From NCBI GenBank assembly GCA_022846075.1, contig AP025582.1:806001-870000 (forward strand): a stretch of 64,000 nucleotides of DNA. Direction: 5' to 3'. The stretch comes from Oscillospiraceae bacterium (GTDB taxonomy: Bacteria > Bacillota > Clostridia > Oscillospirales > Oscillospiraceae). The number at the start of each line of letters is the position of its first letter. The stretch's first letter is position 1. Positions 1 to 64,000 of this stretch are shown in pieces. The position numbers and the translations under genes were made by a program. The notes under the pieces were generated by a model that ran no database searches, had not been told where the DNA came from, and saw only the letters and a list, made by a program, of their open reading frames with translations.

Positions 1-16
1 TAGAGACAAAAAGGTG

Positions 17-140
17 TTGCTTTTTGTCGAATGAGACGGTATGATTTGAGCATAAAAGATTGTATACAACGAAAATACAAAAGAGGCAAAAGGAAAATCA
101 ATCTCAACAAGCAATTTTTTAAAGCCAAAATTGTATACAA
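17..140 (+). promoter_or_regulatory. Promoter with twin GntR-type palindromic operators
   Basis: The leader before the first gene is AT-rich. TTGCTT (17-22), 17 bases, then TATGAT (40-45) is a plausible sigma-A promoter. Two perfect copies of the 10-base palindrome TTGTATACAA lie at 60-69 and 131-140, 71 bp apart. Palindromes centred on GTATAC are typical operators of FadR/FCD-type GntR regulators. The first copy would sit just after the transcription start, so repression is the simplest reading. No regulator gene is adjacent inside the window. Confidence 0.6.
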
Positions 141-192
141 GTGGTATCCAATCTAAAGCAAAAGGGTCAATATTTGAAGGAGGTAAATTAAA

Positions 193-1395
193 ATGGCAGA
201 TTTGAGAGTTACGGTGAACGGTGTCACATTCCCCAACCCCGTGATCGTGGGTTCCGCGTCTCCCTCCATGGATTGGATCGGTGTGAAAAAGGGCATCGAG
301 GGCGGCTCCGGCGGCGTGATCGTCAAGTCCCTGTTCGGGGAGAAGGGCCGTCTGGGCCGCAGCTTCCCCCGTCCTCGCTTCAAGCTCTATGACTACAAGA
401 ACTATCCCGGCTACCCCGAGAAGCTGCCCCACGCCTTCACGCTGAACTCCCTGGAGGAGTGCTCCCACTTCGGCTATCAGGAGTACATGGAGGACGTGAA
501 CAAGGCCAAGGACGCCGTGGGTGATAAGGGCATCGTCATGGCCAGCCTCTCCGGCGTCACCCTGGACGAGTGGGAAGAGATGGTGGGCCTGGTCAACGAG
601 ACCAACGCCGACTGGGTGGAGCTCAACGTCTCCTGCCCCTTTGCCGCCGACATGGGCGTGAAGATGGGCGCCGGCGCCGTGGATATGACCGCCGACGTGG
701 TCCGCACCTGCGCCAAGCTGCTGAAGAAGCCCTTCAGCGTCAAGGTCTCTCCCCAGACTGTGGACCAGTCCAGCGTGGCTCTGGCCTGCCAGGAGGCCGG
801 CGCCCAGTGCATCAACCTCTCCGCCCGTTTCTCCGGCTTCGATCTGGACATCGACCAGGCCCGTCCCGTGGGCCCCGGCGCCCAGGGCGGCTGGGGCGGC
901 CCCTACTTCATCGGCTACGGCCTGAAGAATGTGGCCATCGCCGCCAAGAAGCTCAGCGTGCCCATCATTGCCGGCTTGGGCGTGTGGGATTGGCGCGATA
1001 TCATCAAATATACCATGGTGGGCGCCCATCTGGTGCAGTCCGGCGTGGGTATCATGCTCCAGGGCTACGACGTGGCCAAGAAGTGGAACGAGAACATCAG
1101 CCAATGGCTGGACGCCCGGGGCTACAGCTCCCTGGACGACATCCGCGGCATGGCCCTGCCCAACGTGCTGAAGACCGCCGAGGTGGAGCGGGCTCCCGAG
1201 GGCGTGTACGGCAAGGTGGATTATGAGAAGTGCACCAAGTGCGGCGTGTGCAAGCGCAGCTGCTTCTACGACGCCATCACCCTCACCAAGTGCGGCGCCG
1301 TCATCGACCAGCACAAGTGCGACGGCTGCGGCATGTGCATGGAGGTCTGCCCGGTCAACGCCGTGAGCATGACTTCCGCCCAGCATCGGGTCTGA
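193..1395 (+). CDS. PreA-like FMN/Fe-S dihydropyrimidine-dehydrogenase-family oxidoreductase
   Basis: A 400-residue cytoplasmic flavoprotein: an FMN-binding TIM barrel of the dihydroorotate/dihydropyrimidine dehydrogenase family fused to a C-terminal ferredoxin domain. The NVSCP motif places the family's catalytic cysteine at residue 148. Two CxxCxxCxxxC motifs (cysteines 347-357 and 376-386) should hold two [4Fe-4S] clusters. AAGGAGGT lies eight bases before the ATG. Known relatives (PreA) reduce uracil or thymine with a PreT partner, but there is no PreT or pyrimidine gene here. It is followed 31 bp later by a fumarate-reductase-type flavoprotein, so the two may form an electron-transfer pair acting on the unknown substrate of this operon. 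The family is certain; the substrate is not. Confidence 0.85.
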   Translation: MADLRVTVNGVTFPNPVIVGSASPSMDWIGVKKGIEGGSGGVIVKSLFGEKGRLGRSFPRPRFKLYDYKNYPGYPEKLPHAFTLNSLEECSHFGYQEYMEDVNKAKDAVGDKGIVMASLSGVTLDEWEEMVGLVNETNADWVELNVSCPFAADMGVKMGAGAVDMTADVVRTCAKLLKKPFSVKVSPQTVDQSSVALACQEAGAQCINLSARFSGFDLDIDQARPVGPGAQGGWGGPYFIGYGLKNVAIAAKKLSVPIIAGLGVWDWRDIIKYTMVGAHLVQSGVGIMLQGYDVAKKWNENISQWLDARGYSSLDDIRGMALPNVLKTAEVERAPEGVYGKVDYEKCTKCGVCKRSCFYDAITLTKCGAVIDQHKCDGCGMCMEVCPVNAVSMTSAQHRV

Positions 1396-1426
1396 TTTTC
1401 AAAACGACCGCCGGGAGGGTGAGGAA

Positions 1427-3052
1427 ATGAGAGAGATACGCTGCGACGTCCTGGTGGTGGGCGGCGGCGCCGCCGGCAGCCGGGCCGCCTACGAGGCCAA
1501 ACGGGCCCACCCCGAGCTGGAGGTGATGCTGGTCGTCACCGGCAGTTTTGAGGCCGGCGGCAGCACCAACATGGTGGCCTCCGAGGCCCTGGGCATCAAC
1601 GCCCCCTTCGACTATGAGAAAGACGGGGACGACCCGGAGGTCTACCTCATGGACACCCTGGAGACCGGCGGCGGCCTGGGGGACCCGGCGCTGTGCCGGG
1701 TCCTGGCCCAGGAGTCGGCCGACCGGGTGGGGGAGCTGATGGACCTGGGGGTCCGGTTCATCCGGGAGGGGGACCACCCCCAGCAGCAGAAGCTCTCCGG
1801 CTGTACCAAGGCCCGCAGCCTCACCTGCGGCGGGAGCACCGGGCGGCAGATCACCGCCTGCCTCAAGGCGGCGGCTCAGGAGCGCAACGTGACCATCCTG
1901 GAGGACACTCAGATCGTGAAGCTCCTCCAGGACGGGAACGGGCGGGTGACGGGCGCCGCCGGGATCTGCCGGGGAAAGCCCACCCTCTTCCGGGCCGGGG
2001 CGGTGGTCCTGGCCACCGGCGGGGCGGGGAGCATCTTCTCCGTAAACGTCACGCCCCCCAGCCAGACCGGGGACGGCTGGGCCATGGCCTACGAGGCGGG
2101 CTGCCGGTTTGTGAACATGGAGTTTTTCCAGATCGGTCCCGCTGTGGCCAAGCCCGGATTCCAGTTCATCATCCACAGCCACATGTGGCGCTTCCTCCCC
2201 AAGCTGACCAACCGGGATGGGGAGGAATTCCTGGCCCGGTACTGCCGGGACGGGGTCACCCCCGAGCGGGCGCTGGAGCTCAAGGCCATGTCCTACCCCT
2301 TCTCGGTGCGCACCGACGCCAAGTACGTGGACATCGCCGTGTTCCAGGAGTTGGCGGCGGGCCGGGGCGGCCCCAACGGCGGTGTTTTCTTCGACGTGAC
2401 CCACGTGTCCAGGGAAGAGCTGCTGGAGAAGGCCCCCATCACCTATCACACGCTGCTGAAGGCCGGCATCGACTGCGCCGGAGAGCCCCTGGAGCTGACC
2501 ATGGCGGTGCAGAACTTCAACGGCGGCATCCTCATCGACGGGAACGGCTTCACCGGCGTGGAGGGCCTCTACGCCGCCGGGGAGATCACCGGCGGCGTCC
2601 ACGGCTCCGACCGGCCGGGGGGCAACAACCTGACGGACACCCAGGTCTTCGGATACCGGGCGGGCCGGGCGGCGGCGGATGCCGCGGCCCAGGCCAGGCC
2701 CAGCTTCGCCGGGGACGCTCTGGAAGGGCTGGAGCTGGAAGTCCTCCCTGGGGAGCGTTCGCTGGTGAAGGAGAGCGAGGAGCTCTATTACCGGGAACTG
2801 ACGGTAGTGCGGCGGGAGGAAGGGCTGAAAAAGGTCCTGGACTTTGTGGACGCCCACCTCCGCCCCGGCATCTCCGTACCGCTTTACAACCGGCTGCTTC
2901 TGGGGCGGCTCTTCGCCACGGCGCAGCTGGCCCGGACTGAGAGCCGGGGGACCCACTACCGGGAGGACTGCCCGGAGACCGACCCCGCCTGGCGGCGGAG
3001 GATGGTCTATCAAAAGGGCCCCGCCGGGGAGCCGGTCCTCTGCAAGGAATAG
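1427..3052 (+). CDS. FAD-dependent oxidoreductase, fumarate reductase/succinate dehydrogenase flavoprotein type
   Basis: A 541-residue FAD_binding_2-family protein. The N-terminus has the dinucleotide-binding GGGAAG motif after a short beta strand (about residues 8-18). The middle carries ATGGAG, and the C-terminal FAD contact is visible as GLYAAGE followed by GGVHGSDRPGGNNL (about residues 385-405). It has no signal peptide and no haem sites, so it is a soluble cytoplasmic enzyme, unlike secreted fumarate reductases. It probably reduces or oxidises a C-C bond next to a carboxylate. It lies between the PreA-like gene and the first RraA gene in one tight run. The ATG follows GGGAGGGTGAGGAA. 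Its exact substrate cannot be read from the sequence. Confidence 0.85.
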   Translation: MREIRCDVLVVGGGAAGSRAAYEAKRAHPELEVMLVVTGSFEAGGSTNMVASEALGINAPFDYEKDGDDPEVYLMDTLETGGGLGDPALCRVLAQESADRVGELMDLGVRFIREGDHPQQQKLSGCTKARSLTCGGSTGRQITACLKAAAQERNVTILEDTQIVKLLQDGNGRVTGAAGICRGKPTLFRAGAVVLATGGAGSIFSVNVTPPSQTGDGWAMAYEAGCRFVNMEFFQIGPAVAKPGFQFIIHSHMWRFLPKLTNRDGEEFLARYCRDGVTPERALELKAMSYPFSVRTDAKYVDIAVFQELAAGRGGPNGGVFFDVTHVSREELLEKAPITYHTLLKAGIDCAGEPLELTMAVQNFNGGILIDGNGFTGVEGLYAAGEITGGVHGSDRPGGNNLTDTQVFGYRAGRAAADAAAQARPSFAGDALEGLELEVLPGERSLVKESEELYYRELTVVRREEGLKKVLDFVDAHLRPGISVPLYNRLLLGRLFATAQLARTESRGTHYREDCPETDPAWRRRMVYQKGPAGEPVLCKE

Positions 3053-3069
3053 AAAAGAGGGAATACCTT

Positions 3070-3735
3070 ATGTCCAATTTTGACGCGGAGCGCCGCCGCA
3101 GGTTTGAGGCGCTCTCCACCACCAATGTCTCCGACGCCATGGACGCCCTGGGCATCCGGGGCGCCACCTATGGCATCCGCCCCATGTGGCACACCATGGA
3201 CAGGGTCCTGGGCCCCGCCGTCACCCTGAAGATGACGGCGGCGGGGGAGACCAAGGGAAAGTACCACCTGGGGGTCAAGGCCATCGACGCGGCCCGGTCC
3301 GGGGACGTGATCGTGGTGGACAACGGCGGCCGGATCGACACCTCCTGCTGGGGCGGCGTCCTGGCCACCGGAGCCAAGCTGAAAGGGATCTCCGGCGTGG
3401 TCATCGACGGTGCCTGCCGGGATCTGGACGAGTGCGTGGAAGTGGGCTTCTCCGTCTACGCCCGGGGCACCGTGGTGGCCACGGCCCGGGGCCGGGTCCA
3501 GGAGGAGGCCACCAACGTGATGGTCCAGTTCGGCGGGGTGCAGGTGCGCCCCGGAGACATCATCATGGGCGACAAGAGCGGCGTGGTGGTGGTCCCGGCC
3601 GAGCGGGTGGACGAGGTCCTGGAAAAGGCCGAGTCCCTTTTCCAAAAAGAGGAGGCCATGGTGGCCATGATCCGGGAGGGCAAGACCATGACGGAAATGG
3701 ACGACGCCTTCCAATATGAAAAAATGCTCAAATAG
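3070..3735 (+). CDS. RraA family protein (HMG/CHA aldolase-like), copy 1
   Basis: A 221-residue RraA-fold protein. The family includes 4-hydroxy-4-methyl-2-oxoglutarate and 4-carboxy-4-hydroxy-2-oxoadipate aldolases, which also decarboxylate oxaloacetate, and the RNase E inhibitor RraA. The aldolase signature is present: DNGGR (about residues 84-88), a glycine-rich stretch, then DGACRD with Arg117-Asp118, the residues that bind substrate and metal in true aldolases. Firmicutes lack a classical RNase E and this gene sits in a catabolic operon, so a lyase role is far more likely than RNase inhibition. It starts 17 bp after the flavoprotein gene and is one of three paralogues here. Confidence 0.82.
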   Translation: MSNFDAERRRRFEALSTTNVSDAMDALGIRGATYGIRPMWHTMDRVLGPAVTLKMTAAGETKGKYHLGVKAIDAARSGDVIVVDNGGRIDTSCWGGVLATGAKLKGISGVVIDGACRDLDECVEVGFSVYARGTVVATARGRVQEEATNVMVQFGGVQVRPGDIIMGDKSGVVVVPAERVDEVLEKAESLFQKEEAMVAMIREGKTMTEMDDAFQYEKMLK

Positions 3736-3791
3736 AAGAGAGCGGTAGACGGGTCTCCGGAGTGCGGGCAGAGAAAAGGAGGACCCCACGG

Positions 3792-5750
3792 ATGAAATTG
3801 TTCCGCAGGAAAGCAGAAACAACGGACGGCGAGCCTGAGAAGCAGGCCGTCGTGACCAAGCGAAACCTGACGGGTGTACTGGAAAAGGTCGCCACGGCGG
3901 CCTGCGTCATCGGGGTCGTGTTCCAGCTTTACAACGCGGGTTTCGGCGTGATGACTGAGATCCAGCTGCGCGCGTTCCACTGGATGTACATTGGGTTTTT
4001 AGGCTTTTTACTTTACGGGTTCAACCCGTCCCGGCACACGGACAAAGTCCCCGTCTACGACATCATCTGCGCGCTCCTGACAGCGGGATGCTGTATCTAC
4101 CTGTTCCTCTCCTGGGACCGCATCGCCCGCAACTTCGGCTTCATCAACACGGTGGATACGGTGGTGGGCGTGGTCCTGGTCCTGCTGGTGCTGGAGCTGA
4201 CCCGGCGGGCCATCGGCATGCCCCTTGTGATCATTTCCCTGCTGTTCCTTCTCTACGCGTTTTTGGGCGGACACATCACGGGACTGTTCGCCAGCAAGGA
4301 TTTCACCCTCAACCAGGTTATCCGCACCCTCTTCGCCAGCACCGACGGCATCTTCGGCATGCCCATCGGCGTGTCGGCCTCCTACGTGGTGCTTTTCATC
4401 CTCTTCGGCTCCTTCCTGCAGGAGTCGGGGGGCGGCGAGCTCTTCACCGACGTGGCCTTCGGTCTGGTGGGGCGGTACCGGGGCGGGCCGGCCAAGGCCT
4501 CGGTGGTGAGCAGCTGCCTCTTCGGCATGATCTCCGGGGCGGCGGTGGCCAACGTGGTCACCACGGGCACCTTCACCATCCCCCTGATGAAAAAGGGCGG
4601 GTATAAGGATCATTTTGCCGGCGCGGTAGAGGCGGTGGCCTCCTGCGGCGGGCAGTTCATGCCCCCCATCATGGGGGCGGCCGCCTTTATGATCGCCACC
4701 AACTGCGACGTGCCCTACGGCGTGGTGGCCATCTCCGCCATCGTGCCCGCCCTGCTGTATTACTTCTACCTCTTCTTGTGCCTGGACATGGAGGCCAAAA
4801 AGACCGGGCTCAAGGGCCTGCCGGCCGAGGAGCTCCCCTCCGTCAAAGGGGCGCTGAAGGCCAGGGGCCACATGCTGATCCCCCTGGTGGTCCTCATTGC
4901 CCTGCTGGTGAGCGGCTATTCCCCGGGCAAGTCGGTGTTCTGGAGCATCCTGCTCCTCATCGCCACCGCCGCCCTCCGGAAAAACACCCGCATGGGCTGG
5001 AAGAGCATCGTCCGGGCCATCCGCAACGGTGTGTACGGCGCCTCGGCCGTGGCCATCGCCTGCGCCTGCGCTGGCATCATCTCGGGGGTCATCTCCCTCA
5101 CCGGTTTGGGCCTGCGCTTCTCCTCCATCCTGATCCAGCTCTCCGGCGGCCATCTGCTCGTCATGCTGGCGCTGACCATGCTGGCGGCCATCATCATGGG
5201 CATGGGCCTGCCCACCTCGGCGGCCTACGTGATCCTCTCCGTGCTCACCAGTCCCGCCCTCATCTCCCTGGGCGTGGAGCCCCTGGCCGCGCATTTCTTC
5301 ATTTTCTTCTTCGCCTGCATCTCCACCATCACTCCGCCTGTGGCCCTGTCGGCCTACGCCGGGGCCGGCATCGCCGGAGCCGACCCCATGAAGACGGGCT
5401 GGACCGCCTTCATGTTGGGGCTGGCGGGCTACATCGTGCCCTACCTGGTGGTCTATAAGCCCAGCATCATGCTGGTGGGGACCCCCGTTCTCCCGTCGCT
5501 GATCGACGTGACCTTCTCCGTGGTGGCCGTCGTCAGCATGACCTTCGCGGTGGCCGGCTTCCTGGGCAGGAAGCATCTTGCCGTCCCCCTGCGCCTGGCC
5601 TTCGCGGTGTTCAGCGCCATGATCTTTCTGGACACCGGGAACCTGGCCGATCTGATCGCCACGGCGCTTTTCCTGGGGCTGTGGCTGGCCCTGAACCTGT
5701 ATCAGCGCAAAAAATCCGGCGATGGAAGTCCACCTCTGGCCGCGGCATAG
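3792..5750 (+). CDS. Fused TRAP transporter permease (4TM/12TM), copy 1
   Basis: A 652-residue integral membrane protein joining a DctQ-like N-terminal four-helix part to a DctM-like large permease, the fusion typical of TRAP systems using TAXI binding proteins. Hydrophobic helices run throughout, and the conserved loop GMGLPTSAAYV is visible in the second half. I chose ATG 3792 because AAAGGAGG lies eight bases upstream; the in-frame ATG at 3762 has no good ribosome site and would add ten charged residues. Its partner TAXI lipoprotein follows 29 bp later. Such systems use a sodium gradient to import organic acids. Confidence 0.92.
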   Translation: MKLFRRKAETTDGEPEKQAVVTKRNLTGVLEKVATAACVIGVVFQLYNAGFGVMTEIQLRAFHWMYIGFLGFLLYGFNPSRHTDKVPVYDIICALLTAGCCIYLFLSWDRIARNFGFINTVDTVVGVVLVLLVLELTRRAIGMPLVIISLLFLLYAFLGGHITGLFASKDFTLNQVIRTLFASTDGIFGMPIGVSASYVVLFILFGSFLQESGGGELFTDVAFGLVGRYRGGPAKASVVSSCLFGMISGAAVANVVTTGTFTIPLMKKGGYKDHFAGAVEAVASCGGQFMPPIMGAAAFMIATNCDVPYGVVAISAIVPALLYYFYLFLCLDMEAKKTGLKGLPAEELPSVKGALKARGHMLIPLVVLIALLVSGYSPGKSVFWSILLLIATAALRKNTRMGWKSIVRAIRNGVYGASAVAIACACAGIISGVISLTGLGLRFSSILIQLSGGHLLVMLALTMLAAIIMGMGLPTSAAYVILSVLTSPALISLGVEPLAAHFFIFFFACISTITPPVALSAYAGAGIAGADPMKTGWTAFMLGLAGYIVPYLVVYKPSIMLVGTPVLPSLIDVTFSVVAVVSMTFAVAGFLGRKHLAVPLRLAFAVFSAMIFLDTGNLADLIATALFLGLWLALNLYQRKKSGDGSPPLAAA

Positions 5751-5779
5751 CCGCGAGATTTCATTGAGGAGGTTTCACA

Positions 5780-6802
5780 ATGAAAAACGGGAAATTGCGC
5801 GCTTGCTCCATCCTGCTGGCAGGCAGTATGCTGTTCCTCACCGCCTGCGGCGACAAAACGGCGGCACAGTCCGCCGGACCGGAGGCATCCGGAGCGCCCT
5901 CCCAGGCGGCCGCACCGGCGCCGGGAGATCAGGTCTTTTCCCTGGTGACGGCCAGCCTGGGCGGGACCTACTACATCGTGGGCTCCGGCCTGGCGGAGGT
6001 CCTCTCCCAGAACGTGGACGGGCTGACGGTGAACAACGTGGTCTCCCAGGGCTCCACCGCCAACGCCATCAAGGTGGGCACCGGGGAATCCGAGCTGGGC
6101 ATCACCAACTACTACTCCGGCCTGCGGGCCCTGGAGGGCACCGAGCCCTTCGACCAGTCCTACGACATTATGGGCATCTGCACCCTTCAGTACAGCATCA
6201 TCCAGTTCAACTCCCTGGCCAATCAGAACATCACCAAGATGACCGATTTGAAGGGTAAACGGGTCTCCATCGGCCCCGCCGGCGGTGGGGGAGCCCTCAT
6301 TTTTGAGGAGATCCTGCCCTATTGGGATATGAACATGGATGACATGAACGTCAGCTACATGTCCTACGCCGACGGCGGCGAGGCCCTCACCGACGGCCGC
6401 ATCGACGTGAACGTCCCCCACGGCGCGCCTCCCCTGGAGGCCATCTCCACCGTGGCGGTCACCAACCCCATCAATATCATCAGCATGGAGCCCGAGGTGC
6501 TGGAAAAGATCTCGGAGGACCTGCCCTACTATGACGCCGCCGTCATCCCCGGCGGCACCTACGCCGGGCTGGATGAGGACATCACCTCCCTGGGCGTCCA
6601 GGACATCCTGGTCTGCCGCTCCGACATGGACGAGGAGACGGTCTATCAGATCACCAAGGCCATCTACGAGCATCTGGAGTACCTCCACTCCATTCACGCC
6701 TCCCTTGCGGGCATGGACTTCGAGGGATACAAGGACTCCCTTGTCCCGCTGCACCCCGGCGCCAAGCGTTTCTATGAGGAAAAAGGCCTGAAACTGGACT
6801 GA
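5780..6802 (+). CDS. TAXI-family TRAP transporter solute-binding lipoprotein, copy 1
   Basis: A 340-residue extracytoplasmic binding protein. The first 23 residues form a lipoprotein signal ending in the lipobox LTAC, so the mature protein is anchored by its cysteine. A linker rich in Ala, Ser and Pro follows, then the TAXI fold with GGTYYIVGSGLAEVL near the start of the mature domain and the KRVSIGPAGGG loop. TGAGGAGG precedes the ATG. It lies directly after the first fused permease and 37 bp before a second TAXI gene. Known TAXI ligands include glutamate and dicarboxylates; the ligand here is unknown. Confidence 0.9.
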   Translation: MKNGKLRACSILLAGSMLFLTACGDKTAAQSAGPEASGAPSQAAAPAPGDQVFSLVTASLGGTYYIVGSGLAEVLSQNVDGLTVNNVVSQGSTANAIKVGTGESELGITNYYSGLRALEGTEPFDQSYDIMGICTLQYSIIQFNSLANQNITKMTDLKGKRVSIGPAGGGGALIFEEILPYWDMNMDDMNVSYMSYADGGEALTDGRIDVNVPHGAPPLEAISTVAVTNPINIISMEPEVLEKISEDLPYYDAAVIPGGTYAGLDEDITSLGVQDILVCRSDMDEETVYQITKAIYEHLEYLHSIHASLAGMDFEGYKDSLVPLHPGAKRFYEEKGLKLD

Positions 6803-6839
6803 GTCAGGAAAATTTGAAATGAAAAAGGAGCTGTCTATT

Positions 6840-7883
6840 GTGAAACACAGAAAAATCTCGGCCCTTCTCGCGCTGACCCTGACCCTCTCCCTGGCGCTGA
6901 GCGCCTGCGGAAACGACAAGCCCCAGCCCTCCGCCTCTGCCTCTGCCGGCGGCGAGCCCTCCGCCCCCGCCTCCGCGGCTCCCGCCCCCGCCGTTACCGA
7001 CATCGCCATCGGCACCGCCGCCTCCGGCGGCGCCTGGTATCCCATCGGCGCCGTCATGTCCGACATCGTCTCCACCTCCGACCTGGGCATCTCCGCCACG
7101 GTGCAGACCACCGGCGGCGGCGTGGAGAACTGCAAGCTCACCAACAACGGCGACTGCGAGCTGTCCATCACCATCGGCTACCTGGCCTACAACGCCCAGA
7201 ACGGCATCGACCCTTACGAGGGGGCCCAGATGGACAACATCAGCTGCCTCTTCGGCGGGCTGTCCGTGGGCGTGATGCAGGTGGTCCTGCCCGGGAACTC
7301 CGACGTCCATACCTTTGCCGACCTGAAGGGCAAAAAGGTGGCCGTGGGCCCCGCCGGCGGCGGCGCCATCACCTGCCTGTCCGCCTGTCTGGAGATGGAG
7401 GGCGTGGCCTACTCCGAGATCACCCCCACCTACGTCAGCTATGACGAGGGCGTGACCATGATGACCGACGGCCACGTGGACGCCGCCATCGTCTACGGCG
7501 GCATCCCCACCTCCGCCGTGTCCACCCTGGTGGCCAGCCAGACCGACTTCCGCCTGCTCACCCTCACCGCCGAGGAGCAGGCCGCCCTTCTGGAGGAGTA
7601 TACCTACTTCGTGCCCGTCACCGTTCCCGCCGACATGTACAGCCTGGGGGAGGACGTACTCACCATCGGCACCCCCAACGTGGTCATCGTCAGCTCCGAT
7701 ATGCCCGAGGATACGGTCTATGACCTGTGCGCCCTCTTCTTCACCGACGAGAACCTGGAGAAGATCCAGGGCTCTCAGCCCTCCGCCAAGGGCCTGACCC
7801 TGGAGAAGGCCGCCACCCAGACCTCCATCCCCCTGCATCCCGGCGCTGAGAAGTACTTCAGAGAAAAGGGCCTGCTGGACTGA
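6840..7883 (+). CDS. TAXI-family TRAP transporter solute-binding lipoprotein, copy 2
   Basis: A 347-residue TAXI binding lipoprotein with lipobox LSAC (cysteine about residue 23). I chose GTG 6840 because AAGGAG (6825-6830) lies nine bases upstream. An in-frame ATG at 6819 would add seven residues and has only a weak AGGAA site; both remain possible. A low-complexity Ala/Ser/Pro linker follows the cysteine, then the TAXI domain with GGAWYPIGAVMSDIV and the KKVAVGPAGGG loop. It is clearly paralogous to the preceding gene but diverged, so the two may bind different ligands. A strong hairpin separates it from the second permease gene. Confidence 0.88.
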   Translation: MKHRKISALLALTLTLSLALSACGNDKPQPSASASAGGEPSAPASAAPAPAVTDIAIGTAASGGAWYPIGAVMSDIVSTSDLGISATVQTTGGGVENCKLTNNGDCELSITIGYLAYNAQNGIDPYEGAQMDNISCLFGGLSVGVMQVVLPGNSDVHTFADLKGKKVAVGPAGGGAITCLSACLEMEGVAYSEITPTYVSYDEGVTMMTDGHVDAAIVYGGIPTSAVSTLVASQTDFRLLTLTAEEQAALLEEYTYFVPVTVPADMYSLGEDVLTIGTPNVVIVSSDMPEDTVYDLCALFFTDENLEKIQGSQPSAKGLTLEKAATQTSIPLHPGAEKYFREKGLLD

Positions 7884-7909
7884 GAAGGGTCCGGCACCCC
7901 AACCCCGCA

Positions 7910-7950
7910 CATGGGGCGCGGGCGGGCATTTGCCCTCCGCGCCCCATGTC
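7910..7950 (+). terminator. Stem-loop between TAXI gene and TRAP permease gene
   Basis: ACATGGGGCGCGG (7910-7922) pairs perfectly with CCGCGCCCCATGT (7938-7950). No U-run follows, so it is more likely an mRNA-stabilising or attenuating hairpin that keeps the binding protein in excess over the permease than a full terminator. Confidence 0.6.
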
Positions 7951-7970
7951 ATTCCAAAGGATGGTGAATT

Positions 7971-9875
7971 ATGGAGTCCAAATCCAAACTGCCGCTGATC
8001 GCCCAGCGGGTGGCCAGCATTCTGCTCATCGCCAGTTCTTTCTTTGCCCTGTATACCTCTGGCTTTGGCCTTTTGTCCGCCATGACCCAGCGGAGCGTCC
8101 ACTGGTTTTTCATGATCGTGGCCATCTTCCTGCTCTATCCCATGCGCAAGAGCCGGGAGGTGGGGGTGGTGGATCTGCTGCTGGCCCTGCTGGCGGCGGC
8201 GTCCACCCTGTACGTCACCTTCACCTGGGAGCGAAACGCCCTGCGCATTGCCGACCCGGCGATCTGGGAGATCGCCCTGTGCGTGCTGGGCATCATGCTG
8301 GTGCTGGAGGCCACCCGCCGTTCCATGGGCATGGCCATGCCCATCATCGCCATCATCGCGCTGGCCTATGCCTTCCTGGGGCCGTACATGCCCGGGGCGC
8401 TGAAGCATAAGGGCTTTTCCATCAGCAGCCTCGCCTCCTTCATCTACACCACGTCGGAGGGCATTTTCGGCATGGCCATGGGCACCTCGGCCACCTATAT
8501 CATCGTATTCGTCCTCTTCGGCTCCTTCCTGGCCAAGTCGGGGGCGGGCCAGCTCTTCGTGGACCTGTCCCTTGCGGCCACCGGCCGGAAGCGCAGCGGC
8601 CCCGCCCAGGCCACCATCTTGTCCAACGCCCTCATGGGGATCATCTCCGGCTCCCCCGTGGCGAACGTGGTGACCACGGGCTCCTTCACCCTGCCCCTGC
8701 TGCGCTCGGCCAAGTACCCCATGGTGGAGGGGGCCTCCATCCTGGCGGTGGCGGCCACCGGCTCCATGTTCACCCCGCCGGTGATGGGGGCCGCGGCCTT
8801 CCTCATCGCCGACTACCTGTCCGAACCCTATGGAAACGTGGTGCTGGCGGCCGTGGTGCCCGCGCTGCTCTTCTATCTGAGCCTGGTGATCTATGCCGAC
8901 ATCACCGCCGCGAAAAACGGCCTCACCGGCCTGAAGCGGGAGGACCTGCCCGACTGGAAGGCCGCCTTCCTGGACCGGGGCCAGCTGCTCATCCCCATCG
9001 TGCTGCTCATCGTCCTCATCGTCAACGGCTGGAGCGCGCTGAAGTCGGCCTTCTGGTGCGTCATTCTCATCGTGGTCCTGGCCATGATCAAAAAGAGCAC
9101 CCGGATGAACCTCACCGGCATCAAAGATGCCCTGGTGGCGGGCTCGAAGGACACGCTGTCCATCGCCGCCGCCTGCGCCTGCGCCGGCATCATCGTGGGC
9201 GTGGTCTCCGCCACCGGGCTGGGGGTCAAGTTCTCCAGCCTCCTGATGCAGATCGCGGGCAACAGCCCCATCCTGGCCCTCTTCCTCACCATGGTGGCGG
9301 CCATCATCATGGGCATGGGCCTGCCCCCCACGGCGGTGTACATCATCATGGCGGCGCTCACGGTGCCCGCCCTCACCGGCATCGGTATCGCCCCCATGGC
9401 CGCCCACTTCTTCGTGTTCTACTTCTCCTGCGTGGGCGCCATCACGCCCCCGGTGGCTCTGGCGGCCTATTCCGCCTCCGCCGTGGCCCATACGGATCCA
9501 TTCAAAACAGGGTGGACCGCCTTCCGCATGGGGTTGGTGGCCTACATCATCCCCTACATCTTCGCGTTTAACCCCGTCCTGCTCCTGCAGGGCGGCGGAA
9601 ATATCCTGGAGACCGTTCTGGCCCTGGCCACCGCGGTTATCGGCGTGTTCTTCTTCACCTTTGCCTCGGAGGGGTACTGCAAAGGCTGGCTCCATCCCAT
9701 CCCCCGGCTCCTCTTCCTGGGCGGGGCCGTGTGCATGATGATCCCCGGCGTGGTCACCGACGCGGCGGGTGTGGCCATCCTCGCGGTGGGATTGGTGCTG
9801 GGGAGGTTCCTCAAGGGCAGTCCCCCGGCGAAAAAAGCGGCGGCGGAAGAGCCGGCCGAGCAGAAGGAGGTATAA
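7971..9875 (+). CDS. Fused TRAP transporter permease (4TM/12TM), copy 2
   Basis: A 634-residue multi-pass membrane protein paralogous to the permease at 3792-5750, with the same order of DctQ-like and DctM-like parts and the loop GMGLPPTAVYI in the second half. The C-terminus ends in a short charged, alanine-rich cytoplasmic tail. The ATG follows AAAGGATGGTGA. The gene order permease, TAXI, TAXI, permease gives two complete but oppositely ordered TRAP-TAXI units. They may have arisen by duplication and may import related acids for the enzymes encoded around them. The UbiD gene starts 7 bp after its stop. Confidence 0.92.
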   Translation: MESKSKLPLIAQRVASILLIASSFFALYTSGFGLLSAMTQRSVHWFFMIVAIFLLYPMRKSREVGVVDLLLALLAAASTLYVTFTWERNALRIADPAIWEIALCVLGIMLVLEATRRSMGMAMPIIAIIALAYAFLGPYMPGALKHKGFSISSLASFIYTTSEGIFGMAMGTSATYIIVFVLFGSFLAKSGAGQLFVDLSLAATGRKRSGPAQATILSNALMGIISGSPVANVVTTGSFTLPLLRSAKYPMVEGASILAVAATGSMFTPPVMGAAAFLIADYLSEPYGNVVLAAVVPALLFYLSLVIYADITAAKNGLTGLKREDLPDWKAAFLDRGQLLIPIVLLIVLIVNGWSALKSAFWCVILIVVLAMIKKSTRMNLTGIKDALVAGSKDTLSIAAACACAGIIVGVVSATGLGVKFSSLLMQIAGNSPILALFLTMVAAIIMGMGLPPTAVYIIMAALTVPALTGIGIAPMAAHFFVFYFSCVGAITPPVALAAYSASAVAHTDPFKTGWTAFRMGLVAYIIPYIFAFNPVLLLQGGGNILETVLALATAVIGVFFFTFASEGYCKGWLHPIPRLLFLGGAVCMMIPGVVTDAAGVAILAVGLVLGRFLKGSPPAKKAAAEEPAEQKEV

Positions 9876-9881
9876 ACGGCT

Positions 9882-11237
9882 ATGTCCAACAAAGATCTGC
9901 GCAGTTTTTTGAAAGAGGCCGAGGCCCACGGCGAGCTGGCCCACATCAAGGAGCACCTGGACCCCAAGTTCCAGGCCTCGGCGGTGCTGGCCAAGCTGGA
10001 GAAGGAGGAGCGCTATCCGGCGTGCCTCTTTGAAAACGTGGGGGACGGGGCCTATCCTGTGGTGAGCAACCTCTTCGCCAGCCGCAAGCGGCTGGCCCTG
10101 GCCCTGGGCTGTGAGGAGCCGGAGCTCAACGCGGTCTACCGGGAGCGGGAGGATAAGCGCATCGAGCCCGTCATGGTGCCGGACGGCCCCGTGCAGGAGG
10201 TGGTCCTCACCGGGGACGACATCGACCTGACCAAGTTCCCCATCCTCACCCACAACGCCCTGGACGCCGGCCCTTACGTGACCTGCGGCGCCTCGGTGAC
10301 CAAGGACCCGGACACCGGCATCCGCAACATCGGCGTCTACCGCCACCAGCTCCACGGCAAGAACAAGCTGGGCATCCACATGTCGGAGGCCAGCCACGTC
10401 AACTACATCTACGGCAAGTATGAGGCCCAGGGCAAGGACATGCCCATCGCCATCACCATCGGCCACCATCCCGCCTTCTATCTGGGCTGCCTGAGCTTCG
10501 TGCCCGTGGGCGTGGACGAGTACGGCGTGGCGGGCGCCCTCATGGGCGCGCCCCTGGAGCTTGTCAAGTGCAAGACCTGCGACCTGGAGGTGCCGGCGGA
10601 CGCCGAGATCGTCCTGGAGGGCTACGTCAGCGCCACCGAGCGGCAGATGGAGGCCCCCTTCGGGGAGTTTACCACCATGTACGGCGGGCCCCACATGTAC
10701 CACGTGGTCACCGTCACCGCCATCACCATGCGGAAGAAGCCCATCTACCTGGACTGCTTCTCCGGCCACCTGGACCACCAGCTCCTGGGCGGCACCGGCC
10801 GGCTCAGCGTCATTTACAAGACCGTCCGCATGGCCTGCCCCACGGTGAAGGACGTCTTTATGGCCCCCTCCGGCTGCTGCCGGATGAGCTGCTACGTCTC
10901 CATCCACAAGCGCCACGAGGGGGAGGCCAAAAACGTCATCGGCGCCGTGCTGGCCTCCGACCCCTTCATCAAGTACGTGGTGGTGGTGGACGACGACGTG
11001 AACATCTTCAGCGACAGCGCCGTGATCCTGGCCATCGCCACCCGGCACCACCCGGAGCAGGACGCCTTTATGATCAAAAACGCCAAGGGCCACCCCCTGG
11101 ACCCCACCGCCTATAACGGCTATGTGGTCACCAAGGTGGGCATCGACGCCACCAAGCCCCTGAAGGACTTCCCCGAAACGGTGGAGGTGCCGGGAACGGA
11201 CGAGGTGGATCTGGACCGCCTGCTGGGCGGCATGTGA
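9882..11237 (+). CDS. UbiD-family prenyl-FMN-dependent decarboxylase
   Basis: A 451-residue UbiD/Fdc-type (de)carboxylase. Residues can be matched by spacing to the Aspergillus Fdc1 active site: Asn149, His172 and Glu213 for the metal and prenyl-FMN phosphate, and Arg154, Glu257 and Glu262 as the E-R-E catalytic triad (NIGVYR and EAPFGEF motifs). All six are present, so it should be catalytically competent. Family members decarboxylate alpha,beta-unsaturated or aromatic acids and need prenyl-FMN made by UbiX, which is not in this window. AAGGAGG overlaps the end of the permease gene. Next to an aconitase-X dehydratase, it could decarboxylate the alkene acid that enzyme makes; the substrate is inferred only. 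Confidence 0.88.
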   Translation: MSNKDLRSFLKEAEAHGELAHIKEHLDPKFQASAVLAKLEKEERYPACLFENVGDGAYPVVSNLFASRKRLALALGCEEPELNAVYREREDKRIEPVMVPDGPVQEVVLTGDDIDLTKFPILTHNALDAGPYVTCGASVTKDPDTGIRNIGVYRHQLHGKNKLGIHMSEASHVNYIYGKYEAQGKDMPIAITIGHHPAFYLGCLSFVPVGVDEYGVAGALMGAPLELVKCKTCDLEVPADAEIVLEGYVSATERQMEAPFGEFTTMYGGPHMYHVVTVTAITMRKKPIYLDCFSGHLDHQLLGGTGRLSVIYKTVRMACPTVKDVFMAPSGCCRMSCYVSIHKRHEGEAKNVIGAVLASDPFIKYVVVVDDDVNIFSDSAVILAIATRHHPEQDAFMIKNAKGHPLDPTAYNGYVVTKVGIDATKPLKDFPETVEVPGTDEVDLDRLLGGM

Positions 11238-11250
11238 GGAGAGAGACAGC

Positions 11251-11865
11251 ATGAGCGATATCATTGAGCGTTATAACCGCCTGCCCCTGGGGAACATCTG
11301 CGACGCCAACGACCGCCGGGGCAGCATGGACCCCGCCATCAAGCCGGTGGACCCAACCTCCCGTGTGGCGGGCCCGGCCTATACGGTCCGCTGCCACCCC
11401 GGGGACAACCTGGCCATCCACAAGGCCATCGCGGAGGCCCCGGCGGGCTCCGTGCTGGTCATCGACGCCGGGGGCTTTACAGGCGGGGGCCACATCGGGG
11501 AGATCATGTGCTTTGCCTGTATGCAGCGGGGCATCAAGGGGCTGGTCATCGACGGCACCTGCCGGGACGCCGACGACATCCAGGCCCTTGGCTTCCCCGT
11601 CTTTACCCGGGGCTTCAACCCCAACGGCACCGTAAAGGAGACCGTGGGCGTGACGGATGTGCCCATCCTCTGCGGCGGGGTGCGGGTCTGCCCCGGTGAC
11701 CTCATCGTGGGCAGCCGGGACGGCGTGGCGGTGGTGGAACAGGAGAAGATCGGGGAGATCCTGGCCAAGGCCGAGGCCATCGCCGCCAAGGAGGACCGGG
11801 TGGTGGAGGAGCTCAAGCAGGGCAGGACCACCGCCGAGATCTATCAGTTTGAAAAAATCCTCTGA
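11251..11865 (+). CDS. RraA family protein (aldolase-like), copy 2
   Basis: A 204-residue RraA-fold protein, the most diverged of the three copies. The DGTCRD motif gives Arg105-Asp106, equivalent to the substrate/metal pair of HMG/CHA aldolases. The usual NGGR is replaced by DAGGFTGGG, suggesting a different substrate geometry from copies 1 and 3. It starts 13 bp after the UbiD gene and ends 18 bp before the next RraA gene, so the three are surely cotranscribed. A lyase or decarboxylase acting on a 4-hydroxy-2-oxo acid or oxaloacetate-like product is the best guess. Confidence 0.82.
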   Translation: MSDIIERYNRLPLGNICDANDRRGSMDPAIKPVDPTSRVAGPAYTVRCHPGDNLAIHKAIAEAPAGSVLVIDAGGFTGGGHIGEIMCFACMQRGIKGLVIDGTCRDADDIQALGFPVFTRGFNPNGTVKETVGVTDVPILCGGVRVCPGDLIVGSRDGVAVVEQEKIGEILAKAEAIAAKEDRVVEELKQGRTTAEIYQFEKIL

Positions 11866-11883
11866 GGAAAGGAAGAAGATCGG

Positions 11884-12555
11884 ATGGCTAACGAGCTTAT
11901 TACCGACGAGATGGTAGAGGCGTTCCGTCTTCTGGACACCTGCTGCCTGTCGGACGCCATGGACCGGCTGGGCATCCCCTGCGGCCTTCTGGGCATCAAA
12001 CCTGTGAACCCGGACTCCACCCTGTGCGGACGGGCCTTTACGGTCCGCTATGTGCCCTGCGGCACCGTCCACGGCACGGTGGGCGACTTTCTGGACGACG
12101 TGAAGCCCGGCGAGGTGGTGGTCATCGACAACGGCGGCCGGACCTACGCCACGGTGTGGGGCGACCTCATGAGCATCACCGCCACCCGGATGGGGGTGGG
12201 GGGCACCGTGATCGACGGCGTCTGCCGGGACATCCCCACCATCCACAAGCTGGGCTACAACATTTTCAGCAAGGGCTGCTACATGGTCACCGGGAAGGAC
12301 CGGGTGGAGGTGGATGCCATCAACGTCCCCGTGTCCGTCTCCGGCGTGCGGGTGGCCCCGGGCGACCTGATGGTGGGAGACGCCACCGGCGTGGTGGTGG
12401 TCCCCCAGGAGCGGGCCGCCCAAGTCCTGGAGGTGGCCAATGAGATCGCCGCCAAGGAAGCGAAGATCGAGGAGAACGTGGCCAAGGGGATGACCCTGCG
12501 CCAGGCCCGGGAACAGGTCCATTATCACAATCTTCAAACGCGCGAGGACAGCTGA
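11884..12555 (+). CDS. RraA family protein (aldolase-like), copy 3
   Basis: A 223-residue RraA-family protein with DNGGR (about residues 82-86) and DGVCRD (Arg115-Asp116), so the aldolase active-site signature is intact. It resembles copy 1 more than the adjacent copy 2. The ATG follows GAGGAAAGGAAG. Adjacent different RraA genes suggest either a hetero-oligomer or two sequential cleavages. An aconitase-X gene begins 32 bp downstream. I see no truncation or frameshift. Confidence 0.82.
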   Translation: MANELITDEMVEAFRLLDTCCLSDAMDRLGIPCGLLGIKPVNPDSTLCGRAFTVRYVPCGTVHGTVGDFLDDVKPGEVVVIDNGGRTYATVWGDLMSITATRMGVGGTVIDGVCRDIPTIHKLGYNIFSKGCYMVTGKDRVEVDAINVPVSVSGVRVAPGDLMVGDATGVVVVPQERAAQVLEVANEIAAKEAKIEENVAKGMTLRQAREQVHYHNLQTREDS

Positions 12556-12587
12556 GCCGCCCGCGGGAGAGACAGGAGGAAAACAGT

Positions 12588-13802
12588 ATGCGTTTGACCG
12601 CGGAAGAGCAGAAAATGCTGGACGGCGCCTACGGCGAGACCGTCAAACGGTCCATGAAGGTACTGGTGGCGCTGGGGGAGATCTACGGCGCCGACCATAT
12701 GATCGAGATCAAAAACGTCCACTCCCCCGGCGTGAGCTACCGGGTGGCGGGCAACGCGGGGCTGGGCTATGTGGAGGACGCCAGCAAGGACGCCACCTTC
12801 CGGGTGCCCCTGACCCTGAACACCATCGGCATCGACGCCCAGGACTGGGAAAAGATCGGCTTCCCGGAGGAATTTGCCCGCAAGCAGCTGGAGCTGAGCG
12901 AGGCATATGAGCGGATGGGGGCCATCCCCACCAACAGCTGCACCCCCTACCTGAACGGCAACCTGCCCATGTTCGGGGAGCATGTGGCCTGGGGCGAGTC
13001 CTCCGCCGTGGCCTTTGTCAACTCGGTCATCGGCGCGCGCACCAACCGGGAGGGCGGGCCCACCGCCCTGGCCGCCGCTATCACCGGCCGGGTGCCGGCC
13101 TACGGCTACCACCTGGACGAGAACCGGAAGGGCACCCATCTTATCCGGGTGGAGATGGAGCTGAAGACCGACAAGGACTTCGCCGTGCTGGGCTACTTCG
13201 GCGGCAAGCTGGCGGGGAAGGACGTGCCCGTCATCGAGGGGATCACCCGCCGCCCCACCCTGGAGAACTTCAAGGCCCTGGGGGCCGCCCTGGCCTCCGC
13301 CGGGGCCGTGGCCCTCTACCACGTGGTGGGCTTTACCCCGGAGGCTCCCACCCGCCAGGCCGTCATCGGCGACGACGTGGAGCCGGTGATCTTCGACCAG
13401 GCGGCCTACGACAAGGTGTGCGCCAAGTTCAGCCTGAAGGGGAACGTGGATTTCGTGGTCCTGGGCTGTCCCCACGTGTCCATCGTGGAGTTCGAGGAGA
13501 TCGCGAACCTGGTCCGGGGCAAAAAGCTCAAAAGCGCCCTTTGGGTGTGCACCTCCCGCATGGTGCGGGACCTGGCGGACCGGATGGGCTTTGTCAAGGA
13601 CATCGAGGATGCCGGCGGCGAGATCGTCTGCGACACCTGCCCGGTGCTCTGCGCCACACTGACCCAGCGGGGCTACAAGACGGTGGCCACCAACTCCGGC
13701 AAGATGGCCCATTACGCGCCGGGGCTTTGGAAGCTGCAGCCGGTGCTGCTCAATACCTGGGAGTGCATCCAGACGGCCATCGACGGAAAGTGGGGGGAGT
13801 AA
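12588..13802 (+). CDS. Aconitase X large (catalytic) subunit
   Basis: A 404-residue member of the AcnX/DUF521 catalytic family. Conserved cysteines fit an iron-sulfur site: Cys118 in NSCTPYL, Cys294 in GCPH, and Cys348/Cys351 in CDTCP. The next gene encodes the small swivel subunit, so this is a two-subunit (type II) enzyme. Characterised relatives dehydrate cis-3-hydroxy-L-proline in bacteria and mevalonate 5-phosphate in archaea, where a UbiD decarboxylase acts next. The pairing with UbiD here echoes that archaeal logic, but there are no mevalonate or proline genes nearby. It should dehydrate a beta-hydroxy acid; the substrate is unknown. AGGAGG lies nine bases before the ATG. Confidence 0.88.
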   Translation: MRLTAEEQKMLDGAYGETVKRSMKVLVALGEIYGADHMIEIKNVHSPGVSYRVAGNAGLGYVEDASKDATFRVPLTLNTIGIDAQDWEKIGFPEEFARKQLELSEAYERMGAIPTNSCTPYLNGNLPMFGEHVAWGESSAVAFVNSVIGARTNREGGPTALAAAITGRVPAYGYHLDENRKGTHLIRVEMELKTDKDFAVLGYFGGKLAGKDVPVIEGITRRPTLENFKALGAALASAGAVALYHVVGFTPEAPTRQAVIGDDVEPVIFDQAAYDKVCAKFSLKGNVDFVVLGCPHVSIVEFEEIANLVRGKKLKSALWVCTSRMVRDLADRMGFVKDIEDAGGEIVCDTCPVLCATLTQRGYKTVATNSGKMAHYAPGLWKLQPVLLNTWECIQTAIDGKWGE

Positions 13803-13804
13803 CC

Positions 13805-14224
13805 GTGAGTCAGGAAAAACTGCTTCAGGGCCGGTGCATCGTAGAGGGCCAGGTGGAGGGGGAGGCGCTGGTGACCAACGACGCCATCTCCTTCATGGGC
13901 ACCATCGACCCCAAGACCGGCTATGTCATCGAGCGCAAGCACGAGATCGAGGGGGCCTGCCTCAAGGGGAAGATCCTGGTTTTCCCCATGTCCAAGGGTT
14001 CCACCGGCGGGTCCTATATGCTCTATGATCTGGTGAAAAACGGCGTGGGCCCCCTGGGGATCGTCAACCGGGAGGCTGAGTCCATCGTGGTCATCGGCGC
14101 CATCGTCTCCGGCCTCCCCATGGTGGACCGGATCGACATCTCCCAGATCCAGACGGGGGACTACATCTATCTCAACGCTACGGAGGGCACGGTGCAGGTG
14201 GTTCCCAAAGCCATGCGGGCCTGA
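13805..14224 (+). CDS. Aconitase X small (swivel) subunit
   Basis: A 139-residue DUF126-type swivel domain, the partner of the preceding catalytic subunit. The motif FPMSKGSTGGSYML (about residues 60-73) is the family hallmark and contributes active-site serines. It starts at GTG 13805, only 2 bp after the stop of the large-subunit gene, with a GGGGGGAG ribosome site inside that gene's end. Tight coupling implies a stoichiometric complex. Most gene callers seeking only ATG would miss or shorten it. Confidence 0.88.
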   Translation: MSQEKLLQGRCIVEGQVEGEALVTNDAISFMGTIDPKTGYVIERKHEIEGACLKGKILVFPMSKGSTGGSYMLYDLVKNGVGPLGIVNREAESIVVIGAIVSGLPMVDRIDISQIQTGDYIYLNATEGTVQVVPKAMRA

Positions 14225-14237
14225 CGGGGGCGGCGGC

Positions 14238-15128
14238 ATGGGAGGATTTTTCGCGCTGATCAATGCCGCCGGATGGAGCATCGGAATGGTCTTTGCCCGG
14301 CGCGGCCAGCAGACCGGGCGGCTGGATACCCTGACGGGGCTCTATACGACCTTGATCGTCAACAGCGCGCTGAATCTGCTGCTGCTTCTGGGCACCCTCC
14401 TCTTTTCCACCCTGCCCGAGCTCAACGCCGTGGGGATGCTCTGCCTGGTCCTGGGGGGCGTGTTCAACAGCCTCATCGGCCGGGGGCTCCTGTTCTGCTC
14501 CATCGCCCGGATCGGGGCGGCCCGGGCCGGGGTGGTGAAGGCCTCCACGCCGGTCTTTGCCCTGCTGGGCGGGGTGTTCCTCCTCAAGGAGGTGGTGCGT
14601 CCCGTCCAATGGCTGGGGATCACCGTTGTCCTGGGTGGCGTGGTCATCATCTCCCTGGACGCGGTGCGCCGGGAGGGGAAGCAGGCCGGCGCGGTGTCCA
14701 TGGGCGGCGTGGCCATCGGTGTGGTGGCCAGCCTTTTTCTGGCGGCGGGAAACATCTGCCGGAAGCTGGGGGTCCAGCACATCCCCAACTCCGCGCTGGG
14801 GGTGACGGTGGGGTCGGTGAGCGCCGCCGCCGTGCTCACCGTGTTCCTCCTGCTGCGCGGGCGGGGCGGAGACATGGCGAAGGCCCTCAAGCGCCTGGAC
14901 GGCAACTACGCCATGTCGGGCGTCTGCACCAGCTTCGCCCTCTTCTTCCTCTTTCACGCCCTGGAGCTCATCCCGCTGTCCATCGCGAATTCCCTCACCG
15001 CGCTGGAGCCGCTGTTCACCCTGATCTTCAGCGGGCTCCTGCTGGGCAGGCAGGAAAAGGTGACCTGGCAGACCGGCCTTGGGGCCGCGGCTACGGTCCT
15101 GGGGGCCATTATTCTGACCAGAACGTGA
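14238..15128 (+). CDS. DMT superfamily (EamA) transporter
   Basis: A 296-residue protein with about ten hydrophobic segments in two EamA repeats, the drug/metabolite transporter layout. It starts 13 bp after the aconitase-X small subunit gene with only a weak GGGGGCGG site, so it is probably translated by coupling as the last gene of the 15-kb run. A perfect 18-bp inverted repeat follows. It may export an end product of the pathway or import a substrate; DMT substrates cannot be predicted from sequence. Confidence 0.82.
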   Translation: MGGFFALINAAGWSIGMVFARRGQQTGRLDTLTGLYTTLIVNSALNLLLLLGTLLFSTLPELNAVGMLCLVLGGVFNSLIGRGLLFCSIARIGAARAGVVKASTPVFALLGGVFLLKEVVRPVQWLGITVVLGGVVIISLDAVRREGKQAGAVSMGGVAIGVVASLFLAAGNICRKLGVQHIPNSALGVTVGSVSAAAVLTVFLLLRGRGGDMAKALKRLDGNYAMSGVCTSFALFFLFHALELIPLSIANSLTALEPLFTLIFSGLLLGRQEKVTWQTGLGAAATVLGAIILTRT

Positions 15129-15147
15129 ATCAGATGCCGGGCAGCAG

Positions 15148-15199
15148 ACAGCCGGAGCGATATCAGCCCTTGATATCGCTCCGGCTGTTCGTTTATAAT
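15148..15199 (+). promoter_or_regulatory. Perfect 18-bp inverted repeat overlapping the recQ promoter
   Basis: Bases 15148-15165 pair perfectly with 15171-15188 around a five-base loop, a very stable hairpin that probably ends the upstream operon although no long U-run follows. TTGATA (15170-15175), 18 bases, then TATAAT (15194-15199) is a good sigma-A promoter for recQ whose -35 box lies inside the right arm. The repeat could therefore also act as an operator. Confidence 0.6.
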
Positions 15200-15231
15200 G
15201 GAGGGGAGACAGAGAGGATAGAGGGATCAGG

Positions 15232-17046
15232 ATGGACAAGCAGGGCGCGCTCAAACAATATTTCGGCCACGAGGGGTTTCGCCCCGGCCAGGGGGAGCTG
15301 GTGGAGGGCATCCTCCAGGGCCGGGACGTGCTGGGGGTCATGCCTACCGGCGGGGGGAAGTCGGTGTGTTATCAGCTTCCCGCCCTCCTCCTGCCGGGGG
15401 TCACGCTGGTGGTGTCCCCCCTCATCTCCCTCATGAAGGACCAGGTCATGGCCCTTACTGAGGCGGGGGTGAAGGCCGCCTTCGTCAACAGCTCCCTCAC
15501 CGGCGAGCAGATGCGCGCGGTGTACCGCCGGGCCTGGGCGGGGGAGTTCAAGCTCATCTACGTGGCCCCCGAGCGGCTGGCGGCCGAGGGCTTTCTCAAC
15601 ATGGCCCGGTCTTTGGACATCTCCCTGGTGGCGGTGGACGAGGCCCACTGCGTGTCCCAGTGGGGCCAGGACTTCCGGCCCAGCTACCTGAAGATCCCGG
15701 AGTTTTTGGAACAGCTCCCCCGGCGGCCCCGGCTGGCCGCCTTCACCGCCACCGCCACCGGCCAGGTGCGGGAGGACATCGTGCGCCTGCTGGGCCTTCA
15801 GGACCCCCTGACCCTGGTCACCGGCTACGACCGGCCCAACCTCTACTTTGAGGTATACCGCCCCCGCAGTAAGTCCGCCGCCCTCCGGGACCTCCTCTCC
15901 CAGCGGGTGGGAAAGAGCGGCATCGTCTACTGCGCCACCCGCTCCGCCGTGGAGAAGGTCTGCGACGAGCTGCGGGACCAGGGCCTTCCCGCCACCCGAT
16001 ACCACGCGGGGCTGGAGGAGGAAGAGCGGCGGCGGAACCAGGACGACTTCCGCTTCGACCGCTGTCCCATCATGGTGGCCACCAACGCCTTCGGCATGGG
16101 CATCGACAAGTCCAACGTCAGTTTCGTCATCCACTACAACATGCCCAAGAGCCTGGAGGCATACTACCAGGAGGCGGGCCGGGCGGGCCGGGACGGGGAG
16201 CGGGCGGAGTGCATCCTGCTCTATTCGGCCAAGGACATCGAGACGGCCAAATTTCTCATAGAGAATGGCCATACCAACGAGGAACTCTCCGAGGCCGAGC
16301 AGGAGGAGGCCCTGCGCCGGGACTACCGGCGGCTGGACGCCATGATCGGCTACTGCAAAACCACGGGCTGCCTACGGGGCTGTATCCTGGACTATTTCGG
16401 CCAGGAGCACGCCGAGCGCTGCGGCGACTGCGGCAACTGCCGGGCCGACTACGTGGTGACGGACATCACCCGGCAGGCCCAGATGGTCCTCTCCTGCGTG
16501 GTCCGGGTCAATGACCGGCTGGGCTATTCGGTGGGGGCGGGCCTTATCACCCAGGTCCTCAAGGGCGGGCGGGCCAAGCGGGTGCTGGAGCTGGGGCTGG
16601 ACGGCCTGTCCACTTATGGCCTGATGAGGGAACTCTCCACCGCCCAGATCGGGGGATACATCGACTTTTTGAAGGACAAGGGGTATCTGGAAAAGGACCC
16701 GGACCACGGCGCCCTCCGCCTGACCCAGGCCTCCGGGGACATCCTTTTCCGGGGCAAGAGCCTGGAGATGCCCGCCCGGAGCGCACCGGCGGAGGAGGCC
16801 CGGCAGGCGGAGAGCGGCCTGCTCCAGAGTTTGAAGGATCTGCGCTACCGCCTGGCCCAGAAGGAGGGGGTGCCGCCCTTTATGATCTTCTCCAACGCCA
16901 CCCTCACCGATATGGCCCTAAAGCGGCCCCGCAGTCTGGCGGATTTCCTCCGGGTCTCCGGCGTGGGCGAGGTGAAGGCCCGGAAATATGGAACGGCCTT
17001 TCTGCTGGCCATCGAGGACGCGGCGGAAAGTGTGTCGGAGGAATAG
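15232..17046 (+). CDS. recQ: ATP-dependent DNA helicase RecQ
   Basis: A 604-residue superfamily 2 helicase. Walker A TGGGKS ends at residue 44, and the DEAH box sits in VDEAHCVSQWG (about residue 136). The second RecA domain ends with the QEAGRAGRDG arginine-finger motif. A RecQ-C-terminal zinc site follows (cysteines in GCLRGC and CGDCGNC, about residues 380-404), then a winged helix and a C-terminal HRDC domain (about 525-600). Length and order match bacterial RecQ. It unwinds 3'-5' in recombination and fork repair. It has its own promoter and a terminator just after the stop. Confidence 0.97.
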   Translation: MDKQGALKQYFGHEGFRPGQGELVEGILQGRDVLGVMPTGGGKSVCYQLPALLLPGVTLVVSPLISLMKDQVMALTEAGVKAAFVNSSLTGEQMRAVYRRAWAGEFKLIYVAPERLAAEGFLNMARSLDISLVAVDEAHCVSQWGQDFRPSYLKIPEFLEQLPRRPRLAAFTATATGQVREDIVRLLGLQDPLTLVTGYDRPNLYFEVYRPRSKSAALRDLLSQRVGKSGIVYCATRSAVEKVCDELRDQGLPATRYHAGLEEEERRRNQDDFRFDRCPIMVATNAFGMGIDKSNVSFVIHYNMPKSLEAYYQEAGRAGRDGERAECILLYSAKDIETAKFLIENGHTNEELSEAEQEEALRRDYRRLDAMIGYCKTTGCLRGCILDYFGQEHAERCGDCGNCRADYVVTDITRQAQMVLSCVVRVNDRLGYSVGAGLITQVLKGGRAKRVLELGLDGLSTYGLMRELSTAQIGGYIDFLKDKGYLEKDPDHGALRLTQASGDILFRGKSLEMPARSAPAEEARQAESGLLQSLKDLRYRLAQKEGVPPFMIFSNATLTDMALKRPRSLADFLRVSGVGEVKARKYGTAFLLAIEDAAESVSEE

Positions 17047-17050
17047 ACTG

Positions 17051-17091
17051 AGGGCTTTCCGCGCCAAAGGGCGGAGAGCCCTCTCTTTTTT
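17051..17091 (+). terminator. Rho-independent terminator after recQ
   Basis: AGGGCT and AGCCCT frame an inner GC-rich stem, followed by CTCTTTTTT. A classic intrinsic terminator five bases after the recQ stop. Confidence 0.85.
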
Positions 17092-17207
17092 GGAATGAGG
17101 TTGTCCGTATGTTCCTGGTGGGATTGCCCGGAATGGAGCTATGCTGGACAGGGCCACCATATATAACAAAAAATATTTAGGGAAAATAAAAAATAATGTG
17201 AATTTGC

Positions 17208-17234
17208 TTGACATCCTTTTTCCCCGCATATAAA
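17208..17234 (+). promoter_or_regulatory. Promoter of the YczE-like gene
   Basis: TTGACA (17208-17213) and TATAAA (17229-17234) with a rather short 15-base spacer in an unusually AT-rich stretch. Confidence 0.45.
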
Positions 17235-17275
17235 CTGGACTTATGAACTTGAGCGATCCGGGGAGGAGGATGGGA

Positions 17276-17914
17276 ATGGAACAGGAACGTGGTCGTTTGC
17301 TGGGCCGTTACCTCATGTTTTTGGCGGGGGCCATGGTTGCGGCGGTGGGGATCGCCTTTATCACCCGGGCCGGACTGGGGACCTCGCCCATTTCCAGCAT
17401 CCCGCTGGTCCTCAGCCTGATCACCCCTCCCACCATGGGGGTGTACACCTTCCTCTTCAATATGGCCTTCCTGGCGGGGGAGGCCCTGCTGCGGCGGAAG
17501 TTCACCTGGCTTCAGGCCCTCCAGATCCCCGCCACCCTCTTTTTCAGCGCGTGCATCGACAGGGCCCTGGCCCTGATCCCCACCCGGTACGGCGGGCCCT
17601 ATCTGCCCTCTGTGGTCTATCTGGTCATCGGCTGTACGGTGATGGCCTTGGGCATCACCCTGGAGGTGAAGGCCGACGTCATCATGCTCCCGGCGGAGGC
17701 CTTTGTCCGGGCCCTGTCCCAGACGACGGGGCGGGAGTTCGGCCATGTGAAGGTGGCGGTGGACAGCGCCATCTCCGTGGCCGCCGCCCTGGTGGCCCTG
17801 GCGGCCTTCCACCGGCTCAACGGCGTCCGGGAGGGGACCATCTTCTCCGCCCTGGTGGTGGGGCGGCTGGTCAGCGTGTTCACCCGGCTGCTCTTTCGAA
17901 AAAAGGAAACATGA
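17276..17914 (+). CDS. YczE/YyaS/YitT-family integral membrane protein
   Basis: A 212-residue protein with five or six hydrophobic helices. The early motif RAGLGTSPISSIP is typical of the YczE/YyaS membrane family, whose function is not established. I chose ATG 17276 because GGAGGAGG ends six bases upstream; in-frame ATGs at 17243 and 17270 are too far from or too close to it. It is monocistronic, between its own promoter and a bidirectional terminator. Confidence 0.8.
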   Translation: MEQERGRLLGRYLMFLAGAMVAAVGIAFITRAGLGTSPISSIPLVLSLITPPTMGVYTFLFNMAFLAGEALLRRKFTWLQALQIPATLFFSACIDRALALIPTRYGGPYLPSVVYLVIGCTVMALGITLEVKADVIMLPAEAFVRALSQTTGREFGHVKVAVDSAISVAAALVALAAFHRLNGVREGTIFSALVVGRLVSVFTRLLFRKKET

Positions 17915-17952
17915 AAAAAGCTCCCGCGCCTGAAAGGCGCGGGAGCTTTTTT
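17914..17952. terminator. Bidirectional terminator between convergent genes
   Basis: GCTCCCGCGCC pairs with GGCGCGGGAGC around TGAAA. An A-run precedes and a T-run follows, so it works on both strands for the rightward membrane protein gene and the leftward nuclease gene. Confidence 0.92.
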
Positions 17953-17961
17953 GCTGGGCGG

Positions 17962-18828
17962 TCACGGGTTGCACTGACCGCAGGGGGAATACCCCTGGTC
18001 GATGAGGTCCTGCCGAAAGCCGGTATAGCTGCTCTTGTTGGCCTCGCTCATGGAGGCCACGCCGCCGCAGTCCGGAAGGTGGAACTTCCGGCTTTTGGTA
18101 TTGAGGATGTATGTGGTCTGGGCTGGGGTTTCCTCCGCCGGGGGCTCCTGGGGGGCCTCCCCGGCCAGCCAGCTGTCCCCGGTGGCGTAGTCGATCTCCA
18201 CCCCGGGCTGGACGTTGTAGGCGTAGACGTTGAAGCAGACCCCCCGGCCGCCGTCCTCCACGGACCAGGCCTCCATCTGGACGCCCCGGGCCACCTGCTC
18301 GGTACCCTGGAAGATGGGGGTCACCCGGTAGAGCACGTGGTTGCCCGTCTCCTGGACGTAGTCCGCCACCTGGTTTTCAAAGGGGAGCATCCCCGTCACG
18401 TTGAGGTAGCGGGTGCCGGTGATGAGGTTTTCCTCGTTGGCGTTCTCCGCCGTCAGCTGGTAGCCGATGAGGTGGCAGCGGTTGTAGAGGTATTTGCCGT
18501 CCACGCAGTCGTATTTCACCGTCTGCCAGCCCGTGGGCTTGATCATGCCGATGGCTCCCCGCTCCTCGGTGGGCATGGTCTCCAGCCCCACGTTGGCGTA
18601 GGCCGGGCCGCACCGGTTCAGATAGTCCAGGGGGCTGTACGCCTCGAAGGAGTTGGTGGTCTTGTCCTCCTCGGGGAAGTCGGGAAGGTTGTCGTTGAGG
18701 ATCACATAGGGCTCCGTGTCGAAGGCCGGTACCTCCTCCAGGGAAAAGGAGCGGGCGGGGGCGCTCTCGCAGCCGGTGAGGAGCAGACAGAAGAGAAGCA
18801 GGGCGGCCAAAACGGGGGGCTTTTTCAT
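17962..18828 (-). CDS. Secreted DNA/RNA non-specific endonuclease lipoprotein
   Basis: A 288-residue protein with lipobox LLTGC (Cys20), so it is membrane-anchored outside the cell. The central domain is a NucA/EndA-type beta-beta-alpha-metal nuclease: the motif NRCHLIGYQL (residues 116-125) carries the catalytic His119 and stands where most relatives have DRGH or DRCH. After a Pro/Glu-rich linker comes a C-terminal module with HLPDC and PCGQC cysteines, probably a small metal or disulfide domain often attached to such nucleases. Likely roles are nutrient scavenging from DNA or processing of incoming DNA. It lies downstream of the CcdA-thioredoxin gene but is separated from it by a terminator. 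Confidence 0.88.
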   Translation of the reverse strand: MKKPPVLAALLLFCLLLTGCESAPARSFSLEEVPAFDTEPYVILNDNLPDFPEEDKTTNSFEAYSPLDYLNRCGPAYANVGLETMPTEERGAIGMIKPTGWQTVKYDCVDGKYLYNRCHLIGYQLTAENANEENLITGTRYLNVTGMLPFENQVADYVQETGNHVLYRVTPIFQGTEQVARGVQMEAWSVEDGGRGVCFNVYAYNVQPGVEIDYATGDSWLAGEAPQEPPAEETPAQTTYILNTKSRKFHLPDCGGVASMSEANKSSYTGFRQDLIDQGYSPCGQCNP

Positions 18829-18848
18829 AGGGTGAAACTCCTTGCGTC

Positions 18849-18885
18849 AAAAGAGATGGCAGAGCCGGTCCGGCTCTGCCATCTC
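18849..18885 (-). terminator. Terminator after the CcdA-thioredoxin gene
   Basis: On the minus strand GAGATGGCAGAGCC pairs with GGCTCTGCCATCTC around GGACC, followed by TTTT. It lies in the 91-bp gap between the fusion gene and the nuclease gene. Confidence 0.8.
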
Positions 18886-18919
18886 ATTATATCAGATTTT
18901 TCCCAGGAGGGGAATCCGT

Positions 18920-20347
18920 TCAGGCCCGCTGGCCGGACATGGTCTGCTGGACGATGTTCTCCATCATGTCGGCGGTGAGGGAGGACATGACATAGCCAAA
19001 GACGTTGCCCTCCGTGTCGATCATGAAGGTGGTGGGGAAGGCCTGGATCCCGTAGCTGTAGAACACGTCGCCCGTCAGGTCCATCACCACCGGGAAGGTA
19101 TAGCCGTTGTCGGAGAGGAACTGCTCCACCTCCTCCTGGGACTTGTCCTGGTTGCGGGGGTACTCGTCGGTCTTGGGGTTGGCCACCCCCAGCACCACAA
19201 GGTCCCCCTCGTTGTTCCCGTAGCGCTCATAGAGGGCCTGGATCTCGGGCATCTCCCGCTGGCAGGGGCCGCACCAGGTGGCCCAGAAGTTGAGAAAGAC
19301 CGTCTTGCCCTTATAGTCGGAGAGGGTGTGGGTGTTGCCGTTTTGGTCCACCAGGGTAAAGTCGGGGGCGGGAATGTCGGGCGGCTCGCTCTCTCCGGGA
19401 CTCTCGGAGGGGGTCTCCTCCGGGCTCTGGGTGGGGGCGGCGCTCTCGGCGCCCGCCGGGACCTGGGCGGGGCTTGCCTCGGGGGAAGCCGCCGCCTCGG
19501 GAGACTGGGCGGGGGCCGGGTCGGAGCTGGGGGAAACGCTCTCCTCCGGCGCCGCCGAGGGAGCGGGGGAGCTGGGGGCGGCGCTCTGGGTCACCTTGGG
19601 CTGGGGGACCCCGCCACCGGTGGTGGAGAGGTAGCTGGTGATGCCGTTCATGAAGCCGGTGAGGGTCATGACGCCCATGAGGATCAGCAGGGCGGCACCC
19701 ACCTTGACGGTGTAGCGCACCACCTTTTGGTGCCGCTTGAAGAAGCCCAGCACCGCGCCGGTGAAGAGCCCCACCGCCAGGAAGGGGATGACGAAGCCCA
19801 GGGTGTACACCCCGATGAGGAGGAACCCGGCCCCGGCGCTTCCGGCGGAAGAGGCCATCAGCAGGACGCTGCCCAGGGTGGGCCCCACGCAGGGGGTCCA
19901 GGCGAAGGAAAAGGTGAAGCCCAGCACCAGGGCGGTCACCGGGTTCATGGCCCACTTGTCCAGCCGGAAGGGGAGCCGGTGCTCCCGCTCAATGGCGGCG
20001 GACTGGCCGAACAGGCCGAACTGGTACAGGCCGAAGAGGACCATGATGATGCCCGCCACAGTGGTGAACAGCCGCTGGTTGGAGCTGAAGAACCGCCCCA
20101 GGGTGGTGAAGCCGAAGCCCAGCAGGAAGAAGGTGAAGCTGACGCCGATGACGAAAAAGAGGGTGTTCAGCATCACCCTGCCCCTGGGGTATTGGATGTT
20201 CCCGTCCTTGTCCACCGTCTTAGCGCCCCCCGCCAGATAGCTGACGTAGAGGGGGACCAGAGGGAGGACACAGGGGGAGAAGAAGCTCAAAAGCCCCTGG
20301 AGAAAGACGGTAAAGACAGGTACGCTGGTCTCAAGTGTAAAGCCCAT
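18920..20347 (-). CDS. CcdA-type membrane reductant carrier fused to TlpA-like thioredoxin
   Basis: A 475-residue fusion. Residues about 1-235 form a CcdA/DsbD-type domain of six helices, starting with the FSPCVLPLVPLY cysteine motif. A linker of about 80 residues rich in Pro, Ser, Ala and Glu follows. The C-terminal part (about 310-475) is a TlpA/ResA-like thioredoxin domain with WCGPC near residue 357. Electrons from cytoplasmic thioredoxin would pass through CcdA to the outside thioredoxin to reduce extracytoplasmic disulfides. There are no cytochrome c maturation genes nearby, so reductive repair or redox defence is more likely than haem ligation. It forms an operon with the Rrf2 gene, 3 bp apart. 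Confidence 0.92.
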   Translation of the reverse strand: MGFTLETSVPVFTVFLQGLLSFFSPCVLPLVPLYVSYLAGGAKTVDKDGNIQYPRGRVMLNTLFFVIGVSFTFFLLGFGFTTLGRFFSSNQRLFTTVAGIIMVLFGLYQFGLFGQSAAIEREHRLPFRLDKWAMNPVTALVLGFTFSFAWTPCVGPTLGSVLLMASSAGSAGAGFLLIGVYTLGFVIPFLAVGLFTGAVLGFFKRHQKVVRYTVKVGAALLILMGVMTLTGFMNGITSYLSTTGGGVPQPKVTQSAAPSSPAPSAAPEESVSPSSDPAPAQSPEAAASPEASPAQVPAGAESAAPTQSPEETPSESPGESEPPDIPAPDFTLVDQNGNTHTLSDYKGKTVFLNFWATWCGPCQREMPEIQALYERYGNNEGDLVVLGVANPKTDEYPRNQDKSQEEVEQFLSDNGYTFPVVMDLTGDVFYSYGIQAFPTTFMIDTEGNVFGYVMSSLTADMMENIVQQTMSGQRA

Positions 20348-20350
20348 GTT

Positions 20351-20782
20351 TTAACTCCTTTCGGGAACATCCCGGTAAAAAATCCTGCGCTCCAGATCGG
20401 CTATAGTGATCTGGGCCAGTCTTTGGCGGCAGCGCTGGTCCAGATCGTCGTACAGCTCGTCCATCAGCCCGGCCATGCCGGTGGCCACCATGCAGTCCAT
20501 GTCCTGGCCGCCGCTGCGCCAGGCGGCCTCCACGAAGCGGATGCCCAGGGCGTCCGCCACCTGCTCCAGGGTCAGGGTCCCGGCGTCGCCCGCGAAGCGG
20601 TAGCCCCCCTCGCTGCCCTCCCGGGTCTCCACCATCCCCGCCTTTTTCAGGGGGGAGAGGACCTTGCGCACCCTGGCGGGGTTGGTGCAGATGTTTTCGG
20701 CCAGCGCCTCGCTGGACAGCAGTTCGGCCTTGTGGTGCAGGTAGATCAAGGCGTGGACCGCCACACAGAAAGAACTGTCCAT
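20351..20782 (-). CDS. Rrf2-family transcriptional regulator
   Basis: A 143-residue Rrf2-type winged-helix regulator beginning MDSSFCVAVHALIYLH. The DNA-binding part occupies about residues 1-80. Cysteines at about positions 6, 32 and 98 are possible redox or Fe-S ligands, but the spaced three-cysteine set of IscR is not clear, so it may be a NsrR/CymR-like variant. It is the first gene of an operon with the CcdA-thioredoxin fusion. A dyad in its promoter suggests autoregulation in response to thiol or oxidative stress. Confidence 0.85.
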   Translation of the reverse strand: MDSSFCVAVHALIYLHHKAELLSSEALAENICTNPARVRKVLSPLKKAGMVETREGSEGGYRFAGDAGTLTLEQVADALGIRFVEAAWRSGGQDMDCMVATGMAGLMDELYDDLDQRCRQRLAQITIADLERRIFYRDVPERS

Positions 20783-20795
20783 TTGCCGCCCTCCT

Positions 20796-20847
20796 ATCTG
20801 TATTTTAATTAGTTACAGATTACACTGTAACTATACTTGATACAGAT
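20796..20847 (-). promoter_or_regulatory. Dyad operator upstream of the Rrf2 gene
   Basis: TAGTTACAG (20810-20818) and CTGTAACTA (20825-20833) form a 9-6-9 inverted repeat, flanked by outer half-sites ATCTGTA (20796) and TACAGAT (20841). The nested symmetry upstream of an Rrf2 gene is a likely autoregulatory site. Confidence 0.6.
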
Positions 20848-20913
20848 GTGGATGTCAAGGCTTTTTTGCAAAAAGGCGGCCCGGAATATCCGGGCCGCCT
20901 TTGGGGGTTTTGC

Positions 20914-22305
20914 TCAGGGCTGGGTACCGCTGGCGCCCAGCCGGACCACGGTGAGGGTCAGGTCTTGGGCGGTAAAGCCAGTGTCGCTGGTGGTGACGGA
21001 GACGTTGGCGGGGACGGCGGCCACCTCGAAGGGGACGTGGATGGTGATCTCGGAGGCCTCGCCGGTGGCGGTGAACGTGTGGCGGGCGATGCCGCCCACC
21101 ACGTTGACGCCGTTCAGGGTCAGGTTAACCAGCAGGGTGGCGGGGATGGCGGTGCCCGTGTCGGCGCTGAAGGTGCCGGTGAAGGCGGCCTGATAGATGC
21201 CCGGCTGGCTGATCACCACGTCGGAGCTTCCGGCGGCGTGGCTGATGGTGGTACCGGAGACCAGGGGGTTGTCATTGAAAATGAGGGACCCGCCCGCCAG
21301 GGTGGGCTGGGCTGCGCCGTCCACGGTGGCCAGGACCTCGGGAGTCCCGCCGCCGCCGTCCGCCCCTCTGGGGATGACGAAATCGAATATGGCGGCGTTC
21401 TCATCCCCGGCGTTGGTGACCTCGGCTGGAGTGCCGGGATCGCCGGTGGTGACGGTGCCGATCTGGATGGTGGCGGCCGCCCCGGTGGGGCCGGTCTCGC
21501 CGGTGGCTCCGACAGGTCCCTCGGGTCCTTCGGGCCCCTCAAGACCCTGGGGCCCCTCGGGGCCGGGATCGCCCTGGGGCCCGGTCTCACCAGTGGCGCC
21601 CGTGGCTCCGTCGGCGCCCGTGACCCCCACCGCTCCGGTTGGACCGGTGGCCCCTGTTGCGCCTGCCGCCCCAATTGGGCCGGTGGCGCCCGTGGCTCCG
21701 GTCGCCCCGTCGGCGCCCGTAGCCCCGGTGGCCCCGGCCGCTCCTGTGGCTCCCGTCGCGCCGGTGGCTCCGGCCGGGCCGGTGGCACCAGTGGCCCCAG
21801 TGGCTCCGGCGGCTCCGGCCGGGCCGGTCACCCCTCTCGGGATGATGAAATCGAGCACGTGGTCGGGGCCGCCGGTGACGTCTACCACCTCGGCGGGAGT
21901 GCCGGGGTTGCCGGTGGCGGTGGACCGGATGGTGATGGTCTCGGCGGCCCCGGTGGCTCCTGTTGCCCCGGTGGCTCCGGTAGAACCTGTGGCCCCGCGG
22001 GGGCCGGCGGCGCCTGTTGCCCCAACGGCCCCGGTGGCTCCGGTGGCGCCTCTGGCGCCCGCCGCTCCGGTGGCTCCCGTGGCTCCCGTGGCGCCTGTGG
22101 CCCCGGAAGGCCCTGTGGGGCCGCCGGCTGGGCCGGTGGCACCCGTGGCTCCCGTGGCGCCTGTCGCGCCGGGACGGCCCGGCCGTCCCATGGGGCCGAC
22201 GGGGCCAGGAATCCCCTGGGGGCCGGTAGGGCCGGGGATACAGCAGGGCGAGGGACAGCAGGGGGCCGGCTCGCAACAGCTGATTTTGGGTTTGTATACG
22301 TTCAT
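20914..22305 (-). CDS. Collagen-like triple-helix repeat protein with BclA-like C-terminal domain
   Basis: A 463-residue protein. The short N-terminus is cysteine-rich ([13 protein letters not shown]), then come long Gly-X-Y tracts dominated by GAT and GPT triplets. Two similar 35-40-residue non-collagen modules (containing [10 protein letters not shown] or [10 protein letters not shown] and ending in DFxIPRG) interrupt the tracts. The last 130 residues form a beta-rich domain like the trimerising head of BclA-type exosporium proteins. I chose ATG 22305 because the ribosome site GGAG lies too close to the ATG at 22314. There is no signal peptide, which fits assembly on the spore from the mother cell. 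It is probably a filament of the spore surface; function is inferred from architecture. Confidence 0.85.
21480..22240 (-). repeat. Gly-X-Y coding repeat tract
   Basis: Nine-base-periodic GC-rich DNA encoding GAT, GPT and GPE triplets of the collagen-like protein, interrupted around 21820-21940 by one non-collagen module. Such tracts vary in length between strains. Confidence 0.9.
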
Positions 22306-22362
22306 AGATCGCATCGCTCCTTTACGCTCTGCACAGATGGGAAGCGGGAAAGACTCCCTGTA

Positions 22363-22390
22363 CAGTGTATGCGCCTGGGCACCGGCCCGT
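22363..22390 (-). promoter_or_regulatory. Sigma-K/sigma-E-like promoter of the collagen-like gene
   Basis: On the minus strand AC (22390-22389), 17 bases, then CATACACTG (22371-22363). This fits the sigma-K pattern AC-N16/17-CATANNNTA with one mismatch; CATACACT also matches the sigma-E -10 box. It implies mother-cell expression during sporulation. Confidence 0.5.
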
Positions 22391-22473
22391 TTCAGAGCGG
22401 GGTTTGTCCCGGGGCGGCGGGAAACGTGTTACTGTCGTAAAAAAGATGTGGCCGCTTTGTAACCAATTTGAGG

Positions 22474-22523
22474 TTGACAACTGTGTACCTTCCTGCTATG
22501 GTATAGGTAGACGAATGTGTACC
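22474..22523 (+). promoter_or_regulatory. Promoter of the blaI-like gene with repeated TGTGTACC
   Basis: TTGACA (22474-22479), 17 bases, TATGGT (22497-22502). TGTGTACC occurs at 22482-22489 in the spacer and again at 22516-22523 after the start. Such repeats flanking the -10 box could be BlaI-type binding sites. Confidence 0.6.
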
Positions 22524-22538
22524 GGAAGGAGCGATGGT

Positions 22539-22916
22539 ATGAAGATCAATCTGTCCGACGGGGAGTGGAAGCTGATGAACCGGCTGTGGGAGCACTCCCC
22601 CATGACCATTACGGAGCTGACGGGGGCGCTGCGGGAGGAGACGGGCTGGAGCAAGCACACCGTCATCACCATGCTCTCCCGCCTGGAGGCCAAGGGGGCG
22701 GTCTATTATGAGGAGGGGCCCCGGGCCAAGCGCTACTTTGCCGTCCTGGCCAGGGAGGATGCCGCCCGGACCGAGACGGAGAATTTCCTGGATAAGGTCT
22801 ACGGCGGCAGCCTGGGCGTGATGATGAGCGCCATGGTGGGCAGCCGGGCGCTGACGGAGGAGGATATTGCCGAGCTGGCCGCAATTTTGGAGCGGGCGAA
22901 GGAGGAGACGTCATGA
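22539..22916 (+). CDS. BlaI/MecI-family transcriptional repressor
   Basis: A 125-residue penicillinase-repressor-family protein beginning MKINLSDGEWKLMNRLWEH, with a winged helix (about residues 5-75) and a dimerising helical tail. ATG 22539 follows GGAAGGAGCG; the longer upstream frame has no ribosome site. The stop overlaps the start of the BlaR1-like gene (ATGA), so the two are coupled. By analogy the M56 partner, on sensing a ligand, causes this repressor to be cleaved and released. No beta-lactamase gene is nearby. Confidence 0.92.
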   Translation: MKINLSDGEWKLMNRLWEHSPMTITELTGALREETGWSKHTVITMLSRLEAKGAVYYEEGPRAKRYFAVLAREDAARTETENFLDKVYGGSLGVMMSAMVGSRALTEEDIAELAAILERAKEETS

Positions 22917-25900
22917 AAGAGATCCTAATTACCTCGTCGGTGCTGATTCTGGTGATTCTGGTCCTGCGGCGGCTGTTTCGGAATACGATCTCCCGCCGGG
23001 CGCAGTACGCGCTGTGGGCGGTGGTACTGGTCCGGCTCCTGGTCCCGGTGAGCCTGCCCGCCGTGGACTTTTCCATTCTCACCGTCTCGGAACCGGTCCA
23101 GTCTGCGGTGGTACGGAGGATGGAGGAGCGGCCGGTGTATGTCCGCCCGGTGGAGCGGGCCTCCATCTCGGAGTACCCCATGGCCTACGACCTGGAGCCG
23201 GGGGACCAGATCCCCGTGGAAGAGAGCGCCGGGTATGTGGTTTTGGACGGCAACGGGGTCACGGTGACGAAATACGCGGAGAAAACGACGGCGGGGGAGA
23301 TCCTCGTCTGGATCTGGAAGGCGGGCGCCGCCGCCATGGCCTGCTTCTTCCTGCTGACGAACCTCCGCTTCTGGATTTTTTTGCGGAAGAACCGGAAGCC
23401 CTTCCCCACCCAGGCGCGGGCCTGCCCGGTCTACCTGTGTGAGGGCCTGCCCTCGCCCTGCCTCTTCGGCCTGTTCCGGCCCGCCGTCTACCTGACTCCC
23501 GCCGCCGCGGCCAATCCGGCCAGCCTGCGCCACGTGCTGTCCCATGAGGAGACCCACGCCCGGCACCTGGACCCCCTCTGGTCCCTCCTGCGGGGCGTCT
23601 GCCTGAGCCTCTACTGGTTCGATCCCCTGGTGTGGGCGGCGGCGTGGTGCTCCAGGACGGACTGTGAGCTGGCCTGCGACGAGGGGGCCCTCCGCCGTCT
23701 GGGAGACGGCGAGCGCCTGGCCTACGGCCAGACCCTTCTCTCCCTCATCCCGGTGCGCCGGGGCCCGGCCAATCCCCTGCTGTCCGCCACCACCATGACG
23801 GCGGGGAAGCGCCAGCTTAAGGAGCGGATCATCCGCATCACGGAAAACCGGCGGGGAGCGGCGGTAGCCCTGGTGACGGCCGCGGCCCTGGTGGCGGCGG
23901 TGAGCGCCTGCGCCTTCACCGGCTCCAAAGTGGAGGGCCCCCGGGCCCTCACCGGCGACGAGCTGGCCTTTTTCAACGAGGAGTTTTTCAACGGCGATGG
24001 CTACAACATTCACAATCAATTTCTTTCTTCTCTCTACAAGCGGCCGGAGAATATCGACCTTTTCGAGCTCTTTTACTGTGAGGGCTCCGCCTCCAGCGCC
24101 GAGGAAAATATGCTGGTCTACGGCCAGACCGAGCTGGAGTGCGCGGCCTATAAGCTGACCACCGCCGAGATGGACGCCCTGCTGACGAAAAATATGGGCC
24201 TCACCCTGGCCCAGACCAACCAGGTGGGCCTGGACTCCTTCACCTACCTGTCTGAACAGGACGCCTATTACTGGGCCCACGGCGACACCAATTACCGCAG
24301 CCGGGTGACCGTCTCCGTTGGAGAGCGGGAGGGGGATACCCTCCGCCTCTACTATGACGACGACTACATGGGCGGCGGCTGGAAGTGCCTGACCCTGGCC
24401 GAACAGGACGACGGCGGCTACCATTTCGTCTCCAACCAGCCCTCGGAGAAGCCCGCCATCCCCACACCCCTGCCCAAAGGCAAGCCTGAATACACCATCT
24501 CTCTGGCGGACCTGAAACCCTACCAGGCCCCGGCGGTGACGGTGGAGCCCCACGTGGGGGACTTCTCCGACCATTATAAGGACCGGCTGGAGAATTGGGA
24601 CATCGGGGGCCGCAACGTCCAGATCTACCGGGCCACCGACGGGAACATCCATGCCGCCGTGGTGGCGGAGGACGGCACCCGGAACGTGTTCCTCTCCGGG
24701 CTGGATGAGGACTGCCGCATGTTCTTCTACAACGACCTGTTCGGCCATGACGGCTTCTATGTGGCCTACTTCGGACAGGTCGGCACAAATGAGTACGGCA
24801 CCGTCTACGACTATTACTATTTTGCCGGCGAGGACGACACCCCCATCCTCCTGGCCCGGTGTACCTCCTGGGAGGAGAGCCTGATTTTGGACCTGGACGG
24901 AGACGGGACCAACGAACTGGTCTCCGGCGATCAAATTTTCTTCCAGCGGGACGGCATGGTGTACGAGGCAGACCTGCCCGACCTGCTGGCCAAGGCCTGG
25001 CCGGAGATCGGCTATTGGGATGACAGCGCATGGGACGCCGACGCCAAATGCCTTGCGGTGGCGGGGACCCTGGAGCCTCACAGCGGGGCGGGCAACTCCC
25101 GGACCTTCTGGCGCTACTTCTACTACGATGGGGAAAACCTGCTGGTCTACAAAGACAACCGGACCACCACCGACCACGTGGCCGAGGGGGTGGAGGGCCC
25201 CCAGGAGGTGCTGGAGGCGGCTAAGAGCTACGTCCTGTCCCGGCTGACCCAGCGGGAGGACGGCACTTTCGTGGACGCCGGCTGGTCGGACAACGAATCT
25301 GCGGTCTACGACGACTGGCGCGTCGAAAACCTCTCCAAGGCCTACCGCTACGAGGTGGGCGGCATCACCGTGATGGCCTACTATTTCAATTATGAGTTCC
25401 ACACCACCACCCCGGAAAAGGTGGTCCTGGCCGGCGGCCGCTACCTCAGCGAGGACGACTGGGCCAGCCCCGGCTATCCTAACTGTGACTGGCTCTTCTT
25501 CCACGTGAACGCCAACAGCGGGCCGGTGTATCTCTGGCACGACATGATCAACGATATGTCCCCGGACTCCGAGGGGTTCACGGCTCAAATCGAACAGCGC
25601 CTGAAGACCGCGGGCCTGCTCTATCCCAATCCGACAAGCCGGGCCCAGGCGGAGCTGGACGAGATTATGGCCAGTGAGTGGGTGACCCTGGAGCTGACCA
25701 CCGCCGACGGCCTCCGGGGCGGGGGCTACGAGGTGCCGACGGACTACGGGAATGGCCGAAACCGAGCCCTTTTCTTCACCGAGGCTTACGATTGGTCCTT
25801 CGCGGCGGGGGAGCCCGAGCCGCCCGCTGGCGCCATCTCCCTTTCGGTGTCCATGGACGGGGTCGTGACCTTCCAATTCTGGTCAGGCAGCGACCTGGTG

Positions 25901-26413
25901 CGCTGTGACGACCGGGGGGAGACCATCTGGTTCCGGGCGGTGAACAACGCCACCGACGACGTATTCGCCACCGATATTTTCAACTACATGCGCTACTGGT
26001 ACGACGAGGCGGAGTGGGAGGGCCTGACGGCCGGCCTCACTGTCCCGGACCAGGGCCAAAGCCTTCTGGAGCTGGCCCAGACCTGGGTGGACGCCTACGA
26101 GGGCACTATGCTCCAGGTCACCCCCGGCAGCAAGAACGCTTCCACCTACGTGAGGAACACCGTGGAGCTGGTGGAGGATATGCCCGAGGGCTGGTTCCCC
26201 GAGGATATCCTGGCCTATGAGCACTTTGCTTTTGCCTACACCACGGTCTTTGTCCCGGAGAACGACCGGGCCTTGATGTGGATGATGGCGGGCAACACCG
26301 TGGAGTACGAGGGAACCGACGCCCCCGCAGGGGCCTTTGAGTACAGCCGCCGGGGTGCTATGTACCTGGGGGACGACGGCCAGTGGCACTGCTCCGGCAT
26401 AGGCACCGGTTAA
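22913..26413 (+). CDS. BlaR1-like M56 metallopeptidase with very large extracellular region
   Basis: A 1166-residue protein, about twice the length of BlaR1. The N-terminal third has membrane helices and the M56 zinc peptidase: HEETH at residues 211-215 and ELACDE near residue 255. A further helix near residue 325 ends in VSACAF. The remaining 830 residues lie outside. They lack the penicillin-binding SxxK/SxN/KTG set I would expect of BlaR1 and instead contain tyrosine- and aspartate-rich beta modules including LDLDGDGTNEL, a calcium-loop-like motif. It probably senses an envelope signal other than beta-lactams and controls the BlaI-like repressor. The peptidase call is firm; the ligand is unknown. 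Confidence 0.85.
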   Translation: MKEILITSSVLILVILVLRRLFRNTISRRAQYALWAVVLVRLLVPVSLPAVDFSILTVSEPVQSAVVRRMEERPVYVRPVERASISEYPMAYDLEPGDQIPVEESAGYVVLDGNGVTVTKYAEKTTAGEILVWIWKAGAAAMACFFLLTNLRFWIFLRKNRKPFPTQARACPVYLCEGLPSPCLFGLFRPAVYLTPAAAANPASLRHVLSHEETHARHLDPLWSLLRGVCLSLYWFDPLVWAAAWCSRTDCELACDEGALRRLGDGERLAYGQTLLSLIPVRRGPANPLLSATTMTAGKRQLKERIIRITENRRGAAVALVTAAALVAAVSACAFTGSKVEGPRALTGDELAFFNEEFFNGDGYNIHNQFLSSLYKRPENIDLFELFYCEGSASSAEENMLVYGQTELECAAYKLTTAEMDALLTKNMGLTLAQTNQVGLDSFTYLSEQDAYYWAHGDTNYRSRVTVSVGEREGDTLRLYYDDDYMGGGWKCLTLAEQDDGGYHFVSNQPSEKPAIPTPLPKGKPEYTISLADLKPYQAPAVTVEPHVGDFSDHYKDRLENWDIGGRNVQIYRATDGNIHAAVVAEDGTRNVFLSGLDEDCRMFFYNDLFGHDGFYVAYFGQVGTNEYGTVYDYYYFAGEDDTPILLARCTSWEESLILDLDGDGTNELVSGDQIFFQRDGMVYEADLPDLLAKAWPEIGYWDDSAWDADAKCLAVAGTLEPHSGAGNSRTFWRYFYYDGENLLVYKDNRTTTDHVAEGVEGPQEVLEAAKSYVLSRLTQREDGTFVDAGWSDNESAVYDDWRVENLSKAYRYEVGGITVMAYYFNYEFHTTTPEKVVLAGGRYLSEDDWASPGYPNCDWLFFHVNANSGPVYLWHDMINDMSPDSEGFTAQIEQRLKTAGLLYPNPTSRAQAELDEIMASEWVTLELTTADGLRGGGYEVPTDYGNGRNRALFFTEAYDWSFAAGEPEPPAGAISLSVSMDGVVTFQFWSGSDLVRCDDRGETIWFRAVNNATDDVFATDIFNYMRYWYDEAEWEGLTAGLTVPDQGQSLLELAQTWVDAYEGTMLQVTPGSKNASTYVRNTVELVEDMPEGWFPEDILAYEHFAFAYTTVFVPENDRALMWMMAGNTVEYEGTDAPAGAFEYSRRGAMYLGDDGQWHCSGIGTG

Positions 26414-26427
26414 TAAGGAAAAGAGAA

Positions 26428-26461
26428 GGGACCCCCGGCGGACAACTCCGCCGGGGGCCCC
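26428..26461. terminator. GC-rich hairpin between convergent genes
   Basis: CCCCCGGCGGA (26432-26442) pairs with TCCGCCGGGGG (26447-26457). On the minus strand it is followed by a T/C-rich run, so it can end the ferredoxin gene; on the plus strand it follows the sensor gene. Confidence 0.7.
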
Positions 26462-26520
26462 TTCAGCCTTCCCCTGGGGGAAGGTGTCGCCGGCAAGGCC
26501 GGTGACGGATGAGGGGAACG
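26462..26520. repeat. Likely interspersed palindromic element
   Basis: Two small hairpins, CCTTCCCCTGGGGGAAGG and GCCGGCAAGGCCGGT, then GACGGATGAGGGG. I recall similar intergenic elements in other gut Clostridia, but there is only one copy in this window. Confidence 0.4.
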
Positions 26521-26555
26521 CCTCCCCCCAAAACCGCCTCCGCCAAACGCCCCGC

Positions 26556-27251
26556 TTACCGTTCCAAAATCTGCCCGTCGGTCCCGATGGTCACCACCTG
26601 CCAGGGGATCATCCTCCCGCTGTTTCGCAGGGCGGCCACGGCGGCCTGCTCGATCCCGCCGCAGCAGGGCACTTCCATCCGGGCCACGGTCAGGCTCTTG
26701 ATCTCGTTTTGCCGCAGGATTTCCGTCAGCTTTTCCGAATAGTCGCAGCCGTCCAGCTTGGGACAGCCGATCAGAGTCACCCGCCCCCGGATGAAATCGG
26801 CGTGGAAGCTGCCGTAGGCGTAGGCGGCGCAGTCGGCGGCGATGAGCAGGTGGGCGCCGTCGAAATAGGGGGCCCTCACCGGGGCCAGCTTGATCTGCAC
26901 CGGCCACTGGCTTAGCTGGGAGCCTCCGTCCGTAGCGGGCCGGGCCGGGGCGGCCTCCCGCCGGATGGCCCTGGACTGGCTGCCGGGGCAGCCGCAGGGC
27001 AGGGGCGCTTCCGAAGCCTCCTGGCGGGCCTTCACGGCCGCGGCGTCGTAGGCGCCGGCCTCCCGCTCCACAAAGGTGATGGCCCCGGTGGGGCAGGCGG
27101 GCAGGCAGTCTCCCAGGCCGTCGCAGTAGTCATCCCGCAAAAGCCGGGCCTTTCCGTCCACCATGCCGATGGCCCCCTCGTGGCAGGCGTCGGCGCAGGC
27201 ACCGCAGCCGTTGCACGCCTCCTCGTCGATGTGAATGATCTTACGTATCAT
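26556..27251 (-). CDS. 4Fe-4S ferredoxin-domain protein
   Basis: A 231-residue protein. A full CxxCxxCxxxC motif (CNGCGACADAC) lies at about residues 14-24. The second motif is CDGLGDCLPACP, with glycine replacing the second cysteine of the usual set, as in a recognisable family that precedes a cysteine-poor domain. The C-terminal domain has VTLIGCPKLDGCDY and EVPCCGG, which may bind a further cofactor. ATG 27251 follows AAGGAGG; an in-frame ATG 18 bases upstream lacks a site. It is divergent from a Crp/Fnr regulator gene 100 bp away, which probably controls it. It is likely a redox protein; its partner is unknown. Confidence 0.82.
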   Translation of the reverse strand: MIRKIIHIDEEACNGCGACADACHEGAIGMVDGKARLLRDDYCDGLGDCLPACPTGAITFVEREAGAYDAAAVKARQEASEAPLPCGCPGSQSRAIRREAAPARPATDGGSQLSQWPVQIKLAPVRAPYFDGAHLLIAADCAAYAYGSFHADFIRGRVTLIGCPKLDGCDYSEKLTEILRQNEIKSLTVARMEVPCCGGIEQAAVAALRNSGRMIPWQVVTIGTDGQILER

Positions 27252-27280
27252 GGAATGATCCTCCTTCATAGGCTTAGTCC

Positions 27281-27339
27281 TTGACTTTCCAGGCTTAGAA
27301 TACTACAATGCCTCTCATAAGTCTGTTGTTAAAACAACA
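27281..27339 (+). promoter_or_regulatory. Crp/Fnr gene promoter with dyad operator
   Basis: TTGACT (27281-27286), 17 bases, TACAAT (27304-27309). TGTTGTT (27324-27330) and AACAACA (27333-27339) form an inverted repeat just after the expected start, suggesting autorepression and control of the divergent ferredoxin gene. Confidence 0.6.
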
Positions 27340-27350
27340 AAGGAGGAAAC

Positions 27351-28013
27351 ATGGAACTGGAAATTTTGGCCCACTCCCCCCTGTTCCAGGGGGCCGGGGT
27401 GGAAGAGCTTCCCGCTATGCTGGACTGTCTGGAGGCCCGGAGGCGGTCCTTTCCCAAAGGGGCGGTCATCCTGGCCGCCGGCAAACCCGCCCCCGCCCTG
27501 GGACTGGTGCTCTCCGGCCGGGTCCAGATCGAGAACGACGACGCCTGGGGCAACAAGAGCGTGCTGGACAGCGTGGGCCCCGGGGCGGTCTTTGCCGAGA
27601 CTTACGCCTGCCTGGCCGGGGAGCCCATGATGGTCAGCGCCGTGGCGGCGGAGGAGGCGGAAATTTTGTTTCTCCACGTGGACCGGCTGTTTCAGCCCTG
27701 TTCCGCCGCCTGCGGGCACCAGGGCAGGCTGCTGCGGAATCTGCTGTCCATCTCCGCGCAAAAAAACCTGAACCTCTCCCGCCGCATTTTCCACACCTCT
27801 TCCAAGACCATCCGGGGCAGGCTCCTCTCCTACCTCTCCTACCAGGCGGCGCGGGCGGGGAGCCGGGAGTTTACCATCCCCTTTGACCGCCAACAGCTGG
27901 CCGACTACCTCAGCGTGGACCGCAGCGCCCTCTCCGGCGAGCTGGGCAAAATGCGGCGGGAGGGACTGCTGGAGGTGGAGAAAAACCGCTTCTCGCTGAA
28001 GGCCGCCCTTTGA
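27351..28013 (+). CDS. Crp/Fnr-family transcriptional regulator
   Basis: A 220-residue regulator. The N-terminal cyclic-nucleotide-binding-like beta barrel covers about residues 1-120, the dimerising helix about 120-150, and the C-terminal winged helix has DRQQLADYLSVDRSALSGEL (about 178-197). It lacks the N-terminal cysteine cluster of FNR. Relatives next to ferredoxin-like genes respond to nitrosative or redox signals, some through haem. AAAGGAGG lies 6 bases before the ATG. Confidence 0.9.
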   Translation: MELEILAHSPLFQGAGVEELPAMLDCLEARRRSFPKGAVILAAGKPAPALGLVLSGRVQIENDDAWGNKSVLDSVGPGAVFAETYACLAGEPMMVSAVAAEEAEILFLHVDRLFQPCSAACGHQGRLLRNLLSISAQKNLNLSRRIFHTSSKTIRGRLLSYLSYQAARAGSREFTIPFDRQQLADYLSVDRSALSGELGKMRREGLLEVEKNRFSLKAAL

Positions 28014-28082
28014 GCCGCCCTTGAAAAGAGGGCCGAAAGGGGGTACAATAACCCGGAATAAGAAACGAGGAGCAAAGATACG

Positions 28083-28826
28083 ATGATCGAGGAAAAACAG
28101 CTTCAACTGGACATCCACACCCATACCCTGGCCAGCGGCCACGCCTACGGGACCATCCGGGAAAACGCCCAGGCTGCGGCGGAGCAGGGCCTTAGGCTGC
28201 TGGGCATCAGTGAGCACGCCCCCGGCATCCCGGGGACCTGCGACCCCATCTACTTCCGCAACCTGGAGGTGGTGCCCCGGAACCTTTTCGGCGTCCGGCT
28301 GCTCCTGGGCTCGGAGATCAATATTTTGAACGGCGGCGGCCTCTCCCTGGAGGAGCGGGTCCTCTCCTGCCTGGACTACCGCATCGCCGGGGTCCACAGC
28401 CTGTGCTACGACCTGGGGACGGTGGGGCGGAACACCGAGGACATGCTGGCCGTCATCCAAAACCCCTGGGTGGACGCCATCGTCCACCCCGACGCCCGGG
28501 CGGTGGACTTGGACTACCGGGAGATCGTCCCCGCGGCGGGGGAGCACCACACCCTGCTGGAGCTGAACAACAGCTCCCTGACCCACCCCACCAAGGGGGA
28601 GCGGTGCAGGGACAACTACCGGGAGATGCTCTCCCTGTGCCGGCAGTACCAGGTGCCTGTGATCCTGGGCAGCGACGCCCATGACCCCTCCGCGGTGGGG
28701 GCGCTGGGGGGCGTATTGGAACTTGTGAACGAAATGGATTTCCCCGAGGCGCTGGTTATGAACCTGGATCACGAAACCTTTCTGGCCTTCCTGGCCCAAA
28801 AGCACGAAAAATTGGGGCTGGAGTGA
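28083..28826 (+). CDS. PHP-domain phosphoesterase, YcdX-like
   Basis: A 247-residue PHP-family hydrolase. Metal-binding motifs are visible: DIHTHT near residue 10, ISEHAP near residue 42, HSL near 104, HPDAR near 137 and GSDAHD near 198. Together they form the trinuclear metal site of YcdX-like phosphatases. It is cytoplasmic. It lies 69 bp after the Crp/Fnr gene and may share its transcript. The substrate is unknown; polymerase-type and histidinol-phosphatase PHP proteins differ in length and context. Confidence 0.88.
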   Translation: MIEEKQLQLDIHTHTLASGHAYGTIRENAQAAAEQGLRLLGISEHAPGIPGTCDPIYFRNLEVVPRNLFGVRLLLGSEINILNGGGLSLEERVLSCLDYRIAGVHSLCYDLGTVGRNTEDMLAVIQNPWVDAIVHPDARAVDLDYREIVPAAGEHHTLLELNNSSLTHPTKGERCRDNYREMLSLCRQYQVPVILGSDAHDPSAVGALGGVLELVNEMDFPEALVMNLDHETFLAFLAQKHEKLGLE

Positions 28827-28827
28827 T

Positions 28828-28865
28828 AAAAAGCCGCTGGAGCGATTGCCGCTCCGGCGGTTTTT
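28828..28865 (+). terminator. Rho-independent terminator after the PHP gene
   Basis: GCCGCTGGAGCG pairs with the CGCTCC and GGCGG stretch, with A-run before and TTTTT after; it could act on both strands. Confidence 0.85.
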
Positions 28866-28896
28866 GGGTTACCAAATGATTCCGGAAGCGATGGCT

Positions 28897-28925
28897 GAAT
28901 AGGGAAAAGAAACCTGCGGATACTA
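28897..28925 (+). promoter_or_regulatory. Sigma-G-like promoter of spoVT
   Basis: GAATA (28897-28901), 17 bases, then GATACTA (28919-28925), against the Bacillus sigma-G pattern GHATR-N18-CATNHTA. The -35 matches fully and the -10 at six of seven. spoVT is a sigma-G gene in Bacillus, which supports the call. Confidence 0.65.
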
Positions 28926-28964
28926 AGAAACGTCAATCGAATGAACCGCAGGAGGCAGAGAGAT

Positions 28965-29507
28965 ATGAAAGCGACCGGAATCGTGCGGCGGATCGACGAC
29001 CTGGGGAGAGTGGTCATCCCTAAGGAGATCCGGCGTACCATGCGTATCCGCGAGGGCGACCCGCTGGAGATATACACGGACAAAGACGGCGAGGTCATCT
29101 TCAAGAAATATTCCCTGATGGGCGGGCTGGCCGACTTCGCCAGCCAGGTATGCGAGACCCTGAACAAGACCACCGGCCAGGTGGCCGTCATCACCGACCG
29201 GGACGCCTGCATCGCAGTGGCGGGCGCCCCCCGGCGGGACCTGATGGACAAGCGCCTCAGCGAGCGGCTGGAGAGCGTGCTGGAGGGGCGGAAGATCTAT
29301 CAGTTCCAGGCCGGCGACACCCCCATCCCGGTGAGCGAGGAGAACGGAAAGTTTTTCGTCTCCTGCGCCGCGCCCATCCTGGCGGAGGGCGACGTGCTGG
29401 GCTGCGTCCTCTTTGCGGGGGCGGAGGGTGAGCTGAACTCCGGCGAGACCGAGTACAAGCTCCTGCAGACCATGTCCGGCTTTCTGGGCCGGCACATGGA
29501 GAGCTGA
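28965..29507 (+). CDS. spoVT: Stage V sporulation protein T (AbrB/SpoVT family)
   Basis: A 180-residue regulator. Residues 1-50 are an AbrB-type swapped-hairpin DNA-binding domain (TGIVRRIDDLGRVVIPKEIR), and the rest is a GAF-like domain, the exact layout and length of SpoVT. SpoVT tunes sigma-G-dependent gene expression in the forespore. ATG 28965 follows AGGAGG; the in-frame upstream ATG at 28941 has no good site. The promoter looks sigma-G dependent, and a terminator follows. Confidence 0.95.
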   Translation: MKATGIVRRIDDLGRVVIPKEIRRTMRIREGDPLEIYTDKDGEVIFKKYSLMGGLADFASQVCETLNKTTGQVAVITDRDACIAVAGAPRRDLMDKRLSERLESVLEGRKIYQFQAGDTPIPVSEENGKFFVSCAAPILAEGDVLGCVLFAGAEGELNSGETEYKLLQTMSGFLGRHMES

Positions 29508-29514
29508 GGGCAGG

Positions 29515-29553
29515 AAAAAGCGCCCGTCCCCTTCCGAGGGGGCGGGCGTTTTT
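29515..29553. terminator. Bidirectional terminator after spoVT
   Basis: GCGCCCGTCCCC pairs with GGGGGCGGGCG around TTCCGA, with an A-run before and TTTTTT after. It also ends the small leftward gene. Confidence 0.88.
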
Positions 29554-29640
29554 TCACACCGCGGCCTGAAACAGGAGGATCAGCAGGATGTTGACCGCGA
29601 ACAGGACAGCCAGGGATGCCCAGGGCCTTTTCTCGTCCAT
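29554..29640 (-). CDS. Small membrane protein, 28 residues
   Basis: A short leftward frame: a charged start MDEKRPW followed by one hydrophobic helix (ASLAVLFAVNILLILLF) and a short tail. GGAGG lies eight bases before the ATG, a terminator follows, and a sigma-G-like promoter sits 45 bp upstream. Those three signals make it a believable gene despite its size. I know no named family; a forespore membrane micropeptide is an inference. Confidence 0.55.
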   Translation of the reverse strand: MDEKRPWASLAVLFAVNILLILLFQAAV

Positions 29641-29684
29641 TTCCACTCCCTCCGCTTTTTCAGTGTACGCCGGGGCGGGGGCGG

Positions 29685-29723
29685 GTATGCCCTGTATATT
29701 TTGGAGGCATACGGCCCATACTC
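29685..29723. promoter_or_regulatory. Symmetric, divergent sigma-G-like promoter
   Basis: GTATG (29685-29689), 18 bases, CATAC (29708-29712) reads the same on both strands, so each half can be a -35 for one direction and part of a -10 for the other. Rightward there is also a better match, GTATA (29694-29698)-N18-CATACTC (29717-29723). It serves the 88-residue gene rightward and possibly the 28-residue gene leftward. Confidence 0.5.
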
Positions 29724-29751
29724 TGGAAAAGAGAAAAGGAGGGAGCGCGCA

Positions 29752-30018
29752 GTGATCAAAGGGATCAGCCGGCGGGTCATCGTGGTCAAATCCCCGGACC
29801 GCCGTTTTTTTGAGGAGGCCATTTTTATCGTTCGGGAGGGGGCCATCGGCTCACCGGGGGTCACCGCCGAGCAGGTGGTGGAGGAGGCCCGGCGGGTGGC
29901 CGACGGCTTTGTGAAAAAGAACCACGCCCCCTGGTACAAAAAAATCCCCGCCCCGGGCTATGTGGCCATGGGGGCCCTTCTGTCCACGGTGCTGTGGAGC
30001 GTGGCCCTGCTGCTGTGA
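29752..30018 (+). CDS. Small single-pass membrane protein of unknown function
   Basis: An 88-residue protein starting at GTG 29752 after AAAGGAGG. The first 70 residues are charged and mixed (VIVVKSPDRRFFEEAIFIV and EEARRVADGF). The C-terminal 20 form one transmembrane helix, so it is tail-anchored with its body inside. I do not recognise a family. The sigma-G-like promoter and neighbouring spoVT suggest forespore expression. A terminator follows closely. Confidence 0.7.
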   Translation: MIKGISRRVIVVKSPDRRFFEEAIFIVREGAIGSPGVTAEQVVEEARRVADGFVKKNHAPWYKKIPAPGYVAMGALLSTVLWSVALLL

Positions 30019-30029
30019 AATGAAAAAGA

Positions 30030-30066
30030 AACGCCCCGGTCCAGAAGGACCGGGGCGCTTTTCTTT
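30030..30066. terminator. Bidirectional terminator between convergent genes
   Basis: CGCCCCGGTCC pairs with GGACCGGGGCG around AGAA, flanked by an A-rich run and CTTTTCTTT. Confidence 0.85.
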
Positions 30067-30074
30067 CAGGAAGA

Positions 30075-31949
30075 TCAGGAAGGACGTGCCACGATGACCC
30101 GGATGCAGCCCCCGTCGGCGATGGACTTGTCATAGTAGCCGGTGAGGGTGTAGCCGGTGCGGACCCGCTCCAGGCTGGAGAGGCGGTAGGAGTTGTTCTC
30201 CAGCTCGTAGACCGCCACATTGGTCCACACGGGGAAGGAGTCGTTGTTGTTGGTGATGGCGGTGGAGACGTCCACGGAGAGGAGCTTCACCGAGTCGAGC
30301 TTGGAGATCTTGTCGGGGGACTTCAGGCTCCCCTCGATTTTCACGGGGCCAACAGAGAGGTTCAGGACGCCGTTTTCCAAGACGTAGCCATAGGTTTGTC
30401 CGCCCACGTCGTACTGGTAGATACCGTTCATAATGGACTGCCCGCCATATTCCTTATCTGTTTCCGAAGAGGAGGTGAGCACGCCATAGGAGTAGAGATC
30501 GCCGGTGGCGTCGTTCAGAATGAGGATGTCGATCTCCCCGGCGGTATTCTTGCGGTAGAACTTCACGTCGTCATTGTCCAGGCTCATCCCCGCCAGGCGG
30601 CTGGGATAGAGCTTGACGGAGAGGCCGTTCTTGTTCACGTCCAGGATCTGGATGCCATCGGCCAAGGCGGTATTGCCCAGCTTGGTGGCGGAGGAATTGA
30701 CCTTACCGGAGAGGGAGGCCTGGTTCAGCCGGGTGACCTGGGCGGTGGAGCCGGAGGCGGTGACCTGGACCAGGTTGCCCGCCTTGAAGGAGGACTTGGC
30801 CTCCACGGGATAGGTGTAGGTGTTGCCGTCGGTGGCGGAGATTGTGACGCTCTTGGCGGTATAGGCGTTGCCGTTGACGTCGGTATAGGAGTTGTCGGCC
30901 ACCAGGGAGACCACGCCGTAGACCGTGCCGGTGACGGTGTTGGAGCTGGCCACGGCGGCCACGCCGCCGTCCCGGCCCAGCAGAAGAGTGACGGTATCGC
31001 CGGTCTTGTAGCTGCCCAGGTTGGACAGGTCATAGGCGGCGGCGGAGGTCTCGATGGGGTAGGTCTTGCCCGCCACCGTCACGGAGGTGGGGCTGGAGGC
31101 GTTGGGGGAGACCTCCTGGTAAAGGCCGGTGACCTTGTTGGTATAGGCCCACAGGGTGTGCATGGACTTGGAGTAGTAGATGACGTCGTTGGGCTGGAGG
31201 GCGGAGAGGGTGGAGAGATTGCCGGCGCGGTAGACGGTGGCGGTGGACACGTCGAAGTTCACCTTGCTCTGCCAGCTGCCGGTCATGACCACGGGGCCGT
31301 CCATGGCGGAGTTGATGAGGGCCACCCGGTCGATCTCGCCGGTGGCGGTGAGGGAATGGCCCAGGGTGGTGAGGTACACCTTGCCCTCCTTGGTTTTGGC
31401 GGTGAGGAGGTTATAAAAGAGATACATGGCGTCCTGCCGGGTCATGGTGGAATTCTGCCCGATGGAGATGCCTTCGTCCAGGTTCAGGTTGCGGTACAGG
31501 GTCATTTGGCCGGAGGGCCAGGCGCCGGAGAAGTCGGCGTCGGTGTAGCCCAGGAGCCGGGTGGCCATGGTGACGCCCATGGCCAGGGTGATGTTCTCGT
31601 CAGGGTGGAAGGTGCCGTCCAGGTAGCCCTCCACGTATCCGGCGTTGACGGCGGCCTCCACGTAGGGGGCGGCCCAGTGGGTATAGGGCACGTCCGGGTA
31701 GGGGGAGACGGTGGTGGAAGCCCCCACGTTCTCCCCCATGGGGGAGGCGGCCACCACCAGCTTGGTAAACTCCGAGCGGGTGACGCTGCGGGAGAGCATC
31801 AGATCGCCGTTTTCGTTGCCCGTCATGATATCCAGGGCGGAAAGGACCTGGGACATCTCGTCGGTGCCCACCAGGGCGCCGTGGGCGGCGGGGAGGAGGC
31901 ACAGAGTCAGGGCCGCGGCCAGAAGGCCGGAAAAAAGTCGTTTCTTCAT
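30075..31949 (-). CDS. S-layer homology (SLH) domain surface protein
   Basis: A 624-residue exported protein. The signal peptide is about residues 1-24. Two or three SLH repeats occupy about residues 30-190, with YPDVPYTHWAAPYVEAAVNA, YVEGYLDGTFHPDENITLA and MTRQDAMYLFYNLL visible; these bind secondary cell-wall polymer. The rest is a serine/threonine- and valine-rich beta region of unknown fold. It is the last gene of the efflux operon (start 16 bp after the permease stop), an unusual partner for MacB-type transporters, so it may be a wall-associated extension of that machine. Confidence 0.85.
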   Translation of the reverse strand: MKKRLFSGLLAAALTLCLLPAAHGALVGTDEMSQVLSALDIMTGNENGDLMLSRSVTRSEFTKLVVAASPMGENVGASTTVSPYPDVPYTHWAAPYVEAAVNAGYVEGYLDGTFHPDENITLAMGVTMATRLLGYTDADFSGAWPSGQMTLYRNLNLDEGISIGQNSTMTRQDAMYLFYNLLTAKTKEGKVYLTTLGHSLTATGEIDRVALINSAMDGPVVMTGSWQSKVNFDVSTATVYRAGNLSTLSALQPNDVIYYSKSMHTLWAYTNKVTGLYQEVSPNASSPTSVTVAGKTYPIETSAAAYDLSNLGSYKTGDTVTLLLGRDGGVAAVASSNTVTGTVYGVVSLVADNSYTDVNGNAYTAKSVTISATDGNTYTYPVEAKSSFKAGNLVQVTASGSTAQVTRLNQASLSGKVNSSATKLGNTALADGIQILDVNKNGLSVKLYPSRLAGMSLDNDDVKFYRKNTAGEIDILILNDATGDLYSYGVLTSSSETDKEYGGQSIMNGIYQYDVGGQTYGYVLENGVLNLSVGPVKIEGSLKSPDKISKLDSVKLLSVDVSTAITNNNDSFPVWTNVAVYELENNSYRLSSLERVRTGYTLTGYYDKSIADGGCIRVIVARPS

Positions 31950-31965
31950 CGTTTCCTTATCTCCT

Positions 31966-33195
31966 TTAATCGTAGCGCAGGGCGTCGATGGGATTGAGCT
32001 TGGCGGCCTTGTTGGCGGGGAGGTAGCCGAAGAGGATGCCGATGGCCACCGAGACGCCGAAGGAGACCATCACGCCGGACAGGGTGGGGGTGGCGCTGAA
32101 GTTGGCGCTGTCGCCGCCCATGACCGCCGCCATGATGATGGTGAAGACGTTGGCCATAATGACGCCCAGGATGATGCCCAGCACGCCGCCGATGGCCGAG
32201 GTGGTGCCCGCCTCGATGATGAACTGGCTGCGGATGTCCCGGCACTTGGCGCCCAGAGATTTACGGATGCCGATCTCCCGGGTGCGCTCGGTGACCGAGA
32301 CCAGCATGATGTTCATGATGCCGATGCCGCCCACCAGCAGAGCGATGGCCGCAATGATGACCAGGACGGTGATCATAGTGTTGAGCATGGTATTCATGGC
32401 CTCCATCATCTCCGCCGAGGACATGGCCATATAGGCGTCGGAGTCCTGGTAGACCTTGAACAGGGCATTTTCGATGATGCCCTTGGCGGTGGGGGCGGTG
32501 TCCTTGGTGGTGGAGGTGAAGAGGTAGAGGCTCACGTAGCCGCTGCCGTTGATGCGCATGGCGTTTTCATAGGGAATGAAAATAAGGTCGTCGTTGCTGC
32601 CTTCGCTGGAGTCGGAATACTCCTCCAGCACTCCCACCACGGTGAAGGGGCTGCCCTTGATGGTAAGGGTCTTGCCCATGGCGTCCCCGTGGAAGGCGGT
32701 CTCGGCCAGATAGCTGCCGATGACACACACGTTCTGGTTCCGGGTCACGTCCACGTAGGTGAGGAAGCGGCCCTGGGAGAGCTTTTGGCCGGTCATCAGC
32801 ATATTGCGCTCGGTGTCGTAGAGAATCTCGCTGGAGCCGTATACGCTGGTGCGCTTGAACTCGTCACTGCCGTGGCGTACGGTTCCCTGGACCATAACGT
32901 AGGGGGAGACCCCGGAGATGTACTGGGGGTATTTGTCCGCCAGGGCGTACATGTCGTCGGGTTCCACGGTGCGGGAGGACATGCCTCCACCCCGGCCCCA
33001 GATCTGGACCTGGATCAGGTTGGCGCCCAGGGACTCGAACTGGTCGTTCATGAGCTTCTGCATGCCGTTGCCCAGGGAGGTGATGACGATGACGGCGGCC
33101 ACGCCGATGATGATGCCCAGCATGGTCAGCAGCGCCCGCATCTTGCTGGTGAGCAGGGATTTGATGGCCAGGCGGAAGGATTGGCCGAAATTCAT
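31966..33195 (-). CDS. MacB-type ABC transporter permease
   Basis: A 409-residue FtsX/MacB-family permease: one N-terminal helix (about residues 15-40), a large extracytoplasmic MacB periplasmic-core domain (about 40-280), then three helices with the conserved GGIGIMNIMLVSVTERTREIG loop. It pairs with the ATPase encoded just upstream, whose stop overlaps its start by four bases. Such mechanotransmission exporters move peptides or lipids, or act on envelope substrates. Confidence 0.93.
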   Translation of the reverse strand: MNFGQSFRLAIKSLLTSKMRALLTMLGIIIGVAAVIVITSLGNGMQKLMNDQFESLGANLIQVQIWGRGGGMSSRTVEPDDMYALADKYPQYISGVSPYVMVQGTVRHGSDEFKRTSVYGSSEILYDTERNMLMTGQKLSQGRFLTYVDVTRNQNVCVIGSYLAETAFHGDAMGKTLTIKGSPFTVVGVLEEYSDSSEGSNDDLIFIPYENAMRINGSGYVSLYLFTSTTKDTAPTAKGIIENALFKVYQDSDAYMAMSSAEMMEAMNTMLNTMITVLVIIAAIALLVGGIGIMNIMLVSVTERTREIGIRKSLGAKCRDIRSQFIIEAGTTSAIGGVLGIILGVIMANVFTIIMAAVMGGDSANFSATPTLSGVMVSFGVSVAIGILFGYLPANKAAKLNPIDALRYD

Positions 33196-33941
33196 GTGGC
33201 CGCCTCCTCTCCCTGAAGATCCTGGAACTCCTCGGCGCTGACCACGGCCTTGGGGTCATGGGAGTCGCCGTCGTAGATGATCTTGCCGTCCTGGAGGCGC
33301 ACGATGCGCTTGGCCTTGACGGCGATGGAGTTGTCGTGGGTGATGAGGACCACCGTGTCACCCTCGGCGTTGAGCCTTTGGAGGAAGGCCAGCACGTCCC
33401 GGCCGGTGCGGGAATCCAGGGCGCCGGTGGGCTCGTCGGCCAGGATGACCGAGGGGTTGCCCGCCAGGGCCCGGGCGATGGACACCCGCTGCTGCTGGCC
33501 GCCGGAGAGCTGGGAGGGCAGGTTCTTTTTCTTGTCCGCCAGACCCACACGCTCCAGGGAGTTGAGGGCCCGCTGGTGGCGCTCCTCGGCGGAGATGCCG
33601 GCGTAAAGGAGGGGCAGCTCCACATTTTCCTGGACCGAGAGCTTGGGGATCAGGTTGTACTGCTGGAAGATGAAGCCCAGCATCTTGTTGCGGATCTCCG
33701 CCTGCTGGTCGTCCTCCATGGTAGAGACGTCGATGCCCCCCAGATGGTAGGTGCCCGAGGTGGGCACGTCCAGGCAGCCGATGATGTTCATGGCGGTGGA
33801 CTTGCCCGAGCCGGAGGAGCCCACGATGGCCACGAATTCCCCCTCGTCGATGGTGAGGCTCACCCCGTCCAGGGCGTGGACCGTCTCCTCGCCCATCTGG
33901 TAGATCTTGTAGACGTCTCTGAGTTCAATGAGGTGTTCCAA
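33192..33941 (-). CDS. MacB/LolD-type ABC transporter ATPase
   Basis: A 249-residue nucleotide-binding protein with Walker A GSSGSGKST (about residues 41-49), signature LSGGQQQR (about 144-151), and Walker B ILADEPTGALD. It is the MacB/LolD type by sequence. Its start codon lies 3 bp after the stop of the adaptor gene, and the end overlaps the permease gene, so the three form one coupled operon. Confidence 0.95.
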   Translation of the reverse strand: MEHLIELRDVYKIYQMGEETVHALDGVSLTIDEGEFVAIVGSSGSGKSTAMNIIGCLDVPTSGTYHLGGIDVSTMEDDQQAEIRNKMLGFIFQQYNLIPKLSVQENVELPLLYAGISAEERHQRALNSLERVGLADKKKNLPSQLSGGQQQRVSIARALAGNPSVILADEPTGALDSRTGRDVLAFLQRLNAEGDTVVLITHDNSIAVKAKRIVRLQDGKIIYDGDSHDPKAVVSAEEFQDLQGEEAAT

Positions 33942-33944
33942 GGC

Positions 33945-35657
33945 TTAGCCTCCCATCATCATGGCCATGGCGTTGGAGGCGGTGTTCTGGATGTAGACGG
34001 TTTCCCCTGCCTCCAGGCCGGAGAGGATCTCCACGTAGTCGGAGTCGTTGCGGCCGATGGTGACCTCCCGCTTCTCCAGCTTGGTGGGGTCGACAATGCT
34101 GCCCGATTCGTCCAGAGCGCCGGGACCGGCCACCAATACAGTGTTATCCCGGGCCACTGCGTCCACGGGCACGGACAGAACGGAACCCGCCTCTTCCACA
34201 ATGATGCTGGCGGAGACGTTCATGCCGGGATAGAGGCCGGAGTCGGCCAGGGTCTCGCCGTCCCCATCCACCGCCACGGTGACGGGGTAGGTGGTGGAGC
34301 CGTTGACGGTGGTGCCGTTGATGTTGATCTTCTCCAGCACGCCGGTAAACTGCTGGTTTTCCAGGGCGTCGGCGGTGAAGCGGACCTTCTGCCCCACCTT
34401 GAGCTTTACCACGTCCAGCTCATCCACGTTGATGTCGAAGGTGAGGCGGGACATATCGTAGATGACGGCCATATAAGTAGAGGCGCCGGAGGTGGAGGCG
34501 GTGGAGGGATCCACGTTGTCCCCGGCCTTGTAATTCTTTTCGATGACCTTGCCGTCGATGGGGGAGGTGATGGTGTAGTCGTCCAGGCTGTCCTCCGTGC
34601 GCTGGAGGCTGTCCTGGGCGTTTTTCAAGGAGAGCTTGGCGTTTTGCAGGGAGATGGCGGCGGCGTCGATCTGGTCCTGCATATCCTTGTCCTTGAACTC
34701 GCCCACCACCTGGCCGTCGGTGACCCGGTCGCCCTCTTTGATGTTCAAGGTCTGGAGCTCGCCGGTGTACTTGGCCACCAGCTGCTTGCTGGCGTTGTAC
34801 TCAAAGGAGGCGGAGGAGGCGGAGGCGGCAGTCCCCACCGTGGCGGTGCCGGTGGAGGTGTTGGACAGGGCGCCGGGGTTCTGGACCACGATAGTGACGT
34901 TGCGCACCAGGGTGCCGCCCAGTCCCACGGAGTCGGTGGCGGCGATCTCGGTGATGGTGCCGTACAGGGTCTCGGCGGTGCCGCCCACGGTGACGGTGGC
35001 GGACTGGCCCACGTAGAAGGAGGCGGCCTCCACCGAGTGGAAGGGCACCTGGAGCTTCATGTTGTCCCGGTCCAGGATGTCGGCCACCACGGTGCCGGCG
35101 GCCACGTTGTCGCCGGGATCCACGTAGACCTTGTTGATGACACCGGTGGCGTTGGCCTTCACCTGGCGGTCCCGGTCATTGTCGCTGCGGGTGCGCAGAA
35201 GGCTGTCGTAGTTGAGCTGGGCGGACTGGACGGTGAGCTGGGCCTGCTCCACGCCGGTGCGGGCCTGCTTGATGGCGTTCTCCACGTCGCTGGCGTCGAT
35301 GGTGAAGAGCACGTCGTCCTTATGTACTATCTGGCCCTCCTCGAAGGGGGCGGTGAGGACCTCTCCCTTGACCAGGGTGGTGGCCTTGTAGGAGTCGTTG
35401 GGCTTGATGGTGCCGGGGCCGGTGACGGTAACAGTCATATCCCGCTGCTCGGCCGTGGCGGGGATGTAGCCGCTGGCCAACACCTGCTTGCCGGTGGCCA
35501 TGCACCGGGAGAGGGCAAAGACGATGACGGCCGCGACCACGGCCAGGATGATGATCCGTTTGACCCACTTGTTCTTCTTCTTGGGCGCTTTGAATTTCGG
35601 GGTCTCTTTGGCGGGGGCGGCGGTGCCGGTCCCGGGAACGGTACTTTGTTCAGCCAT
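33945..35657 (-). CDS. HlyD/MacA-type efflux adaptor protein
   Basis: A 570-residue membrane-anchored adaptor. Residues about 35-55 form the single helix after a charged Pro/Lys-rich cytoplasmic start. Barrel-sandwich (lipoyl-like), coiled-coil (about residues 260-310 with QDQIDAAAISLQNAKLSLKN) and beta-barrel parts follow. It is longer than Gram-negative MacA because of extra beta modules. It heads the MacA-MacB operon. In a single-membrane cell it probably spans the thick wall rather than docking to TolC. Confidence 0.9.
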   Translation of the reverse strand: MAEQSTVPGTGTAAPAKETPKFKAPKKKNKWVKRIIILAVVAAVIVFALSRCMATGKQVLASGYIPATAEQRDMTVTVTGPGTIKPNDSYKATTLVKGEVLTAPFEEGQIVHKDDVLFTIDASDVENAIKQARTGVEQAQLTVQSAQLNYDSLLRTRSDNDRDRQVKANATGVINKVYVDPGDNVAAGTVVADILDRDNMKLQVPFHSVEAASFYVGQSATVTVGGTAETLYGTITEIAATDSVGLGGTLVRNVTIVVQNPGALSNTSTGTATVGTAASASSASFEYNASKQLVAKYTGELQTLNIKEGDRVTDGQVVGEFKDKDMQDQIDAAAISLQNAKLSLKNAQDSLQRTEDSLDDYTITSPIDGKVIEKNYKAGDNVDPSTASTSGASTYMAVIYDMSRLTFDINVDELDVVKLKVGQKVRFTADALENQQFTGVLEKININGTTVNGSTTYPVTVAVDGDGETLADSGLYPGMNVSASIIVEEAGSVLSVPVDAVARDNTVLVAGPGALDESGSIVDPTKLEKREVTIGRNDSDYVEILSGLEAGETVYIQNTASNAMAMMMGG

Positions 35658-35755
35658 TTGGATTCTCCTTACATATGTCCCTTTTTTGGTTCACTTCAGA
35701 AACGAAGTATAGCACGGGAAAGCGAAAGAACTGTAAACGAAAGGTTAATTTTCGC

Positions 35756-36013
35756 TTAAGATGGCTCCTCTGTGGTCGGGAGCTGGTCCAGCAGCTTGGA
35801 AAGGAACTCCCGGCTGCTCAGCAAAGGCTGGACCATAAAGCCCGGGCCTTTTGGGGAGAAGAGGAGCAGACTGTCGCCGGGCCGGATGCCGCTGCGCTCC
35901 CGGATCTCCTTCGGAATGACGATTTGGCCCTTGGGTCCCAGCTTGACGGTGGTGATGTAGGCCCCTTCCAGGGGGGCCATCTGTCCCCCGGCGCCCCGGT
36001 CTTGCGTACACAC
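35756..36013 (-). CDS. AbrB/MazE-type DNA-binding protein
   Basis: An 85-residue protein with an AbrB swapped-hairpin domain, TTVKLGPKGQIVIPKEIRER, near residues 22-41, then a tail. I chose GTG 36013 because GAGGTGAT, a strong match to the 16S anti-site, lies just upstream; a GTG at 36022 would overlap it. No toxin gene is adjacent, so it is more likely a transition-state-type regulator than an antitoxin. The efflux operon starts 99 bp downstream and may be its target. Confidence 0.82.
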   Translation of the reverse strand: MCTQDRGAGGQMAPLEGAYITTVKLGPKGQIVIPKEIRERSGIRPGDSLLLFSPKGPGFMVQPLLSSREFLSKLLDQLPTTEEPS

Positions 36014-36065
36014 GCGGATCACCTCGTTTTATAAGTTTTACTTTTCTTACTTTAGATACTTGGCT

Positions 36066-36094
36066 ATCATACCTCCGCCGGGGGGTAAAGTCAA
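36066..36094 (-). promoter_or_regulatory. Promoter of the AbrB-like gene
   Basis: On the minus strand TTGACT (36094-36089), 17 bases, TATGAT (36071-36066), a strong sigma-A promoter. Confidence 0.7.
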
Positions 36095-36274
36095 ATGAAG
36101 AATTTGTGAACGCCAGAAAGAGGAAGGGAAATACAAGGTTGATTCTAAATCTTAAATATTGAGAAGTCAACATATTTATTCTTTGTTATTGGGAAAAATG
36201 GCCAAATAGCGGATTTGACTATTACAATATCCGGTAACGAGAGATATTCGGCCTGAGTGGAGGCGTTTTTGAGA

Positions 36275-36619
36275 ATGGAGAATTTCGGTTTTGCGCTGCG
36301 GCTGGCCAGAGAGAGGTGCGGGCTGACGCAGATGCGGGTCATGGAGCTGACGGGGATCAGCAATAAGGCCCTGTCCCGGTATGAAAACGGCCTGTCGGAG
36401 CCGGACCTGCGCGCCCTGGGGGCCCTGCTGAAGCTGTACGGCGTCTCGGCCAACCGCTTCTTGGGCCTGGAGGAGACGGAAGGGCAGGAGGCGCTTTGGA
36501 AGCTGGATCAGCGGGAGTGGGAGCTGCTGGAGCTGTTCCGCAGGCTGGACCAGCGGGAGCGGGAGGAGTGCGTACTGCTTCTGCGGACGCTGATGGAGGC
36601 CAGAGAAAAGGGGAAATAA
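36275..36619 (+). CDS. XRE-family helix-turn-helix regulator
   Basis: A 114-residue protein with an N-terminal HTH_3 domain (FALRLARERCGLTQMRVMEL and SNKALSRYENG, about residues 4-60) and a helical C-terminal tail, perhaps for dimerisation. ATG 36275 follows GGAGG by 11 bases; a GTG at 36257 would overlap that site. It lies between the AbrB-like gene and the SpoIIQ-like gene. Its target is unknown. Confidence 0.82.
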   Translation: MENFGFALRLARERCGLTQMRVMELTGISNKALSRYENGLSEPDLRALGALLKLYGVSANRFLGLEETEGQEALWKLDQREWELLELFRRLDQREREECVLLLRTLMEAREKGK

Positions 36620-36668
36620 GCGGCGCGGAGCACCCGGCCGGGGGAAACCATAATTTTTTGAATTGCAT

Positions 36669-36698
36669 GTATAACGCCCTCCAGATATGCCCAAAATA
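36669..36698 (+). promoter_or_regulatory. Sigma-F-like promoter of the SpoIIQ-like gene
   Basis: GTATA (36669-36673), 15 bases, then GCCCAAAATA (36689-36698), fitting the sigma-F pattern GYWTA-N15-GGNNANANTR with one mismatch. spoIIQ is a sigma-F gene in Bacillus. Confidence 0.6.
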
Positions 36699-36721
36699 GG
36701 CTCTGGAGGTGCAAAACACAC

Positions 36722-37435
36722 ATGAAAAGACCAATGAAAGACCGCGTCAGCGACTTTATGGCGGGGAAGGGCTTCTACATAGTCCTGCTCCTGTGCGTCG
36801 CGGCGCTGGGAGTCTCGGGCTATTATCTCTTCTCCGGGCTGGACGGAAGTGACCAGCCGGTGGCCGGACCGGCCACTGTGGTGGTGACGCCCACCCCCAC
36901 GGTGCGCCCCGCGGCGCCGTCCACCGCCACCCCCGCGCCGACGGCGAAGCCGTCGGCCGCGCCGGCCCCTACACCGGCGCCCACGGCCGCGCCGGTCCCC
37001 TCGGCCCCGGCTACGGCCACCGCCTCGGTGTTCACCTGGCCCGTGAAGGGCGAGGTGCTGCGGGGCTACACGGTGGAGGCCCTGGCCTATGACCAGACCA
37101 TGGGGGACTGGCGGGCCCATGACGGCATCGACATCGCCGCCGACCCCGGCGCCCAGGTCATGGCCCCCGCGGGGGGCACGGTGGCCGACGTCGGCCAGGA
37201 CGACATGATGGGCACCACCGTGACCATCCTCCACGCCGACGGGGTGATGAGCACCTGCGCCAACCTGGCCGCGGTGCCCAACGTGGAGATCGGGGACACG
37301 GTGCGCACCGGGGACATCATCGGCTCGGTGGGCGGCACCGCCCTGGGCGAGAGCGCCGAGGCATCCCACCTGCACCTGTCCATGACCAAGGACGGTGTGT
37401 CGGTGGACCCTGTGAGCTATCTGCCCCAGCGGTAA
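36722..37435 (+). CDS. SpoIIQ-like LytM (M23) family protein
   Basis: A 237-residue protein: a cytoplasmic start, one helix (about residues 18-36), a 55-residue Pro/Ala/Thr linker, and a C-terminal LytM domain. His133 and Asp137 (HDGIDIA) and the HxH pair His216/His218 (HLHLSM) are present, so unlike Bacillus SpoIIQ the zinc site looks complete, as in clostridial SpoIIQ. SpoIIQ sits in the forespore membrane and binds SpoIIIAH across the engulfment gap. The sigma-F-like promoter and ribosome site GGAGGTG support this role; a vegetative M23 peptidase is the alternative. Confidence 0.8.
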   Translation: MKRPMKDRVSDFMAGKGFYIVLLLCVAALGVSGYYLFSGLDGSDQPVAGPATVVVTPTPTVRPAAPSTATPAPTAKPSAAPAPTPAPTAAPVPSAPATATASVFTWPVKGEVLRGYTVEALAYDQTMGDWRAHDGIDIAADPGAQVMAPAGGTVADVGQDDMMGTTVTILHADGVMSTCANLAAVPNVEIGDTVRTGDIIGSVGGTALGESAEASHLHLSMTKDGVSVDPVSYLPQR

Positions 37436-37498
37436 AACACTTAGATGAAAATCTAAATGTTATCCTACGCTCAAACGGCGGAAAAGTCAAGAAAAAAG

Positions 37499-37530
37499 AA
37501 AGCCCCGGCCGCGTCTGCGGCCGGGGCTTT
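37499..37530. terminator. Bidirectional terminator between convergent genes
   Basis: AAAGCCCCGGCCGC pairs with GCGGCCGGGGCTTT around GTCT. An A-run precedes it, which serves the leftward Liv operon. Confidence 0.88.
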
Positions 37531-37576
37531 CCTGTTGTGTCAAAGCAAAGGGGGAGAAAGGCGGTGAGCGGGAGAC

Positions 37577-38287
37577 TCAGCCGCCCAGGTAGGCCTCGCG
37601 GACCTTGTCGCTCTTGAGAAGGTTGGCGGCCGTGTCGGTGAGGGCGATGGTGCCCGTCTCCAGGACGTAGCCCCGGTGGGAGATCTCCAGGGCCATCTTG
37701 GCGTTCTGCTCCACCAGCAGGACGGTGGTGCCGGTTTCCTGGTTGACCTGGCGGATGAGGTTGAAGATGTCCCGGATGATGAGGGGGGCCAGACCCAGGC
37801 TGGGCTCGTCCAGCATGAGAAGGTCGGGCTTGGACATGAGGGCCCGGGCCACGGCCAGCATTTGCTGCTCGCCGCCGGAGAGGGTGCCCGCGGCCTGGCT
37901 CTTCCGCTCCTCCAGCTTGGGGAAGAGGCGGTAGGCGTTGGCCAGGCCCTCCTCCTTGTCCTCCTTGGAGCGGGTATAGGCCCCCAGCTCCAGATTTTCC
38001 TTGACGGACATCTGGGGGAAGACCTGCCGGCCCTCGGGAGAGAGGGAGAGGCCCAGGGAGACGATCTCTTTGGGTTTTTTGTTGGCGATCTCCTCCCCCT
38101 TGAAGAGGATGGAGCCGGAGGCGGCCTTCACAAGGCCCGCGATGGTGTTCATGGTGGAGGTCTTGCCGGCGCCGTTGGAGCCGATGAGGGTGACGATCTC
38201 TCCCTGCTCCACCTCCAGGCTGATGCCCTGGATGGCCTTGATGGCGCCGTAGTTGACGTAGAGGTCTTTCACACTTAAAAACGCCAT
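37577..38287 (-). CDS. livF: Branched-chain amino-acid-type ABC transporter ATPase LivF
   Basis: A 236-residue ATPase with Walker A GSNGAGKTS (about residues 37-45), signature LSGGEQQML, and Walker B LLMLDEPSLGL. Length and sequence are those of LivF. It is the last gene of a five-gene importer operon. The real ligand may be branched-chain amino acids or another amino acid or amide. Confidence 0.93.
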   Translation of the reverse strand: MAFLSVKDLYVNYGAIKAIQGISLEVEQGEIVTLIGSNGAGKTSTMNTIAGLVKAASGSILFKGEEIANKKPKEIVSLGLSLSPEGRQVFPQMSVKENLELGAYTRSKEDKEEGLANAYRLFPKLEERKSQAAGTLSGGEQQMLAVARALMSKPDLLMLDEPSLGLAPLIIRDIFNLIRQVNQETGTTVLLVEQNAKMALEISHRGYVLETGTIALTDTAANLLKSDKVREAYLGG

Positions 38288-38290
38288 GGC

Positions 38291-39032
<742 letters not shown>

Positions 39033-39052
<20 letters not shown>

Positions 39053-40049
39053 GGTCCCCACCTCCTTTCTTCGCGTTTTCCCGGGCAAACAGGATACGCT
39101 GGCGGATATGCTTGAAGTTGATGTTGCCCAGCAGTCCGGAGGGCTTGAAGACCACCATGATGGCCAGGATGAGGCCGTAAATGACCTGGCGGAACTCCAT
39201 GAGGCCCCGGAGCATCTCGGGGATGGCGGTGAGGACGAAGGCGCCGATGACGCTGCCGGGGATGCTGCCCAGGCCGCCCAGGATGGTCATGCCCAAGATC
39301 TGCACCGACTGGTCGAAGGCGAAGCTGGTGGGGTCCACGTAGCGCATGTAGGTGGCGTAGAAGGCGCCGGCCACGCCAGCCAGGGCGGAGGCGATGGTGA
39401 AGCAGATGACCTTGTACTTAAAGACGTTGATGCCCATGGCGGAGGCGGCGATCTCGTCGCCCTTGATGGCGGAGATGCTGCGGCCGGTGCGGGAGTTCAT
39501 CAGGCTGTGTACGATAAAGATGGTCACCAGGGTGATGGCCACGATGAGGTAATACTTGCTGCGGGTGGACTTCAGGGTGAAGCCCAGGATATGGGGAGCG
39601 GGGATGCTGGAGATGCCCATGGGCCCGCCGGTGACCTCCACCCAGTTGAGCTCCACCAGTCGGGTGATCTCACAGAAGGCCAGGGTGACGATGGCCAGGT
39701 ACCGGCCCTTGAGCCGCAGGATGGGCAGGCTGAGGATCAGACCCACCAGGGCGGCCACCCCGGCGCTGATGACGATGGTGAGGAGGAAGTCGCATCCCAG
39801 CCGGGTGGCGCAGATGGCTCCGGCGTAGGCGCCCACGCCGTAGAAGGCGGCGTGGCCCAGGGAGAGCTGGCCCATGTAGCCGGTGACCAGGTTCAGGCTG
39901 AGGCTGAGGGTGGTGTAGAGGAAGCACAGCACAGCCACGTTCATGATGTAGGGCTTGTTGAAGACCCAGGGGAAGATCAGCGCCAGCGCCAGCAGCACCA
40001 GGTAGATCTTCTTGGAGTTCATGGCCCAAAAATCCAGAAATTTTTTCAT
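39033..40049 (-). CDS. livM: Branched-chain amino-acid-type ABC transporter permease LivM
   Basis: A 338-residue permease with about ten helices. The family loop VTGYMGQLSLGHAAFYGVGA lies near residue 55, and GRSISAIKGDEIAASAMGIN forms the cytoplasmic coupling loop. It follows LivH by 15 bp and overlaps LivG. The C-terminal 35 residues are charged and cytoplasmic. Confidence 0.93.
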
Positions 40050-40064
40050 TTGAGCGATCCCTCC

Positions 40065-40943
40065 TTAGACCTTGGTGATCTGATCTTTGCCCATCAGCCC
40101 GGAGGGCTTGAAGACGAGCACGATGATCAGAATGGCGAAGGCGATGGCGTCCCGGTAGCCGGAGCTGATGTAGCTGGCCACGATGGTCTCCACAAGGCCG
40201 ATGAGCAGGCCGCCCACCACGGCGCCGGGGAGGACGCCGATGCCGCCCAGCACGGCGGCGGCAAAGGTCTTCATGCTCACGGACATGGCCAGGGTGGTGT
40301 CGATGGCCTGGTAGTACATGCCGATGAGGGAGCCGGCCACCGCCGCCAGGGCGGAGCCGATGAAGAAGGTGAGGGTGATGATGGAGTCCACGTTGATGCC
40401 CATGAGCCGGGCGGCCGAGGCGTTCTGGGAAGTGGCCCGCATGGCCTGGCCCACCTTGGTCTTGTTCACCAGGAAGAACAGGATGACCATGATGATGATG
40501 GTCACGCAGAAAATGAGGATCTGCAGGCCGCTGATGATGACGCCGCCCACGTTGAAGCTGGGCAGGCCCAGGGCGTCGGGGAAGGGCTTGGTGGCCGAGC
40601 CGAAGATGACCTGCACCAGGTTGTCCATGCAGGTGGCGATGCCCACGGTGGAGATAAGGGCGGCGATGGGGGCCGCCTTGCGGGTGCGGATGGGCTTGAG
40701 GGCGAACTTGTCCATACAGGCGCCCAAAAGGCCCATGATGACCACCGAGCACAGGGTGGCCAGGATGAAGTTGTTCTCAAAGATGGTGAGGAACGTCAGG
40801 GTGATGTAGGCGCCGAACATGTAAAAGGAGCCGTTGGCGAAGTTGGTCAGCTGCAAAACGCCGAACACCATGGTGAAGCCGATGGCCACAAGGGCATAGG
40901 TGCTGCCGATGGTCAGGCCGTTGATGATCTGTTGGATGAGCAT
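40065..40943 (-). CDS. livH: Branched-chain amino-acid-type ABC transporter permease LivH
   Basis: A 292-residue permease beginning with QQIINGLTIGSTYALVAIGF, the LivH start, with about eight helices and the coupling loop RATSQNASAARLMGIN. It is the first membrane gene of the operon, after a hairpin that separates it from the binding-protein gene. Confidence 0.93.
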   Translation of the reverse strand: MLIQQIINGLTIGSTYALVAIGFTMVFGVLQLTNFANGSFYMFGAYITLTFLTIFENNFILATLCSVVIMGLLGACMDKFALKPIRTRKAAPIAALISTVGIATCMDNLVQVIFGSATKPFPDALGLPSFNVGGVIISGLQILIFCVTIIIMVILFFLVNKTKVGQAMRATSQNASAARLMGINVDSIITLTFFIGSALAAVAGSLIGMYYQAIDTTLAMSVSMKTFAAAVLGGIGVLPGAVVGGLLIGLVETIVASYISSGYRDAIAFAILIIVLVFKPSGLMGKDQITKV

Positions 40944-40974
40944 GGCAGGTCGAAACCTCCTCTTGGAATGGGAT

Positions 40975-41033
40975 AAAGCGCCCTCCCGGACGCCGGGATG
41001 CCGTCAGGCGGTCCCAGGTTCGGGAGGGCACTT
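40975..41033 (-). terminator. Attenuator-like hairpin between binding-protein and livH genes
   Basis: On the minus strand GTGCCCTCCCG pairs with CGGGAGGGCGC, followed by TTTATCC. It probably lowers expression of the permease and ATPase genes relative to the binding protein. Confidence 0.65.
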
Positions 41034-41044
41034 ATTCCGGCATG

Positions 41045-42220
41045 TTAGGCGTTGGAGACGAAGTGACCGTCCTTCACGATCATGGGGAAGAGGGGCTTGA
41101 TGGCGTCGCCGTTCTCCGCCATGGAGAAGGTGCCGCCGATGCCCGGGAACTCGGCCTGGGCGTTGATCCAATCCCGGACGGCGGCCCGGTCGGCGCCCAC
41201 GTTCTGAATGGCCTGGCAGATCATGTCGATGGTGTCGTAGGTGTTGACCACGTGGGCGTCCACGCTGATGTTGGGGTTGCGCTCCTCAAACTCGGCCAGC
41301 CACTCCTGGAAGCCGGGGGCGTCGTTGTCGGGGGTGAAGTTATTGAGGAGGAGGAAGCCGTCGGCGGCGTCGCCGCAGATGTCGATGAGCTCCTGCTTCA
41401 TGAGGGAGGCGGTGCCGATGTAGGGCACGTCCAGCTGAAGCTTCTTGGCCTGGCTGATGATCTGGGCGCCCTCGGCGTAGTGGCCCACGATGTACAGGCA
41501 GTCGATGTCCTGGGTCTTGATCTTGGAGATCAGGGGGCTAAAGTCCTTGGTCTGGCCCACGATGTAGTTCTCAGCCACCACCAGCTCACCGCCGTACTTC
41601 TGGATCTCGGGGATGAACAGGTCGTGGATGACCACGCCGTAGTCGCTGTTGACGTAGATCATGCCGATCTTCTTGCAGCCCATCACATCGGAGATGTACT
41701 TGGCGTACTCCTGCACGTAATACTCCTGGGTGGGGGTGCCGCGGAACATGTACTCGCCCATGTTGGTGAAGTCGGGGTGGGAGGAGGAGGGGGAGTAGAG
41801 GGTGATGCCGGCCTCCTCGAACATGGGGGCGATGGCCATGGCGCTGGTGGAGGAGAAGGGACCGATGGCGGCGATGACGCTGTCGTCACCCAGGATCTTG
41901 TTGCCTACGGTCACGGTCTCCTTGGGGTCGGACTTGTCGTCGTACCAATCCACCACCACGGGCACGCCGTCCACGCCGCCGTCGGCGTTGAACTTTTCCA
42001 GGTACATCTCGATGGAGGCCCGCTGGGACTCGCCGTACTGGGCCTGGTTGCCGGTGAAGGAGCCGATGAAGGCCACCTTGTAGGACTCGGGCTTGTCTCC
42101 GTCGCCGCCTGCGGCGCCGCCGTTGCTGCCGCCGCCGTTGCCGCTGTCGCCGCAGCCGGCCAGCAGGCCGGCGCAAAGGGAGAGAGACAGTGCCAGGGAC
42201 GCGATCTTTTTCATTTCCAT
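41045..42220 (-). CDS. Branched-chain amino-acid-type ABC transporter binding lipoprotein
   Basis: A 391-residue type I periplasmic-binding-fold protein of the LivJ/LivK family. The lipobox LLAGC is followed by a glycine/asparagine/serine-rich linker, then VAFIGSFTGNQAQYGESQRA, the typical first strand and loop. I chose ATG 42220 because AGGAGG lies nine bases upstream; a longer frame from 42247 has no site. It is the first gene of the Liv operon. A CGTAT-type motif overlaps its start region and may link it to the nearby GntR regulator. Confidence 0.92.
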   Translation of the reverse strand: MEMKKIASLALSLSLCAGLLAGCGDSGNGGGSNGGAAGGDGDKPESYKVAFIGSFTGNQAQYGESQRASIEMYLEKFNADGGVDGVPVVVDWYDDKSDPKETVTVGNKILGDDSVIAAIGPFSSTSAMAIAPMFEEAGITLYSPSSSHPDFTNMGEYMFRGTPTQEYYVQEYAKYISDVMGCKKIGMIYVNSDYGVVIHDLFIPEIQKYGGELVVAENYIVGQTKDFSPLISKIKTQDIDCLYIVGHYAEGAQIISQAKKLQLDVPYIGTASLMKQELIDICGDAADGFLLLNNFTPDNDAPGFQEWLAEFEERNPNISVDAHVVNTYDTIDMICQAIQNVGADRAAVRDWINAQAEFPGIGGTFSMAENGDAIKPLFPMIVKDGHFVSNA

Positions 42221-42367
42221 GATGAATTTCCTCCTGTTGTCTTTCATTGAACCTTTTCCATCTCAAGGAAAGCCGCTGTGACGTGGTTGACGCGTTGCCG
42301 TGGATTCCGTCCCGGACCCCTGCCGTGGGGCCGGGCTGGCAGCCGTTTCTGCTAAATACCCAAAATG

Positions 42368-42393
42368 CGATTCGTATCGACAACCAGATTATA
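42368..42393 (-). promoter_or_regulatory. Liv operon promoter with GntR-type palindrome
   Basis: On the minus strand TATAAT (42393-42388) is a perfect -10, with a weak -35 17 bases upstream. CGATTCGTATCG (42368-42379), a palindrome with four-base arms, lies just after the expected start. It shares the CGTAT core with sites near 43430 and 44230. Confidence 0.5.
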
Positions 42394-42579
42394 GCATCCA
42401 ATTATTGAATTAGAAATACTATTTTTAATATAAAATGCAATTTTGGAGCTATGAATAATATTTCGTGTTCAAATATGTGAAAAGTGCACATGGTATTTTG
42501 AACGAATTGGTGGTTTTCGTGTAAACAGAGGAACAGCTTTTGTGTGAAATCACGGGACGGTTTGCGGCAAAAAGAAAAA

Positions 42580-42623
42580 GCGCGGCCATTCCACCGTCAA
42601 AACAGACAATGGAATGGCCGCGC
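42580..42623 (-). terminator. Terminator after the GntR gene
   Basis: GCGCGGCCATTCCA pairs perfectly with TGGAATGGCCGCGC around a 16-base loop. On the minus strand CTTTTTCTTTTT follows. Confidence 0.88.
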
Positions 42624-42662
42624 CGCGGCGTTTCAGATGTGAAAAATCTCCACAAGGACCGG

Positions 42663-43379
42663 TCAGTGGGTCAACTGGGTGGTGGAGGGGGGAATGGGAT
42701 TGCGGCCGTTGGAGAAATCCGCCAGCATAAGGGAGTAAACGCTGGCGTCGATGTTATAGAAGCGGACGATGTGAGGGACGATGACATGGAGCAGATTGTT
42801 GACGTCCCGGGAGTAGAGGGCGTCGATGATGGCCTGGTGGTCCTCCAGGCTGTGGGACATCATGTCGGGCTTTTCCCGCAGGCTGATGGACTGGAAGAGG
42901 GAGATGCGGGTCTGGAGCTGGTGGTGGAAGCGCACCAGCAGGGCGTTTCCCGAGATGCGGATATACGCCTGATGGAACTCCGCGTCCTGGCGGAGCAGCT
43001 GGTAGTGGTCGTCCCTGGCCAGGGCGTCCGCCATGGATTCGTTGGTCCGCTCCAGGGCGGCGAAGTCGGAGTTAGAGCCGTGGTGGACGGCCAGCTGGGC
43101 GGCCAGGAAGTCCAGCTGCAGCTTGACGGTGCCCAGCTGGCGCATGTCGTCCTCCGTGAGGGTGACGATCTGGGCGAAGCGCTTGGGCAGGATCTCCACC
43201 AGCCCGTCCGACTCCAGTTTCCGAAGGGCCTCCCGGATGGGGGTGCGGCTGACATTCAGGCTTTGGGCGATTTCCTCTTCGGAGATCTTCTGGCCATAGG
43301 AGAGCTTTTGCTGGAAGATCTGGTCCAGAACGTAATTATAAACTTGGATGTGAAGCCCGGATTTATCATCGGAGAGCAT
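42663..43379 (-). CDS. GntR-family (FCD) transcriptional regulator
   Basis: A 238-residue regulator: a winged helix (about residues 8-75, with SLNVSRTPIREALRKLESDG) and an all-helical FCD ligand domain (about 85-215) whose metal-binding histidines fit FHQAYIRISGN and later HH and HVIVPHIVRF positions. I chose ATG 43379 because AAAGGAG lies just upstream. It lies between the Liv operon and the hydrolase gene. A 14-base palindrome in its promoter recurs before the M24 gene, so it probably controls the region. Confidence 0.92.
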   Translation of the reverse strand: MLSDDKSGLHIQVYNYVLDQIFQQKLSYGQKISEEEIAQSLNVSRTPIREALRKLESDGLVEILPKRFAQIVTLTEDDMRQLGTVKLQLDFLAAQLAVHHGSNSDFAALERTNESMADALARDDHYQLLRQDAEFHQAYIRISGNALLVRFHHQLQTRISLFQSISLREKPDMMSHSLEDHQAIIDALYSRDVNNLLHVIVPHIVRFYNIDASVYSLMLADFSNGRNPIPPSTTQLTH

Positions 43380-43426
43380 AGGAGCTCCTTTCTGCACCAT
43401 GGGGACAGAAACCCGCAGGGCGGAAC

Positions 43427-43479
43427 AAAATCGTATTTTAATCTTTTGTCATTATAGCAAAGTGTCGGGAAAAATACAA
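43427..43479 (-). promoter_or_regulatory. GntR gene promoter with AAAATCGTATTTTA operator
   Basis: On the minus strand TTGTAT (43479-43474), 17 bases, TATAAT (43456-43451). The palindrome AAAAT-CGT-ATTTT lies at 43427-43439, just after the expected start, consistent with autorepression. Confidence 0.65.
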
Positions 43480-43495
43480 CAGGGCGCACAGTGAG

Positions 43496-43527
43496 AAAAA
43501 GGCTCCGCCGGTGTGGACCGGCGGAGC
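43496..43527 (-). terminator. Terminator after the ATC-hydrolase-like gene
   Basis: On the minus strand GCTCCGCCGGT pairs with ACCGGCGGAGC, followed by CTTTTTC. Confidence 0.88.
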
Positions 43528-43535
43528 GGGTGGGA

Positions 43536-44048
43536 TCAGTTGTTCTCTTCGCTCTTCCGGCGGGAGAAGCGCAGCTCGCACACGTCGTCGCCGTCCGCGA
43601 TGGTCTTGCCCAGGACGAAATCGGCGCCGATGGCCTCGGCCACGCCCCGGTCGCCGTCCATGGCGATGTCGCACAGGCACTTGAGCTCCTCGCCGTCCAC
43701 GCCCTCCATCTGCCAGCCGGAGACCAGGGGGCAGTGGTGGAAGTTCATGTAGTAGTGGTCCTCGTTCTCTTCCAGAACCTCGATCTCAAAGACCTTGCGG
43801 GCCCACTTGGCCCCCACGAAGCAGGGCAGGTCGGTGAGGCCGGGGCCCTTCATCTCGGCCTTGAAGCGGGCACCGTTCTCACGGCCGCACTTGCGCACGG
43901 CGTCCCGGCCGATGCTCTCCCAGTCGGCCCCCCGGGCCTTGGCCTCGTCCAGCAGCAGCTTGAGCCAGCGGGCCCGGTGGGCAAAGGCGTTGCGCAGGGC
44001 AACGACTTCCTCGTCCTGAATGGTAGGCGTATTTTTGATCTCAGCCAT
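43536..44048 (-). CDS. L-2-amino-thiazoline-4-carboxylic acid hydrolase-like protein
   Basis: A 170-residue cytoplasmic protein of the ATC hydrolase family. The motif YYMNFHHCPLVSGWQ (about residues 98-112), a later LKCLCDIAMDGDR and C-terminal GDDVCELRF match the family's spaced His and Cys positions. Characterised Pseudomonas enzymes open the thiazoline ring toward cysteine; most relatives have unknown substrates. It is monocistronic and leftward, with an AGGAG site, next to a GntR gene. An L-cysteine-desulfidase-like gene lies 4 kb away, making a sulfur or amino-acid role attractive but unproven. Confidence 0.75.
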   Translation of the reverse strand: MAEIKNTPTIQDEEVVALRNAFAHRARWLKLLLDEAKARGADWESIGRDAVRKCGRENGARFKAEMKGPGLTDLPCFVGAKWARKVFEIEVLEENEDHYYMNFHHCPLVSGWQMEGVDGEELKCLCDIAMDGDRGVAEAIGADFVLGKTIADGDDVCELRFSRRKSEENN

Positions 44049-44376
44049 AATGATCTCCTTCCCAATCGTTCCTCTATATTTAATATGTAGTCATAAAAGG
44101 TTGTCGAAATGATTTGGCACTTGGGCGGGAAACGGCATTCCCTGCACAATAGGATACTTGATGCCGATAAAAAATACAATATGCAGATGTAATATATTTT
44201 TTATACAAATATTGTGAAAATAGTATAAATCGTATTTTATTTTGAGAATGGTATTTAAAACTGGGAAAGGGGATGCTATAATAGCAGCGTTGAGAGAAGT
44301 GCGGCGAAACAGGTCACATGGGCCCGCCCGCCGCCGCTCCTGAAATAATTCGGAAAGAGTGAGAGGAGGAAGGTCC
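44049..44376. other. Divergent promoter region
   Basis: This 328-bp AT-rich gap holds the rightward promoter described next and a weaker leftward one (TTCGAC-N17-TATTAA) for the hydrolase gene. No convincing frame or structured RNA is visible. Confidence 0.6.
44226..44282 (+). promoter_or_regulatory. Promoter of the M24 peptidase operon with GntR-type motif
   Basis: TTTAAA (44254-44259), 17 bases, TATAAT (44277-44282). TAAATCGTATTTTA at 44226-44239, just upstream of the -35, shares 13 identical bases with the operator in the GntR gene promoter. Confidence 0.6.
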
Positions 44377-45471
44377 GTGCAGATACAGTTCGAGGCCCGG
44401 ATCGGCAAAGTCCTGGCGGAAATGGAGCGCCAGGGCGTGGAGCTGTTCCTGGTGGGTCCCGGCTCTACCTTAAAATATCTGGTCGGGTACGGCGTGAAGG
44501 CCGACGAGCGTCTGCTGCTGCTGGTGCTCTCCCCGGGCCGCAAGCCCTTCTTCGTGGCCAACCGGCTCTACCTGCGCCAGCTGCCCATCCAGGAGGGGGC
44601 CCTCCTCTGGGGCGACGGCGAGGACGCCGTGGCGCTGCTGGCGGACCATCTGGCCGCCCAGGGGTACCCCACCGGCCGGACGGCGGTAAGCAAGGAGCTG
44701 CCCGCCCACTTCGTGCTCCCCCTGCTGGAGGCGCTGAAGGGCGCCCGGCTGGAGCTTGGCGGCGGACTGACAGACCCCCTTCGGATTTATAAGGATGAGG
44801 CGGAGCGGGAGTGTATGCGCACCGCCTGCCGTCTGGCCAGTCAGGCGCTTGAGGCAGTGCTGGACCGGGGCCGCTGGTGGCTCGGGAAGACTGAGGGCCA
44901 GTTTATGGGCCAGCTGGCCTTCGAGATGACCAGCCTCGGCCTCAAGCTCCCCAGCGGCATCGTGGCCGTGGGAGCGGAGGCGGCGGTGCCCCACCACGCC
45001 ACGGCGGACACCGTCATCGAAGAGGGCCAATGCCTTCTGGTGGACTTCGGCGGCAACTGGAAAAACTACAACACCGACATGACCCGTACCGTCCACTTCG
45101 GGGAGCCCTCCGACGAGTTCAGGAAGGTCTATGACATCGTGCTGGAGGCCCAGTACAAGGGCCGGGAGGCCGCCCGGCTGGGCAATGAGCTCCAGGAGGT
45201 GGACCGGGCCGCCCGGGGGTATATCACCTCCAAGGGCTACGGGGAGTTCTTCACCCACCGCACCGGCCACGGCATCGGCATCGACGGCCACGAGGGGCCC
45301 TCCGCCCAGGAGGGGGAGCACACCGTCATCGCCCCCGGTATGGCCTTCTCCATCGAGCCCGGCGTCTATCTGCCCGGAAAGTTCGGGGTGCGCATCGAGG
45401 ACCAGGCCCTTATCACGGAAAACGGCCTTGAGATTCTGCACAGTGTCCCCCGGGAGCTGCGGGTATTCTAG
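44377..45471 (+). CDS. M24-family Xaa-Pro-type aminopeptidase
   Basis: A 364-residue pita-bread metallopeptidase with a creatinase-like N-terminal domain (about 1-125) and an M24 domain. Metal ligands are visible: DFGGNWKNYNTDMTR (two aspartates), HRTGHGIGIDGHE (histidine), EPGVYLPGKFGVRIED (glutamates). I chose GTG 44377 because GGAGGA lies just upstream. The length fits PepQ/PapA-like enzymes. It heads an operon with a YfcC-type carrier, so it may process a small peptide or amide after uptake. Confidence 0.9.
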   Translation: MQIQFEARIGKVLAEMERQGVELFLVGPGSTLKYLVGYGVKADERLLLLVLSPGRKPFFVANRLYLRQLPIQEGALLWGDGEDAVALLADHLAAQGYPTGRTAVSKELPAHFVLPLLEALKGARLELGGGLTDPLRIYKDEAERECMRTACRLASQALEAVLDRGRWWLGKTEGQFMGQLAFEMTSLGLKLPSGIVAVGAEAAVPHHATADTVIEEGQCLLVDFGGNWKNYNTDMTRTVHFGEPSDEFRKVYDIVLEAQYKGREAARLGNELQEVDRAARGYITSKGYGEFFTHRTGHGIGIDGHEGPSAQEGEHTVIAPGMAFSIEPGVYLPGKFGVRIEDQALITENGLEILHSVPRELRVF

Positions 45472-45563
45472 CTTCGGCATCCTCCGGGAAATCCCCGGTT
45501 TTTGCACAATACCTTTATATGTATGAGAGAGCATGTAAAGAGACAAGAAAGAGAGGGAATTAC

Positions 45564-46967
45564 ATGGAAACCCTGGAAACCAAGAAAAAACGCGCGTTCC
45601 CCCACTCGCTGGTCATCATCTTTTTGCTGATCTGCGTGGCCGCCATCATGACCTGGATCGTCCCCGCCGGCGAGTACGTCCGGGTGGCGGACGAGACCGG
45701 CCGTATGGTGGTGGATCCCAGCTCCTATCACGTGCTGGAGTCTAAACCCGCCAACCTGTTTGACGTTTTCGTGGCCATCCCCCGTGGCCTGAGCGAGGCC
45801 GGCTGGATCGCCTGGATGGTGCTCATCATCGGCGGCTCCTTCCACGTCATCGAGTCCACCCAGTCCACCCGGGCCCTCATCGGCAAGTTCATGAAGACCT
45901 TGAAGGGCCGGGGCGGCATTTTCTTCATCCCCGTGCTGATGCTGCCCTTCTTTATGCTGCCCGCCATCACCGGCAACGGCGAGTCCATGCTGGCCTTCCT
46001 GCCCCTGGGCATCCTCATCGCCCGGTCCATGGGCTTTGACGCCATGACGGGCCTGTGCATCGTCACCATCGCCTCCTCCACCGGCTACTGCACCGGCCTC
46101 TTCTCCGCCTTCTCCACCGGCACCGCCCAGAGCCTTGTGGGCCTGCCCGTCCTGTCCTCCGGTCTGTGGTTCCGGATCCTGGGCGCCGTGCTGCTCTTTG
46201 CCGCCGCCGCCTTCTGGACCGTCCGGTACGCCTGGATGGTGAAGAAGGACCCCACCAAGAGCTACTGCTATGACCTGGAGCGCAACGCCAGCGAGCAGGA
46301 GGCCGAGATCGTGGAGCTGACCACCCGCCGGAAGCTGTGCCTGGTGGAGTTCCTGCTGGGCATCTGCACCATCGTCTACGCCGCCCTGGCCGGCTGGGAC
46401 TTCAAGACCCGGTTCCCCGCCATCTTCATCATCATGGCCGTGGTCATCGGCCTCACCGCCGGGTACGACGCCAACAAGATCGCCAACACCTTCGTGGACG
46501 GCGCCAAGGTGGTGCTGGTGGGCGCTCTGGTCACCGGCTTCTCCAAGGGCATCAGCGTGATCCTGGCCGACGCCAACATCACCGACACCATCGTCCACGC
46601 CCTGTCCTCCCTGGTGGTGGGCCTGCCCACCCAGATCGGCGCCATGGCCATGCTGCTGGTGCAGTCCGTGCTGAACTGCTTTATTATCTCCTCCAGCGGT
46701 CAGGCCGCCGCCACCATCCCCATCATGAGCCCCCTGGGCGACGTGCTGGGCCTGACCCAGCAGACCGTGGTCATGGCCTTCCTCTACGGCGACGGCTTCT
46801 CCAACCTGCTGCTGCCGATGAACGCCTCCATCATGGGCGCCTGCGCCATCTCCGGCATCACCTATCCCCAGTACATGCGCCGTGCCATCCGGCACTATGC
46901 CTCCTACATGGTGATCGGCTTCATCATGCTCTTTATCGCCGCCACCATCAAGCTGGGGCCCTTCTAA
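45564..46967 (+). CDS. YfcC-family membrane carrier
   Basis: A 467-residue protein with about 12 helices. The start KKRAFPHSLVIIFLLICVAA and WIVPAGEYVRV are typical of the YfcC/DcuC-like branch, which includes putative basic amino-acid and dicarboxylate carriers and arginine/ornithine-type antiporters. ATG 45564 follows GAGAGGGA; a longer frame from 45519 lacks a site. It lies 92 bp after the M24 gene and before a terminator. Confidence 0.85.
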   Translation: METLETKKKRAFPHSLVIIFLLICVAAIMTWIVPAGEYVRVADETGRMVVDPSSYHVLESKPANLFDVFVAIPRGLSEAGWIAWMVLIIGGSFHVIESTQSTRALIGKFMKTLKGRGGIFFIPVLMLPFFMLPAITGNGESMLAFLPLGILIARSMGFDAMTGLCIVTIASSTGYCTGLFSAFSTGTAQSLVGLPVLSSGLWFRILGAVLLFAAAAFWTVRYAWMVKKDPTKSYCYDLERNASEQEAEIVELTTRRKLCLVEFLLGICTIVYAALAGWDFKTRFPAIFIIMAVVIGLTAGYDANKIANTFVDGAKVVLVGALVTGFSKGISVILADANITDTIVHALSSLVVGLPTQIGAMAMLLVQSVLNCFIISSSGQAAATIPIMSPLGDVLGLTQQTVVMAFLYGDGFSNLLLPMNASIMGACAISGITYPQYMRRAIRHYASYMVIGFIMLFIAATIKLGPF

Positions 46968-46999
46968 GACAGAAATTCTCTCACATCCCTGCAAGGCCC

Positions 47000-47037
47000 G
47001 GAGGCCGGGCAGTCCTCAGGACGCCCGGCCTCCTTTT
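47000..47037 (+). terminator. Terminator after the YfcC-type gene
   Basis: GGAGGCCGGGC pairs with GCCCGGCCTCC around a loop that itself folds, followed by TTTTCTC. Confidence 0.85.
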
Positions 47038-47070
47038 CTCAATTATCATTAAGGAAAGGAGGCGGCGAAT

Positions 47071-48255
47071 TTGCGCTCTTATCTGGAACGCGCCAAGGAG
47101 CTGGAGCCCCAGCTCCAGGCCGACCGCCGCTATCTGCATCAAAACCCGGAGCTGGCCGACGACCTCCCCGTGACCTCCGCCTACGTGGCGGGACGGCTCA
47201 AAGAGCTGGACATCCCTTACCGCCGCTGCGGCAAATGCGGCCTGCTGGCCCGCCTGGGCCGGGAGGAGGGCCCCACCATCCTCCTGCGGGCGGATATGGA
47301 CGCCCTCCCCATGGGGGAGGACAGCGGCCTGGACTTCGCCTCCCCCTATCCCGACAAGGCCCACACCTGCGGCCACGACACCCACGTGGCCATGTTGCTG
47401 TGCGCCGCCCGGATGCTCAAGGAAAATGAAAAGGACCTGCCCGGCCGGGTGGTCCTCATGTTCCAGTACGGCGAGGAGGTAGGCATCGGGGCCCGGGAGA
47501 TGATCGCCGACGGGGCCCTGGAGGGGGTGGACGCCGCCCTGGCCCTTCACATTGACGCCACCATGCCCCTCAATTACCTGACGGCGGGCCGGGGCCCCGC
47601 CTTCGCCTCCAACGACAGCTTTGACGTCCAAATCACCGGTAAGGGCGGACACGCCGCCCGGCCCGCCGACGCCATCGACCCTATCCACATCCTGGCCCAC
47701 CTGGAGCTGGCCTTCCAAAGCCTCATCAGCAGGGAGGCCACCCCCACCCAGACCAACGTCATCTCGGTCACCTCGGTGGATGCCGGCGGGGAGCACAACT
47801 ACAACATCATCCCCGACACCGCCCGGATGCGGGGCACTCTGCGCACCTATGATGAGGGCCAGCGCTCCCTGCTCAAGGAGCGGATGGCCCAGGTGGTGGA
47901 GGGCATCGCCCGGGCCTACCGGGGGGAGGCCAAGCTCACCTTCCGGGACGCGGGGCTGGAGGCCCTGCGGTGCGACCCGGCCCTCTACGAGAAGGTCCGC
48001 CGCTACGCCGACGAGCTTTTCGGGGAGGGTTATGTGAAAGAGCCGTTTATCAAGGTGGGCTCCGAGGACTTCGCCTGCGTGGCCCAGCGGGTGCCGGCGG
48101 GGTACTTCTTCCTGGGCGCGGGCCCGGACGAGGAGACCGTCTGGCCCTACGGCCAGCATAACCCCAAGGTTAGGCACAACGAGACGGTATTCTATCGGGG
48201 GGCGGCTGTGATGGCCCACTGCGCCACCCGCTGGCTGGAAGAGATGGGCCGATAA
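47071..48255 (+). CDS. M20-family amidohydrolase/carboxypeptidase
   Basis: A 394-residue cytoplasmic metallo-amidohydrolase (IAA-amino-acid hydrolase/HipO type). Motifs: RADMDALPM near residue 72, HTCGHDTHVAML near residue 91 for metal binding, EEVGIGAREMI near 131 with the catalytic glutamate, and HIDAT near residue 151. It starts at TTG 47071 after AAAGGAGG. It probably cleaves N-acyl or peptide-linked amino acids brought in by neighbouring carriers. It leads a run with the desulfidase-like and alcohol dehydrogenase genes. Confidence 0.9.
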   Translation: MRSYLERAKELEPQLQADRRYLHQNPELADDLPVTSAYVAGRLKELDIPYRRCGKCGLLARLGREEGPTILLRADMDALPMGEDSGLDFASPYPDKAHTCGHDTHVAMLLCAARMLKENEKDLPGRVVLMFQYGEEVGIGAREMIADGALEGVDAALALHIDATMPLNYLTAGRGPAFASNDSFDVQITGKGGHAARPADAIDPIHILAHLELAFQSLISREATPTQTNVISVTSVDAGGEHNYNIIPDTARMRGTLRTYDEGQRSLLKERMAQVVEGIARAYRGEAKLTFRDAGLEALRCDPALYEKVRRYADELFGEGYVKEPFIKVGSEDFACVAQRVPAGYFFLGAGPDEETVWPYGQHNPKVRHNETVFYRGAAVMAHCATRWLEEMGR

Positions 48256-48284
48256 TTTTATAGAGACAAAGGGGAAAACGGATT

Positions 48285-49562
48285 ATGTTGGACAAGAAAT
48301 GTTATGACGGCTACATCCAGGTTTTGGAGGAGGAGCTGGTCACCGCCCTGGGCTGCACCGAGCCCATCGCCATCGCCTACGCGGGGGCCGTGGCCCGGAA
48401 GCACCTGGGCCGGGAGCCGGAGCGGCTGGTGGTCCGGTGCAGCGGCAACATCATCAAGAACGTGAAGGGGGTCACGGTCCCCAACTCCGGCGGCCAGAAG
48501 GGCGTGGAGGTGGCGGCCATCCTGGGCGTCCTGGGGGGCGACCCCGAGCGGCAGCTGGAGGTGCTGGTGCCCATCACCGCCGAGCAGATTGAGCGCTCCC
48601 GGGCCCTGGTGGCCGGTGGGATGTGTACCGTGGAGCTGGCCGAGGGCGTGGCCAACCTGTACATCTGCCTGGAGGCCCGGGCCGGGGAGGACACCGTCAG
48701 TGTGGAGATCGCGGACAAGCACACCAACATCGTCCACATCGTCAAGAACGGCGTGGACGTGCTGGCCCAGGCCTACGGCCTGGACGACGGCGCCGCCGAC
48801 CACAAGCGGGACTTCATGAGCGTGGGCGGCATCCTGGACTTTGCCGGGGAGGTGAAGCTCGAGGACGTGAAGGAGCTGCTGGACCACCAGATCGCCTGCA
48901 ATATGGCCATCGCCCAGGAGGGCCTCACCAACCCCTACGGCGCCAACGTGGGCAAGAACCTTCTGGAGCTCTACGGCGACGAGCGGGTGGAGGTGAAGGC
49001 CAAGGCCTGGGCCGCCGCGGGCTCCGACGCCCGGATGAGCGGCTGCGATCTGGCCGTGGTGGCCAACTCCGGCAGCGGCAACCAGGGCATCACCGTCTCC
49101 GTCCCCGTGGTGCAGTACGCCAGGGCTCTGAACGTCCCCGAGGACAAGCTCTACCGGGCCCTGTGCATCAGCAACCTGATGGCCGCCCATCTGAAAAGCG
49201 GCATCGGCCGGCTGTCCGCCTTCTGCGGGGCGGTGAGCGCCGGCACCGGCGCGGGCGCCGCCATCGTCTACCTCCAGGGGGGCACCCGGGCCCAGATCGA
49301 GCAGACCATCACCAATACCCTGGGCAACGTGGCGGGCATCGTGTGCGACGGGGCCAAGCCCTCCTGCGGCGCCAAGATCGCCGCGGCGTTGGACGCCGCC
49401 ATCCTGGGGGGCAAGATGGCCTTCCGGGGCGACGGCTTCCAGGGGGGAGAGGGCATCCTCACCGACAATATCGAGGACACCATCCGCAACGTGGGCCGTC
49501 TGGGCCGCAAGGGGATGCACGAGACAGACATCGAAATTCTGAACATGATGATCGGCAGATAA
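48285..49562 (+). CDS. L-cysteine desulfidase/UPF0597-family protein
   Basis: A 425-residue protein of the CyuA/L-serine-dehydratase-like family. The hallmark TALGCTEPIAIAYAG lies at residues 20-34. ANSGSGNQGI (about 255-264) and cysteines in AFCGAVSAG and VCDGAKPSCG should hold a [4Fe-4S] cluster. Known members break cysteine into pyruvate, ammonia and sulfide, though some act on serine. It sits 29 bp after the amidohydrolase gene and 18 bp before the dehydrogenase gene. Cysteine breakdown fits the thiazoline hydrolase-like gene nearby. Confidence 0.85.
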   Translation: MLDKKCYDGYIQVLEEELVTALGCTEPIAIAYAGAVARKHLGREPERLVVRCSGNIIKNVKGVTVPNSGGQKGVEVAAILGVLGGDPERQLEVLVPITAEQIERSRALVAGGMCTVELAEGVANLYICLEARAGEDTVSVEIADKHTNIVHIVKNGVDVLAQAYGLDDGAADHKRDFMSVGGILDFAGEVKLEDVKELLDHQIACNMAIAQEGLTNPYGANVGKNLLELYGDERVEVKAKAWAAAGSDARMSGCDLAVVANSGSGNQGITVSVPVVQYARALNVPEDKLYRALCISNLMAAHLKSGIGRLSAFCGAVSAGTGAGAAIVYLQGGTRAQIEQTITNTLGNVAGIVCDGAKPSCGAKIAAALDAAILGGKMAFRGDGFQGGEGILTDNIEDTIRNVGRLGRKGMHETDIEILNMMIGR

Positions 49563-49580
49563 GAAAGGGAGGGAACCGCC

Positions 49581-50696
49581 ATGACGGAGATTATTTTCAA
49601 GCCGACGCTCCACAGCTTCGACACCTGCAAGGCCTTCGCGTCAGAATTCCAGCTGGGCGAGGGGGATTTGGTCCTTACCAACGCCTACATTTACGAGCCC
49701 TACTTCGGCCAGATGGGCCTGAAGGTCCATACCATCTATCAAGAGCAGTACGGCTCCGGCGAACCCACCGACGTGATGGTGGACGCCATCCTGGCCGACG
49801 CCGCCAAGACCGGCTGCAGGCGTATCATCGCCATCGGCGGCGGCACCGTCATCGACATCGCCAAGGTGCTGGCCGTCTCCGACGGCGAGGGGGTGGACGC
49901 CCTCTACGACGCGGCCCCCAACCTGACAAAGCACCGGGAGCTGGTCATCATCCCCACCACCTGCGGCACGGGCAGCGAGGTCACCAACATCGCCATCATG
50001 GCCCGCACCCGCCTGGGCACCAAGCTGGGCCTGGTGGGCCCCGCCATGTACGCCGACCACGCCGTGCTCATCCCCGAGCTGCTGGAGGGCCTGCCCTTCG
50101 GGGTCTTCGCCACCAGCTCCATCGACGCCCTGGTCCACGCCGTGGAGTCCTCTCTGTCTCCCAAGGCCACCCCCTATACCAAGCTCTTCGGCTACAAGGC
50201 CATCGAGATGATCCTCCGGGGCTACCAGACCATCGCCAAGGAGGGCAAGGAGGCCCGGCTCCCCCTGCTGAAGGATTTCCTCATCGCCTCCAACTACGCC
50301 GGGCTGGCCTTCGGCACCGCCGGGTGCGCCGCGGTCCACGCCACCAGCTACCCCCTGGGTGGCAAGTACCACGTGGCCCACGGGGAGAGCAACTACGCCA
50401 TGTTCACCGGAGTGCTGAAGAACTACATGGAGCTCAAGAGCGACGGGGAAATCGCGGTGATGAACGCTTATCTGGCCGGTCTGCTGGGCTGCGGCGTGGA
50501 CGTGGTGTACGACAAGCTGGAGGAGCTTTTGAACCAGATCCTGCCCAAGAAGCCCCTCCGGGACTACGGCGTCACCGAGGCCGACCTGCCGGAGTTCGCC
50601 CACAGCGTCATGGTCAGCCAGGGGCGGCTGATGGCCAACAACTTCGTATCGCTGGACGAGACGCGGGTCCTCAAAATCTACAAGGAACTCTACTAA
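49581..50696 (+). CDS. Iron-containing alcohol dehydrogenase, 4-hydroxybutyrate dehydrogenase-like
   Basis: A 371-residue group III alcohol dehydrogenase. The NAD site GGGTVID (about residues 86-92) and PTTCGTGSEVTN are clear, and metal ligands fit SSIDALVHAVE and YHVAHGESNY. Length and many blocks resemble Clostridium kluyveri 4-hydroxybutyrate dehydrogenase, including the C-terminus ending KELY. It would interconvert succinate semialdehyde and 4-hydroxybutyrate, but no succinyl-CoA reductase or 4-hydroxybutyryl-CoA gene is in the window, so another short hydroxy acid is possible. Confidence 0.85.
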   Translation: MTEIIFKPTLHSFDTCKAFASEFQLGEGDLVLTNAYIYEPYFGQMGLKVHTIYQEQYGSGEPTDVMVDAILADAAKTGCRRIIAIGGGTVIDIAKVLAVSDGEGVDALYDAAPNLTKHRELVIIPTTCGTGSEVTNIAIMARTRLGTKLGLVGPAMYADHAVLIPELLEGLPFGVFATSSIDALVHAVESSLSPKATPYTKLFGYKAIEMILRGYQTIAKEGKEARLPLLKDFLIASNYAGLAFGTAGCAAVHATSYPLGGKYHVAHGESNYAMFTGVLKNYMELKSDGEIAVMNAYLAGLLGCGVDVVYDKLEELLNQILPKKPLRDYGVTEADLPEFAHSVMVSQGRLMANNFVSLDETRVLKIYKELY

Positions 50697-50700
50697 AATG

Positions 50701-50739
50701 AAAAAAAGGCCCGTGGGACATGCTCCCACGGGCCTTTTT
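50701..50739. terminator. Bidirectional terminator between convergent genes
   Basis: GGCCCGTGGGA pairs with TCCCACGGGCC around CATGC, with A-run before and TTTTT after. Confidence 0.9.
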
Positions 50740-50746
50740 CCACTCT

Positions 50747-50953
50747 TTACGGCATTTCCTCCCGGAAGGTGAAGACCTCCTCCACCGTCAGGCCGAAGAC
50801 CTGGGCGATATCCATGGCCAGCTTTAAAGAGGGATTGTAAAGCCCCTTCTCCAGCCGCCCGATGGTCTCACGCCGGACCCCCACCAGGGCGGCCAGCTCC
50901 ATCTGGTCCATGTTCCGCGCCCCTCGCAGCTCTTTGATCCTCGTCTCCAGCAT
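50747..50953 (-). CDS. Small XRE-type regulator
   Basis: A 68-residue protein almost entirely made of one HTH_3 domain (IKELRGARNMDQMELAALVG, then RRETIGRLEKGLYNPSL). ATG 50953 comes one base after the stop of the upstream membrane-protein gene, so it is translated by coupling. The family (YgzD-like) is often paired with a small membrane protein, as here. Confidence 0.88.
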   Translation of the reverse strand: MLETRIKELRGARNMDQMELAALVGVRRETIGRLEKGLYNPSLKLAMDIAQVFGLTVEEVFTFREEMP

Positions 50954-50954
50954 A

Positions 50955-51359
50955 TCAGCGGCCGAACCTTTCATAGAGGAGGAACAGGATGTCCTTTGTC
51001 AGGCAGACGCCGGAGAAGAGGAGGACCACCGCCTCCCGGGTGAGGGTGAGGGCGGCGTCGGGCCGCAGGATAAGCACGAGCGCGCCCATAGCCAGGAAAA
51101 AGCAGGTGAAGAGGGCGGCGTTGGCCTTTCTGTCGTTCTCCTCGGCCCGTTCATCCCCCTTCTCCGTCCAAAAGCCTAAAGTAGTGACTACGGTCACCGC
51201 CACGATCCCCAGTAGAAGGGCCATAACGGCGATCCGAAGGGGGAGGGGCAGGTTCCGGACGGGGAAGAAGAAGGCGCACAGCTGGGCCAGCAGGACCACG
51301 GTCCAGCACAGGGCCCCAATCTGGCGGTTGCGGGTAAGGCTGAGCAGGGGACGGGTCAT
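50955..51359 (-). CDS. Small four-helix membrane protein
   Basis: A 134-residue protein with four predicted helices and a charged loop (WTEKGDERAEENDRKANAAL). It is cotranscribed with the XRE regulator that follows. No function is known to me. The promoter has a palindrome over the -10 box, probably bound by that regulator. Confidence 0.75.
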   Translation of the reverse strand: MTRPLLSLTRNRQIGALCWTVVLLAQLCAFFFPVRNLPLPLRIAVMALLLGIVAVTVVTTLGFWTEKGDERAEENDRKANAALFTCFFLAMGALVLILRPDAALTLTREAVVLLFSGVCLTKDILFLLYERFGR

Positions 51360-51401
51360 AGAAAAGCTCCTCTCAAAAGTGATGTATTTGTCTCTTATTA
51401 T

Positions 51402-51436
51402 GTGATAAATATATCACGTATTGATTGGCCTGTCAA
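51402..51436 (-). promoter_or_regulatory. Strong promoter with operator for the membrane protein/XRE pair
   Basis: On the minus strand TTGACA (51436-51431), 17 bases, TATATT (51413-51408). GTGATA-AATA-TATCAC (51402-51417) is an inverted repeat covering the -10 box. Confidence 0.75.
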
Positions 51437-51448
51437 CAGGGAAAACAT

Positions 51449-51487
51449 AAAAAAGCGGCCCGCGGAATCATTCCGTGGGCCGCTTTT
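51449..51487. terminator. Terminator after the GntR gene
   Basis: GCGGCCCGCGGAAT pairs with TTCCGTGGGCCGC (one G-T pair); A-run before and TTTTT after. It serves the leftward GntR gene. Confidence 0.88.
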
Positions 51488-51490
51488 TAT

Positions 51491-52270
51491 TTAGTCGAAA
51501 ATGTCCATGCCCTTGACCGGGACGATGCCCAGCATTTCGTCCATGGCCCGGCGGAGGGCGTCCTCGTCGCAGTTGATGATGCAGTCGTAGATCTTCTTAT
51601 GGGTGTCGTCATCTCCATAGGGGGGGAGCCCCGCCTCTTTCCGGCGGCGGGTGCGGCCGCTTACCAGCTGGTTGATGTGGCCCCGGATAAGCTGCTGGAC
51701 CATAAAGTAGATGTCCTTATAGAGCCTGTTATGGCTCATTTTGACGACCTTATAGTGGAAGTTGAAGTCGGCGTCCACCGCCAGCTCCAGGGCCTCCTCG
51801 TTGTCCGGACCCAGCTCGAAGTAATTGCGATTGAGCTCGTAATAGTGGTCCAGGGCTTCCTTCAGCTCCGCCTTTTCCTGCTCGGAGGCGGTGTGGGCGG
51901 CCAGACGCATGCACTCATACTCCAGGAGGTTGCGTAGCTGCTGGATGTCGTGATATTGGTCGGCGCCCTCATAGAAGATGGAAATTTCGCTGAGGACGGG
52001 CTTGAGGGAAAAAGAGCAGACAAAGGAACCCTCCCCCACCCGGGTCTCAATGATGCCCAGGGTGCTGAGCTTTTGGAGGGCCATGCGGACGCTGAGACGG
52101 TTGACCCCGAAGGTCTCGGCAAACTCAGCCTCGGAAGGGAGCCTGTCCCCGGCCTTCCAGATGCCGTCGGCAATATCCTGCTTAATGGAATCGCATACCT
52201 GATCCACGATGGATACCCTGCTGATTTTCATTTTGCGCCCGGCAGGGCGTTTTTGCTGTTCTTGTTCCAT
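51491..52270 (-). CDS. GntR-family (FCD) regulator, divergent to the sugar-acid cluster
   Basis: A 259-residue regulator with a winged helix (IADGIWKAGDRLPSEAEFAE and VNRLSVRMALQKLS, about residues 25-85) and an FCD ligand domain (histidine in DADFNFHYKVVKMSHN). I chose ATG 52270, nine bases inside the longest frame, because AGGTGA lies upstream. It is divergent from a 12-kb cluster of enolase-superfamily and TRAP genes, and its promoter shares sequence elements with the promoter of that cluster. Confidence 0.9.
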   Translation of the reverse strand: MEQEQQKRPAGRKMKISRVSIVDQVCDSIKQDIADGIWKAGDRLPSEAEFAETFGVNRLSVRMALQKLSTLGIIETRVGEGSFVCSFSLKPVLSEISIFYEGADQYHDIQQLRNLLEYECMRLAAHTASEQEKAELKEALDHYYELNRNYFELGPDNEEALELAVDADFNFHYKVVKMSHNRLYKDIYFMVQQLIRGHINQLVSGRTRRRKEAGLPPYGDDDTHKKIYDCIINCDEDALRRAMDEMLGIVPVKGMDIFD

Positions 52271-52311
52271 TTTTGTCACCTAATTGCTTCAGAAGTTCTG
52301 ATATTGATTTT

Positions 52312-52340
52312 AGTATAGCCGATATCTGGCAAGATGTCAC
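52312..52340 (-). promoter_or_regulatory. Promoter of the divergent GntR gene
   Basis: On the minus strand GTGACA (52340-52335), 17 bases, TATACT (52317-52312). GATATC lies within the spacer. Confidence 0.65.
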
Positions 52341-52658
52341 TAGTTTTCCCAATATTTTCTTGTGACAAATAATACCGTCCTGCCCGGACCCTGAGATCCC
52401 TTCCGGAACGAGAAACAGGATCGAGGGCCGTGACAGGGAGAAAAATGGCCCGGACAAGGGGATCAGATTTTGCGGAACGTGTCCTGGAAATATGGTGCGG
52501 AGGGTGATTTTGCAGGAGGTAACAAGGACGCCGGATTATCGCAGGATGGAATTTATAAAGTGATTGGAAGTTCCAGGATTCAAAAAATATGGGATTTATT
52601 AGGATGTACAATGTGCAAAACGCCTAAAAAATTTGTAGAAAAACAGTGAAATTATGCA

Positions 52659-52687
52659 TTGACCGACGATATCAAGATGTTTATTAT
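52659..52687 (+). promoter_or_regulatory. Promoter of the enolase-superfamily cluster
   Basis: TTGACC (52659-52664), 17 bases, TATTAT (52682-52687). The spacer contains GATATC and AAGATGT, also found in the divergent GntR promoter. Confidence 0.65.
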
Positions 52688-52791
52688 ATAGATAGCGAAC
52701 AACCTATTAAGCGAAGCAGATGCAAGGCGATAAACGAACAGAACGGCAAGGACTGTTTCGGAACTCGTTTCAAATGGAGGGAGACAAGGCT

Positions 52792-53991
52792 GTGAAAATT
52801 ACCAGTGTGGACATCATCAAAACCTTTGCAACCCCTTCCCAGGCCGCCGAGGTGGCCGTGGGAAATGTGCCCTGGCACCCGGTCTGTGTGAGGATCAACA
52901 CCGACGAGGGGATCAGCGGCTACGGTGAGATCGGCGTGGCTTACGGCAACGCCCAGCAGGCCGGGTTCGGCATGGGCGTGGATTTCGCCAAATGCATCAT
53001 CGGCATGGACCCGCTGGACAGCGAGGCCATCTGGAACAAGCTCCACCGCATGACCTTCTGGGGCATGGGCAACGGCGGGGTCATCATGGCGGGCATCAGC
53101 GGCATCGACATCGCCCTGTGGGACATCAAGGGCAAGGTATTCAACGCCCCGGTCTACAAGCTGATGGGGGGCAAGACCAATTCCAAGCTTCGGGCCTATG
53201 CCAGCCAGCTCCAGTTCGACTGGGGCAAGGTCTCCCACTCCCTGGTGGAGCCGGAGGAGTACGCCCAGGCGGCCCGAAAGGCCATGGCCGACGGCTTCAC
53301 CGCCGTCAAGGTGGACCCCATCGGCTTCGACCCCCACGGCGTGTGGATGGGCTGGAGCAGCCGGGGGATTCTCCAGAAGGAGCAGCTCAAGCTGGCGGTG
53401 GCCCGGGTGGCCGCCATGCGGGAGGCCGGGCCGGACCTGGACATCATCATTGAGCTCCACGCCCTCACCGACACCACCACCGCCGTCCAGCTGGGACGGG
53501 AGCTGGCCGAGCTGGGGTGCTTCTACTATGAGGAGCCCACCCAGCCCTTGGACGCCGAGCTCTTCAAGGAGATCAACGCCAAGGTGCCCATCCCCCTGGC
53601 CACCGGCGAGCGGGTGTATACCCGCTGGGGCTACCGGCCCTTCCTGGAGGACCGCTCCATCGCCATCATCCAGCCCGACCTGTGCAACACCGGCGGCCTG
53701 ACGGAGGGCAAGAAGATCTGCGACATGGCCCACGTATATGACATCGGGGTCCAGGTCCATATCTGCGGCGGCCCCATCTCCACCGCCGCCGCCCTCCAGC
53801 TGGAGGCGGTCATCCCCAACTTCGTCATCCACGAGCTGCACGCCAGCGCGCTCATCCAGGACAATATCGACCTGTGCAAATACGACTATGTGACCAAGGA
53901 CGGATATTTTGAGGTCCCGGAGCGGCCGGGTATCGGGCAGGAGCTGACAGAGGAAGCCATTGCCAACAGTGAGGTGGTCACCGTTCAGTAA
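52792..53991 (+). CDS. Mandelate racemase/muconate lactonizing family enzyme, copy 1
   Basis: A 399-residue enolase-superfamily protein, probably a sugar-acid dehydratase. Catalytic positions are visible: Lys173-x-Asp175; metal ligands Glu221, Glu247 and Glu273 (IIELH, YEEP, TGERVY); and the Asp296-His323 dyad (QPDL, VQVHICGG). Together with the E-x-H motif this resembles D-galactonate or D-mannonate dehydratases. I chose GTG 52792 because GGAGGGAG lies upstream and paralogues start MKITSVD at the same point. It opens the cluster. Confidence 0.85.
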   Translation: MKITSVDIIKTFATPSQAAEVAVGNVPWHPVCVRINTDEGISGYGEIGVAYGNAQQAGFGMGVDFAKCIIGMDPLDSEAIWNKLHRMTFWGMGNGGVIMAGISGIDIALWDIKGKVFNAPVYKLMGGKTNSKLRAYASQLQFDWGKVSHSLVEPEEYAQAARKAMADGFTAVKVDPIGFDPHGVWMGWSSRGILQKEQLKLAVARVAAMREAGPDLDIIIELHALTDTTTAVQLGRELAELGCFYYEEPTQPLDAELFKEINAKVPIPLATGERVYTRWGYRPFLEDRSIAIIQPDLCNTGGLTEGKKICDMAHVYDIGVQVHICGGPISTAAALQLEAVIPNFVIHELHASALIQDNIDLCKYDYVTKDGYFEVPERPGIGQELTEEAIANSEVVTVQ

Positions 53992-54031
53992 TACAATACA
54001 GCGCGGACACAGCGCGGAAAAAGGTGAACGA

Positions 54032-54805
54032 ATGGAAACCAGGAGCCTGAAGATCAAGCGGGAGACGCTCAACGACAAGGTGGAACAGAAGCTGCGCCAG
54101 CTGTTGATGAACGGCACGTGGGAGCCGGGAGAACGCCTGCCCACGGAGGCGGAGCTGGCGGAGATGTTCGGCGTCAGCCGCCTGACCGTCCGCATGGCCC
54201 TTCAAAAGCTCAGCGCCAACGGCCTGGTGACCATCCGGGCGGGGGACGGCACCTTCGCCAAAAAGTTTTCTCTCCACTCCTACCTGGACGCTGTCAGCGA
54301 CCTCTATGTGACGGACGAGATGCTGGAGGACGTGTGCGAGTTCAGAAAGTTGCTGGAGATCGAGTGCGCCCGGCTGGCCTGCCGGTGCGCGGGAGAGGAA
54401 GACTTCCAGGCGATGCAGAAAGCCTGTGACAACTATTTGGAGGTCATCCGTGAGGGAGGCGTTCCGGAGGGAGAGGTCCTGCGGCGGCGGGTGCGGATAG
54501 ATCTGGATTTCCATTACAGCCTGTGCCGGGCCGCCCACAACAGCATGTATACCCTGGCCTTCAACGCCGCCCAGGGGGCCGTGGCCAAGCACCTGGAGAT
54601 GATTATTCCCTCCCGTATCCGGGCCAACCCCGAACAGGACTACGTGCCCGACGGAAGGACCTTCCACCAGTACATCCTGGACACCATCAAGCAGGGGGAC
54701 GCCCAGGCCTGCTGCAACGCCTATCTGATGCACATTGACCACCACGTCAGCGGCGAGGAGTACGGCAGGCAGATGCAGAACCTAAAAAATTTACAGCGTC
54801 CATAA
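54032..54805 (+). CDS. GntR-family (FCD) regulator inside the sugar-acid cluster
   Basis: A 257-residue regulator: winged helix (GTWEPGERLPTEAELAEMFG and VSRLTVRMALQKLSANG, about residues 20-80) and FCD domain (histidine in RIDLDFHYSLCRAAHN). ATG 54032 follows AAAGGTGA; an in-frame upstream start at 53960 overlaps the previous gene. It is similar to the regulator at 51491-52270. Sitting between two enolase-superfamily genes, it probably responds to a pathway acid. Confidence 0.9.
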   Translation: METRSLKIKRETLNDKVEQKLRQLLMNGTWEPGERLPTEAELAEMFGVSRLTVRMALQKLSANGLVTIRAGDGTFAKKFSLHSYLDAVSDLYVTDEMLEDVCEFRKLLEIECARLACRCAGEEDFQAMQKACDNYLEVIREGGVPEGEVLRRRVRIDLDFHYSLCRAAHNSMYTLAFNAAQGAVAKHLEMIIPSRIRANPEQDYVPDGRTFHQYILDTIKQGDAQACCNAYLMHIDHHVSGEEYGRQMQNLKNLQRP

Positions 54806-54853
54806 CAGGCGTGAGCCTGATGATTTGGAAAATTGTTTGAGGAGGAACTATTT

Positions 54854-56062
54854 ATGAAAATCACGAGCGTAGACGTATTTAAACTCAATGGCCGCCCCAG
54901 CGTCGCGGGGACTCCCTGGCACCCCATCTGTGTGCGCATCAACACCGACGAGGGCATCTCCGGCTTCGGCGAGGCCGGCCTGTGCTACGGCAATACCAAC
55001 CGCGCCGCTTATAGCTGCTGCGTGGACTTCGGAGAGCTCATCATCGGCATGGACCCCATGAACATCGAGGCCGTTTGGAACAAGCTCCACCGCATGACCT
55101 TCTGGGGCATGGGCGGCGGCGGCGTCATCTTTGCCGCCATCAGCGCCATCGACATCGCCCTGTGGGATATCAAGGGCAAGAAGCTGGGCGTGCCCGTCTA
55201 CCAACTGCTGGGCGGCAAGACCAACAGCAAGCTGCGCGCCTACGCCAGCCAGATCCAGTTCGACTGGGGCAAGGAGTGCCACAGCCTGTCCAAGCCGGAG
55301 GAGTACGCCGAGGCCGCCCGCAAGGCTATGGCCGAGGGCTATACCGCCGTCAAGGTCGACCCCGTGGGCTTTGATCCCAACGGCAGATGGATGCCCGACG
55401 GCTGGGACAGCCGCGGTCTGTTCCAGTACGAGCAGCTCAAGCTGGCCGTGGACCGCGTGGCGGCCATCCGGGAGGCCGGCGGGCCGGGGCTGGACATCAT
55501 CATTGAGCTCCACGCCCTCACCGACCGGAACACCGCCATTCAGCTGGGCCGGGAGCTGGAGAAGTACCGCTGCTTCTACTACGAGGAGGCCACCCAGCCC
55601 CTCAACCACACCCTGTTCAAGCAGATCGGCGACAACGTGGACATCCCCATGGCCACCGGCGAGCGGGTGTACAGCCGTTGGGGCTACCGTCCCTTCTTCG
55701 AGCAGAACTCCCTGGGCATCATCCAGCCCGACCTGTGCAACTGCGGCGGCCTGAGCGAGGGCAAGAAGATCTGTGACATGGCCCACACCTATGACGTGGG
55801 CGTCCAGATCCACATCTGCGGCGGCCCCATCTCCACCGCCGCCGCCCTCCAGCTGGAAGCCGTCATCCCCAACTTCGTTATCCACGAGCATCACGAGGCC
55901 GCCGTGCTCCAGGAGAACATCGACCTGTGCAAGTGGGACTATCAGCCCGTCAACGGCTACTTCGAGGTCCCCGAGCGCCCGGGCATCGGCCAGGAGCTCA
56001 CCGACAAGGCCATGGCCGAGGCCGTGGAGAAGATCACCATCACCGCCAATCCTTACGCGTAA
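54854..56062 (+). CDS. Mandelate racemase/muconate lactonizing family enzyme, copy 2
   Basis: A 402-residue paralogue of copy 1, with AVKVDPVGFDP, IIELHALTD, YYEEATQP, TGERVYSRW, IIQPDLCNCGG and VQIHICGGP all in the same order, so the metal ligands and the Asp-His dyad are kept. ATG 54854 follows GAGGAGG. The first TRAP binding-protein gene starts 31 bp later, tying the enzyme to the transporter. The acid it dehydrates is unknown. Confidence 0.87.
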   Translation: MKITSVDVFKLNGRPSVAGTPWHPICVRINTDEGISGFGEAGLCYGNTNRAAYSCCVDFGELIIGMDPMNIEAVWNKLHRMTFWGMGGGGVIFAAISAIDIALWDIKGKKLGVPVYQLLGGKTNSKLRAYASQIQFDWGKECHSLSKPEEYAEAARKAMAEGYTAVKVDPVGFDPNGRWMPDGWDSRGLFQYEQLKLAVDRVAAIREAGGPGLDIIIELHALTDRNTAIQLGRELEKYRCFYYEEATQPLNHTLFKQIGDNVDIPMATGERVYSRWGYRPFFEQNSLGIIQPDLCNCGGLSEGKKICDMAHTYDVGVQIHICGGPISTAAALQLEAVIPNFVIHEHHEAAVLQENIDLCKWDYQPVNGYFEVPERPGIGQELTDKAMAEAVEKITITANPYA

Positions 56063-56093
56063 GCGTGAACTGAGAAGTGGGAGAGATACAACT

Positions 56094-57305
56094 ATGAAGA
56101 AGAGAACGCTTGCGATGCTCCTGGCGTGTACGATGATGCTGTCCCTGGTACTCACCGGCTGCGGCGGTGGCAAGGATAACGGCGGCGGCGGTTCCGCCAA
56201 TGGCGGCGGCTCCGGCGGGGCGGTCACCGCGGACGGCAAGGACGCCGACGGCAACGTCGTGGACCGGAGCGCTTACGCCACATCCCTGGGCGCCCAGTGG
56301 TTCACCGAGGAGGACGAGGCCATCTGGGCCGACATCCAGGCCAAGTCTGACAACCCCGACAAGATTGTCTGGCGCCACAGCGCCCCCAACCGCTCCCTAG
56401 AGGAATCTCCCGACCTGCGGACCCATAAGCGCTTCTTTATCGAACTGAAGAAGGCCCTGGGGGACCGCATTGAGTTCCAGTTCTATCTCAACGGCACCCT
56501 GGGCGGCACCGCCGACCAGATTTTGGGCGGTCTGCAGTCCAAGAACTTTGAGAGCGCCGGTTACAACGTGGGCGCCTTCTATGAGTACACCCGTGCCTTC
56601 ACGCCCCTGGACATCGGCTTCCTGATCCCGGATACCGAGGCTGGTCTGGCGGTCACCGCCTATGACAGCGAAGCCCGGAAGATCATGAATGACCGCTGCA
56701 TCGAGGACTGCGGTTTGAACGTGCTCATCATGGGCGCCATCGGTATGCGGCATATCACCAATGACAAGCGGCCCATCGAGACGCTGGAGGACATGAAGGG
56801 CCTGAAGATCCGGGTGCAGAACAACAACCTCCACATGGCCATGTTCGAGGCGCTGGACTGCTCCCCCACCCCCATCGCCTTCGCCGAGCTGTTCACCGCG
56901 CTCCAGCAGAAGACCGTGGACGGACAGGAGAACCCCATCTCTAACATCTTCGAGCAGAATTACGTTGAGGTTCAGAAGTACATGACCCTGACCAACCACC
57001 TGTACACCGCCGGCGCTTTTGTCGTCAATGATTCCTGGCTCAAGAGCCTGCCCCAGGACGTCCAGGACGCCGTCAACGAAGCGGCCCGGGTCGCCCAGGA
57101 GCAGTCCGGCAAAGACCTGATGTCCTGCGAGGAGGCCATGCTGGATTACATGGTGAGCGCCGGTTTTGAGCTGACCGAGCTGACCCCTGAGGCCCAGGAG
57201 GAGTTCAAGAACCGGGCCATGTCCATGTGGGACGAGGCCGGCGGCGTAATGGGCGAGGAGTATTGGAACGAGGTTCGCACCGCGATTGAAAACATTGTCA
57301 GCTGA
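56094..57305 (+). CDS. DctP-type TRAP transporter solute-binding lipoprotein, copy 1
   Basis: A 403-residue extracytoplasmic protein starting MKKRTLAMLLACTMMLS with lipobox LTGC and a glycine-rich linker. The DctP fold shows IRVQNNNLHMAMFEAL with the conserved arginine that binds the ligand carboxylate, and QQKTVDGQENP. It is about the same length as, and very similar to, the next gene, with a clear tandem-duplication appearance. Binding of a sugar acid or dicarboxylate fits its neighbours. Confidence 0.93.
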   Translation: MKKRTLAMLLACTMMLSLVLTGCGGGKDNGGGGSANGGGSGGAVTADGKDADGNVVDRSAYATSLGAQWFTEEDEAIWADIQAKSDNPDKIVWRHSAPNRSLEESPDLRTHKRFFIELKKALGDRIEFQFYLNGTLGGTADQILGGLQSKNFESAGYNVGAFYEYTRAFTPLDIGFLIPDTEAGLAVTAYDSEARKIMNDRCIEDCGLNVLIMGAIGMRHITNDKRPIETLEDMKGLKIRVQNNNLHMAMFEALDCSPTPIAFAELFTALQQKTVDGQENPISNIFEQNYVEVQKYMTLTNHLYTAGAFVVNDSWLKSLPQDVQDAVNEAARVAQEQSGKDLMSCEEAMLDYMVSAGFELTELTPEAQEEFKNRAMSMWDEAGGVMGEEYWNEVRTAIENIVS

Positions 57306-57372
57306 CGAAACCCACAAGTTATAATCAAGCGACGGCTGGGAATTCCCCCGCCGCGGAAGAAAGAGGTGCAAT

Positions 57373-58584
57373 ATGAAAAAGAGAACGCTTGCAATGCTTC
57401 TGGCCTGCACCATGATGCTCTCCATTGCTCTGACCGGCTGCGGCGGGAAGGACAATGGCGGTGGCGGCGGAGGAAATGGCGGGGCCAACACCGCGGTCAC
57501 CGAGGACGGCCGGGACGCCGACGGCAACATCGTGGACCTGACCGCTTACGCCATCTCCCTGGGCGCCCAGTGGTTCACCGAAGAGGACAACGAGATTTGG
57601 GAGCATATCCAGGACAAGTCCGACAATCCCGACAAGATCGTTTGGCGCCACGGCACTACCAACCGCTCCTATGACGAGTCCCCCTCTCTGCGGGGCGAGA
57701 AGCGGATGTTCATCGAGATCAAAAAGGCCCTGGGCGACCGGGTGGAGTTCCAGTTCTATTTCAACTCCACCCTGGGCGGCACCGCCGACCAGATTTTGGG
57801 CGGCCTGCAGGCCAAGAACTTTGAGGGATACAGCTATAATGTGGGCGCCTTCTATGAGTACACCCGCGCCTTCACTCCTCTGGACGTAGGGTTCCTCATC
57901 CCCGACACGGAAGCGGGCATCGCCGTGTGCGCGCCCGGCAGCGAGGCCCGTGATCTGATGATCAACAAGTGTATTGACGACACCGGCCTGCGGGTTTTGG
58001 TGATGGGCGCCATCGGCATGCGCCACATCACCAACGACAAGCGCCCCATCACGACCCTGGACGATATGAAGGGCCTGAAGATCCGGGTGCAGAACAACAA
58101 CCTGCATATGTCCATGTTCGAGGCCCTGGGCTGCTCTCCCACCCCCATCGCCTTCTCGGAGCTGTTCACCGCCCTCCAGCAGAAGACCGTGGACGGCCAG
58201 GAAAACCCCATCTCCAACATCTTTGAGCAGAACTACGTGGAAGTCCAGAAGTACATGACCCTGTCCAACCACCTCTACACCGCCGGCGCCAACGTGATCA
58301 ACGAAGAGTGGTTCAACGCCCTGCCGGCGGATGTGCAGGAGATCATCATGGATGCTGCCGCCAAGGGCCAGGAGCAGAGCGGCAAGGATCTGATCAACTG
58401 TGAAGAGCAGATGTTGGACTATATGAAGAGCGCCGGCATGGAAGTCACCGAGCTGACCCCGGAGGCTCAGGAAGAGTTCAAAAACCGCGCCATGTCCATG
58501 TGGGACGAAGCCGGCGGCGTGATGGGCCAGGAGTACTGGGATTCCGTCCGCACCGCCATCGAGGACGTCGTCAGCGGCATGTAA
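57373..58584 (+). CDS. DctP-type TRAP transporter solute-binding lipoprotein, copy 2
   Basis: A 403-residue near-duplicate of the preceding gene: the signal peptide MKKRTLAMLLACTMMLS is identical and the RVQNNNLHM arginine loop is conserved. AGAAAGAGGTGC precedes the ATG. Differences cluster in the linker and in scattered surface positions, so the ligands may be related but not the same. Its gene is separated from DctQ by a hairpin. Confidence 0.93.
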   Translation: MKKRTLAMLLACTMMLSIALTGCGGKDNGGGGGGNGGANTAVTEDGRDADGNIVDLTAYAISLGAQWFTEEDNEIWEHIQDKSDNPDKIVWRHGTTNRSYDESPSLRGEKRMFIEIKKALGDRVEFQFYFNSTLGGTADQILGGLQAKNFEGYSYNVGAFYEYTRAFTPLDVGFLIPDTEAGIAVCAPGSEARDLMINKCIDDTGLRVLVMGAIGMRHITNDKRPITTLDDMKGLKIRVQNNNLHMSMFEALGCSPTPIAFSELFTALQQKTVDGQENPISNIFEQNYVEVQKYMTLSNHLYTAGANVINEEWFNALPADVQEIIMDAAAKGQEQSGKDLINCEEQMLDYMKSAGMEVTELTPEAQEEFKNRAMSMWDEAGGVMGQEYWDSVRTAIEDVVSGM

Positions 58585-58605
58585 TTTCCCCGAGAGAGCA
58601 TTGAA

Positions 58606-58654
58606 ACGGCTGGGCCGGGTCCGGCGTGTCTGACCTGCTGGACCCGGCTGCCGT
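58606..58654 (+). terminator. Stem-loop between DctP and DctQ genes
   Basis: GCCGGGTCC (58614-58622) pairs with GGACCCGGC (58640-58648), extended by ACGGC and GCCGT. No U-run; probably an mRNA-stabilising or attenuating hairpin. Confidence 0.55.
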
Positions 58655-58669
58655 TGGAGGAGGTAGCGT

Positions 58670-59224
58670 ATGAAGAAAGTGCTGAACAATTTCGAAGTGT
58701 ACATCGGCACGGTGTGTTCCCTGGCCATGGTGTGCATCCTGTTTGCCAACGTCATCGGGCGCTATGTGCTGAGCAATTCCATCAAGTGGGCGGAAGAGGT
58801 CTGCCTGATGCTGTTCATCCTGTCCATCTACTTCGGCGCCGCGGGCGCCGTCCGTACCCGGCAGCACCTTCGGCTGGATATCCTGATCTCCCGTTTTAAG
58901 CCGAAGGGCCGCATGATCCTGGAGATCATCGACAACTGCATTTTTATGGCCTTTAACGCCATTATGCTTTTCGGCATCATGCCCCTGGTCATGCAGCTTT
59001 ATAACAACGGCACCGCCGCGGCGGTCACCGGCATCCCCAAATTCGCCATCTACATCTGGCTGCCCATCTTATTCATTGTCATGGTCATCCGCCTGATCCA
59101 GGACTCCATCCAGCGGGTGAAGGATTACCAGGACGACCCCACCGGCGAAAAGAAGGCGGCGGCCGAGCTGGCCGCCATGCAGGCCATGCTGGTGGAAGAG
59201 ACCGACGGAAAGGACGGTGAGTAA
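58670..59224 (+). CDS. dctQ: TRAP transporter small permease DctQ
   Basis: A 184-residue four-helix membrane protein with the conserved NVIGRYVLSNSIKWAEEV (about residues 25-42) of DctQ. The C-terminal 40 residues are charged and cytoplasmic. It forms the transporter with the DctM gene 2 bp downstream. GGAGGAGGT precedes the ATG. Confidence 0.93.
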   Translation: MKKVLNNFEVYIGTVCSLAMVCILFANVIGRYVLSNSIKWAEEVCLMLFILSIYFGAAGAVRTRQHLRLDILISRFKPKGRMILEIIDNCIFMAFNAIMLFGIMPLVMQLYNNGTAAAVTGIPKFAIYIWLPILFIVMVIRLIQDSIQRVKDYQDDPTGEKKAAAELAAMQAMLVEETDGKDGE

Positions 59225-59226
59225 GT

Positions 59227-60507
59227 ATGTCAATCGCGGTATTGGCCCTGGTTGCCGTTGTGCTGCTCGCCATCGGCGTTCCCGTGGGCATCGCCCTGGG
59301 CTTCGGCATGATCGCCACCGTCATCGGCGGCTTCAACGTGACGAGCCTGTCCTTCATCGCCCAGCAGATGTACTCGGGCTTTGAGTCCCTCCCCCTGGTG
59401 GCCATCCCCTGCTTCATGCTGGCCGGCTCCCTGATGGAGACGGGCGGGTTGTCCAAGCGGCTGGTCAACGTGGCCAATAAGCTCATCGGCCACACCACCG
59501 GCGGCCTGGGCACCGCCACCGTGGTGGCCTGTATGTTCTTCGGCGCCATCTCCGGCTCCGGCCCGGCCACCACCGCCGCCATGGGCGGTATCCTGATCCC
59601 CTACATGGTAAAGGCCAAGTATGACCGTACCTACGCCACCGGCCTGTCCGCCGTGGCCGGCGGCCTGGGCATCATCGTGCCCCCCAGCATCCCGCTGGTG
59701 GTCTACGGCGTCGCCACCAACACCTCCATCGGCGACCTGTTCCTGGCCGGCCTGGGCCCCGCCCTGGTGGTGGGTGCCCTGCTCATCATTGTCAACCTCA
59801 TCATCTCCCACAAGCAGGGCTATCACGGCCAGGGGTCCTTCAACTGGCGTGAGCTGGGCAAGGCCCTGTGGGACGCCAAGTGGGCGCTGTTCCTGCCCGT
59901 CATCATCCTGGGCGGCATCTACGGCGGCGTGTTCACCCCCACCGAGGCGGCCGTGGTCGCCATCTTCTACAGCCTGTTCGTGGGCCTGTTCATCTACAAA
60001 GAGCTGAAGTTCGCGGACATCTGGAAGATATTCTACAAGAACACCACCTTCGTGGGCGGCATCATGCTCACCTTCGCCCCCGCGGCCGCCCTGGGCGGCG
60101 TGCTGGCCCTGATGGGCGTGCCCGGAGCGCTGAGCAGCTTCCTGTTCTCCCTGACGGACAACAAGATCGTGGTCCTGCTCATCGTCAACGTGTTCCTGGT
60201 CTTCGTGGGCATGGTGATGGACACCACCTCCGCAAACATCATCTTCTCGCCCATCCTGCTCCAGGCCTTGAAGCCCTTCGGCGTGGACCCCATCCACTTC
60301 GGCCTCATCATGACCATCAACCTGGCCATCGGCTTCGTCACCCCGCCTGTGGCCGGCAACCTGTTCGTGGCCTCCGGTATGACGGGCATTCCCATGGAGA
60401 AGATCGCCAAGAAGGCTATGCCGCTTATCATAGCAATGTTCGCTGCACTGTTGATCGTCACGTATATCCCACAGGTATCCCTCGGGATATTGACGCTATT
60501 CCGATGA
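59227..60507 (+). CDS. dctM: TRAP transporter large permease DctM
   Basis: A 426-residue protein with about 12 helices. The typical start of alternating hydrophobic segments, IPCFMLAGSLMETGGLSKRL (about 58-77) and the repeated GMVMDTTSANIIFSPILL region (about 325-342) identify DctM. It starts 2 bp after the DctQ stop. A terminator follows. Together with the two DctP proteins it makes a sodium-driven importer. Confidence 0.94.
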   Translation: MSIAVLALVAVVLLAIGVPVGIALGFGMIATVIGGFNVTSLSFIAQQMYSGFESLPLVAIPCFMLAGSLMETGGLSKRLVNVANKLIGHTTGGLGTATVVACMFFGAISGSGPATTAAMGGILIPYMVKAKYDRTYATGLSAVAGGLGIIVPPSIPLVVYGVATNTSIGDLFLAGLGPALVVGALLIIVNLIISHKQGYHGQGSFNWRELGKALWDAKWALFLPVIILGGIYGGVFTPTEAAVVAIFYSLFVGLFIYKELKFADIWKIFYKNTTFVGGIMLTFAPAAALGGVLALMGVPGALSSFLFSLTDNKIVVLLIVNVFLVFVGMVMDTTSANIIFSPILLQALKPFGVDPIHFGLIMTINLAIGFVTPPVAGNLFVASGMTGIPMEKIAKKAMPLIIAMFAALLIVTYIPQVSLGILTLFR

Positions 60508-60538
60508 ATGTTTCCTTCCCCTGAGCAGTAGTTTTACA

Positions 60539-60580
60539 GAGGGCGGGCCGAGCGTGTCGGCCCGCCCTCCGCTTGTTTTT
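60539..60580 (+). terminator. Terminator after dctM
   Basis: GAGGGCGGGCCGA pairs perfectly with TCGGCCCGCCCTC around GCGTG; GTTTTT lies nine bases after. It probably ends the TRAP operon. Confidence 0.8.
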
Positions 60581-60593
60581 GGGAGGTGAAAGG

Positions 60594-61535
60594 TTGGAAA
60601 CGGAACTGGCAATTTTACAAGAGCAGATGGTCAGCTTTTTCACGCTGCTGGTCATCGGCTACGCCTTTGCGCGGACCAAGCTGGTGAAGGACGAGGTGAT
60701 CGACGCTGTCCCGTCCCTCATCATGCGGCTGGTGCTGCCCGCCATGCTGCTGGCCAAGCTGCCCGTGGCGGGGACCCCCGAGCAGCTCCTGCACATGGGC
60801 TGGGTCCTGCTGGCCATCGTGCTCATGTTCGGCGTCCACATGCTTTTTGCGTTTCTGTCGGGAAAGGCCATGGGGCTGAAACAGCCCACGCTCAATGTCC
60901 ACCTGGCGGTGTGCGGCCTGCCCAACAGCGCCTTCGTGGGCTACCCGCTGCTCTTTATTCTCTTCCCGGACGACACCGCCCTCTTCATGGCCACCTATAT
61001 GATTATGGACACGGTGATGCTCTTCGGCGTGGCCCCCATCCTGCTCAACCCGGCGGGGCGGGGAGAGAAGCGGGACTGGAAGGTGCTGGCCTCCCCCACC
61101 AACGTCTGTATGGTGATCGCCATGGCCATGCTCCTGCTGGGGCTCAAGTTCCCGGCCCCCATTCAGGCCACCCTGGCGGGGATCGGGGATATGAGCAAGC
61201 CCCTGGGGCTCTTCTACATCGGGGCGGACATCGCCCGGCGGGGGGCGGCGAAGCTCCTGAAGCGCTGGCAGCTCTATGGGATGCTGCCGGTAAAGCTGGT
61301 GTTGGCCCCCATCTGTGTCTTTTGGCTCATCCACTGGCTGCTGCCCATCGACGACATGCACATCATGATGGTGGGCATCATGGCCATGCTGCCGTCCATG
61401 ATCACGGTGTGTATCCAGGCCAAGGAATACGGCACGGACGCGGAGTACGCCTCCGGCGGGCTGCTGGTCACCACCGTGGCCAGCATGTTCACCATGCCGC
61501 TGGTGATGGGCTGGATCGTGAACTGGCTGGGATAA
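60594..61535 (+). CDS. AEC-family membrane carrier
   Basis: A 313-residue protein with about ten helices. The auxin-efflux-carrier-family pattern is seen in VIGYAFARTKLVKDEVIDAV and LVLPAMLLAKLPV at the N-terminus and the TVASMFTMPLVM loop at the end. It starts at TTG 60594 after GGGAGGTGAAAGG. Known members carry malate or related acids or act as permeases for malonate. It probably exports or imports an acid of this cluster. Confidence 0.88.
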   Translation: METELAILQEQMVSFFTLLVIGYAFARTKLVKDEVIDAVPSLIMRLVLPAMLLAKLPVAGTPEQLLHMGWVLLAIVLMFGVHMLFAFLSGKAMGLKQPTLNVHLAVCGLPNSAFVGYPLLFILFPDDTALFMATYMIMDTVMLFGVAPILLNPAGRGEKRDWKVLASPTNVCMVIAMAMLLLGLKFPAPIQATLAGIGDMSKPLGLFYIGADIARRGAAKLLKRWQLYGMLPVKLVLAPICVFWLIHWLLPIDDMHIMMVGIMAMLPSMITVCIQAKEYGTDAEYASGGLLVTTVASMFTMPLVMGWIVNWLG

Positions 61536-61545
61536 TCCCCGGCAG

Positions 61546-61591
61546 AAAAAGACAGAGCGCCCGGGACCGAAGTCCCGGGCACTCTGTCTTT
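61546..61591. terminator. Bidirectional terminator between convergent genes
   Basis: AGACAGAG and CTCTGTCT enclose CCCGGGAC-CGAA-GTCCCGGG; an A-run precedes and TTT follows. Confidence 0.88.
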
Positions 61592-61613
61592 GAAGAGAGA
61601 TGGGGGGGTGATT

Positions 61614-62804
61614 TTATTTGACCGTGACCACCTTGGAGCTGCGGATGGTCTCCTCGGTGACCTCATTGCCGATGCCGGGCAGGTCGGGGATCTCGAAATA
61701 GCCGTCCTTGGGCTGATAGTCGTGGGTGCACATGTCGATGTTCTCCTGCAGGAGGGCGTTGTGGTGCTGCTCGTGGATGAGGAAATTGGGGATGACCGCC
61801 TCCAGCTGGAGGGCGGCGGCGGTGGAGATTGGGCCGCCGCAGACGTGGATCTGGACGCCAACGTCATAGACATGGGCCATGTCGCAGATCTTCTTGCCCT
61901 CGCTCAGGCCGCCGCAGTTGCACAGGTCGGGCTGGATGACCGACAGGGAGCGGTTCTCGAAGAAGGGCCGGTAGCCCCAACGGCTGTAAATGCGCTCGCC
62001 TGCGGCCAGGGGGATGGAAATATTCTGGGCGATGACGGCGAAGAGGTCCGGGTTCAAGGGCTGGGTGGGCTCCTCGTAATAGAAGCAGTTGAGGGGCTCC
62101 AGCCGCTTGCCCAGCTGGATGGCGGAGTTGGTGTCGGTGAGGGCGTGGAGCTCGATGATGATGCCCAGGTCGGGCCCGCCGGCCTCCCGGATGGCGGCCA
62201 CCCGCTGGTAGGCCACGTCCAGCATCTCGTCGGTGAGGAGGCCACGGGTATTCCAGCCCTTTTCCATCCACACGGCGTTTTTGTTGAAGCCCACGGGGTC
62301 CACCTTCACGCAGTCGTAGCCGTCGGCCATGGCGTCCCGGGCGGCCTGGGCGTAGTCGGCGGGGTCGGCCAGGGAGACGGCCTCGGGGCCCCAGCCGGTC
62401 TGGATCTGGCTGGCGTAGGCCCGCAGCCTGGTGTTCATTTTGCCGCCCAGCAGCTCGTGGACGGGGGCGTTCAGCTTCTTGCCCTTGATGTCCCAGCAGG
62501 CGATGTCGATGGCGCTGATGGCGGACATGACGATGGTGCCGCCGCCCATGCCCCAGAAGGTGTCCCGGTGGAGCCGGTTCCAGATCTCCTCGGTGTGGGT
62601 GGGGTCCATGCCGATGATGTACTTGGCGAAGTCTGCGATCATGCCGGCGGCGGCGTCGGGGCCGGAGCTGTAAGCCACGCCGGCCTCGCCGTAGCCGCAG
62701 ATGCCCGCGTCGGTGTTGATGCGGACAAAGACGGGGGACCAGGCGACCACGATGCCTTCGGCGGGGGGATTGGTGCGGATCACGTCAACGCTGGTGATTT
62801 TCAT
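61614..62804 (-). CDS. Mandelate racemase/muconate lactonizing family enzyme, copy 3
   Basis: A 396-residue enolase-superfamily protein starting MKITSVDVIR. Motifs: CVKVDPVGFNK, IIELHALTDTN, YYEEPTQP, AGERIYSRW, VIQPDLCNCGG, VQIHVCGGP, so the catalytic set is complete. ATG 62804 follows AAAAGGAGG; the longer in-frame start has no site. It is leftward and 58 bp after another family member, which lies upstream of it in the same direction. A sugar-acid dehydratase is the likely role. Confidence 0.87.
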   Translation of the reverse strand: MKITSVDVIRTNPPAEGIVVAWSPVFVRINTDAGICGYGEAGVAYSSGPDAAAGMIADFAKYIIGMDPTHTEEIWNRLHRDTFWGMGGGTIVMSAISAIDIACWDIKGKKLNAPVHELLGGKMNTRLRAYASQIQTGWGPEAVSLADPADYAQAARDAMADGYDCVKVDPVGFNKNAVWMEKGWNTRGLLTDEMLDVAYQRVAAIREAGGPDLGIIIELHALTDTNSAIQLGKRLEPLNCFYYEEPTQPLNPDLFAVIAQNISIPLAAGERIYSRWGYRPFFENRSLSVIQPDLCNCGGLSEGKKICDMAHVYDVGVQIHVCGGPISTAAALQLEAVIPNFLIHEQHHNALLQENIDMCTHDYQPKDGYFEIPDLPGIGNEVTEETIRSSKVVTVK

Positions 62805-62862
62805 AGTGTTCCTCCTTTTCACTGGGCGGGTATATGGACCTGGGCAAGGCCGGGGAAATGGA

Positions 62863-64000
62863 TCACTCGATGACCTGATAGAGGAGGGCCCTGTCGATGG
62901 CCTCCTGAAGGAACTCATTGCCGATGCCGGGGAGGTCGGGGACGGTGAAGAAGCCGCCCTCAGGCTGGAGGTTATATTTGGTCAGCCCCAGGCAGGTATC
63001 CATGCGGTTGCAGGTGTGGTGCTCATGGATGATGAAGTTGGGGATGGTGCACTCCACATGGAGGGCCGCGTTGGTGGCCAGGGGGCTGCCCGCCACGTGG
63101 ACCTGGACGCCCGCGTCGAAGGCGTGGGCCATGTCGCAGATTTTCTTCACCTCGCTGATGCCGCCGCAGTTGCCAATGTCCGGCTGGGCCAGCTGGAGGA
63201 GGTTCTTTTTGAAATAGTCGGCGTACTGCCAGCGGGAGTAGAGCCGCTCGCCGTTGGCGATGGGGATGCTGGTGTATTTGGCGATGTACTCCATGGTCTG
63301 GGTGGATGGGGTGTTGGGCTCCTCAAAGGCCAGGACATGGTACTTCTCCGCCAGATTGGCCAGTTGGACGGCGCCCAGGGCGTCGGGGTAGGAGTGGTTC
63401 TCCATGATGATGTCCACCTCGTCCCCGGCGGCCTCCCGGGCGGCTTTCATGCGCCCTTCCACCATCTTGAGCTGTCTGGGGGTGAGGAAGCCGGTGGTGT
63501 CCAGGAAGTCCAGGGGCTTGCCCTCCTCGTCCCGGTCGAAGAAGTCGATCTTCACGGCGTCAAAGCCCTCGGCCACAGCCAGCCGCACATTGTTGGCGTA
63601 GTCCTCGTCGGTGACCGCCCACACATGGTTGCTGACCCCCACCTGGCCCCAGCCGAACTGGAGCTGGCTGGCATAGGTGCGCAGCTTGTCGCGGACCTTG
63701 CCGCCCAAAAGCTGATAGCAGGGCACACCGAAGTGCTTGCCCTTGATGTCCCAGAGGGCCACGTCGATGGCGGCGATGCCTGAGAAGACCACCGGGCCGC
63801 CGTTCTGGCCCCAGAATGTCTTTTTGTACATGGTCTCCCAAATAAGCTCGGTCTGGAGGGGGTCCATGCCGATGATGAGCCCGGCCAGGTCGCAGACCAT
63901 GCCGAAGGCGGCGGTGCCGCCCACGCCGTAGGCCATCCCGGCCTCGCCGTCCCCCCGAAGGCCGCTGTCGGTGTAGATGCGGCAGCCGATGGGGCTGTTT
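62863..64000 (-). CDS. Mandelate racemase/muconate lactonizing family enzyme, copy 4 (partial at window end)
   Basis: At least 378 residues; the start lies beyond the window, since the frame is open through base 64000 with NSPIGCRIYTD aligning to residue about 28 of the paralogues. Motifs: AVKIDFFDRDE, IIMENHSYPD, FEEPNTPS, NGERLYSRW, AQPDIGNCGG, VQVHVAGSP. The E-N-H motif and the EEPNTP loop differ from the other three, so the substrate probably differs. Part of a leftward operon with copy 3. Confidence 0.88.
   Translation of the reverse strand, partial: NSPIGCRIYTDSGLRGDGEAGMAYGVGGTAAFGMVCDLAGLIIGMDPLQTELIWETMYKKTFWGQNGGPVVFSGIAAIDVALWDIKGKHFGVPCYQLLGGKVRDKLRTYASQLQFGWGQVGVSNHVWAVTDEDYANNVRLAVAEGFDAVKIDFFDRDEEGKPLDFLDTTGFLTPRQLKMVEGRMKAAREAAGDEVDIIMENHSYPDALGAVQLANLAEKYHVLAFEEPNTPSTQTMEYIAKYTSIPIANGERLYSRWQYADYFKKNLLQLAQPDIGNCGGISEVKKICDMAHAFDAGVQVHVAGSPLATNAALHVECTIPNFIIHEHHTCNRMDTCLGLTKYNLQPEGGFFTVPDLPGIGNEFLQEAIDRALLYQVIE

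Follow-up and report, generated by a model that had tools for sequence, protein, structure and literature searches.

The question raised by this locus is what chemistry is served by a run of genes that places a type II AcnX and a UbiD-family decarboxylase beside three proteins of the RraA fold, two redox proteins and a set of transporters. The run lies within a 64-kb window, the whole stretch of DNA that was analysed, and consists of 13 genes at positions 193-15128, all on the positive strand and separated by intergenic gaps of 2-87 bp. Open reading frames and Pfam/NCBIfam assignments bear out the initial annotation, which had described a tight rightward run of 13 genes belonging to named families. 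The genes, and the hairpin that follows them, are:

193-1395, + strand, PreA-like DHODH-fold protein with a C-terminal 2x[4Fe-4S] ferredoxin domain (DHO_dh and Fer4)
1427-3052, + strand, SdhA/NadB-like flavoprotein (FAD_binding_2 / Frd-SdhA-like)
3070-3735, + strand, RraA1, RraA-fold protein with Asp102 replaced by Gly (Pfam/NCBIfam, alignment)
3762-5750, + strand, fused TRAP permease 1 (DctM by Pfam/NCBIfam; TAXI-type by its neighbours)
5780-6802, + strand, TAXI binding protein 1 (Pfam/NCBIfam, solved TAXI proteins)
6819-7883, + strand, TAXI binding protein 2 (Pfam/NCBIfam, solved TAXI proteins)
7971-9875, + strand, fused TRAP permease 2 (DctM by Pfam/NCBIfam; TAXI-type by its neighbours)
9882-11237, + strand, UbiD-family decarboxylase, nearest solved relative HmfF (TIGR00148, alignment to 6h6v)
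11251-11865, + strand, RraA2, HMG/CHA-aldolase-like (NCBIfam, alignment)
11884-12555, + strand, RraA3 (Pfam/NCBIfam, alignment)
12588-13802, + strand, AcnX type II large subunit (NCBIfam, alignment, tree)
13805-14224, + strand, AcnX type II small subunit (DUF126), GTG start (NCBIfam)
14238-15128, + strand, EamA/DMT transporter (Pfam/NCBIfam)
15147-15189, + strand, terminator-like hairpin with a 20-bp stem, after the last gene of the run

Comparison with other genomes separates the constant genes of this run from the variable ones. Only one locus emerged when contigs were scanned for AcnX by itself, probably because the peptide patterns were overly specific, and a genome search was used instead. 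Genes in the fetched loci were called with a simple codon-usage script and, unless Pfam/NCBIfam is given, their names come from BLAST against labelled genes or from inspection by eye. The window AcnX belongs to a group of 12 members (tree support 83/89; a first tree did not resolve the joint group), and three RraA genes adjoin AcnX in ten of their 12 loci; the remaining two (L054 and L089) are interrupted by contig ends and have no RraA within approximately 9 kb on the open side. Outside the group, RraA was found beside AcnX in none of the 24 neighbourhoods read, nor in any of 31 further, weaker AcnX loci (29 weak matches plus L051 and L081), for which the flanks read were only about 1.5 kb each. 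Conversely, RraA1 was matched (E ≤ 1e-45) in six of 398 sampled genomes, all six with a group AcnX in the same cluster. The combination of AcnX with three RraA genes was encountered in six further families of the phylum, in one named Clostridium record and on a plasmid of Cupriavidus, and the set is thus conserved outside close strains; Clostridium sp. 1001271st1 H5 is one cultured carrier. Of the 160 plasmid records matched by AcnX, neighbourhoods were read in three; the Burkholderia and Paroceanicella records have no RraA adjoining AcnX.

UbiD and the PreA-like protein are each linked to this core in eight of the 12 loci, in shuffled gene order, and a TAXI binding protein in four of 12; the other loci have transporters of Dct, Tct, Liv or DASS type, some of them named by eye. 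The conserved core is AcnX plus three RraA, with UbiD, the PreA-like protein, redox partners and importers varying, and only this part of the gene set that the initial annotation had treated as a unit is constant. L036, L037 and L056/L102 have no UbiD near the core, and L036 and L037 no PreA-like protein either, although AcnX and RraA remain; the chemistry of the 13 genes therefore need not form one line. The distribution is patchy: the window genome is the sole carrier at the same match level among 295 of its order, and carriers in three other orders number 2/20, 1/13 and 1/10. The regulon has probably spread horizontally, mostly among Bacillota-type genomes.

All three RraA proteins of the window have residues identical to Arg123, Asp124 and Glu199 of HMG/CHA aldolase, the roles of which are taken from PMC5065237. 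Among 30 complete RraA copies, Arg123 and Asp124 are kept in every one and Glu199 in 29. Asn71 is kept in 10/10 RraA2 copies and the GTVKE motif in 7/10, and Gly occupies the Asp102 position in 7/10 RraA1 copies. RraA2 scores best of the three against the aldolase models, at values below their cut-offs (166.5 bits against 179 for NF006731 and 142.9 against 304.5 for TIGR02798). In the RraA tree, RraA3 forms a group (98/98) with PDB 3k4i inside it, and RraA1 forms a group (82/88) with the Cupriavidus copy outside. RraA2 does not form one group; the L084 and L086 copies pair, and the Cupriavidus copy groups with 3noj through long branches. The description of the three as conserved orthologues is therefore supported well for RraA3, moderately for RraA1 and not for RraA2. 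Proteins of the RraA fold can also act in RNase E regulation or as a KDGR dehydratase/decarboxylase. A role as RNase E regulators was rejected on genetic linkage and on model scores, the highest among the three proteins being 80.4 bits against a cut-off of 136 (NF006875) and 48.6 against 241.25 (TIGR02998).

The UbiD protein passes TIGR00148 (404.9 bits, cut-off 244.85) and is 41% identical over 434 positions to the HmfF structure 6h6v, HmfF being nearest among solved structures. As stated in the initial annotation, its active site is intact; alignment to 6h6v places the E-R-E residues at the Arg of RNIGVYR and the two Glu of EAPFGE. His296 and Arg304, which we take to be the diacid-binding residues of HmfF, are also kept. 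In genome G783, a UbiD gene (48%) lies on a contig other than that of AcnX, together with class II aldolase-like and TAXI genes (named by eye or BLAST label).

The two redox enzymes reported earlier are both present, with their identities corrected to a DHODH-fold ferredoxin protein and an SdhA/NadB-like flavoprotein devoid of two substrate-site motifs. The former scores 205.3 bits against NF006183, the model of PreA dihydropyrimidine dehydrogenase, below the cut-off of 335; the active-site Cys of ELNVSCP and eight cluster Cys are kept in 5/5 type A copies from four loci, and the protein is possibly a ferredoxin-linked C=C reductase. In the flavoprotein, QFHP is changed to QIGP or QVGP and HYxxGG to QNFNGG or QSFNGG in 4/4 orthologues, all of which keep the Arg of HGxxRxxxN; the lost motifs are the substrate-site His motifs of fumarate reductase, SdhA and L-aspartate oxidase. 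The TAXI binding proteins of the window match solved TAXI proteins at 85-131 bits, and relatives of the EamA protein are found in L054 (38%) and L084 (41%).

The unit is larger than the 13-gene run, as it starts approximately 1.8 kb upstream of the window, where an LpdD-like gene, UbiX and a GntR-FCD regulator are located (L033 18119-19770). Two operator-like palindromes precede the run:

60-69, no strand assigned, operator-like palindrome TTGTATACAA, copy 1, a possible GntR-FCD site
131-140, no strand assigned, operator-like palindrome TTGTATACAA, copy 2

These are the only perfect copies of TTGTATACAA in the 64 kb, against 0.01 expected. Perfect or one-mismatch sites adjoin the GntR gene in L055, L084, L085 and L102, and no operator-like site was seen in the DNA inspected next to the GntR genes of L036, L054, L087 and L104. 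The GntR gene and similar sites are present in both cluster types, and the palindromes are candidate operators, possibly of the GntR-FCD regulator.

It is likely that the cluster serves one catabolic pathway. More specifically, and tentatively, at just short of an even chance, we read it as a single catabolic regulon under GntR control that handles an imported organic acid and has type II AcnX and three RraA at its core; the regulon is probably anaerobic. The sequences themselves show gene content, conservation, co-occurrence, active-site residues and recurring operator-like sites; catabolic direction, step order, anaerobiosis, substrate class and the pairing of operator and regulator are what we infer. 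The three RraA genes of the AcnX group, the co-occurrence of RraA1 with this AcnX, the patchy distribution, the kept aldolase and AcnX residues and the GntR gene with similar sites in both cluster types speak for this reading. The other roles of the RraA fold, the RraA2 tree and model scores, the Gly at Asp102 of RraA1, the two contig-cut loci, the cores with no UbiD or PreA-like gene nearby, the GntR genes with no operator-like site beside them and the first AcnX tree speak against it. The TAXI-TRAP importers would take up a carboxylated substrate, from which UbiD would strip one carboxyl group using prFMN from the linked UbiX, with the LpdD-like protein assisting. The PreA-like ferredoxin protein and the SdhA-like flavoprotein would adjust C=C bonds, and AcnX would add or remove water at a tertiary beta-carbon to give a 4-hydroxy-2-oxo polycarboxylate of HMG/CHA type. 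RraA2 would then split this acid into pyruvate and a second 2-oxo acid, and RraA1 and RraA3 may catalyse another lyase or decarboxylase reaction, or form one hetero-oligomer with RraA2. Because the nearest solved relative of UbiD is HmfF, the decarboxylase may act before the other enzymes, and AcnX may work in the hydrating direction to supply the lyases; an order of AcnX followed by RraA is plausible, though somewhat doubtful. From PMC8184944 and PMC5065237, we infer that the substrates of AcnX IIb and HMG/CHA aldolase share a tertiary hydroxyl in the beta position relative to a carboxylate. That the substrate itself is of the 4-oxalomesaconate/CHA type seems unlikely. A bolder version, which we consider improbable, would have AcnX as a polycarboxylate hydratase and RraA1-3 as a single lyase, an obligate hetero-oligomer whose subunits are specialised, converting (hetero)aromatic or branched polycarboxylates into pyruvate-type acids independently of O2 and CoA together with UbiD and the ferredoxin-linked PreA-type reductase.

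We consider unlikely the order proposed in the initial annotation, in which a beta-hydroxy acid first loses water through AcnX, the alkene acid then loses a carboxyl group through UbiD, and RraA splits a later hydroxy-oxo acid. AcnX is paired with a decarboxylase and its UbiX partner in the archaeal mevalonate route, the AcnX group and archaeal TkAcnX arise from a fork that the tree does not resolve, and the Gly48-Val49-Ser50 loop of the mevalonate-5-phosphate (MVA5P) phosphate site is present in group A. However, the cores that lack a nearby UbiD count against this order, as does the relationship of UbiD to HmfF, a furan-dicarboxylate decarboxylase acting on a furan diacid. That same relationship favours a heteroaromatic substrate, whereby UbiD would decarboxylate a furan, pyrrole or pyridine diacid, the PreA-like protein, with a fold akin to dihydropyrimidine dehydrogenase, would dearomatise it, and the ring would open to an unsaturated oxo-acid hydrated by AcnX for RraA. 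Isochorismatase-type genes occur in two clusters and a 2,5-dihydroxypyridine dioxygenase match in one, although the latter is weak (E 0.025), amidase model matches reach only 53.6 and 51.7 bits against a cut-off of 370, the window run has no ring-opening hydrolase, and type B clusters have LeuCD/IPMDH-like proteins typical of aliphatic acids; we regard this route as distinctly unlikely. It is more doubtful still that several short pathways share one transcript, with the RraA/AcnX core and the UbiD/PreA part acting on different substrates. The cores of L036 and L037, the two unlike importers of the window and the varying transporter types would fit such a division, whereas the recurrent linkage of UbiD and the PreA-like protein to the core despite shuffled order argues against it.

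The two characterised functions of AcnX are C3LHyp dehydratase (type I/IIa) and mevalonate-5-phosphate dehydratase (IIb), according to PMC8184944 and PMC10040528. Hydroxyproline (C3LHyp) catabolism is very improbable here: the C3LHyp dehydratase model NF051439, matched in two parts by the two subunit genes, is the only NCBIfam match of the large subunit, but at 301.6 bits it falls far under the cut-off of 700, the landmark Asp203 (AtAcnX) is Pro, the Ser131 column has Ser where AtAcnX has Asn, and the run has no proline-metabolism gene. An archaeal-type mevalonate-phosphate branch for isoprenoids is equally remote despite the pairing of AcnX with UbiD, as Asn53 of the phosphate site is Val in 6/6 group A rows, the run has no kinase, importers and a GntR-FCD regulator are present, and an ispG gene of the MEP route is present in the genome (419.9 bits, cut-off 280.25). 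Neither role is retained, mevalonate having been set aside by the initial annotation as well; they were rejected on the AcnX residues together with the model scores and ispG, the tree, in which AtAcnX sits in another subgroup on a long branch, lending weaker support. Judged from its aligned residues, the window AcnX lacks tested landmarks of both characterised functions and by exclusion would fall in bacterial types IIc-IIf, the function of which is stated to be unknown in PMC8184944 (section 14) and is likewise left open in PMC10040528. For these types the cluster supplies a genetic context that recurs, together with candidate partner proteins, a regulator and operator-like sites, and so opens their function to tests by induction, deletion and enzyme assay. 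The prFMN decarboxylases, too, are placed in a new setting, as is the RraA fold, for which known roles span RNase regulation, aldol cleavage and dehydration/decarboxylation.

No described pathway with the AcnX, UbiD, three RraA and PreA-like set was found in searches of an open-licence library, consistent with the earlier statement that no such bacterial pathway is known, and the cluster resembles known systems in parts. With AcnX IIa and IIb it shares two subunits (the small one passing DUF126 model NF003046 at 164.6 bits, cut-off 163), the three Fe-S Cys (Cys110, Cys283 and Cys342) and the active-site Glu129, Ser130, Lys361 and Tyr365 (TkAcnX numbering; Ser131 is kept as well), and differs in lacking the C3LHyp landmark Asp and the MVA5P phosphate Asn. 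The archaeal modified mevalonate pathway likewise combines AcnX and UbiD, whereas this run has no mevalonate enzymes, its genome has a MEP gene, and importers and lyases are added. The HmfF/HmfG furan-2,5-dicarboxylate decarboxylase system is similar in its UbiD and linked UbiX, and differs in that the run has no hmfABCDE-type genes. The lower pathway of gallate/protocatechuate 4,5-cleavage, in which the hydratase is LigJ/GalB, would follow the same logic of a hydratase and then an RraA-fold aldolase acting on a tertiary 4-hydroxy-2-oxo acid; in contrast, the run described here contains no dioxygenase or lactonase, would use AcnX as the hydratase, carries three RraA genes and adds UbiD and a PreA-like protein.

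The thirteen genes that the initial annotation placed in one tight rightward run, including genes for PreA-like and SdhA-like proteins, three RraA proteins, UbiD and the two aconitase X (AcnX) subunits, were verified as to family by domain searches and all lie on the positive strand, separated by gaps of 31, 17, 26, 29, 16, 87, 6, 13, 18, 32, 2 and 13 bp. The features of the window discussed below are as follows.

60-69 and 131-140: perfect copies of the operator-like palindrome TTGTATACAA
193-15128, + strand: the run
3070-3735, + strand: RraA1
11251-11865, + strand: RraA2
11884-12555, + strand: RraA3
12588-13802, + strand: AcnX large subunit (AcnX-L)
15147-15189: terminator-like hairpin, 20 bp, directly after the run and followed by a RecQ-like gene (by eye)
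18920-20347, - strand: fusion-like protein joining a membrane part of CcdA type to a thioredoxin-like domain (by eye)

Directly upstream, in locus L033 (bases 786100-806000 of the same genome, a single contig of 3.23 Mb), are genes for an LpdD-like protein (PF21758; start read at L033 18119), a UbiX (TIGR00421, 254.4 bits against a cut-off of 108.9) and a GntR-FCD regulator, after which a perfect G+C-rich inverted repeat and a T-rich stretch occupy L033 19786-19812. Just upstream of this regulon, L033 5127-17183 holds a separate hexuronate/KDG-catabolism-like run with its own TRAP importer and KduI-, KduD-, KDG kinase- and KDPG aldolase-like members (by eye). The G+C content of the thirteen-gene run (65.2%, vs 62.7-64.4% in other stretches of the genome) is near that of the rest, suggesting that the cluster did not arrive recently or came from a donor of similar composition.

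No perfect copy of TTGTATACAA other than these two occurs in the 64 kb, where 0.01 are expected. Similar sites were found at five other loci, and their positions suggest that the GntR regulator is paired with them.

Sites resembling TTGTATACAA, with chance expectation for the whole locus at up to one mismatch
L055, beside GntR gene: 8872 perfect; 8165 and 8205 one mismatch; expected 1.25
L084, beside GntR gene: 12883, 12935 and 13657, each one mismatch; expected 0.6
L085, beside GntR gene: 8573 perfect; expected 0.5
L102, beside GntR gene: 15279 perfect; 14514 one mismatch; expected 0.4
L033, just before the LpdD-like gene: 18104, one mismatch; expected 0.15

Several additional matches in these loci stand apart from the GntR gene. 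The GntR genes of L036, L054, L087 and L104 showed no such site next to them, and L056, L086 and L088 showed none at all.

AcnX-L matched 30 of 295 genomes of the window's own order (E ≤ 0.001, window genome included), with no close relative elsewhere in that order (best E outside the window genome 5.8e-40). Matches were found in 11/391 genomes of the class (cut-off 1e-50) and 18/398 of the phylum (1e-70), and the cluster is scarce within three other orders (2/20, 1/13 and 1/10 genomes; 1e-92). One Clostridium record (76%) was found by genome-contig search and a Cupriavidus necator plasmid (48%) in the plasmid set. We read 36 AcnX neighbourhoods, mostly of about 20 kb and some extended. In a tree with two solved structures, twelve neighbourhood proteins join with support of 83/89, below the starred level; within them, group A (window, L036, L054, L084, L085 and L086; 100/100) and group B (L037, L055, L056, L087, L088 and L089; 99/97) are both starred, as each was in the first tree, which left their joint node without resolution. 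Given the scarcity of the cluster within orders and the several families and classes represented in group A, we interpret the distribution as horizontal spread.

The gene cluster is real and conserved. Of the set that the initial annotation proposed to search for, the pairing of AcnX with RraA stood: RraA genes adjoin AcnX in 10 of the 12 loci of the joint group and in 0 of the 24 other neighbourhoods. The rest is looser, as UbiD (within about 15 kb) and PreA-like genes are each linked in 8/12 and the importers vary (TAXI, DctP, Tct, Liv). At both exceptions, L054 and L089, the contig ends next to AcnX, and no RraA was seen in the roughly 9 kb on the open side; none was seen within the roughly 1.5 kb flank covered at 31 further, weaker AcnX loci. 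RraA1 (E ≤ 1e-45) matched 6/398 phylum genomes, in a sample that looks identical to that of the AcnX search (398 genomes) on a partial genome listing, and all six fall among the seven with an AcnX of the twelve-member group; the seventh is the contig-cut genome G783.

Composition of the clusters (paired handles denote one cluster)
Type A (window, L084, L085, L086): AcnX, three RraA, UbiD, PreA-like, SdhA-like flavoprotein; importers of TAXI or DctP type
Type B (L055, L056/L102, L087/L101, L088/L104): AcnX and three RraA, PreA-like of a second form, LeuC/LeuD-like, homoisocitrate/isopropylmalate dehydrogenase-like; two have MmgE/PrpD and three UbiD; importers of Tct or Liv type
Incomplete: L054, L089

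No UbiD or PreA-like gene lies near AcnX in Clostridium L036 or on the Cupriavidus plasmid (L037); the best UbiD of the former genome is 38% identical and unlinked. UbiX is present in five genomes (the window's and those of L085, L087, L103 and L104). At L101 8672-10441 (- strand, type B), an isochorismatase-type gene adjoins one with a weak 2,5-dihydroxypyridine dioxygenase match (E 0.025); a further isochorismatase-type gene is at L086 3448-4140, and L102 carries tandem NuoE/NuoF-like blocks (2280-5070 and 7357-10189), apparently near-identical (by eye, first residues shown). Locus L123 (2-8167) combines UbiD (48%), a PreA-like fragment, class II aldolase-like and DapA-like genes (by eye) and TAXI-TRAP genes; from this set, aldolases of other folds may replace RraA.

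The three window RraA proteins share 36-37% identity. Across 30 complete copies from 10 clusters, the HMG/CHA aldolase residues Arg123 and Asp124 are kept in 30/30 and Glu199 in 29/30, their roles being taken from PMC5065237. RraA2 has Asn71 in 10/10 and GTVKE in 7/10, and the Asp102 position is Gly in 7/10 RraA1 and Asp in 10/10 RraA3. The window UbiD is closest among solved chains to 6h6v (331.6 bits, vs 230.4 for E. coli UbiD), identified as HmfF in PMC8988006. The SdhA-like protein lacks two motifs of the substrate site and is thus probably not a fumarate reductase; in the PreA-like protein, ELNVSCP is conserved along with two ferredoxin motifs.

All three cluster cysteines are present in the window AcnX, as are Glu129, Ser130, Ser131, Lys361 and Tyr365 (numbering of archaeal TkAcnX). 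The column of Asn53, a phosphate ligand in TkAcnX according to PMC8184944, is Val, and that of the landmark Asp of C3LHyp dehydratase is Pro. Types IIc-IIf are left uncharacterised in PMC8184944 and PMC10040528. The window's genome has two further AcnX clusters, both without RraA: L034 (genome 714000-733900) 6770-11874, with CaiB-like CoA transferase, PrpF/4-oxalomesaconate-tautomerase-like, AcnX small and large subunit and AEC-type transporter genes (partly by eye), and L035 (genome 110500-130400) 5364-11375, which carries a TRAP importer of DctP type (by eye). In other AcnX subfamilies (L063, L064, L097, L099) the neighbours, by eye, are MttB-, corrinoid-protein- and PanB-like genes or transporters of glycine-betaine type, which suggests that AcnX may have several further functions.

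Since AcnX and the RraA set form the constant part, the pathway should centre on the reaction pair that they share. The known substrate of type IIb AcnX and the known substrates of RraA-fold aldolases appear to have in common a tertiary hydroxyl group in the beta position to a carboxylate (PMC8184944, PMC5065237), so the simplest link is hydration by AcnX followed by cleavage by RraA. UbiD, PreA-like and flavoprotein steps would prepare the acid, AcnX would add water to an unsaturated, branched oxo-acid, and the product would be split by an RraA aldolase into pyruvate and a second 2-oxo acid; we infer the order, direction and substrate of these steps. An independent, weak hint comes from L034, where a PrpF-type protein stands beside the genome's second AcnX; the best-scoring model for this protein is that of 4-oxalomesaconate tautomerase (319 bits, under the cut-off of 440).

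The initial annotation knew of no described bacterial pathway with this gene set, and our search agrees: open-licence full texts, a body with subscription journals mostly outside it and absence thus unproven, yielded no description of the cluster, no aconitase X paper with UbiD or RraA and none joining TAXI, RraA and UbiD; two papers mention RraA and UbiD along with a gene cluster. Among the matches listed, the AcnX, DUF521 and DUF126 papers, judged by title and opening of the abstract, dealt with hydroxyproline or archaeal metabolism, were surveys of unknown domains or were unrelated. The component families of the cluster are known; it is their combination, and the AcnX at its centre, that are without explanation.
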